Assembly (NCBI RefSeq): GCF_025602895.1 | Contig: NW_026516476.1 | Location: 1-34,160, forward strand | Source: Polychytrium aggregatum | Lineage: Eukaryota; Chytridiomycota; Chytridiomycetes; Polychytriales | DNA: 34,160 nt | Direction of reading: 5' to 3' | Part shown: positions 1 through 34,160 of the stretch, in pieces | Layout: the number at the start of each line of letters is the position of its first letter | Position numbering within the stretch: the first letter of the stretch is position 1 | Translations under genes and position numbers: made by a program | Notes under the pieces: model-generated | Seen by the model: the letters and a program-made list of their open reading frames with translations, nothing else | Told to the model about the DNA's origin: nothing | The model's database searches: none

Positions 1-553
1 TTGGAGGAGTCTGAGTTTGGGGCTGGGTCGGAGTGAGCGACCCCTGAGTTGGCTTCGACGCAGGGTTCGCTTGGTCGTTCTCGATGTCATCCAAGTCTTC
101 GTCCATGGGGTGGAGCCAGGCGAGGAACAATTCGTCGTCGTCGATGGATGGTCTGGCTTGAGAGGTGCTACCGCTTGGGTTTGGTGGTTCCTCTCTTGCC
201 TCGAGGTCGACAATCTCGGCAGGGTTGGGGTCGGTTCTGGGTCTGGATCTTGCTCCGTTCTCACGGCTACCAGCTGCCTGGGCCTTGGAACCATGTACTC
301 TGTTGGTAGCACTACCTCTGGGGTCGAGGCCGGTGGGCCCAAAGTTGAAGTTTTCCGGGTTCAACTCAAAGCCTGGGCGAAGGCTAGTGCCTCCAGGGAG
401 CCTGAGGGTACTGTCGGGCATCGAGTTCCTTCTCTTGAAAAAGGACGTGACCTCGGGGGTAGCTTGGGCCTTTCTCTTTCCTCCCTGGCTTGACCCATCG
501 GGTGAAACCAGGGGGATTTGGGATGGCTGGGGTGTCTGTGGTCTCCCAGACAT
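1..553 (-). CDS. LINE LA ORF1 (gag-like), N-terminal 184 residues, partial at window edge
   Basis: The ATG is at 551-553 on the minus strand (protein begins MSGRPQTPQ) and the frame stays open to base 1. The sequence equals residues 1-184 of the complete 863-aa ORF1 of LA-3, whose ATG is at 22713-22715. This N-terminal third is basic, rich in Pro, Ser and Gln and looks disordered. It contains a Lys/Arg cluster near residues 24-42 that could be a nuclear localisation signal. The zinc-binding motif and the conserved C-terminal domain lie outside the window to the left. The start is supported by the identical start in LA-3 and by the analogous start of LB ORF1. It would bind the element RNA in a ribonucleoprotein; that role is inferred from LINE ORF1 proteins in general. 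Confidence 0.8.
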   Translation of the reverse strand, partial: MSGRPQTPQPSQIPLVSPDGSSQGGKRKAQATPEVTSFFKRRNSMPDSTLRLPGGTSLRPGFELNPENFNFGPTGLDPRGSATNRVHGSKAQAAGSRENGARSRPRTDPNPAEIVDLEAREEPPNPSGSTSQARPSIDDDELFLAWLHPMDEDLDDIENDQANPASKPTQGSLTPTQPQTQTPP

Positions 554-824
554 CTCCGATACCAGGAGTGGATCCTTGGGGTCGGGGTGCTCCTGAGAGT
601 ATTTGGGTCGTTCCACGGTAGGAAACAAAGACACAGATGGGCTACGTCCTGGTAGGCAAAGGTTAGGGCTCACTGATATTGAACGTTGGCTTTGGTCGAC
701 TTTGCGGGTCTCGGTTCAAGGTCTTGGTAAGGATGGTCACTTGTCTCGTTCGGGTAAGGTTATTGCAAATCGCTTGGTCGGTGGTTATTTGGGTCGATTC
801 ACTGGAGGGGACGGAGTCTGGTCC

Positions 825-925
825 GGTCCAGTTGATGAGGGCTGTGCGTTCCAGTTGGGGGGTTGACTGTTCCAGTTGAGGATCTTACTGTTCCAGTTGT
901 GGATCTCTTACTGTTCCAGTTGGGG
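825..925. repeat. Tandem 21-bp-spaced motif in LA 5' UTR
   Basis: The motif TTCCAGTTG occurs at 849-857, 870-878, 891-899 and 914-922, with a weaker copy (GTCCAGTTG) near 825. Spacings are 21, 21 and 23 bp. The same block recurs in LA-3 at 22987-23087. It lies between the ORF1 start and the putative TATA box. Confidence 0.8.
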
Positions 926-957
926 GTGATGGGAACAGGAGGATCGTGAGTGACGAC

Positions 958-965
958 CTTTTATA
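958..965 (-). promoter_or_regulatory. Possible TATA box in LA 5' region
   Basis: TATAAAAG is read on the minus strand, upstream of the tandem repeats and ORF1, and is conserved at 23120-23127 in LA-3. LA-3 retains about 270 bp upstream of it, so the RNA that made LA-3 did not start just downstream of this box. Either it is a secondary promoter or the match is chance. Confidence 0.3.
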
Positions 966-1429
966 TCTTAGGGTATCACATCATCACCACCCAGCACCCA
1001 ACCCACCGTTTGTCTCTCCATTCGTATCGGCATTCCCACTCCGGTCGGAGTCCCCCAAGCATCCGATGGTCGCCGTGCTTATCTCCGGCTCGGACTGCCA
1101 TGAACAAGAGCAAGTCCTTGCTTTTCTGGACCCGGTGACTTGCTCATCCCGAGGCAGGGCTATCTGTCGGAACGAACTCTCATGGATCCTCCGATAATCT
1201 TGGGTCCATCTGGAACATTGGGGTGATTCCCATGATTTACAACCTTCGACTGCTCATGGGCGGGTATCCGCTGCCCCAACGTGTGCTCGCCCACGCAGCC
1301 ATGACGACGATGCGCGGAGGGAATCAAGTGATGGTGGGATATGTTTACATCATGGGACGTCTGGTGACTGAGGCAAATATTTGTCTGCCCAGACCAACAT
1401 GACCGTTTTGTTTACGGTGGTCGTTTTTG
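966..1429 (-). other. LA 5' leader, no convincing ORF
   Basis: This stretch is non-coding as far as I can see. Bases 966-1232 are shared with LA-3. Bases 1234-1429 are unique in this window and end in T/G-rich sequence just before the poly-T of LA-2. Short open frames on the + strand show no recognisable domain. Confidence 0.6.
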
Positions 1430-1663
1430 TTTTTTTTTTTGTTTACAATAGTTGTATATTCAGGAATATTCAACAAGCCATCAGTACCATGCGGTACCCG
1501 GCAGTGGGCGTACAAGCAGGCTCACACGCCCCTGTTGCGGCTCTCGCCGACTCTCCAGCCCACACGGCGAGCCATGCGGGTGAACACTTCCTCCAATAGG
1601 TCCCACAGGGACTCGCATGTCTCCAGGTCCCGCTCGGGGACCCTTTCTCTCTGGCCATGGGAG
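1430..1663 (-). mobile_element. LINE family LA, copy LA-2: 3' end (left part, split by Gy2)
   Basis: Eleven T (1430-1440) represent the poly(A) tail. They are followed by the 3' UTR (1441-1521) and the last ORF2 codons (stop TGA, complement of 1522-1524). The stretch matches 15753-15975 of LA-3 with a few substitutions, for example the synonymous Leu codon change at 1591-1593. It ends at 1663, where the Gy2 LTR begins. The element continues at 13993-14961. Confidence 0.9.
1522..1663 (-). pseudogene. LINE LA-2 ORF2, last ~47 codons (interrupted by Gy2)
   Basis: This is the C-terminus of the ORF2 polyprotein, including the segment LWDLLEEVFTRMARRV. LB ORF2 ends similarly with LWELLENVFTRLVSDL. 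The reading frame is continuous with 13993-14961 once Gy2 and one copy of its 5-bp target duplication are disregarded. It is not expressible as such because Gy2 separates it from the rest. Confidence 0.8.
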
Positions 1664-2454
1664 TGTTAGGGTCCGGAGGGGACTCAACGGCAAAAGAAGA
1701 AGTGAGCTCGAAGTGAGCTCAGGGAAAGCAAGGGTAAAGTCCGAAGTGGACTCGGAGAGGGAGCGAGGGAAGCAAAGATCCGTTCAAGATAAGACTAGTC
1801 TCGAAATGAGACGTGAGGAACACTCAGAGAATAAAGTAGAAGGCACTTTATTTAGTCCTATTTTGAACGCTGAGGTTCGACTACACATCGCGGGGGTCAG
1901 GCTATTTATAGATAAGTCCGGACTTGGCAGCGAAGGGCGGCCAAGGGAGGGAAAAGTGGGCGATCGAGCAGGGCGAAGGGGGCGATGCACGAACGAGGGC
2001 CGAGAAGGACCACCGAGACAGGTAGAGAACCAAAGCGAGAGAGGCGCAAGCAAAAGCGAAGCACCTGGCAGGAGAAACGTGCAAAAGCGAAGCAATGTGA
2101 CTCAACGTCCAAGAAGCGGATTGGTCAAAGAACAGATTGGGGCGAACGCATGCAAGATAGGCGAGGGTTTGGGGTGGTCAGGCAGGTCATGAGTCACCGG
2201 TGGGGGGACACATGACCGGCAGCCGAATTGCAACCAATCGCAGCAAGGCGCGTGCACAAACAAACCGGCGCGTGCGAAGAAGACAAAGGAAGCGGAGCAG
2301 CGCGGGGAAACGGAAGTGCGGAATGGGCGGAAATGGCAGGCAAAGGGCGGAAAATTGGAGGGGAACTGCAAGGCTACACACAAACAAACAGAAAGGCTAA
2401 AGAACAGCCAAGTGTGCAGTCAAAGTGGAGAACAAGCAGGAGCTATCCCTAACA
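1664..2454 (-). repeat. Gy2 3' LTR (left)
   Basis: 791 bp, apparently identical to the right LTR, so insertion was recent. On the minus strand it holds a TATAAATA box (1903-1910), the predicted RNA start at 1871 and an AATAAA polyadenylation signal (1847-1852) just inside R. It borders LINE LA-2 on the left and the Gy2 polypurine tract on the right. Short open frames inside the LTR have no recognisable domain. Confidence 0.95.
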
Positions 2455-2466
2455 TCATCCCCTTCC
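2455..2466 (-). other. Gy2 polypurine tract
   Basis: On the minus strand GGAAGGGGATGA lies directly against the 3' LTR. This is the expected plus-strand primer for Ty3/Gypsy elements. It shares GGGGATGA with the Gy1 tract. The pol stop codon (2467-2469) is immediately upstream. Confidence 0.85.
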
Positions 2467-2575
2467 TTAGCGACGAACTCCGGGCGTCGCCTTCGGCTTT
2501 GAGGGATAGCGAAGGTGGAAATCAGCAACAAGATCAGTGGCGTGGGAAACATTGGCAGCGGGCTCCCAAGACCGG
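2467..2575 (-). pseudogene. Gy2 pol, 3' terminal part (end of chromodomain), separated by Gy1
   Basis: Taking the minus strand from the Gy2 pol break at 8493 and continuing at 2570 (one copy of ACCGG kept), the frame is restored exactly. It encodes SWEPAANVSHATDLV and then about 19 more residues to a TAA at 2467-2469. SWEP followed by a helix is the usual chromodomain C-terminal half, matching SWEPANYVNAPDKIADF in Gy1. The uninterrupted pol would have been about 1292 residues counted from 12267. Gy1 therefore cut the chromodomain, and the truncated protein would end in LTR-encoded sequence. Confidence 0.9.
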
Positions 2576-2960
2576 TGTGAGGACCACGACAAGCAACGAC
2601 ACTGGACGACCAGGTGCTTGGCGAACAACGATAAGCTATATTACGACTTATCAGATAACAACAAGTGTTGTTCGAACTGCAGATACAAAATGGGTGCAAG
2701 AAAGGAGGGGCTTTATAGCCAAGAGGGAAACCGAAGGGCGAAAGTGGGCGAGAGGGGTGGAGCGACAAACGAGGGACGAGATGGGGGTGCGAGGGAGGCG
2801 GAGCTGCTAGAGAGAGGGGCGAAGCACAGCGCAGTCGGAGGCGAAGTAAGAGTCATCGGCGCCAGCCAATCAGGGAATACACGCCAAGACAAACAAACAT
2901 GACTCACGGTGCATCACGCGCAGCAGTCCACACGTGTTCCCAACGTGCATGATCATCACA
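2576..2960 (-). repeat. Gy1 3' LTR (left)
   Basis: 385 bp, same sequence as 8108-8492. It is flanked on the left by the target duplication ACCGG and on the right by the PPT. It carries the same TATAAA box and predicted start as the right LTR (offset 5532: TATA 2712-2717, start near 2678). Confidence 0.95.
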
Positions 2961-2973
2961 TCATCCCCTCCCC
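2961..2973 (-). other. Gy1 polypurine tract, overlapping the pol stop codon
   Basis: On the minus strand GGGGAGGGGATGA abuts the 3' LTR. Its last three bases, TGA (2961-2963), are also the pol stop codon, so the coding region runs through the primer tract up to the LTR. Confidence 0.85.
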
Positions 2974-5900
2974 AAACTACGGCCACTCCTGCGAACAATA
3001 AGTCCAGGCTTGTCGGGGTACCGGCGGTGGAAGTCGGCTATCTTGTCGGGAGCGTTAACGTAGTTGGCGGGCTCCCAGCTGCGATGATCAGTCGAGTAGC
3101 CCTTCCAATCAACGAAATAGCTCAACTTACCGCGGACCAGCTTGGAGTCGAGGATCTCCTGGACTTCATACTCCAAGTGGTCGTCGACGCGGACTGGCGG
3201 AGGAGGGTCTTGGATGCGGCCGGGGAGGGTGTTCGACTTGTGGGGCTCAAGGAGGGAGACATGGAACACCGGATGGATCTTGAGATCCTTGGGAAGGTCG
3301 AGGCGGAAGGCGAGGGAACCGATGGCTTCGACGATCTTGTAGGGTCCGATGCGCTGGTAGTCCAACTTCTTGCTTGGACGGGTGGTCTTGATGTTGCGTG
3401 TTAGGACCCAGACTTGATCGCCAGGAGCGAACTTGGGAGCGTCGGACTTGTGGGCATCCGCAAAGCGCTTGTAGTCCGCCTTGGCCTTCTCGAGGTTCTC
3501 CTTCAGCAACGCCAAGTTGTGCTGAAGGTGTTCGACTCGGTCGGTCGCGGAGGGGACATCGAGGCTGGAAGGAAGGACCGGAGACTCGAATCGAGGGTTG
3601 AAGCCGTAAGTCGCCAGGAACGGGGAGGCCTTGGTCGAGGTGTGCTCGAGGTTGTTGTATGAGAACTCGGCGAGCGGGAGCAGCATCGCCCAGTCATCCT
3701 GCTGGTACGAGGTGTAGCAGCGGAGATGCTGGTTGATGACTTGGTTGACCCGCTCAGTCTGTCCATCGGTTTGGGGGTGGAACGCCGTGGACAGACTGGT
3801 CTTGATGCCGAGTTCTGAGCACAGGGCCTGCCAGAACCGCGAGGTGAACTGGCTTCCTCGGTCCGAGACGATGTTGTCCGGGAGACCGTGGAGACGGAAG
3901 ATGTTGTCGAGGAACAGCGACGCTGTTTCCTCGGCACTTGGGAGGGACCGACAGGGAAGGAAGTGGGCCATCTTGGTCAGGCTATCGACGACGACAAAGA
4001 TGCAAGTCTTGCCGTTGGACTCGGGGAGGTCGGTGATAAAGTCCATCGTCACCAGAGACCAGGGTCGCGATGCCGTCGGGAGGGGCTGCAAGTATCCAAA
4101 CGGCTTATGTCGAGGGACTTTCGAGCGTGCACAAGTGTCGCACGTCGAGACATAAGCCTGGACATCCTTGCGGATTGAGGGCCACCAGAACTGCCTCGAG
4201 ATCAGTGCCCGAGTCCGCCGAATGCCAGGATGTCCAACAGCGACAGGATCGTGGCATGACTTGAGGACGGGGACTCGACACGACTCGGGCACAACGATCT
4301 TGTCCATGAAGGTGAGGAGACCATCCTTCAGGACATACTTGGGATCGTTGCGGAGCTGGTCCAGGGACGGGTCCTTGGGTTGCTCCTCGGCAATGAGCTT
4401 GAGCAAGTCCACAGGGCGAGTGGAACTTGCATCCGAGGAGCGACGGACGGCACAGGCGAACGACGAAGGTGGCAGCAACGGGGGAGGCTCCTTGGACACA
4501 GGTGCGGACGGAGGGACGTAGTCCGGGCGGCGGGAGAGAGCGTCGGCCTTGCCGTTCTTTGGACCGGGGAGGTACTGGATCCGGAGGTCGAACCGAGACA
4601 GGAACTGCGACCACCGGGCGTGTCGCTGGTTGAGGATGCGGGCCGACGCCAGGTATTCCAAGTTCTTGTGGTCGGTAAGGACTTGGACTGGGTGTTGGGC
4701 ACCTTCGAGGTAGTGTCGCCAGACCTCGAAAGCCTCCTTGATGGCCAAGAGCTCCTTCTCATAGATGCTGTAGTTGCGTTCAGCATCCATGAGCGTGCGG
4801 GAGTGGAAGGAGCACGGGTGCAGGTGGCCATCGGAGCCGCGCTGGGACAGGACGCATCCGATCGCAAAGTCTGAGGCATCAGACTCCACGACAAAGGGCT
4901 TGGATGGGTCGGGGTGCGCAAGGACGGGCTCGGAGACGAAGGCTTCCTTGAGGGACTGGAAAGCCTTGTGGGCGTCGGGGGACCAGCGGAAGACCTGGGA
5001 CTTCTTGAACAGGAGCGTGAGCGGACCGGCGATCTTGGCATATCCGTCAATGAAGCGACGGTAAAAGTTCGAGAACCCAATGAAGGAGCGAAGGTCGGAG
5101 ACATTGCGGGGGACGGGCCAGTCGACAATGGCGGAGAGCTTTGCTCGTTCCATCTCGATACCCTTGGGCGAGATGACGTAGCCGAGGAATGAGACCTTGT
5201 CCTTGGAGAACTCGCACTTCTCCAGCTTGCAGTACAACTTTGCAGCCTGGAGCTTGGCCAGGACCTGCTTGACGTGATTTGCATGCTGAGTGGGGTCAGC
5301 GCTGTAAATCAAAATGTCGTCAAGGTAGGCAATCGCAAAGTTGTCCAGTTCATCACGAAGGACATCGTTGATGAAGTGCTGGAAGGTGGCCGGAGCATTG
5401 GTGAGTCCAAAGGGCATCACCAAGTACTCGAACTGGCCGTAACGAGTGCGAAAGGCCGTCTTCCACTCGTCGCCTGCGCGGATACGCAGCAGGTTGTAGG
5501 CCCCGCGGAGGTCCAGCTTCGTGAACACCTTCGCGTCCCGGACTCGGTCCAGCATCTCATTGATCAACGGTAAGGGGTAACGATTCTTGACCGTGATCGT
5601 GTTCAATGCGCGATAGTCCACGCAGAGACGCAGAGAGCCGTCCTTCTTCTTGACGAAAAGGATCGGAGAACCGGCGGGAGAGGACGAAGGACGGATGAAC
5701 CCTTTGACGAGGTTGTCGTCGAGGTATTCACGAAGGGCCTTGAGTTCGGGCTCTGACAGGGAGTAGAGCGGTCCGAACTTGGGGGTCTTGCCGGGCTCCA
5801 GGTCGATCGGGCAGTCGTACGTCCGGTGCGGGGGCAACGAATCGGCTTCCTGCTTCGAGAAGACTGAGCCAAACGACTTGTACTCCTCGGGGATCGACGT

Positions 5901-6920
5901 CGAGAGGGGCGTCGGATCCGGATCGGTGGCAGGAAGGACGAGGACTTGGAACACAGTCAGGGGGTCGGGGCTAGACTGTGTGTCGAGGACGGACTGCTCC
6001 AACGACTTGTACCTGATCGCTTGGACACGGACAGGAGCGGGGCTGGGAGCAACGGGACCGGGGAGACCAGGACGGACGGAGACGAGACCGGAGGGACCAG
6101 GACGAGCAGCACAGGAACAGGGCACCTCACTCGGAACACAATCAGAATAACGTTGAGCGATCACTTTATTCTGATCATCTTCGCGAGTACAAACGGTGCG
6201 AGGCGAAGAAGCGAGCACCACAGTGGTGTCGGTAGAGGCACGAGGGAAAACATTGGGTGTGTCGCCAACAAGAGGAAGGGGAGAAGGAGAAACGGAAGAA
6301 ACGGAAGGGAGGGAAGAGGCATCCACAACCTTGAGGATGTGGTTTGCAGGACGGGGAAGGCAAAGGAGTCCACGAGCCCAGTGGAACCTAGGTTCGATGG
6401 ACTGCAGCCAGGGATAGCCAAGGATAACAGGTTGGTGGGGAGACTTAATGACATCAAAGGAAAGGTGTTGAGTGTAGTCCCCAAGAACAATCTTGAGGGG
6501 TTCCGTCTCAAAAGTGATGGGGCCGGAAGAAAGTGGCTGGCCATCGACACCTTGGACAGGGAGGGGAGTGGATTTGGAAACGAGGGGGACCGAGAAGCGG
6601 TCAACAAAGCTCTCGTCGATGAAGTTGCCGGAGGCACCAGAATCGACGAGAAGTTGGCAAGAGAGGGAGCGACCAGAAGGGAGAACAAGAGAAGCGGAGA
6701 AAACGGGAGAAGACGAAGAAATCGACGAGACGCACGAAGAAGGCTCGGAGCAGAGATCAGTGTCGGCAGCATGGTTCGAGCAGATGACCAAGTTCGCAGG
6801 TGGTGTGGAGATCGGGAGCTCTGTCAAAGACATCTGGGAGCCAGATGTGCCCTTAGAAGAGGCGGGTTTGACAGAGTGCGATCCACCACCGACTACATTG
6901 ATCATTCCACACATAGCCAT
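2961..6920 (-). CDS. pol: Gy1 Pol polyprotein (protease, RT, RNase H, integrase, chromodomain)
   Basis: Numbered from the first in-frame Met at 6920 it is 1319 residues. The frame is open further upstream and overlaps gag, so translation most likely enters by -1 frameshift at 7022-7028. Domains in order: aspartic protease with LVDSGASG (catalytic D93); reverse transcriptase with YLDDIL (D534, D535); RNase H with ESDASDFAIG; integrase with an HHCC zinc finger (H-x4-H type, CDTC), then D960, D1020 and E1056 giving the classic D-D-x35-E; and a C-terminal chromodomain (about 1243-1305; EYEVQEILDSK, VDWKGY, SWEPANYV). All catalytic residues seen are present. The chromodomain would guide integration to marked chromatin, as established for chromoviruses. 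It acts in virus-like particles and in the nucleus. There is no frameshift or stop inside. Confidence 0.96.
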   Translation of the reverse strand: MAMCGMINVVGGGSHSVKPASSKGTSGSQMSLTELPISTPPANLVICSNHAADTDLCSEPSSCVSSISSSSPVFSASLVLPSGRSLSCQLLVDSGASGNFIDESFVDRFSVPLVSKSTPLPVQGVDGQPLSSGPITFETEPLKIVLGDYTQHLSFDVIKSPHQPVILGYPWLQSIEPRFHWARGLLCLPRPANHILKVVDASSLPSVSSVSPSPLPLVGDTPNVFPRASTDTTVVLASSPRTVCTREDDQNKVIAQRYSDCVPSEVPCSCAARPGPSGLVSVRPGLPGPVAPSPAPVRVQAIRYKSLEQSVLDTQSSPDPLTVFQVLVLPATDPDPTPLSTSIPEEYKSFGSVFSKQEADSLPPHRTYDCPIDLEPGKTPKFGPLYSLSEPELKALREYLDDNLVKGFIRPSSSPAGSPILFVKKKDGSLRLCVDYRALNTITVKNRYPLPLINEMLDRVRDAKVFTKLDLRGAYNLLRIRAGDEWKTAFRTRYGQFEYLVMPFGLTNAPATFQHFINDVLRDELDNFAIAYLDDILIYSADPTQHANHVKQVLAKLQAAKLYCKLEKCEFSKDKVSFLGYVISPKGIEMERAKLSAIVDWPVPRNVSDLRSFIGFSNFYRRFIDGYAKIAGPLTLLFKKSQVFRWSPDAHKAFQSLKEAFVSEPVLAHPDPSKPFVVESDASDFAIGCVLSQRGSDGHLHPCSFHSRTLMDAERNYSIYEKELLAIKEAFEVWRHYLEGAQHPVQVLTDHKNLEYLASARILNQRHARWSQFLSRFDLRIQYLPGPKNGKADALSRRPDYVPPSAPVSKEPPPLLPPSSFACAVRRSSDASSTRPVDLLKLIAEEQPKDPSLDQLRNDPKYVLKDGLLTFMDKIVVPESCRVPVLKSCHDPVAVGHPGIRRTRALISRQFWWPSIRKDVQAYVSTCDTCARSKVPRHKPFGYLQPLPTASRPWSLVTMDFITDLPESNGKTCIFVVVDSLTKMAHFLPCRSLPSAEETASLFLDNIFRLHGLPDNIVSDRGSQFTSRFWQALCSELGIKTSLSTAFHPQTDGQTERVNQVINQHLRCYTSYQQDDWAMLLPLAEFSYNNLEHTSTKASPFLATYGFNPRFESPVLPSSLDVPSATDRVEHLQHNLALLKENLEKAKADYKRFADAHKSDAPKFAPGDQVWVLTRNIKTTRPSKKLDYQRIGPYKIVEAIGSLAFRLDLPKDLKIHPVFHVSLLEPHKSNTLPGRIQDPPPPVRVDDHLEYEVQEILDSKLVRGKLSYFVDWKGYSTDHRSWEPANYVNAPDKIADFHRRYPDKPGLIVRRSGRSLGRG

Positions 6921-7003
6921 GCGTTCGACACTTACCTCATGCTCCTTACCATCGACGCTTGCTTCTGGAGGAAGGGGAGACGGCTCCAGATCTAAGCCTC
7001 CAC

Positions 7004-7987
7004 TTAGATCTGGGCCTGGTCGTTTCCCGACTCGAAGTGTTCCTCCTCACCATCATCGTAGACGATGGTTCGGACAACCTTCGAACGGGGACGGGAGCCG
7101 GGAGCCTGAGGACGGGAGCCGGGGAAGCGGGAACCAGAGGCGGGAGCACGGGAGCCGGACTTGAGGGGGCAGGACTTGGCGACGTGGCCGGGCTTGCCAC
7201 AGCGGAAGCAGAGGCGCTCCTGGAAGCGGCGGTTCTTCTCCTCGGGGGTCAGGCGGCTGACGACGGCGGCGTCGATCTGCATCGGCTCGGAGTAGAGAAC
7301 CGGAGGCTCCTGGGCGGGCGGCTGGAAGGACGGGGTGCGGGAGTTGAAGGCCTGGGTGCCGAAGGAAACAGGGCCAGTGTTTCGGAGCTCGTTGTTGAGC
7401 TCGATGATGCGTGCATCGATCTTGAGGCAACGCTCGACGAACGGGACCAAGCGGAGAGGGAGAGGGTCGATGAAGGAGAGGCGCTGCTTGATCTCCCTCG
7501 ACAGGCCACGGCGGAAGGCGGAGATCTTGGCTTCGTCGTTCCAGGGAAGGTCGGCGGCAACGCGGAGGAACTCTGAGGCATAATCCATGCACGAGCGGTT
7601 GCCCTGTGCCATGGAGGAAAGGAGCAGCTCGGCAGTGTGGGTGCGGTCGGGATCGTCAAACGCTTGGCGAAAGCGTTCCATGAACGAGTCGAACGAGTGC
7701 AGGATTTGATCGTTCGACTCGATCAAGGGAGTCGCCCACTGGAGGGCCGGACCAGTGAGCAAACTCAAGACGTAACCCACCTTGACTTGCTCGGACGGGA
7801 ACCTGGATGCCTGGAGCATCATGAGCAGGCGGCACTGGTTGACGAAGGGGCGGAACTTTGACCTGGTGCCGTCGAACTTGTCCGGGGTCGGCATGTGCGG
7901 GAGCTGTGGGGCGGCGGAAGAATGTGTGGTCCGGAGGAGAACCAGTTCCTCCTGGAGGGCAACGATTTGGGCCTGGAGTTGGTCCAT
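7004..7987 (-). CDS. gag: Gy1 Gag (capsid and nucleocapsid)
   Basis: 327 residues from an ATG at 7985-7987. It starts with a short coiled-coil-like helix (MDQLQAQIVALQEELVLL), followed by a Retrotrans_gag-type capsid region (about 60-210, with WATPLIESND and FMERFRQAFDD). Near the C-terminus is one CCHC zinc knuckle, CFRCGKPGHVAKSC (C260, C263, H268, C273), then a Pro/Ser/Arg-rich tail suited to RNA binding. Gag assembles the virus-like particle and packages the RNA. The stop TAA (7004-7006) lies just after the G-GGA-AAC heptamer that should shift a minority of ribosomes into pol. The leader from the predicted RNA start is about 222 nt. Confidence 0.95.
   Translation of the reverse strand: MDQLQAQIVALQEELVLLRTTHSSAAPQLPHMPTPDKFDGTRSKFRPFVNQCRLLMMLQASRFPSEQVKVGYVLSLLTGPALQWATPLIESNDQILHSFDSFMERFRQAFDDPDRTHTAELLLSSMAQGNRSCMDYASEFLRVAADLPWNDEAKISAFRRGLSREIKQRLSFIDPLPLRLVPFVERCLKIDARIIELNNELRNTGPVSFGTQAFNSRTPSFQPPAQEPPVLYSEPMQIDAAVVSRLTPEEKNRRFQERLCFRCGKPGHVAKSCPLKSGSRAPASGSRFPGSRPQAPGSRPRSKVVRTIVYDDGEEEHFESGNDQAQI
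7022..7028 (-). promoter_or_regulatory. Gy1 -1 ribosomal frameshift heptamer G-GGA-AAC
   Basis: In the gag frame the codons read tcG GGA AAC, the canonical X-XXY-YYZ pattern. Slipping back one base after GGA gives AAA CGA CCA GGC and continues open into pol past the gag stop. Pol is in the -1 frame relative to gag (difference 1067 nt, remainder 2). Confidence 0.8.
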
Positions 7988-8094
7988 GTGGGCTTTGAAA
8001 GTGGGGAGCGAGGATGCAGGGAAGACAACAGAGAATAGAAGGATGAGGGCAGCAACGAAGCCTCAGCCAAGCAGGTGGTCAGACAGAGAGAGGG

Positions 8095-8105
8095 AGTTCG
8101 AACAA
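8095..8105 (-). promoter_or_regulatory. Gy1 primer binding site, self-priming type
   Basis: On the minus strand TTGTTCGAACT lies 2 nt inside the 5' LTR. It is perfectly complementary (11 nt) to AGTTCGAACAA within the LTR (8210 to 8200). No TGG complementary to a tRNA CCA end is present. This is the Tf1/sushi arrangement, in which the RNA 5' end folds back as primer. Confidence 0.75.
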
Positions 8106-8107
8106 TA

Positions 8108-8492
8108 TGTGAGGACCACGACAAGCAACGACACTGGACGACCAGGTGCTTGGCGAACAACGATAAGCTATATTACGACTTATCAGATAACAACAAGTGT
8201 TGTTCGAACTGCAGATACAAAATGGGTGCAAGAAAGGAGGGGCTTTATAGCCAAGAGGGAAACCGAAGGGCGAAAGTGGGCGAGAGGGGTGGAGCGACAA
8301 ACGAGGGACGAGATGGGGGTGCGAGGGAGGCGGAGCTGCTAGAGAGAGGGGCGAAGCACAGCGCAGTCGGAGGCGAAGTAAGAGTCATCGGCGCCAGCCA
8401 ATCAGGGAATACACGCCAAGACAAACAAACATGACTCACGGTGCATCACGCGCAGCAGTCCACACGTGTTCCCAACGTGCATGATCATCACA
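8108..8492 (-). repeat. Gy1 5' LTR (right)
   Basis: 385 bp, upstream of gag in the direction of transcription. On the minus strand: TATAAA at 8249-8244, predicted RNA start at 8210 (39 nt downstream, the first base of the segment complementary to the PBS), and R-U5 from 8210 to 8108. It is followed on the right by the duplicated target ACCGG and the cut end of Gy2 pol. Confidence 0.95.
8244..8249 (-). promoter_or_regulatory. Gy1 TATA box
   Basis: TATAAA on the minus strand, 39 nt upstream of the predicted RNA start at 8210. The Gy2 TATA box has exactly the same spacing to its own predicted start, which supports both assignments. Confidence 0.6.
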
Positions 8493-11400
8493 ACCGGTCA
8501 GTCTCGGGATAACCCTTCCACTGAACCAAGTACTGTAAGCGACCGCGGAAGAGCCGAGAATCGAGAACAGTCTCGACCTCAAACTCTTCCTGGGAGTCAA
8601 CAAGAATGGGAGGTGGTTCAGGTTGTGTGAACTCGGGAACAATGTCCTTCGTTCGGGGTTCAAGGAGGGATACATGAAAGACGGGGTGGACTTTGAGTGT
8701 GGAAGGGAGTTTAAGTTCAAAGGCAACGGGGTTGATGCGGCGAAGGACTTTAAAGGGGCCAAGCTTTTTCTGGTCAAGCTTGTTGGAGGGACGAAGGGTG
8801 CGGATGTGGCGACGATCAAGAAAAACGAGGTCGCCAACGGAGATGTCGGGAGTGGGGAGACGGGATTTGTTGGCCTGCACAGTGTAGGACTCTTGGGCAA
8901 CCCGGAGATTGGCCTTGAGATCCTCGAGAACGGTCTGAAGTCGGTCGACACGTTCTTCGGCAGAGGGCACAACAGAGGGATCACGGATGATAGAGGGATC
9001 GAAAATGGGGTGATGGCCATGGACTGCAAAGAAGGGAGTCATGCCAGTGGAGGTGTTTTCCGAGTTGTTGTAAGTGAACTCGGAAAGGGGAAGGTGAAGG
9101 GTCCAGTCGTCTTGCAGGTAATTGCAATGGATACGCAAATACTGCTCGATGACCTGGTTGAGAACCTCGGTCGAACCGTCGGTCTCGGGGTGGAAGGCAG
9201 AAGAAAGGGAAATCTTCGTCTTCAGAAGCTCATTGAAGCGCCTCCAGAAGGCCGAAGTAAACTGAGTTCCTCGGTCCGAAACAATAGACCGGGGACAACC
9301 ATGCAAGCGGAAGATGTGGGAGAGGAAGAGTTCGGCGGTTTGCTCGCCTGTAACCGTCTTCGTGGTGGGCACAAAGTGTGCTTGTTTGGACAGGCGGTCC
9401 TTAACCACGAAGATCGAGTCAAAGCCGTTCGAAGGTGGGAGATCCGTGATGAAGTCCATCGACAGGTCCCACCAACGTTCGGAAGGAACGGGGAGAGGGT
9501 GAAGTAAACCATAAGGGGAGTGACGGGACGGCTTGGCTCGCTGGCACGCTTCACAATTAGCAATGAAGCGACGCACAGACTTACGAAGCCGGGGCCAGTG
9601 AAAGTCCCGGGAGATGAGCTCAACGGTCTTGGCAAGACCAAAGTGACCAGCGGCAGCGGAGCAGTGACGTTGCTCAAACACTTTGAGCTGGAGCTCGGGG
9701 GAAGGGACAACGATCAGGTCTTTAAAGTAAAGGAGACCGTCACGGAAGGAGTAATCGCCATCAAGACGTTTGGCGTTAAAATCAGAAAGAAGGGAACAAG
9801 AAAGGGTGGCCGCTCGAATCTCGGAAAGAAAGTCGGGGTTCGAGCCGATAACGGTGATGCTGTCGAGAGAAATAGACTCGAACAGCTGAAGGAAGTTGGT
9901 GGAGTGGAGGGAGTCACCAGGCTTTATCTCAAAGTCAGAACGGCGACTGAGAGCGTCGGCTTTGGTGTTGAGGCGACCAGGGCGGTGGTAAATGCGAAAA
10001 GCAAAGTCAGAAAGGAATTGGGCCCACCGGAACTGGCGGCGAGAAAGTTGGGAAGCGGCAGTGAACCGGGTGAGGTTCTGGTGATCAGAGAAGACAAGAG
10101 TGGGATGATCGGGGTCGGCAGCCATCAAGTAATGACGCCAGGCAGTAAAGGAATCGACAATAGCAAGGAGCTCTTTGTCGTGGGTGTCATAATTCACCTC
10201 GGCGGGACGGAATTGCCGAGAGTGAAAAGCAACGGGGTGAAGAGCGCCGTCAGGGTCAAACTGGGAAAGGACGGCACCCAGAGCAAAGTCAGAAGCATCG
10301 GGCTCAATGACAGCGGGTTTGGAGAAATCAAAGTAACGAAGAATAGGTGCGGAAGTGAATGAACGTTTAAGAGAATCAAAAGCCTCTTGGGCCTCGGGAG
10401 ACCAAGAGAAGGTGGAGGATTTGGTAGTGAGGGAAGTCAGAGGACGAGCAAGTGCAGAAAAGTCCTTGACGAAGCGGCGGTAAAAGTTTGCGAAACCAAT
10501 AAAAACTTGGATGTCGCGAGCAGAAGAGGGAACAGGCCAAAGGGAAACGGCCTCGACCTTGGCAGGATCCATTTTGATGCCATCGGCAGAAATGATCATG
10601 CCGAGAAAATCAACTTCAGAAAGGTCAAAAGAACACTTGGCCGGATTGACCTTAAGAGAGTGTTCACGAAGGCGAGAAAGAACAAGTTTAACATGCTCCT
10701 CATGCTCCTGGGGATCCTTTGAGAAGATCAGGATGTCGTCAAGATAAATGACAACACAGACACCAAGGAGGACCGAGAAGATGTCGTTCATAAAAAACTG
10801 GAAAGCAGCGGGGGCATTCGAAAGACCAAAAGGGATAACATTGTACTCAAATGAGCCAGATTTGCAAACAAAAGCAGTCTTCCACTCATCGCCCTTCTTG
10901 ACACGAACCAAGTGGTAAGCATCAGGGAGGTCAAGGTGTGAGAAGACGCGGGCAGAAGAGAGTTTATCCAGAAGATCCTGGAAGAGGGGAAGAGGGTAGC
11001 GGTTCTTCTTCGTGATGGCATTGAGGCCCCGGTAGTCGACGCAAAGGCGAAGACCACCATTGGGCTTCTTCACGAAGAAGCAGGGAGCACCAACGGGAGA
11101 AGAGGATTTGGAGATCCAACCACGTGCGAGGGCGTTGGTCAGATACTCCGAAAGAGCAGATTCCTCGGCCGGGGACAAAGGATAGACTTTCCCCGGCTTT
11201 GGCAAACGAGGTTCCTTTCCATCCTCGGTCCGTACAAACTCAATAGACAAGTCATACGGACGATGAGGAGGCAAGGAAGAAGGAGGGTCAGACTTGAGGC
11301 TGAAAACGTCGCCAAACTCATTGTATTTGAGTGGGACACCTCGAGAGTCAACAGGGGTGCCAGACTCGGCATACACCTTCGTCGTGAGCACGGACCTTAT

Positions 11401-12267
11401 CGACACCGTAGGATACGTCTCCGGCGAAGGAGGACGGATATCCATTTGGGCAGCGAAAATGTCGAGCTTGTCTTCCCGTGCAAGACGGAGAAGACTCGCC
11501 GCATTAACGAGCTCAATGTCGGGCGAAGATAAAGCCGTTGGCTCTTCAGAAAGCGAAGCAGAGTCAAGGCGGGAAGAAAGGGAAGGCGAAGTGCCAAAGG
11601 AGGGAACCGGTGTAAGGGAAGGACCGGAGGGAGGAAGAGTCAAAGGCGAAGTGCCCGAAGGGGGAGGCGAAGTGCTAGAGGTGGACGAAGTGTCCAAGGA
11701 AGAAGCAGAGACATCCGCGAGGATGTGTCCATCAGCAAGGCAAGAGGGATCGGAGAATGAAAGGGAGAGGGACTTCCAATTGACAACTGGATTATGCAAG
11801 CGCATCCAGGGAAGACCAAGAGTGATGGGAGTGGTGGAGAGTCGAGTCACAAGAAAAGAAATCGACTCGGTGTGGGAACCAATGGTCAACGTCACAGGAA
11901 CGGTTTGGAAACGAATGAAACCGGCCGAAGAACCATCAGCAAGAGAAACGGAGTAAGGAGTAGAAAGAGGGATAAGAGAGAGTTTATGGAGATCCGCAAA
12001 GGCAGGATCAATGAGGGCAAGAGCGGTGCATCCATCATCAATAAAGACAGAAAGGGAGATGGAGACCGGGCCAGAAAGACTCATGACGACAAGGGTGGCC
12101 GGAAGAAGAAGCTTATCGTCCGATAGTGACGAGTCAAGGGGGGAAGATGTTCGTATCGCCGAACAGACCACCTCGCTTACTTGCGAGGTGCTGCTCGGCT
12201 GTGGGCATTTCCCGAGTTCCGTTTGACCAGAACCGGGCACTGCTGAACATCGCGACTGCCGGGACAA
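8493..12267 (-). pseudogene. pol: Gy2 Pol polyprotein, main part, truncated in the chromodomain by Gy1
   Basis: About 1258 residues in the open frame from 12267 (entry by -1 frameshift at 12207-12213; the first codon is TTG, not a real start). Domains: protease with an unusual IDDGC active-site triplet (D77-D78-G79 where DSG or DTG is usual); RT with YLDDIL (D510, D511); RNase H with EPDASDFALG; integrase with an H/C zinc finger (CEACQRAK) and D938, D998, E1034 (D-x35-E); then a chromodomain start (EEFEVETVLDSR, VQWKGYPETDR) ending at the Gy1 insertion. The remaining codons are at 2467-2570. Apart from the insertion there is no stop or shift, so the protein was complete until recently. Confidence 0.93.
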
Positions 12268-13130
12268 GACTTTTCCCCGCAGTACAAACAGAGACCCTGC
12301 TCACGACGTCGCTTTTTCTCGACGTCGGAGAGCTTAGCAGGGCGGACCGAGACAGAGTCAAGGTCCATGGGAGTGGGTGCAGAAGAGGAGGAAGAAGAAA
12401 CATGCGCGGGAGAATGGTGGTGATGGGGAGCAGAGCGAGAAGAAGGAGGAGGAGGTTGGGAACGGGAGGAGACCTTGAGACGATGGAGGGCATCGTCGTA
12501 CTCGACCGCTGCCTTGATCAACTCGGGCAAGGAAGCGGGAGCGGGGCGGAGACCGATCAAATGGAACTTGACTTCAGACTTCAAACCCTCCTTGAAGAAG
12601 TGCATCTTGGTGGGTTCGTCGGTCTGGACTCGGGCGGCAAGTTGGACAAAGCGAGTGGCGAAGGCTTGGCAGGACTTAAGTTGAACCAGGCGTTTAAGGT
12701 CGTTGAGGGCCTTATCTTGCGAGGAGGCCGTGTCCTCACCGAAGGTCGACTTGAGGGCAACTTCGAAGTCGGCGAAGGAGGCAGGGAAGCGGTTGGCCAT
12801 GTAGAAGGCTGCTTCGTACCACTTGAAAGCCTCACCGCGGAGGAAGGAGGTGGCGTAAAGGACCTTCTGGCGCTCGGGCGCAAAGAAGGCGGGATCGGCG
12901 AGGAAGACGAGGTGGCACTGGGCGAGGAAGGCCGTCGTTTCGTCACGGGAACCTAGGAACTCCTTGGGCTTGTTCACCTGGTAGCCCTGGCGGGGAGCGG
13001 CGACGGGAGCTTGCAGGTCCTGGATCTGACGATGGAGAGCAGCGTTCTGGGTCATGAGGGCGTTCATACGCTCCTCCATGCGCGCCAGATACGCGTTGAG
13101 ATCTGCAGGGGGTGCAGCAGGCTCAGCCAT
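12177..13130 (-). CDS. gag: Gy2 Gag (capsid and nucleocapsid)
   Basis: 317 residues from the ATG at 13128-13130 (begins MAEPAAPPADLN). The frame is open to 13196 but only with a TTG, which also lies in the PBS, so the later ATG is preferred. A short helical segment (MEERMNALMTQNAALHRQIQ) is followed by a Retrotrans_gag-like capsid region (FLGSRDETTAFL, FKWYEAAFYMANRFPASF, FADFEVALKSTFGE). The C-terminal zinc knuckle is atypical: CLYCGEKSC then C after eight residues, a C-x2-C-x4-C-x8-C pattern with Cys where His is normal. Gag ends at 12177 and overlaps pol by about 90 nt. Confidence 0.92.
   Translation of the reverse strand: MAEPAAPPADLNAYLARMEERMNALMTQNAALHRQIQDLQAPVAAPRQGYQVNKPKEFLGSRDETTAFLAQCHLVFLADPAFFAPERQKVLYATSFLRGEAFKWYEAAFYMANRFPASFADFEVALKSTFGEDTASSQDKALNDLKRLVQLKSCQAFATRFVQLAARVQTDEPTKMHFFKEGLKSEVKFHLIGLRPAPASLPELIKAAVEYDDALHRLKVSSRSQPPPPSSRSAPHHHHSPAHVSSSSSSAPTPMDLDSVSVRPAKLSDVEKKRRREQGLCLYCGEKSCPGSRDVQQCPVLVKRNSGNAHSRAAPRK
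12207..12213 (-). promoter_or_regulatory. Gy2 -1 ribosomal frameshift heptamer G-GGA-AAT
   Basis: The gag codons tcG GGA AAT form a canonical slippery heptamer. After a -1 slip the reading continues AAA TGC CCA CAG (K-C-P-Q) in the pol frame. Gag start and pol frame differ by 929 nt (remainder 2), confirming -1. Gy1 has the same motif with C in the last position. Confidence 0.8.
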
Positions 13131-13187
13131 CGGATCGAGTAGGGAAAGAGAGGCGAAAGAAGAAGAAAGGCCGGAAAGCCAAGAGGG

Positions 13188-13199
13188 AGCGTTCAAAAT
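13188..13199 (-). promoter_or_regulatory. Gy2 primer binding site, self-priming type
   Basis: On the minus strand ATTTTGAACGCT lies 2 nt inside the 5' LTR. It is perfectly complementary over 12 nt to AGCGTTCAAAAT in the LTR (13409 to 13398), the predicted 5' end of the RNA. Gy1 has the same layout with a different sequence. Confidence 0.75.
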
Positions 13200-13201
13200 G
13201 A

Positions 13202-13992
13202 TGTTAGGGTCCGGAGGGGACTCAACGGCAAAAGAAGAAGTGAGCTCGAAGTGAGCTCAGGGAAAGCAAGGGTAAAGTCCGAAGTGGACTCGGAGAGGGA
13301 GCGAGGGAAGCAAAGATCCGTTCAAGATAAGACTAGTCTCGAAATGAGACGTGAGGAACACTCAGAGAATAAAGTAGAAGGCACTTTATTTAGTCCTATT
13401 TTGAACGCTGAGGTTCGACTACACATCGCGGGGGTCAGGCTATTTATAGATAAGTCCGGACTTGGCAGCGAAGGGCGGCCAAGGGAGGGAAAAGTGGGCG
13501 ATCGAGCAGGGCGAAGGGGGCGATGCACGAACGAGGGCCGAGAAGGACCACCGAGACAGGTAGAGAACCAAAGCGAGAGAGGCGCAAGCAAAAGCGAAGC
13601 ACCTGGCAGGAGAAACGTGCAAAAGCGAAGCAATGTGACTCAACGTCCAAGAAGCGGATTGGTCAAAGAACAGATTGGGGCGAACGCATGCAAGATAGGC
13701 GAGGGTTTGGGGTGGTCAGGCAGGTCATGAGTCACCGGTGGGGGGACACATGACCGGCAGCCGAATTGCAACCAATCGCAGCAAGGCGCGTGCACAAACA
13801 AACCGGCGCGTGCGAAGAAGACAAAGGAAGCGGAGCAGCGCGGGGAAACGGAAGTGCGGAATGGGCGGAAATGGCAGGCAAAGGGCGGAAAATTGGAGGG
13901 GAACTGCAAGGCTACACACAAACAAACAGAAAGGCTAAAGAACAGCCAAGTGTGCAGTCAAAGTGGAGAACAAGCAGGAGCTATCCCTAACA
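13202..13992 (-). repeat. Gy2 5' LTR (right)
   Basis: 791 bp, upstream of gag. Minus-strand TATAAATA at 13448-13441, predicted RNA start 13409, AATAAA in R at 13385-13390. It is followed on the right by the duplicated target GGGAG and LINE LA-2 sequence. Confidence 0.95.
13441..13448 (-). promoter_or_regulatory. Gy2 TATA box
   Basis: TATAAATA on the minus strand, first base 39 nt upstream of 13409, the base at which the self-priming complementarity starts. Confidence 0.65.
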
Positions 13993-14961
13993 GGGAGCTC
14001 CTCTCCGGGATCTCCTCAAAGCCCATCCACGGCTTTGTTCGTTGGGGTCGCTGTCGTGGCCTCGTGGCCCTGAGCGCCCCAGTCGCTCTGTCACTGCTCG
14101 GTGTGGGGAGAAGGCTGCCTCTCCTGCTGGTCGTTGGGAACGGTGTGTCTCCGAGTCCGAGGTCGTCGTCCGAGACCAGGTCCGGGCTCAGATCGGCATC
14201 GTCGATCAGATCGATGCTTGGTGTTGTGTCCGAGAGCAAGTCGACACTCTGGTCGCTCTGCCAATCCCATCCGTGGCTGGGCAGGTCGTCGTCGATGTTG
14301 GTGAGGAAGGAAAAGTCCAGATCTCTCTCCAGATTCAATTCCCAGTCTGGCACCGAGCTCATTTCGGAGCTCAGGTCTGTTGAGTCGTCGTCGGTCAGCC
14401 GGAGTCGCTCCAGTCGTGCCAGCACCTCTCGATGTGGGTACCAGAGCGACTCCCCGTCGTCATCCGAGACTGCTTCGTCAATGCTGGTCTCCCCATCCGA
14501 CGTGGTGTCGGACACGATTGGTGGTGGCCTGCAATCCGCTCCACCGTCAGTGTCCTCGTGGTTCTTCTGTCTTGCTTTCTGTTGCTCAAAGGTGATCAGG
14601 TCCAGCAGCTTGTCGACTGGTCCCACTCCGATGGTCTGAGGCTCCACCCATGCTGGGTGTGATCGTTGAAGTTGGCGCACCTTCCTCGGGAGGATCCCTC
14701 TTGGGTCGATGCACCGCTGTGCGTGGGTGCGGTTGAACTCCACGGTGGCTCCGTTTGTCGAACATTGTCGGCACATTTGAAGCCGGCCTGTGTGGTGGCC
14801 CGGGAAGGCTCCGAGTCTCCACCGAACCATGAGCTCGAGGATGGGTTTGGATCCTTGGTACCCTTCCGCCATCCAGAGACCTGACATCTGGGTTGACGGT
14901 GTGCATGCCGCCGTCAGCTGTTGATTCCCTCGAAACGCTGTTCTCATATGCTCAGTGAGCA
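13993..14961 (-). pseudogene. LINE LA-2 ORF2 C-terminal part (right half), 5'-truncated and split by Gy2
   Basis: One open frame of about 320 codons, continuous with 1522-1663 apart from Gy2. It begins at a 5' truncation at 14961 and lacks endonuclease and RT. It keeps the post-RT region: TAACTPSTQMSGLW, VRWRLGAFPGH, and the C-terminal zinc motif CRQC plus RTHAQRC (C-x2-C-x12-H-x3-C), followed by an Asp/Ser-rich acidic tail (DDDSTDLSSE and similar). At 14795-14800 it reads tggtggcc where LA-3 has tggatggcc. The LA-2 frame agrees with LB and is therefore the original one. The right end abuts LB-1 poly-T with no spacer. Confidence 0.85.
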
Positions 14962-15714
14962 TTTTTTTTTTTTGTTACTATAGTCAACTTTATTCAAGAA
15001 GACAAGCCATCAGGTCCAACAGTTTGGTACCCCGGCACGTTGAGTACACAGGCAAGCCTATTTACTCCTGTTGCAGCCTAGTGCTGCCTCAGTTGCCCAC
15101 AAGGTCTGAGACCAAGCGGGTGAACACATTTTCAAGCAGTTCCCACAAGGGAACAGCAGGATCGAGGGGAGGTCGGGGTGGTGGAGTGACAAGTGCTGGC
15201 ACTATACTACGCTGTGATGAGGGTGCAGGGAGAGACTGCAAGGGCGGGACTACACTGGGTGTGGGAGTGGGTGGTGGTGCTGGGTGTGCACCTAGTGCGA
15301 ATGCTCGGAAGGCAGTGCGGGGAGCGGGTACATGAGCAGCAAGCGATCCAAGTGCGGGAGGGGTGCGACTGCGAGGGGGAGTGCGATCGAAACTGAGCAG
15401 GTCCAGCAGCTTGTCCACTGGTCCCACTCCGGCTATACCACTTTCCACCCAAGTCGGGTGGGCCGTCTTGAGGGCTGCGACCTTGCGGACCAGGATTTGA
15501 TGCGGATCCACACACTGCTGTGCGTGGGTCCTGGTCAAGTCGATCCCGGATCCGTGTCGAGCCAGGTTCTTGCACTTGCGGTATCCAAACCTGAAGTGGC
15601 CTGGGAGAGCACCGAGTCGCCATCGGACCATGAACATGAGCATGATCATGGATCCTTGGTACCCGCGAGCCTCCCAGAGTCCCGACATCTTGGTCGACGG
15701 GGTGCAGGCGGCGG
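14962..15714 (-). mobile_element. LINE family LB, copy LB-1 (5'-truncated 3' fragment)
   Basis: About 12 T (14962-14973) are followed by the LB 3' UTR (GTTACTATAGTCAACTTT on the + strand, the complement of an AATAAA-containing tail) and the last ~208 codons of ORF2. The copy is cut at 15714 after gcaggcggcgg, corresponding to 27372 in LB-4. It is joined on the left to truncated LA-2 and on the right to the stub LB-2. The first base of each poly-T could belong to either partner. Confidence 0.9.
15089..15714 (-). pseudogene. LINE LB-1 ORF2 C-terminal fragment
   Basis: Open frame equivalent to residues 1017-1224 of the intact LB-4 ORF2, ending with the LVSDLVGN stop at 15089. It holds the C-terminal Cys/His region (RKCKNLARHG, RTHAQQC) and a Pro/Ala-rich tail. 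It has no catalytic domain and no start of its own, so it is a relic of an incomplete reverse transcription. The frame is undamaged, which suggests a young copy. Confidence 0.85.
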
Positions 15715-15737
15715 TTTTTTTTTTTTTGTTACTATAG
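15715..15737 (-). mobile_element. LB-2: minimal LINE LB stub (poly-T plus 10 nt)
   Basis: Thirteen T (15715-15727) and GTTACTATAG (15728-15737), exactly the first bases of the LB 3' end as seen in every other LB copy. The poly-T of LA-3 (15738-15752) follows at once. It reads as an LB reverse transcription that stopped after 10 templated nucleotides. Confidence 0.8.
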
Positions 15738-15833
15738 TTTTTTTTTTTTTTTGTTTACAATAGTTGTATATTCAGGAATATTCAACAAGCCATCAGTACC
15801 ATGCGGTACCCGGCAGTGGGCGTACAAGCAGGC

Positions 15834-18800
15834 TCACACGCCCCTGTTGCGGCTCTCGCCGACTCTCCAGCCCACACGGCGAGCCATGCGGGTGAACACT
15901 TCCTCCAAGAGGTCCCACAGGGACTCGCATGTCTCCAGGTCCCACTCGGGGACCCTTTCTCTCTGGCCATGGGAGCTCCTCTCCGGGATCTCCTCAAAGC
16001 CCATCCACGGCTTTGTTCGTTGGGGTCGCTGTCGTGGCCTCGTGGCCCTGAGCGCCCCAGTCGCTCTGTCACTGCTCGGTGTGGGGAGAAGGCTGCCTCT
16101 CCTGCTGGTCGTTGGGAACGGTGTGTCTCCGAGTCCGAGGTCGTCGTCCGAGACCAGGTCCGGGCTCAGATCGGCATCGTCGATCAGATCGATGCTTGGT
16201 GTTGTGTCCGAGAGCAAGTCGACACTCTGGTCGCTCTGCCAATCCCATCCGTGGCTGGGCAGGTCGTCGTCGATGTTGGTGAGGAAGGAAAAGTCCAGAT
16301 CTCTCTCCAGATTCAATTCCCAGTCTGGCACCGAGCTCATTTCGGAGCTCAGGTCTGTTGAGTCGTCGTCGGTCAGCCGGAGTCGCTCCAGTCGTGCCAG
16401 CACCTCTCGATGTGGGTACCAGAGCGACTCCCCGTCGTCATCCGAGACTGCTTCGTCAATGCTGGTCTCCCCATCCGACGTGGTGTCGGACACGATTGGT
16501 GGTGGCCTGCAATCCGCTCCACCGTCAGTGTCCTCGTGGTTCTTCTGTCTTGCTTTCTGTTGCTCAAAGGTGATCAGGTCCAGCAGCTTGTCGACTGGTC
16601 CCACTCCGATGGTCTGAGGCTCCACCCATGCTGGGTGTGATCGTTGAAGTTGGCGCACCTTCCTCGGGAGGATCCCTCTTGGGTCGATGCACCGCTGTGC
16701 GTGGGTGCGGTTGAACTCCACGGTGGCTCCGTTTGTCGAACATTGTCGGCACATTTGAAGCCGGCCTGTGTGGATGGCCCGGGAAGGCTCCGAGTCTCCA
16801 CCGAACCATGAGCTCGAGGATGGGTTTGGATCCTTGGTACCCTTCCGCCATCCAGAGACCTGACATCTGGGTTGACGGTGTGCATGCCGCCGTCAGCTGT
16901 TGATTCCCTCGAAACGCTGTTCTCATATGCTCAGTGAGCATGAGCTCCTTGATGGGTGTGGTGACAGCGTCCTCATTCATCGTGGTGGTACTCTGTCGGT
17001 TTGTTCGGTTGTGGGATCCTTCCTCACTACTCGTGATCCCGGAGAGCCCGTTCCCGAGCAGCCGTCTGCGTCGTTGCGAGGTGGATAGTGGGACCATGAT
17101 GAGTCCCGTGACGATCTCGATCTGTTCTGGTGTTGATCGTGGGACTGGGCTGGTCGGTTTCCGTTGCGCTCCTTCCTTCCCCAGGAAGGCCTCGGTTGCG
17201 GTTAGGCTTTGGTCCGAGTCTAGTCTGCGCATTAGTTTGACCCAATACGGGTCTTCCATCACTTGGTAGCCAAGGAATTGGTTGGGGTGGTGGGGGTGTC
17301 TGATTGTGTTTCTCATGATCAGTGCTATGAGCTTGATGTGATCGGAGGACGCGTCTTCCATATCTCGTCCAGGTTTGGAAGGTCAGGATCTTGATTCTCA
17401 TGGACAGTTTTGGCAGTCCACAGCTCAGATGCATGGCTCCGGCCGATGTCCCAGGGCCGACTCTGAACATTGCCCTCAGTGCATTTGTCTGGACCTTGTC
17501 GATTCGTTCTTGCTGTGCCTCGGGTAGGAGGTCCAGTGCCAGGCCGTATTCGAGCCTTGGCCTGATGAAGGCTCGGTAAGTTCTCACGATGGTCCTTGCA
17601 GACGCTCCTCCGAGCCTGATTCCAAGCTTGACGATGCTCTTCACGGCCATGTTGGCTTTCTCGACCAGGTGGTCGACTTGTCGATCGACTCGGAACCCGT
17701 TGGCGTCGATGATCGTTCCAAGGTATTTGAACTCTTTCGCCGTCGGCAGCTCTTCTCCGTAGAGAGTGGCCTTGGTGGTCGCGGCGGGGTAGTTGGTCGA
17801 GAGGATGATCTCGCATTTGCTTGGTGCGAACTTGTACCTGTTTTCGGTGCTGTGTCGTTCGCATATATCCAGGAGCTTCTGTGTCGAAGCTGGACTTGCG
17901 ACAAGTACTCCATCGTCGGCGAACCATAACGAGTTGACCTTGATTGTCGACACCGTGCTGGTTGAGAGCTCTAGGTCTTCGTCGGCGCTGGTTGTGCCCC
18001 GTCTCAGGAGCTCTGGTAAGTCATCGATGAAAGCGCTGAACAGCAAGGGACTCAGTACAGATCCCTGTATGAGCCCTTTTTGGAAGCCACACAGGTTCTG
18101 ACCGACGTCCCTTGCTGGCGACTCTCACCATTGTCCTATCAAACAGCGCCTTGAGGATCCCGAGTGCGGTCGAGCTTGCTCCTCTATCTTTGATTTTTTC
18201 CCACAGGCGTTCCCTCCAGACGGTGTCGTACGCCGCCTTGATGTCCAGGAACACCAAGGAGTACTCCAAGCCTTGGAGCCTCTTCATCCGAATCAGGCTG
18301 TCCAGGGAGTAGACCTGGTCGAGCGTGCCTCGTCCTGGTCGGAATCCTCCCTGGACAATGTCCATCGTCCCAATTTCCTTTGTGAGGTACGGGAGGAGGA
18401 TGCGCTCCGCTATCTTGCGGAGCACTTGTGTCAATCCGATTGGCCTGTACATTGCCGGGTCAAGTATTGATCCTTTGTTTTTGTACACGGGGTGGATCAA
18501 CACTTCGTTCCACGACACGGGGACAACCGAAGCTTTGACCGCCGCCTTCATGATGATCTGGAGCCACTCGGCAAGCACCGGTGCCACTGGGTGCAGCAAC
18601 TCGCTTTTGATTCTGTCTGACCCACAGGCCTTCATCTTGGGGGACGCCCGGATGGCCGCGATGATGTCCTGGATGTCGAATTGTGGAAGGTACTGGTCCT
18701 CAGTGAGAGGCCGGGGGGTTCCCTCTGGCCCTGCCGGTCTGGTTGTCCGGTCGTACTGCTCTCCTGTATCTCGGCTATGGGCCGAGACCGAGCCGTAGTG

Positions 18801-20127
18801 GGCCACTAGTCGTTCCAGTGCCTCGTCCGAACTATCCAACTGGTACGCATCCGCGAGCTCTCTGCGTTTCTGCTCGGCGGCTAGGGCTTTTGTTGACTCT
18901 GAGCTGTTGAGTCTATGGAGCTTGCTGAGGAATTTGTCATGGAGGGACTTCCTTGCTGTTCGGAGTGCTGCCACTTCTTTTGCCCGAGCCATACTGAGCT
19001 CTCTTCTACACTCATTGGCTTACTTCGTCTCCAATGTCCTTCCTCTTCAGTCGTCGGCACAGCTGGCGTCGGATGTTGGCCAATCGGCGGATCTCTGGCT
19101 TGTGTAACATGTCATGGGTGACGCGTCGAATCTCCGACTTTCCCACGGTTCGTTCCGCAATGTTGTTCACCATGGTGGTGAGTGCTTCCCAGGCTTTGTT
19201 CATGGCGAACTGTGCTCCGCGCTCCGAGATCTGATGTTGAGGCCCTCCCAGGATTGGTTTGAGGGCCGTCGTGATTGTCAAAGTTCCCTCCACTTGGCGG
19301 TCATTAAACAGCTGGACGTATTGGGCCTTGACCTCGCGGTCCTTGAGCCTGCCAATCTTCCACCGCCATTGGTCGACCCTGGGATAGTGTGTGACCTCTA
19401 TCCTCAGGGTCGCCCAGATGGCCTTGTGGTCGGACCTTCCTCGGTAGGCTCCAGCAGCGTCGACTTGGAGCCGAGGGTCGCTGCTGGCCAAGGTCTTTGA
19501 AACGAAGATGTAATCGATGGTTGAAGCACTCTCGCCTCGTTCCCGGGTGTGGGTCGGGATGATTTCTGGGGCAACGACTCGCATCCGGGCTCGGCTCAGG
19601 GTGTCCAGGAGTGCTTTCTCCTTGTTCCTGGGGGCCGACGGTCTCCCCTGGAGTGCAGCCAGTCTGGTGTTGAAGTCCCCGACAACGATCACCTGGGTGT
19701 CGGGGTCCGACGCCTTCTGCTGTATGGACTTGATGGCGGCCCTGAATGCTTCGATCTTCATGCTGGGGCTTAAGTAAAAGTTCCCTATGTGGATGTTGTC
19801 CTTGTACTTGAACCACATGGTGGCTCCGTCGTTGCGGACCTCCACGTTGGATATGTCTCGTGGGTCGACTGTCGCTGGGTTATAGAGGAACGCCATTCCT
19901 CTCCCAGCTTCTCCCTGCGTTCCTGGGATAGTGATGGTGTAGTCTCTGAGGGGATTTCGATCTTTTGTTTTGAGTAAAGTTTCTTGAAGACCGATAAAAT
20001 CAATCTTCATGTTCGTTATGAGGTCCTTCACAGCAGTATGGTTGTTGGCCAAGCCACAGACATTGAAGGATGCAACGGTCAGAGATGTCTGAACTCTGCC
20101 GTCTCCTGTTGTCTGGGCTGGATTCAT
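15834..20127 (-). pseudogene. LINE LA-3 ORF2 (APE endonuclease and reverse transcriptase), broken by at least four frameshifts
   Basis: The start ATG (20125-20127) overlaps the ORF1 stop as ATGA. 19012-20127 encodes an intact apurinic-type endonuclease: SFNVCG, LQETL, VVGDFN, TIDYIFVS and SDHKAIWA. The frame changes near 19000-19015. The RT then continues at about 18080-19001 with HPVYKNKGSILDPAMYRPIG and FLDIKAAYDTV. An extra A in a minus-strand A-run (18077-18081) shifts it again just before FSAFIDDLP. The RT catalytic WFADDGVLV lies in the third piece (about 17362-18076). Another shift is at about 17361-17366, and a single-base insertion at 16774 breaks the Cys/His region. Comparison with LA-2 and LB defines each break. 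The rest is alignable, so inactivation is recent or the breaks are consensus errors. Confidence 0.85.
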
Positions 20128-22715
20128 AATCGGATGGGGAGTGCATTTCTGCTGGGCGTCTGCCCCTCCCCATCGCTCGACGAGTCCATATCCATCACCT
20201 CGTGCTCGAGGTTGGGTCTTTGGCTCTCGGTCTGTTGTGTACTCATGACCCGATCAGTCGTCATGGTTGGCCCGGATGACGCGTGTCGTCCGGTCATGGC
20301 CATGCGCGGTGCTGCGCCACTCGGTGCCTGGACGGCTGCACTTGCTTTCCGGCCAGCTCGTCCATTGGCAAGGGTCCGACTGCCACTTTCAACTGGTTCA
20401 CTGAGCAAGTTCGAGCTGTTACCGCCTCGTCGTTCTGCGGTCAGGTTTGGGGGCCTCCCTTCTGTAGGAGTCTGAGACACTGCCTGGGACACTGCCCGGG
20501 GCATGGCCTGGGGCACCGCCTTGACATCATCTTTCTTGATTTCCTTGCCCGACATGGCTCTGACGAGAAGTTCGTCGTACTCTTGCCGGTATTGTTCGGG
20601 CACCCTCATTTGAATGCATCGACGCACAGGGGTCGACTTTGCCTTTGCCGCTTGTCGGACCGACTTGACGATGAAGGTCTTGATTACCTCGGTCTTTGGG
20701 AGACTGAGTCCGTGGTGCTTGAAACCGTTGATCACATCATAGGCTTGAATGACCCTGACCTTGCCGTGTTCTGAGGATAACGCCTCAAACTCGGCTGCAA
20801 TCCGGTCTTTCTTTGTTTTGTCTTGAAGGAGGACCTCCATCACCGAAGCCTCGGGGAAGTTGAGTTCAGCAAACTCCCTTGTGTCGAGTCCGCACATTTT
20901 CAGGTTGCGGCGGATGCGACCCAGATCACCACATCGTATCCCCTCAATGTACATCCACTCCATGTTGGTCACGATCTCCTTGAACTTTTCGTTCTTGAGC
21001 TCGTCGTTGGGGATGTTTCCTGGGACCACCACAGGGTTGTTGGTGGTTCTTGGCTGGATTGTCTTGGACGTGCCAGGCATTCTACCTGTCGTGAGGACCC
21101 TCTTCCATTCTTGGATTTGCTGGGTCTCGTCCATACGACCGATGATTCGCTCTGTGGTAGCGATGTTCTTCATCAAGGCGGCCTTGTACGTGACTGGCTT
21201 GCCTTGGTCCTGCGCAATGTGGGCCTGGTTCGGATGGGTCTGCCCAATTTGGGCTTGGTGCTTGGTGCCTCGGGCCTGGGTTGCATCCATCTGCTTTGAG
21301 ATCATCTGGGCTTGGTCTCGGGCCTTGCGCACGGCTTCGTTTGCTTTGGCAATCTTGTGGATGAGTGCTTTGGTTCTTGCATCCATCCAATCCTCAATCA
21401 GCGTCTCGAAGATGAGTTGCTGAATCAGGTCGGCGCTCGTCTTGGCTGCTTCGAGTGCCTCGGCCAGGCTGACCTCAGTGCTCTTTCTAGCAACAGCAGC
21501 TTTAGTGCTTGCCACTACCTGTGGGACGGCTGGATGCTCCTTTGCCATGGGGCCCCTCTCATCGACTTGGGGTCTGGTGCTTGTTGGCTCAGTCCCCTGG
21601 TCGACGTCTCTGTTGTGGCGGGTCGCTCGTATGATTCCGGTAGCGGTTCCCACTGCCTGGGAAGTGGTTCTGGGTGTGGTTGGCGTGGCCTTGACAATCT
21701 CCATGGTGGATTCAACTGCTTGGGACGCCATTGGACTTTCGGTCTCTCTGTCATAGCCATCCACTTCAAAACCACACTTGGTGTGAAACCGGTCTTTGAA
21801 CCGGTCAGTGTAGGACTTCACGAATGATTGTCTGAACTCCCTGGTCGCGTGGCGCATGTGCGCCCAGAACTGAAAGGCCGTCATTTGTCCTTGGCACGGA
21901 GTCGTGCCCTCCTTTCGTGGGCATCTCAGGTGGACTTCGTCTTTGCCATGCTTGACAGTCTTCCATGGGGTGTTCGAGGTCTTCTTGCACTTTCTGCACT
22001 CGACTGTGCCCTGGAGCTTGCTTGTAACCGTGCTCCAAAGCAGGCTATTCATGCCTCCAACATCAATGGTCTGTGCTGCTGCTCTGTAGTCCTCGGTGCT
22101 GATCGCCCTGTCCCAGCGATCCCAGAACAGGTCTTGCCAGTCTTGGGTGACAGTGACTTGCTTTGGAGGAGTCTGAGTTTGGGGCTGGGTCGGAGTGAGC
22201 GACCCCTGAGTTGGCTTCGACGCAGGGTTCGCTTGGTCGTTCTCGATGTCATCCAAGTCTTCGTCCATGGGGTGGAGCCAGGCGAGGAACAATTCGTCGT
22301 CGTCGATGGATGGTCTGGCTTGAGAGGTGCTACCGCTTGGGTTTGGTGGTTCCTCTCTTGCCTCGAGGTCGACAATCTCGGCAGGGTTGGGGTCGGTTCT
22401 GGGTCTGGATCTTGCTCCGTTCTCACGGCTACCAGCTGCCTGGGCCTTGGAACCATGTACTCTGTTGGTAGCACTACCTCTGGGGTCGAGGCCGGTGGGC
22501 CCAAAGTTGAAGTTTTCCGGGTTCAACTCAAAGCCTGGGCGAAGGCTAGTGCCTCCAGGGAGCCTGAGGGTACTGTCGGGCATCGAGTTCCTTCTCTTGA
22601 AAAAGGACGTGACCTCGGGGGTAGCTTGGGCCTTTCTCTTTCCTCCCTGGCTTGACCCATCGGGTGAAACCAGGGGGATTTGGGATGGCTGGGGTGTCTG
22701 TGGTCTCCCAGACAT
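20124..22715 (-). CDS. LINE LA-3 ORF1 protein (gag-like, zinc-ribbon-like motif)
   Basis: 863 residues from the ATG at 22713-22715. The N-terminal ~180 residues are basic and low complexity. Then comes a strictly spaced Cys motif, C240-x2-C243-x21-C265-x8-C274, with WKTVKHGKDEVHLRC between and MTAFQFWAHMRHATRE after. LB ORF1 has the same spacing, so a bound zinc is likely. A Gln/Ala-rich helical region follows. A second conserved block lies at about 590-720 (YIEGIRCGDLGRIRRNLKMC, LDTREFAELNFPEASVMEVL, VRRCIQMRVPEQY). I recognise no Pfam family with confidence. The likely role is RNA binding in the LINE ribonucleoprotein. The stop overlaps the ORF2 start (ATGA), which suggests termination-reinitiation. 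Confidence 0.9.
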   Translation of the reverse strand: MSGRPQTPQPSQIPLVSPDGSSQGGKRKAQATPEVTSFFKRRNSMPDSTLRLPGGTSLRPGFELNPENFNFGPTGLDPRGSATNRVHGSKAQAAGSRENGARSRPRTDPNPAEIVDLEAREEPPNPSGSTSQARPSIDDDELFLAWLHPMDEDLDDIENDQANPASKPTQGSLTPTQPQTQTPPKQVTVTQDWQDLFWDRWDRAISTEDYRAAAQTIDVGGMNSLLWSTVTSKLQGTVECRKCKKTSNTPWKTVKHGKDEVHLRCPRKEGTTPCQGQMTAFQFWAHMRHATREFRQSFVKSYTDRFKDRFHTKCGFEVDGYDRETESPMASQAVESTMEIVKATPTTPRTTSQAVGTATGIIRATRHNRDVDQGTEPTSTRPQVDERGPMAKEHPAVPQVVASTKAAVARKSTEVSLAEALEAAKTSADLIQQLIFETLIEDWMDARTKALIHKIAKANEAVRKARDQAQMISKQMDATQARGTKHQAQIGQTHPNQAHIAQDQGKPVTYKAALMKNIATTERIIGRMDETQQIQEWKRVLTTGRMPGTSKTIQPRTTNNPVVVPGNIPNDELKNEKFKEIVTNMEWMYIEGIRCGDLGRIRRNLKMCGLDTREFAELNFPEASVMEVLLQDKTKKDRIAAEFEALSSEHGKVRVIQAYDVINGFKHHGLSLPKTEVIKTFIVKSVRQAAKAKSTPVRRCIQMRVPEQYRQEYDELLVRAMSGKEIKKDDVKAVPQAMPRAVSQAVSQTPTEGRPPNLTAERRGGNSSNLLSEPVESGSRTLANGRAGRKASAAVQAPSGAAPRMAMTGRHASSGPTMTTDRVMSTQQTESQRPNLEHEVMDMDSSSDGEGQTPSRNALPIRL

Positions 22716-23394
22716 CTCCGATACCAGGAGTGGATCCTTGGGGTCGGGGTGCTCCTAAGAGTATTTGGGTCGTTCCACGGTAGGAAACAAAGACACAGAT
22801 GGGCTACGTCCTGGTAGGCAAAGGTTAGGGCTCACTGATATTGAACGTTGGCTTTGGTCGACTTTGCGGGTCTCGGTTCAAGGTCTTGGTAAGGATGGTC
22901 ACTTGTCTCGTTCGGGTAAGGTTATTGCAAATCGCTTGGTCGGTGGTTATTTGGGTCGATTCACTGGAGGGGACGGAGTCTGGTCCGGTCCAGTTGATGA
23001 GGGCTGTGCGTTCCAGTTGGGGGGTTGACTGTTCCAGTTGAGGATCTTACTGTTCCAGTTGTGGATCTCTTACTGTTCCAGTTGGGGGTGATGGGAACAG
23101 GAGGATCGTGAGTGACGACCTTTTATATCTTAGGGTATCACATCATCACCACCCAGCACCCAACCCACCGTTTGTCTCTCCATTCGTATCGGCATTCCCA
23201 CTCCGGTCGGAGTCCCCCAAGCATCCGATGGTCGCCGTGCTTATCTCCGGCTCGGACTGCCATGAACAAGAGCAAGTCCTTGCTTTTCTGGACCCGGTGA
23301 CTTGCTCATCCCGAGGCAGGGCTATCTGTCGGAACGAACTCTCATGGATCCTCCGATAATCTTGGGTCCATCTGGAACATTGGGGTGATTCCCA
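22716..23394 (-). other. LA-3 5' UTR with tandem repeats
   Basis: Same sequence as 554-1232. It contains the 21-bp-spaced TTCCAGTTG repeats (22987-23087) and the TATAAAAG match (23120-23127). There is no supported gene. It ends at a 5' truncation against the LB-3 poly-T. Confidence 0.8.
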
Positions 23395-26300
23395 TTTTTT
23401 TTTTTTTTGTTACTATAGTCAACTTTATTCAAGAAGACAAGCCATCAGGTCCAACAGGTTGGTACCCCGGCACGTTGAGTACACAGGCAAGCCTATTTAC
23501 TCCTGTTGCAGCCTAGTGCTGCCTCAGCTGCCCACAAGGTCTGAGACCAAGCGGGTGAACACATTTTCGAGCAGTTCCCACAAGGGAACAGCAGGATCGA
23601 GGGGGGGTCGGGGTGGAGGAATGACAAGTGCTGACACTATACTACGCTGTGATGAGGGTGCAGGGAGAGACTGCAAGGGTGGGACTACACTGGGTGTGGG
23701 AGTGGGTGGTGGTGCTGGGTGTGCACCAAGTGCGAATGCTCGGAAGGCAGTGCGGGGAGCGGGTACATGAGCAGCAAGTGATCCAAGTGCGGGAGGGGTG
23801 CGACTGCGAGGGGGAGTGCGATCGAAACTGAGCAGGTCCAGCAGCTTGTCCACTGGTCCCACTCCGGCTATACCACTTTCCACCCAAGTCGGGTGGGCCG
23901 TCTTGAGGGCTGCGACCTTGCGGACCAGGACTTGATGCGGATCCACACACTGCTGTGCGTGGGTCCTGGTCAAGTCGATCCCGGATCCGTGTCGAGCCAG
24001 GTTCTTGCACTTGCGGTAGCCAAATCTGAAGTGGCCTGGGAGAGCACCGAGTCGCCATCGGACCATGAACATGAGCATGATCATGGATCCTTGGTACCCG
24101 CGAGCCTCCCAGAGTCCCGACATCTTGGTCGACGGGGTGCAGGCGGCGGTGAGCTGCTTGGAGCGGTCGAAGCCGTTCTTCATGTGGTCCTCGAAGATGA
24201 GGGTCTTGATCGGGACGGGCTGGGGTCGGGGCGGTCCGGGCGGCGGCGGCTGGTGTCGGGTCTTGCCTCGGTAGATCTCCGTGGCCGTGAGGGAGTGGTC
24301 GGCCTCTTGTCGGCGGACCACCATGGCCCAGTGCGGATCGGCTCGGACTCCTTGGCCGAGGAACTGGTCGGGGTGGTAGGGCGCAATGATCTTGTTGCGC
24401 AGGATCATCGACAGCATCTTGTCGCCGTCAGAGACTTGGTCGTCCCAGCGGGCCCAGTTCTGCAGGGCCAGCATCTTGACACGGACCGACATCTTGGGAA
24501 GGCCGCAGTTGAGGTGCATGGCACCGACGGGAGTGCCGGGGCCGACGCGGAACATGGTGCGGAGGGCCGTCATCTGGGCGTCGTCGAGGCGGTCGCGCAG
24601 AGCTGGGTCGGGGATGTCCATGGCCATCCCGTATTCGAGGGTCGGCCGCACAAAGGTCTTGTAGACCTGGGTGATGGTCTTGGCCGAGACCTTGCCGAGG
24701 GTGATGCCGAGTCCAACCACGGTGTCGGTGACCATGTGGACCTTGCGGAGGAGCTTGTCGAACTGGAGGTCCGGGCGGAATCCGTCAATGTCGACCATGA
24801 CACCGAGGTAGCGGAACTGGAGGACCTTGGGCAGCTCGGTGCCGTACAGCTTGGCGGGATGGAGCTGGTCGACGTTGCAGGCCGAGTACAGCACCTCGCA
24901 CTTGGGAGGCGAGAAGCGGTACCGGTTGTCGATGCTGTGGCGTTCGCAGATATCCAGCATGGCCTGGGTGCGGCCAGCCGGACAGATGAGGACACCGTCA
25001 TCGGCAAACCAGAGCGAGTTGACCCGGAGACGGTGGTGGCGACTCGAGGCAAGCACAAGTCCGTCCTCGGCTCGGAGCAGTCCAGGCAGGTCGTCAATGT
25101 GGGCACTGAACAGAAGGGGACTCAGGACCGAGCCTTGGATGAGACCCTTCTGCAGCCACACAGGCTGCGACGTGCGGCCCTTGCTGGCGACGCGGACAAG
25201 AGTGCGGTCGAACATGGCCCTGAGGACCCCGACGGCGACCGGACCAGCACCTCGGGTGGCGATCTTGTCCCAGAGGCGCTCCCGCCAGACAGTGTCGTAG
25301 GCGGCCTTGATGTCGAGGAAGACCAGGCTGTACTCGTCGTCGCGGATCTTGTTCATGCGGACAAGAGCGTCGAGCGAGTACACCTGGTCGAGGGTGCCTC
25401 GGTCCGGGCGGAAGCCTCCCTGGGCAATGTCCATGATGCCGATCTCGCGGGTGAGGAACGGCAGCAGGACTCGCTCGGCGATCTTGCGGAGGACCTGGGT
25501 CAACCCGATGGGCCGGTACATGGCCGGATCGAGGATCGAACCCTTGTTCTTGTAGACCGGGTGGATCAGGACAGTGTTCCACTCGGTCGGGACGACGGAG
25601 GCCTTGAGGGCGGCCAGCAGGATGGCCCGGAGCCAGGGAGCGACCACGGGAGCGACAGGGTGCAGCATCTCGGCCTTGATCTTGTCCGGGCCGGAAGACT
25701 TGCGCTTGGGGGACTTGACGATGGCATCGGCCACCTCGTCCGACGACAATCGGGGAATGGAGCGGTCCTCGGGGAGCAGGCGCGGAACAGTGTCCAGGGG
25801 TCTTGGGCCGACGGTCCGGTCAAAGGCGGCACCGGGGGTGTCCTGGGAGTGCGAGGAGACCTTGCCGTAGTGGACCACAAGTCGCTCGAGGGCCTCGTCC
25901 GAGTTGTCAAAGTGGAAGGCGTCGTCGAGCTCCTTGCGCTTCTTCATGGCGGCCAGGGACTTGGCGACCTCGGAAGCGTTGAGGGAGTGCAGCTTGTTCA
26001 TGGCCAGGGTCTCGGCTGCTCGGCGGGACTGGACGATGAGGTTCTTTTCTTGTTTGCGGACAGCGCGGAGTTCGGCGCGCTTGTCCTCGGCGACGCGGAG
26101 GGAGAGCCCGGGCAACTTGAGCTGGTAGATGAGATCGCGGCGCCTCTCGCGAAGCTGCCGCATCTCGGGGATCAGGGCCGGGTCCTTCCAGACGGTCTTG
26201 ATGGAAGCCTTGCCGATGGTGGAGTCGGCAGCGGTGGTGATCAGGGCGATCATGATGGACCAGGCGCGGTCGATGCAGTCCTGGGCCGCACTCTCCGAGA

Positions 26301-26618
26301 TCGGAATGACCGATCCCCTTGAGATTGGCCGGAGTGCAGCCTGGATGCGCTGCAGACCGCGTTCGCGCTCGTCCAGCAGCGCCAAGAGGTACTGGGCGCG
26401 GACGGCAGGATCCTCGAGCTGGGCGATCTTCCACTGCCATTGGTCGACCTTTGGGTAGTACTTTGGCTGTACCCGCAGAGTCGCCCAGATGGGGAAGTGG
26501 TCGGACTGGCCACGGAAGGCACCGGCAGTGTCGACCTGCAGCAGCGGGTCGTTGTTGGCCTGGCGATGCGACACAAAGATGTAGTCGATCGTTGTCCAGC
26601 TGGGACCCCGCTGCCGGG
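23395..26618 (-). mobile_element. LINE family LB, copy LB-3 (5'-truncated)
   Basis: Poly-T 23395-23408, 3' UTR 23409-23523, then ORF2 coding sequence to a truncation at 26618 (after ctgccggg), corresponding to 29841 in LB-4. It is nearly identical to LB-4; differences include an Arg/Cys change in MNKI(R/C)DDEYS. On the right the LB-4 poly-T begins at once, and the rest of ORF2 and ORF1 are missing. Confidence 0.93.
23524..26618 (-). pseudogene. LINE LB-3 ORF2, lacking the first ~194 residues
   Basis: One uninterrupted frame of about 1031 codons, equal to residues ~195-1224 of LB-4 ORF2. It keeps only the end of the endonuclease (TIDYIFVSH, SDHFPIWAT), losing the Asn, Glu and first Asp catalytic residues. 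It retains a full RT (FLDIKAAYDTV, WFADDGVLI) and the C-terminal region. There is no ORF1, promoter or start codon in context, so it is a dead-on-arrival copy despite its open frame. Confidence 0.9.
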
Positions 26619-26646
26619 TTTTTTTTTTTTTGTTACTATAGTCAAC

Positions 26647-26652
26647 TTTATT
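26647..26652 (-). terminator. LB polyadenylation signal AATAAA
   Basis: AATAAA on the minus strand, 15 nt before the last templated base (26632) and the poly(A) tail. It is conserved in all LB copies long enough to contain it (for example 33016-33030 and 33140-33155). LA lacks it and has GAATATAC near the same place. Confidence 0.75.
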
Positions 26653-26746
26653 TAAGAAGACAAGCCATCAGGTCCAACAGGTTGGTACCCCGGCACGTTG
26701 AGTACACAGGCAAGCCTATTTACTCCTGTTGCAGCCTAGTGCTGCC

Positions 26747-29700
26747 TCAGCTGCCCACAAGGTCTGAGACCAAGCGGGTGAACACATTTTCAAGCAGTTC
26801 CCACAAGGGAATAGCAGGATCGACGGGAGGTCGGGGTGGTGGAGTGACAAGTGCTGGCACTATACTACGCTGTGATGAGGGTGCAGGGAGAGACTGCAAG
26901 GGTGGGACTACACTGGTTGTGGGAGTGGGTGCTGGTACTGGGTGTGCACCAAGTGCGAATGCTCGGAAGGCAGTGCGGGGAGCGGGTACATGAGCAGCAA
27001 GCGATCCAAGTGCGGGAGGGGTGCGAGTGCGAGGGGGAGTGCGATCGAAAGAGAGCAGGTCCAGCAGCTTGTCCACTGGTCCCACTCCGGCTATACCACT
27101 TTCCACCCAAGTCGGGTGGGCCGTCTTGAGGGCTGCGACCTTGCGGACCAGGACTTGATGCGGATCCACACACTGCTGTGCGTGGGTCCTGGTCAAGTCG
27201 ATCCCGGATCCGTGTCGAGCCAGGTTCTTGCACTTGCGGTATCCGAACCTGAAGTGGCCTGGGAGAGCACCGAGTCGCCATCGGACCATGAACATGAGCA
27301 TGACCATGGATCCTTGGTACCCGCGAGCCTCCCAGAGTCCCGACATCTTGGTCGACGGGGTGCAGGCGGCGGTGAGCTGCTTGGAGCGGTCGAAGCCGTT
27401 CTTCATGTGGTCCTCGAAGATGAGGGTCTTGATCGGGACGGGCTGGGGTCGGGGCGGTCCGGGCGGCGGCGGCTGGTGTCGGGTCTTGCCTCGGTAGATC
27501 TCCGTGGCCGTGAGGGAGTGGTCGGCCTCTTGTCGGCGGACCACCATGGCCCAGTGCGGATCGGCTCGGACTCCTTGGCCGAGGAACTGGTCGGGGTGGT
27601 AGGGCGCAATGATCTTGTTGCGCAGGATCATCGACAGCATCTTGTCGCCGTCAGAGACTTGGTCGTCCCAGCGGGCCCAGTTCTGCAGGGCCAGCATCTT
27701 GACACGGACGGACATCTTGGGGAGGCCGCAGTTGAGGTGCATGGCACCGACGGGAGTGCCGGGGCCGACGCGGAACATGGTGCGGAGGGCCGTCATCTGG
27801 GCGTCGTCGAGGCGGTCGCGCAGAGCCGGGTCCGGGATGTCCATGGCCATCCCGTATTCGAGGGTCGGCCGCACAAAGGTCTTGTAGACCTGGGTGATGG
27901 TCTTGGCCGAGACCTTGCCGAGGGTGATGCCAAGTCCAACCACGGTGTCGGTGACCATGTGGACCTTGCGGAGGAGCTTGTCGAACTGGAGGTCCGGGCG
28001 GAATCCGTCAATGTCGACCATGACACCGAGGTAGCGGAACTGGAGGACCTTGGGCAGCTCGGTGCCGTACAGCTTGGCGGGATGGAGCTGGTCGACGTTG
28101 CAGGCCGAGTACAGCACCTCGCACTTGGGAGGCGAGAAGCGGTAGCGATTGTCGACACTGTGACGCTCACAGATGTCCAGCATGGCCTGGGTGCGGCCAG
28201 CCGGACAGATGAGGACACCATCGTCGGCAAACCAGAGCGAGTTGACCCGGAGACGGTGGTGGCGACTGGAGGCAAGCACAAGTCCGTCCTCGGCTCGGAG
28301 CAGTCCAGGCAGGTCGTCAATGTGGGCACTGAACAGAAGGGGACTCAGGACCGAGCCTTGGATGAGACCCTTCTGCAGCCACACAGGCTGTGACGTGCGG
28401 CCCTTGCTGGCGACGCGGACAAGAGTGCGGTCGAACATGGCCCTGAGGACCCCGACGGCGACCGGACCAGCACCTCGGGCGGCGATCTTGTCCCAGAGGC
28501 GCTCCCGCCAGACAGTGTCGTAGGCGGCCTTGATGTCGAGGAAGACCAGGCTGTACTCGTCGTCGCAGATCTTGTTCATGCGGACAAGAGCGTCGAGCGA
28601 GTACACCTGGTCGAGGGTGCCTCGGTCCGGGCGGAAGCCTCCCTGGGCAATGTCCATGATGCCGATCTCGCGGGTGAGGAACGGCAGCAGGACTCGCTCG
28701 GCGATCTTGCGGAGGACCTGGGTCAACCCGATGGGCCGGTACATGGCCGGATCGAGGATCGAACCCTTGTTCTTGTAGACCGGGTGGATCAGGACAGTGT
28801 TCCACTCGGTCGGGACGACGGAGGCCTTGAGGGCGGCCAGCAGGATGGCCCGGAGCCAGGGAGCGACCACGGGAGCGACAGGGTGCAGCATCTCGGCCTT
28901 GATCTTGTCCGGGCCGGAGGACTTGCGCTTGGGGGACTTGACGATGGCATCGGCCACCTCGTCCGACGACAAGCGGGGAATGGATCGATCCTCGGGGAGC
29001 AGGCGCGGAACAGTGTCCAGGGGTCTTGGGCCGACGGTCCGGTCAAAGGCGGCACCGGGGGTGTCCTGGGAGTGCGAGGAGACCTTGCCGTAGTGGACCA
29101 CAAGTCGCTCGAGGGCCTCGTCCGAGTTGTCAAAGTGGAAGGCGTCGTCGAGCTCCTTGCGCTTCTTCATGGCGGCCAGGGACTTGGCGACCTCGGAAGC
29201 GTTGAGTGAGTGCAGCTTGTTCATGGCCAGGGTCTCGGCTGCTCGGCGGGACTGGACGATGAGGTTCTTTTCTTGTTTGCGGACAGCGCGGAGTTCGGCG
29301 CGCTTGTCCTCGGCGACGCGGAGGGAGAGCCCGGGCAACTTGAGCTGGTAGATGAGATCGCGGCGCCTCTCGCGAAGCTGCCGCATCTCGGGGATCAGGG
29401 CCGGGTCCTTCCAGACGGTCTTGATGGAAGCCTTGCCGATGGTGGAGTCGGCAGCGGTGGTGATCAGGGCGATCATGATGGACCAGGCGCGGTCGATGCA
29501 GTCCTGGGCCGCACTCTCCGAGATCGGAATGACCGATCCCCTTGAGATTGGCCGGAGTGCAGCCTGTATGCGCTGCAGACCGCGTTCGCGCTCGTCCAGC
29601 AGCGCCAAGAGGTACTGGGCGCGGACGGCGGGATCCTCGAGCTGGGCGATCTTCCACTGCCATTGGTCGACCTTTGGGTAGTACTTTGGCTGTACCCGCA

Positions 29701-30421
29701 GAGTCGCCCAGATGGGGAAGTGGTCGGACTGGCCACGGAAGGCACCGGCAGTGTCGACCTGCAGCAGCGGGTCGTTGTTGGCCTGGCGATGCGACACAAA
29801 GATGTAGTCGATCGTTGTCCAGCTGGGACCCCGCTGCCGGGTGTGGGTCGGGATCACAGCTGGAGGCACAACGCGGAGACCGGCGCGGGAGACAGTGTCC
29901 TCGAGGATCTTCTCCCTGCCACGGAGCGGCGTGGGCAGTCCGCTCAGGGCACTGAGGTGGGCATTGAAGTCACCCACCACAATGACCTGGGCGTCGGGGA
30001 GGGCGGCCTTGGTGTGGATCGACTGGAGGGCCTCGCGGTAGTCGTCCAGCTTGAGGCTCGGGGACAGGTAGAAGTTGCCGATGTGGATGACGTGTTTGTA
30101 TGTCACCCACATGGCGTCGCCCTTGTCGCTGACTTCAATGTTGGTGAAGTCGTGCGGGTCGATCCTGGCCGGGTTGTAGAGGATGGCGATGCCTCTACCG
30201 GCGCGGCAACGGGGACCAGGGACCTTGACGGCATAGCCACAGAGAGGGCTGCGGGGTTCGAGGTCGGCGAGGGTTTCTTGGACACCGACAAAGTCGATGT
30301 CGTTGGTGTCGATGAGGTTCTTGAGTTCAACGTCGTTGACGTTGATGCCACAGACATTGAAGGAAGCGACGGTCAGGGATGTCTGGGCCCTGCCGCCTCC
30401 CTGCGAGGGGTGTGGATTCAT
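26747..30421 (-). CDS. LINE LB-4 ORF2: APE endonuclease and reverse transcriptase, intact
   Basis: 1224 residues, ATG at 30419-30421 overlapping the ORF1 stop (ATGA). Residues 1-240 are an apurinic-type endonuclease with N22 (SFNVCG), E49 (VQETL), D151/N153 (VVGDFN), D205 (TIDYIF) and D233/H234 (SDHFPI). A linker follows, then the RT (about 530-800) with YRPIGLTQVLRKIAERV, D629 in FLDIKAAYDTV and D733-D734 in WFADDGVLI. The C-terminal region has VRWRLGALPGHFRFGYRKC and RTHAQQC (C1064, H near 1080, C near 1084). The first zinc Cys seen in LA is Tyr here. No RNase H domain was seen. The protein should nick DNA or extend an available 3' end and copy the element RNA from its poly(A). All catalytic residues are present. 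Confidence 0.95.
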   Translation of the reverse strand: MNPHPSQGGGRAQTSLTVASFNVCGINVNDVELKNLIDTNDIDFVGVQETLADLEPRSPLCGYAVKVPGPRCRAGRGIAILYNPARIDPHDFTNIEVSDKGDAMWVTYKHVIHIGNFYLSPSLKLDDYREALQSIHTKAALPDAQVIVVGDFNAHLSALSGLPTPLRGREKILEDTVSRAGLRVVPPAVIPTHTRQRGPSWTTIDYIFVSHRQANNDPLLQVDTAGAFRGQSDHFPIWATLRVQPKYYPKVDQWQWKIAQLEDPAVRAQYLLALLDERERGLQRIQAALRPISRGSVIPISESAAQDCIDRAWSIMIALITTAADSTIGKASIKTVWKDPALIPEMRQLRERRRDLIYQLKLPGLSLRVAEDKRAELRAVRKQEKNLIVQSRRAAETLAMNKLHSLNASEVAKSLAAMKKRKELDDAFHFDNSDEALERLVVHYGKVSSHSQDTPGAAFDRTVGPRPLDTVPRLLPEDRSIPRLSSDEVADAIVKSPKRKSSGPDKIKAEMLHPVAPVVAPWLRAILLAALKASVVPTEWNTVLIHPVYKNKGSILDPAMYRPIGLTQVLRKIAERVLLPFLTREIGIMDIAQGGFRPDRGTLDQVYSLDALVRMNKICDDEYSLVFLDIKAAYDTVWRERLWDKIAARGAGPVAVGVLRAMFDRTLVRVASKGRTSQPVWLQKGLIQGSVLSPLLFSAHIDDLPGLLRAEDGLVLASSRHHRLRVNSLWFADDGVLICPAGRTQAMLDICERHSVDNRYRFSPPKCEVLYSACNVDQLHPAKLYGTELPKVLQFRYLGVMVDIDGFRPDLQFDKLLRKVHMVTDTVVGLGITLGKVSAKTITQVYKTFVRPTLEYGMAMDIPDPALRDRLDDAQMTALRTMFRVGPGTPVGAMHLNCGLPKMSVRVKMLALQNWARWDDQVSDGDKMLSMILRNKIIAPYHPDQFLGQGVRADPHWAMVVRRQEADHSLTATEIYRGKTRHQPPPPGPPRPQPVPIKTLIFEDHMKNGFDRSKQLTAACTPSTKMSGLWEARGYQGSMVMLMFMVRWRLGALPGHFRFGYRKCKNLARHGSGIDLTRTHAQQCVDPHQVLVRKVAALKTAHPTWVESGIAGVGPVDKLLDLLSFDRTPPRTRTPPALGSLAAHVPAPRTAFRAFALGAHPVPAPTPTTSVVPPLQSLPAPSSQRSIVPALVTPPPRPPVDPAIPLWELLENVFTRLVSDLVGS

Positions 30422-32703
30422 TGGAGTCGTGCAGCGCTGCTGCTGGCCCGGGGGCCCTCTCCTTCAGAGTCAGTGTCCATGACGGACAGCGGGACTCTGT
30501 AGGCGGGGTGAGGCTTGCTGGGCTTTGACGAGGCACCAGCGGCGGGGGCAGCAGCAGCAGCGACAGCAACGACAACGGCAGGGGCAGCGGTAGCGGCAGC
30601 GGCAGAGGCAGACGACGAGGCAGCGGCAGCGGCAGAACCAGGGACCTTGGGGACGGCGGTGATGTCCGCCCGCTTGACCTCCTTGCCGGATAGGGCCTTC
30701 TTGAGGAGCGAGTCGTACTCGTCGCGGTACTCCTCGGGGATGCGCATCTGGATGCAGCGGCGGACAGGGGCGGTCTTGGCCTTGGCTGCCTGGCGGAGGG
30801 ACTTTGCCATAAAGTTCTTGATGGCATCGGATCGGGACAGGGCCAGTCCATGGTGCTTGAGACCATGGATGACGTCGTAGGCCGGTACGACCCTGACCCT
30901 GCCATGTGTGGACGACAGCGACTCCAGACGGGCACCAAGGTCGGCCTTGTTGGATTTGTCGCGGACAAGGACCTCCATGACCGTGGCCTCAGGGAAGTTG
31001 ATCTCGGCCAACTCCCTGGTGTCGATGCCGCATCGCTTGAGGTTGCGGCGGACACTGCCGAGGTCGCCACAGCGGATGCCCTCGACGTACAGCCAGTCCA
31101 TGTTGGTGACGGCCTCCCTGAACTTGTCGTTCCGGAGCTCAGAGTTGGCGACCGTCCCGGGGACAAGGACTGGCTGGCGGTGCTGGTTGGGCTGGATCGG
31201 CTTGGAGGAGCCTGGCATTCGGCCGGTGGTCAGCATCCTCTTCCATTCGTCGAGCTGGCTGGCCTCGGACATGCGGCCGACACGGCTCTCGGCCTCCCGA
31301 ACGTTCTTCAAGAGAGCGGCCTTGTACGAGGGAGACGGGGCGGAAACAGGGGCAGAGCCAGGGAGGGAGCCGGAGGACTGGGTCTTGGAACCGGGGGACT
31401 GGGTCTTGGGGGTGGCAGTCTTGTTGGCAACAGACTTGCGGAGCTGCTCCGTGGCACGGCTGATTGCCACATTGGACTTGGCGATCTTCTGGACCATGGC
31501 CTTGGTGGCAGCATCCATGTTGTCGGCCACGAGTGCCTCGAACAGGATGGACTGCACCCGGTCAGCCTCTCGCTTGAGGATAGCGAGGGCCTCCTCGGGT
31601 TTCATCGCAGGGACGGGAGCCTGGGACGGAGGAGGGGTCTTGGCCTTGACGACGGGTCGGGGCGGAAGGACGGGCCTGGCCTTGGGGACAGGGGACGCAG
31701 TGCCAACAGCATCAACAGCTCGACGAGCTGGATCGACGGGGTCAGCAGTGGAAGCAGGGGCTGCTCGAGGGGCGCCTTCAGAGGCACCACGGGGGACGGC
31801 GCGCTGCTTGTCCATGGTCTTGAGGCCGCACTTGGTGTGGAAGTTCTCCTTGAACTTGTCCGAGAACGCATCCACAAACAGCTTGCGGGACTCCTTGGTG
31901 GTGCGGCTCATGTGGGCCCAGAACTGGAAGGCCGACATCTGGCCGGGGCAGGGTCCGTCCTCGAGGGCCTGGGGACACTTGAGCTGGAGCTCGTCCTTGC
32001 CGTGCTTGACGACGATCCAGGGATCGGCCGAGGCGAGCTTGCACTTGCGGCACAGGACAGTGCACTGCAGCTTGGCGGTCACGGCCATCCACAGCTGGTT
32101 GTTCATCTTGGTGACGTCGATGATCTGGGTTGCAGCCTTCTGATCATCGACGTCGGACGAGGCGTGCCACTTGCGCCAGAACTCGTCGCGCCAAGGAACC
32201 GAGACGACGTCGGCACTGGGCTGGACAACAATGTCCATGGCACAGTGGTCTTGGTGGGGAGCGGCGGAGGAGGACACGGGAGCCAGGGACTCGGCAGGGT
32301 GGTCTTGGTCGGCACAGGAGGACGAGGGCTCAGCGTCAGGCTCTTGGTCCGGGCTGAGGTCTTCTTCGACATTGATGTCCTCCAGTTCATCAATGTCGAC
32401 GGCGGCACGGGCGGCAGCGCGGTCCAAGGGCGGGAACGAAAAGTCGGGTTCGGCCGGGAACCTGAACTCGGGCGGGGCCGGGAGCCTGGACTCGGGCACG
32501 GACACGGACGGGAACTCGGACTCGGGGAGACGCTCGTCATGCTCCGGCCTGGGGAGCATGGTCATTGCGTCGGGCAAGGACAGGCGACGCTTGGCGGGGG
32601 AGGAAGGGGTGGCCACGGGTCGCTCCTTGCGCTTGAAGATCAAGCTGCCGACAGCGATGGTCGAGGCCGGGAGAAGGGACTGCTGGGGTCTGTCCTTGGA
32701 CAT
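30418..32703 (-). CDS. LINE LB-4 ORF1 protein (gag-like, zinc-ribbon-like motif), intact
   Basis: 761 residues, ATG at 32701-32703. The N-terminal ~200 residues are Pro/Ser/Glu-rich and disordered, with a basic cluster (FKRKERPV, PAKRRLS). The motif C218-x2-C221-x21-C243-x8-C252 with VVKHGKDELQLKC and MSAFQFWAHM matches the LA spacing exactly. A Pro/Lys-rich linker leads to the second conserved block (YVEGIRCGDLGSVRRNLKRC, IDTRELAEINFPEATVMEVL, VRRCIQMRIPEEY). After it comes an Ala-rich low-complexity stretch before the C-terminus. Family unknown to me; an RNA-binding or chaperone role is inferred from its position as LINE ORF1. The ATGA overlap suggests coupled translation of ORF2. Confidence 0.9.
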   Translation of the reverse strand: MSKDRPQQSLLPASTIAVGSLIFKRKERPVATPSSPAKRRLSLPDAMTMLPRPEHDERLPESEFPSVSVPESRLPAPPEFRFPAEPDFSFPPLDRAAARAAVDIDELEDINVEEDLSPDQEPDAEPSSSCADQDHPAESLAPVSSSAAPHQDHCAMDIVVQPSADVVSVPWRDEFWRKWHASSDVDDQKAATQIIDVTKMNNQLWMAVTAKLQCTVLCRKCKLASADPWIVVKHGKDELQLKCPQALEDGPCPGQMSAFQFWAHMSRTTKESRKLFVDAFSDKFKENFHTKCGLKTMDKQRAVPRGASEGAPRAAPASTADPVDPARRAVDAVGTASPVPKARPVLPPRPVVKAKTPPPSQAPVPAMKPEEALAILKREADRVQSILFEALVADNMDAATKAMVQKIAKSNVAISRATEQLRKSVANKTATPKTQSPGSKTQSSGSLPGSAPVSAPSPSYKAALLKNVREAESRVGRMSEASQLDEWKRMLTTGRMPGSSKPIQPNQHRQPVLVPGTVANSELRNDKFREAVTNMDWLYVEGIRCGDLGSVRRNLKRCGIDTRELAEINFPEATVMEVLVRDKSNKADLGARLESLSSTHGRVRVVPAYDVIHGLKHHGLALSRSDAIKNFMAKSLRQAAKAKTAPVRRCIQMRIPEEYRDEYDSLLKKALSGKEVKRADITAVPKVPGSAAAAASSSASAAAATAAPAVVVAVAAAAAPAAGASSKPSKPHPAYRVPLSVMDTDSEGEGPRASSSAARLQ

Positions 32704-32810
32704 CGCTCAGCAGTGGGGAAGGGGACAGGGAGTGTGGGAGCGAGGGCGGGGAACTGGAGGGGCAGAGCTGGAACAAACACAGAGGTGAAAGCAGTGTGGT
32801 GCAGGCCACA

Positions 32811-32950
32811 CGGTGCAGCAAGAGCAATACAGGTGCAGCAGGAGCAGGACAGGTGCAGCAAGAGCAGGACAGGTGCAGCAAGAGCAGGACAGGTGCAGCA
32901 AGAGCAGGACAGGTGCAGCAGGAGCAGGATAGGTGCGGCAGGAGCAGAGA
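32811..32950. repeat. 20-bp tandem repeat, seven units, in LB 5' UTR
   Basis: Units of AGGTGCAGCARGAGCAGGAC in phase from 32831 to 32950 (six), plus a degenerate unit at 32811-32830. It lies between the ORF1 start and the 5' end of LB-4. LA carries 21-bp-spaced repeats of unrelated sequence in the same place. Confidence 0.92.
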
Positions 32951-32962
32951 ACTCGATGTGTC

Positions 32963-32996
32963 AGGGTTAGGTTAGGGGGGGTTAGGTTAGGTTAGG
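32963..32996 (+). repeat. Telomere-type repeat tract (TTAGG-like)
   Basis: Reads AGGG, TTAGG, TTAG followed by six more G, then TTAGG three times, on the + strand. The G-rich strand runs 5' to 3' to the right, as it would if the chromosome end lay to the right. The tract starts at the 5' end of LB-4 and ends exactly where the LB-5 poly-T starts. The pentamer and variable G number differ from the common fungal TTAGGG. Confidence 0.85.
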
Positions 32997-33120
32997 TTTT
33001 TTTTTTTTTGTTACTATAGTCAACTTTATTCAAGAAGACAAGCCATCAGGTCCAACAGGTTGGTACCCCGGCACGTTGAGTACACAGGCAAGCCTATTTA
33101 CTCCTGTTGCAGCCTAGTGC
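32997..33120 (-). mobile_element. LINE LB copy LB-5 (3' UTR stub)
   Basis: 13 T (32997-33009) followed by 111 nt of LB 3' UTR, cut after cctagtgc just before the ORF2 stop. It is joined on the left to the telomeric tract and on the right to the LB-6 poly-T (33121-33132). It carries the AATAAA signal but no codons. Confidence 0.92.
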
Positions 33121-34160
33121 TTTTTTTTTTTTGTTACTATAGTCAACTTTATTTAAGAAGACAAGCCATCAGGTCCAACAGGTTGGTACCCCGGCACGTT
33201 GAGTACACAGGCAAGCCTATTTACTCCTGTTGCAGCCTAGTGCTGCCTCAGCTGCCCACAAGGTCTGAGACCAAGCGGGTGAACACATTTTCAAGCAGTT
33301 CCCACAAGGGAATAGCAGGATCGACGGGAGGTCGGGGTGGTGGAGTGACAAGTGCTGGCACTATACTACGCTGTGATGAGGGTGCAAGGGAGAGACCTGC
33401 AAGGGGTGGGGACTACACTGGTTGGTTGAGTGGGTGCTGTGTTACTTGGGTGTGACACCAAGTGCGAAATGCTCGGAAGGCCAGAGGCGGGGAGCGGGTA
33501 CATGAGCAGCAAGCGATCCAAGTGCGGGATGGGGTCGAGTGGAGGGGGCAGTGCGATCGAAAGAGAGCAGGTCCATCAGCTTTGTCCACGTGGTCCCACT
33601 CCGGCTATACCACTTTCCACCCAAGTCGGGTGGGCCGTCTTGAGGGCTGCGACCTTGCGGACCAGGACTTGATGCGGATCCACACACTGCTGTGCGTGGG
33701 TCCTGGTCAAGTCGATCCCGGATCCGTGTCGAGCCAGGTTCTTGCACTTGCGGTAGCCAAATCTGAAGTGGCCTGGGAGAGCACCGAGTCGCCATCGGAC
33801 CATGAACATGAGCATGACCATGGATCCTTGGTACCCGCGAGCCTCCCAGAGTCCCGACATCTTGGTCGACGGGGTGCAGGCGGCGGTGAGCTGCTTGGAG
33901 CGGTCGAAGCCGTTCTTCATGTGGTCCTCGAAGATGAGGGTCTTGATCGGGACGGGCTGGGGTCGGGGCGGTCCGGGCGGCGGCGGCTGGTGTCGGGTCT
34001 TGCCTCGGTAGATCTCCGTGGCCGTGAGGGAGTGGTCGGCCTCTTGTCGGCGGACCACCATGGCCCAGTGCGGATCGGCTCGGACTCCTTGGCCGAGGAA
34101 CTGGTCGGGGTGGTAGGGCGCAATGATCTTGTTGCGCAGGATCATCGACAGCATCTTGTC
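33121..34160 (-). mobile_element. LINE LB copy LB-6, continues beyond right edge
   Basis: Poly-T 33121-33132, 3' UTR, ORF2 stop at 33248-33250, then ORF2 coding sequence to the window end. Bases 33595-34160 match LB-3 and LB-4 closely, while 33385-33590 contain many small indels. Confidence 0.9.
33248..34160 (-). pseudogene. LINE LB-6 ORF2 C-terminal part, partial, with indel cluster
   Basis: From 33576 to the edge the frame is clean and encodes the post-RT region (MLSMILRNKIIAPYHPDQFL, ADPHWAMVVRRQEADH, VRWRLGALPGHF, RTHAQQC). Between about 33385 and 33590 roughly fifteen one- or two-base insertions, deletions and substitutions relative to LB-4 break the Pro/Ala-rich tail into several frames. 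The flanks are almost identical to LB-4, so the damage is very local. It could be a mutation cluster or an error of the assembly near its end. Confidence 0.8.

Follow-up and report, generated by a model that had tools for sequence, protein, structure and literature searches.

Two related two-ORF LINEs, LA and LB, probably build head-to-tail chains at the chromosome ends of the saprobic chytrid Polychytrium aggregatum by end-primed addition that alternates with telomerase healing, recombination then spreading the products. Anatomy, location, orientation, lack of resumption, telomere seeds, a terminal-T bias and a telomerase domain were directly observed. The original prediction of a telomere-associated LINE pair that extends or rebuilds chromosome ends is supported by copies that are mostly terminal and lie 3' end inward, by junctions on TTAGG or truncated copies with no resumption of the LINE beneath, and by telomere arrays seated on LB or on a stretch joined to it. 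Among the points in which it needs amending, LB was also found joined to non-LINE sequence.

The window, the whole stretch of DNA analyzed, is the entire 34,160-bp contig C195. The chromosome end had been placed on its right; what lies there is the point at which the assembly stops, within an LB copy, and no telomere is seen. Self-comparison delimited the LA and LB copies and bore out their predicted common orientation. The features of the window are as follows.

1–1429, minus strand: 5' part of an LA copy, cut off at the contig start, with part of LA ORF1 (ORF 2–715); 1–1233 is 99.9% identical to 22163–23395, and 1429 is the putative LA 5' end.
1430–14961, minus strand: 5'-truncated LA copy (about 1.2 kb), its poly-T directly against LA at 1429; matches 15738–15975 and 15971–16941; split into 1430–1663 and 13993–14961 by the LTR element at 1664–13992, beyond which it continues, with duplication GGGAG.
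1664–13992, minus strand: outer Gypsy-type LTR element with 791-bp LTRs (1664–2454 and 13202–13992) and a 5-bp duplication GGGAG/GGGAG; the control insertion.
2576–8492, minus strand: inner, nested Gypsy-type LTR element with 385-bp LTRs and a 5-bp duplication ACCGG/ACCGG.
14962–15714, minus strand: 5'-truncated LB copy, 753 bp, 98.3% identical to 23397–24150.
15715–15737, minus strand: LB 3'-end fragment, 23 bp.
15738–23394, minus strand: LA copy, 7,657 bp; ORF1 20124–22754; ORF2 in pieces 19012–20253, 18021–19019 and 17027–18124.
23395–26618, minus strand: 5'-truncated LB copy, 3,224 bp, 98.6% identical to 26619–29842.
26619–32960, minus strand: longest LB copy of the window; ORF2 26747–30463 (1,238 aa, AP-type endonuclease and RT); ORF1 region 30418–32706; 20-bp tandem repeat at 32812–32947, close to the 5' end.
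32961–32996, plus strand: telomeric stub on the LB 5' end, reading TCAGGG, two TTAGG, a G-run and three TTAGG.
32997–33120, minus strand: LB 3'-end fragment, 124 bp, its poly-T against TTAGG.
33121–34160, minus strand: LB copy that leaves the contig at its end.

All eight predicted junctions, at which poly-T abuts either TTAGG or the 5' end of the preceding copy, were found in place, TTAGG repeats (32967–32996) forming the landing site at one of them. The interrupted copy was predicted never to continue, and on strict reading it resumed at none of 18 distinct junctions in the window and the long extracted loci that have another LINE segment distally; the one junction flagged by our script as resuming is the next LB beginning at its own poly-T, beyond the LA copy that comes after the 23-bp LB fragment. 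The two Gypsy insertions behave differently, as anticipated. In all, four LTR or other non-LINE insertions interrupt LA or LB, one of them within the window and three at other loci; the interrupted copy resumes past every one, and 5-bp repeats are present in every case. Lack of resumption rules out ordinary nested insertion for the junctions read. The natural next base of the interrupted copy was T at 20 of 24 testable LINE-on-LINE junctions (18–28% T expected, p about 1e-9), which fits priming on poly(A).

Genome-wide, the LB 3'-end motif gave 201 matches with up to two mismatches allowed and its reversed control gave none, which excludes chance. Position was scored on contigs of at least 200 kb, with terminal meaning no more than 50 kb from a contig end. 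By this measure 49 of the 53 listed LB 3' ends were terminal (9.0 expected), 48 of these 49 pointing 3' end inward; the exact LA motif was terminal in 14/15 cases and inward in 14/14. Endonuclease domains, among the matches listed, gave 31/32 terminal and 30/31 inward for LB, a count that omits four extra pieces belonging to LB copies that already figure in it and one unassigned 63% match on C402 (each of the five no more than 7 kb from a contig end), and 4/5 terminal and 3/4 inward for LA, including two matches on C346. Generic clustering of LINEs near contig ends is unsupported by two other LINE families of the same genome, for which the matches listed were terminal in 4/11 and 4/9 cases and inward in 0/4 and 2/4 (control families 3 and 4, respectively). 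Clearly interior LB copies number two (C112:710 kb and C375:462 kb), with two more lying 50–57 kb from an end; on the LA side, one copy (C377), an endonuclease match at C46:458 kb and, among five looser LA-like 3' ends, two are non-terminal. An LB cluster on C335 and an LA match on C24 have the wrong orientation, and C28, C262 and C285 carry inverted arrangements. Confinement to contig ends and a 3' end that always faces inward, both predicted, describe most listed copies of either family on these contigs, the former with a few interior exceptions and the latter with one reversed cluster, the single LA match and the inverted arrays.

Thirty-eight distinct LB junctions lie on two or more TTAGG units (exact matches). 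Of the six long terminal TTAGG arrays seen, five start on LB itself and the sixth on a stretch joined to it. Five of these six arrays hold 32–74 units, the array on C323 running past the edge of the extracted stretch; stubs at junctions are short, with runs of 1–11 units and frequently exactly five. The first unit was of CAGG type at 9 of 12 distinct ends versus 12 of 332 later units (3.6%), an excess expected if telomerase healed a free end. Leaving aside two ends at which those letters come wholly or partly from the LINE gives 7/10 (p about 1e-8); counting in two further ends that have fewer than two TTAGG units gives 9/14. Three exon-like matches above cut-off to the TERT RNA-binding domain (PF12009) were detected. 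With this domain and terminal TTAGG arrays present, the LINEs supplement telomerase, and strict replacement of the Drosophila type is ruled out by the TERT domain.

We propose that at a short or broken end, reverse transcription of LB or LA RNA starts on its poly(A) tail, with the 3' end of the G-rich strand as primer. That end could belong to a TTAGG stub, to an eroded LINE or to some other DNA, with a terminal T favorable. Priming from a chromosome end would join the copy 3' end inward, with neither distal flank nor target duplication. The free chromosome end would now be the distal 5' end of this copy, whether complete or truncated, to be capped by telomerase (often CAGGG first, then TTAGG) or to take the next LINE; repeated cycles would yield a head-to-tail chain, and recombination between ends would multiply its units. 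Priming at an end rather than a nick, the order of events and any host benefit are the parts that we infer. Besides the interior and misoriented copies, two further observations count against the proposal: ORF2 retains an endonuclease that pure end addition would not need, and stubs of so often exactly five units are unexpected from independent events. Many junctions and truncation points were found on several contigs (for example, reference position 3598 on C38, C39, C207 and C224), so these copies are not independent events, and the sharing is due to multiplication through recombination or allelic copies.

The N-terminus of LB ORF2 matches Exo_endo_phos and Exo_endo_phos_2, indicative of an AP-type endonuclease, and of 74 listed copies with a complete endonuclease domain, 43 keep the 1,238-aa ORF2 frame open. 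ORF1 had no Pfam match. Against solved relatives, the LINE RT scored best with human L1 ORF2p (61 bits), followed by R2 (47 bits); a protein search with LB ORF2, which scored the 7,999 candidates sharing most words, returned 16 proteins, all at 27% identity or less. Beyond the LB 5' boundary comes a common helicase stretch in 41 copies; in 17 it is TCAGGGTTAG. The distance from that boundary to the end of the helicase matches is constant, 1,520 bp for one type and 1,371 bp for the other, the two types being just 59% identical. LB copies on C112, C124 and C375, which between them show at least three different 3' junctions, have the upstream stretch in common. In the internal copy on C375, LTR-like sequence breaks the helicase stretch about 450 bp upstream of LB. 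A tentative reading, which we consider doubtful, is that LINE addition and telomerase are interchangeable end-healing routes and that the real LB is a longer composite with a DUF5906/D5-like helicase gene 5' of ORF1. Such a composite, if true, would be comparable to rotifer terminons, which gather oriented genes at telomeres. Among the matches listed, LB endonuclease domains next to either helicase type are identical, so the helicases did not simply diverge along with LB; a single LB-helicase junction spread by recombination could be the alternative to a composite element.

The retained endonuclease speaks for a rival account, in which LB inserts into telomeric repeats by its own nick, in the style of TRAS or MoTeR, and the distal parts are lost afterwards through breakage, erosion, break-induced replication and telomere healing, leaving direct junctions. 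The 38 junctions on TTAGG agree with this, as do the shared truncation points and a periodic array on C207 that show end-to-end recombination, and MoTeR arrays are described as evolving in this manner (PMC7367193). We nevertheless judge it unlikely, given junction stubs far shorter than nearly all terminal arrays and 46 unique junctions, at the loci read, that lie off TTAGG tracts, 25 of which abut LINE ends and the other 21 different sequence. Two of the latter sites have a single TTAGG or TAGG repeats, at least two are on the helicase stretch adjoining LB and one is shown to be Gypsy-like. Poly-T junctions on TTAGG or truncated copies, as anticipated, are borne out, and the 21 sites amend that expectation.

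Assembly of a chain in one step by template jumping, with the enzyme passing from one RNA to the poly(A) of another, would account for the overlap of one T seen in 20 of 24 LINE-LINE junctions and for tiny 3' fragments of 23–124 bp. It is very improbable, because telomerase-made TTAGG stubs and non-LINE landing sites are left unexplained. HeT-A-like 5' tags, arising from a transcription start in the neighbor's 3' end, were considered as a source of the 23–252 bp LB fragments and five-unit stubs. That the junctions are assembly joins is very improbable: the assembly comprises 418 contigs, many small and repetitive, the inverted arrays could be artefacts and seven of the eight window junctions were unseen among other extracted loci, but false joins normally fall within shared sequence and make no poly-T breakpoints, contigs of Mb size end in the same architecture, and several further breakpoints occur on different contigs. 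Many of the small repetitive contigs may themselves be chromosome-end pieces that owe their existence to LINE end addition.

Under end-primed addition with telomerase healing, a pair of AP-endonuclease LINEs appears to work on the chromosome ends of an early-diverging fungus that also has a telomerase gene, and mobile element and telomerase seem to share chromosome-end rebuilding. The alternation of LINE addition and telomere seeding leaves a record that can be read base by base, and offers a system for asking how a LINE comes to heal chromosome ends in the continued presence of telomerase.

The closest known systems are Zepp, GilM/GilT, MoTeR/FoTeR and HeT-A. Zepp, of L1-type descent, forms nested LINE copies at termini of a host with telomeric repeats (Chlorella vulgaris/Coccomyxa), much like LA/LB, and was reportedly seen by Yamamoto in 2003 to accumulate at newly formed minichromosome ends. 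The domains of LB (RT and AP endonuclease) would fit Zepp-type L1 LINEs, a candidate placement, and L1 is the best solved relative. Zepp clusters in C-169 are described as mostly internal, one per chromosome (PMC3446292); unlike these, LA/LB are terminal at many ends, form two families and have a fungal host, the likeness being one of description, not sequence. MoTeR (Magnaporthe) and FoTeR (Fusarium) are, like LB, fungal telomeric LINEs. In MoTeR the 5' end is nearest the chromosome end; truncated copies are described as gaining telomeres de novo, and arrays as recombining with one another. MoTeR, FoTeR and their kin, the described fungal telomeric LINEs that we found, belong to the CRE clade with a restriction-like endonuclease and are sited at telomere repeats; LB differs in its AP-type endonuclease, two ORFs and joining to non-telomeric ends. 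Telomere repeats at the 3' junction, a MoTeR trait, are limited in LB to the 38 exact matches on at least two TTAGG units versus 201 3' ends found with up to two mismatches. TRAS/SART of silkworm lie within (TTAGG)n (PMC7265360) at one fixed repeat position; most unique LB/LA junctions read lie off telomere repeats. Endonuclease-independent LINE-1 at mammalian telomeres, an experimental situation, is said to be primed at the exposed end (Morrish, in 2007); LA/LB chains are resident in the genome and keep an endonuclease domain. For Agaricus chromosome ends, Penelope-like elements rather than LINEs are described (PMC7473861). We found no telomeric LINE in a chytrid in the open-licence PMC literature. 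GilM/GilT of Giardia probably belong to a LINE lineage other than that of LA/LB. Their arrays run in one direction, placed between the subtelomere and the telomere repeats, and their 5' truncations are taken as terminal erosion (PMC5537684), a layout like that of LA/LB in a different host, again likened by description, not sequence. HeT-A, TART and TAHRE make same-direction head-to-tail arrays by successive additions, poly(A) end toward the centromere (PMC5537684), and LA/LB share the single direction, the inward poly(A) end and the absence of duplication or resumption. Drosophila is described as lacking telomerase (PMC10088271), whereas P. aggregatum has a telomerase domain and terminal TTAGG arrays. 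LINE end-healing alongside telomerase would be a step to be expected toward telomeres of the Drosophila type.

The structure claimed in the original prediction, a chain of copies of the two related two-ORF LINE families LA and LB, is right. The window is one complete contig (C195; 34,160 bp) of a 64.7-Mb assembly in 418 contigs. Self-comparison delimited the LA and LB copies flanking each of the eight predicted junctions, all of which carry poly-T runs, and bore out a single orientation for every LINE copy; TTAGG underlies only the junction at 32996. LB encodes a 1,238-aa ORF2 with AP-type endonuclease and reverse transcriptase, and its ORF1 had no Pfam match. LA has the same layout, with an ORF2 that is broken in the window. 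Unlike the LINE copies, the two Gypsy-type LTR elements are flanked by 5-bp target duplications, GGGAG (outer) and ACCGG (inner), and LA resumes past the outer element, as had been proposed. The predicted failure of interrupted copies to continue was borne out: beyond the junction, continuation was found at 0 of 18 distinct testable LINE junctions, whereas LA or LB resumes past each of four insertions by other elements. A script flagged one "resumption", which was a new LB at its own poly-T, lying beyond an LA copy that comes after a 23-bp fragment of LB.

Mapping across the assembly placed the copies at contig ends with the 3' end inward, as anticipated. Allowing up to two mismatches, the LB 3'-end motif matched the genome 201 times and its reversed control not once. 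There were 30 matches to the LA motif. Among the LB matches listed, 53 lay on contigs of known size of at least 200 kb, smaller contigs and those of unknown size being left out of the count; 49 of these 53 lay no more than 50 kb from a contig end, where 9.0 would be expected, and 48 of them had the 3' end inward. LB copies sharing one contig end are not independent; the 3' ends counted fall at 22 distinct contig ends, of which 21 agree, and at two interior places. Exact LA matches were terminal in 14 of 15 cases and inward in 14 of 14, while three of five looser LA-like matches were terminal, all three inward. The LB endonuclease domain, used as a genome query, found 154 matches. Among the matches listed on large contigs, LB endonuclease-domain copies were terminal in 31/32 and inward in 30/31, and those of LA in 4/5 and 3/4. 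Two control LINE families, again among the matches listed, were terminal in 4/11 and inward in 0/4 (40-45% identity) and terminal in 4/9 and inward in 2/4 (29-30% identity). Both were likewise commoner near ends than chance would give (1.7 and 1.5 expected), with an enrichment far below that of LB and without its orientation bias.

New copies were predicted to join truncated copies or telomeric repeat, and both kinds of junction were found. We counted 38 distinct LB junctions on at least two TTAGG units; in the stretches read from the contigs (L numbers), 46 unique junctions not on TTAGG tracts comprised 25 where the new copy sits on a truncated LA or LB and 21 where it sits on other sequence. 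Among the 21 are one at C112:710 kb, where a Gypsy-like end carries a single TTAGG, one on C183, where an LB bears TAGG repeats, and at least two on a helicase stretch adjoining LB (C13, C135). On C183 (L052:200-244) the repeats between an LB cut near its 5' end and the poly-T of the following LB are TAGG rather than TTAGG. At 20 of 24 testable LINE-end junctions the next base of the interrupted copy was T, which makes up 18% (LB) or 28% (LA) of that strand. Usually one terminal T overlaps the poly-T, with no run of Ts; an L1-type cut would be expected to leave such a run.

Telomere repeats were also found directly on LB. Full-length LB ending at its 5' boundary (reference position 37) continues into TCAGGGTTAG in 17 places. 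Long terminal TTAGG arrays occur at six contig ends (C39, C40, C112, C204, C239 and C323, among the 100 of 189 matches listed). Five start directly on LB: one on a full 5' end, the others on a fragment of 49 bp, a copy of 252 bp and two further truncated copies; that of C112 starts on a stretch joined to full LB. In a list of 12 distinct ends compiled by hand, the first repeat unit was CAGGG or TCAGG(G) at nine, compared with 12 of 332 later units. This became 7/10 without two ends at which some or all of these letters come from the LINE itself, and 9/14 with two ends of fewer than two TTAGG units added (C112:710 kb, C183). At C40, C112 and C323 the reference sequence goes on differently past the break, so the first-unit letters were added there. 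Telomerase that begins synthesis on a free DNA end would be expected to leave such a CAGG-type first unit, which places the end in question at the chromosome terminus at the time. The genome also encodes a telomerase RNA-binding domain, on C408. The telomere repeats are built of TTAGG units, among which TCAGGG and TTAGGG are rare (L009, L010, L023, L057, L058), and differ from the TTAGGG described for the amphibian chytrid B. dendrobatidis (PMC11797018). Where a TTAGG stub separates a full LB 5' end from the following LB, it very often holds exactly five units, or five + TCAGGGTCAGGG + five:

Window 32961-32996, five-unit-type TTAGG stub
L010, L011, L016, L031, L041, L048, L049 and L059, stubs of the same type

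Not every junction need record a separate addition. Breakpoints are common to several ends (C13/C57; C135/C46; C20/C170), and one at reference position 3598 recurs on C38, C39, C207 and C224; the chain thus mixes primary additions with copied segments. Break-induced replication or allelic copies likely account for the recurrence, and MoTeR arrays are described as evolving by such recombination (PMC7367193). Periodic LB arrays with units joined through TTAGG occur on C207 (L035; spacing alternating between 2.81 and 2.96 kb) and at C374:34.5-50 kb (5.18 kb). Most listed LB copies are terminal and inward, but internal and reversed copies exist: two interior places (C112:710 kb, 256 bp; C375:462 kb, with upstream stretch), an LB in opposite sense near the left end of C335, and head-to-head or tail-to-tail arrangements on C28 (L034:3140-3141), C262 and C285. 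Such copies may reflect ends that fused, breaks that rejoined or errors of assembly. C375 also carries a member of a large SEL1-repeat gene family (L033:5115-9575), which as query retrieved 164 proteins at E <= 0.001; among the best 120 of 164, most best matches were in P. aggregatum.

Upstream of the 5' boundary, 41 LB copies run into one common stretch holding the 3' part of a DUF5906 helicase frame, D5-like on our reading, in the same sense as LB. The DUF5906 match (26.3 bits) is just below the Pfam cut-off of 27.6. There were 34 helicase matches. Two helicase types, which share 59% identity, each stop at a constant distance from the LB boundary, 1,520 bp in one and 1,371 bp in the other. 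A bolder and less probable reading is that LB itself carries the helicase gene. Examples of the stretch are:

L025:4521-7127, helicase stretch
L023:281-2750, helicase stretch
L020:5625-8095, helicase stretch
L018:7706-8214, helicase stretch

Literature listings covering open-licence PMC papers brought up no earlier account of a telomeric LINE from chytrids. FoTeR and MoTeR are described as CRE-clade elements of telomere repeats (PMC12857005, PMC7367193). The elements of Giardia are arrayed in a single direction and show 5' truncations, as in P. aggregatum (PMC5537684). Drosophila arrays are described as running in one direction, with poly(A) placed as here and no telomerase (PMC5537684, PMC10088271). 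The predicted end-addition mechanism is largely right: array direction and poly(A) placement match HeT-A, but the defining lack of telomerase does not hold in P. aggregatum. By description, the nearest in kind is Zepp, a green-algal LINE (PMC10088271, PMC3446292). In the way it operates, the LA/LB system resembles elements of the HeT-A or Zepp kind.
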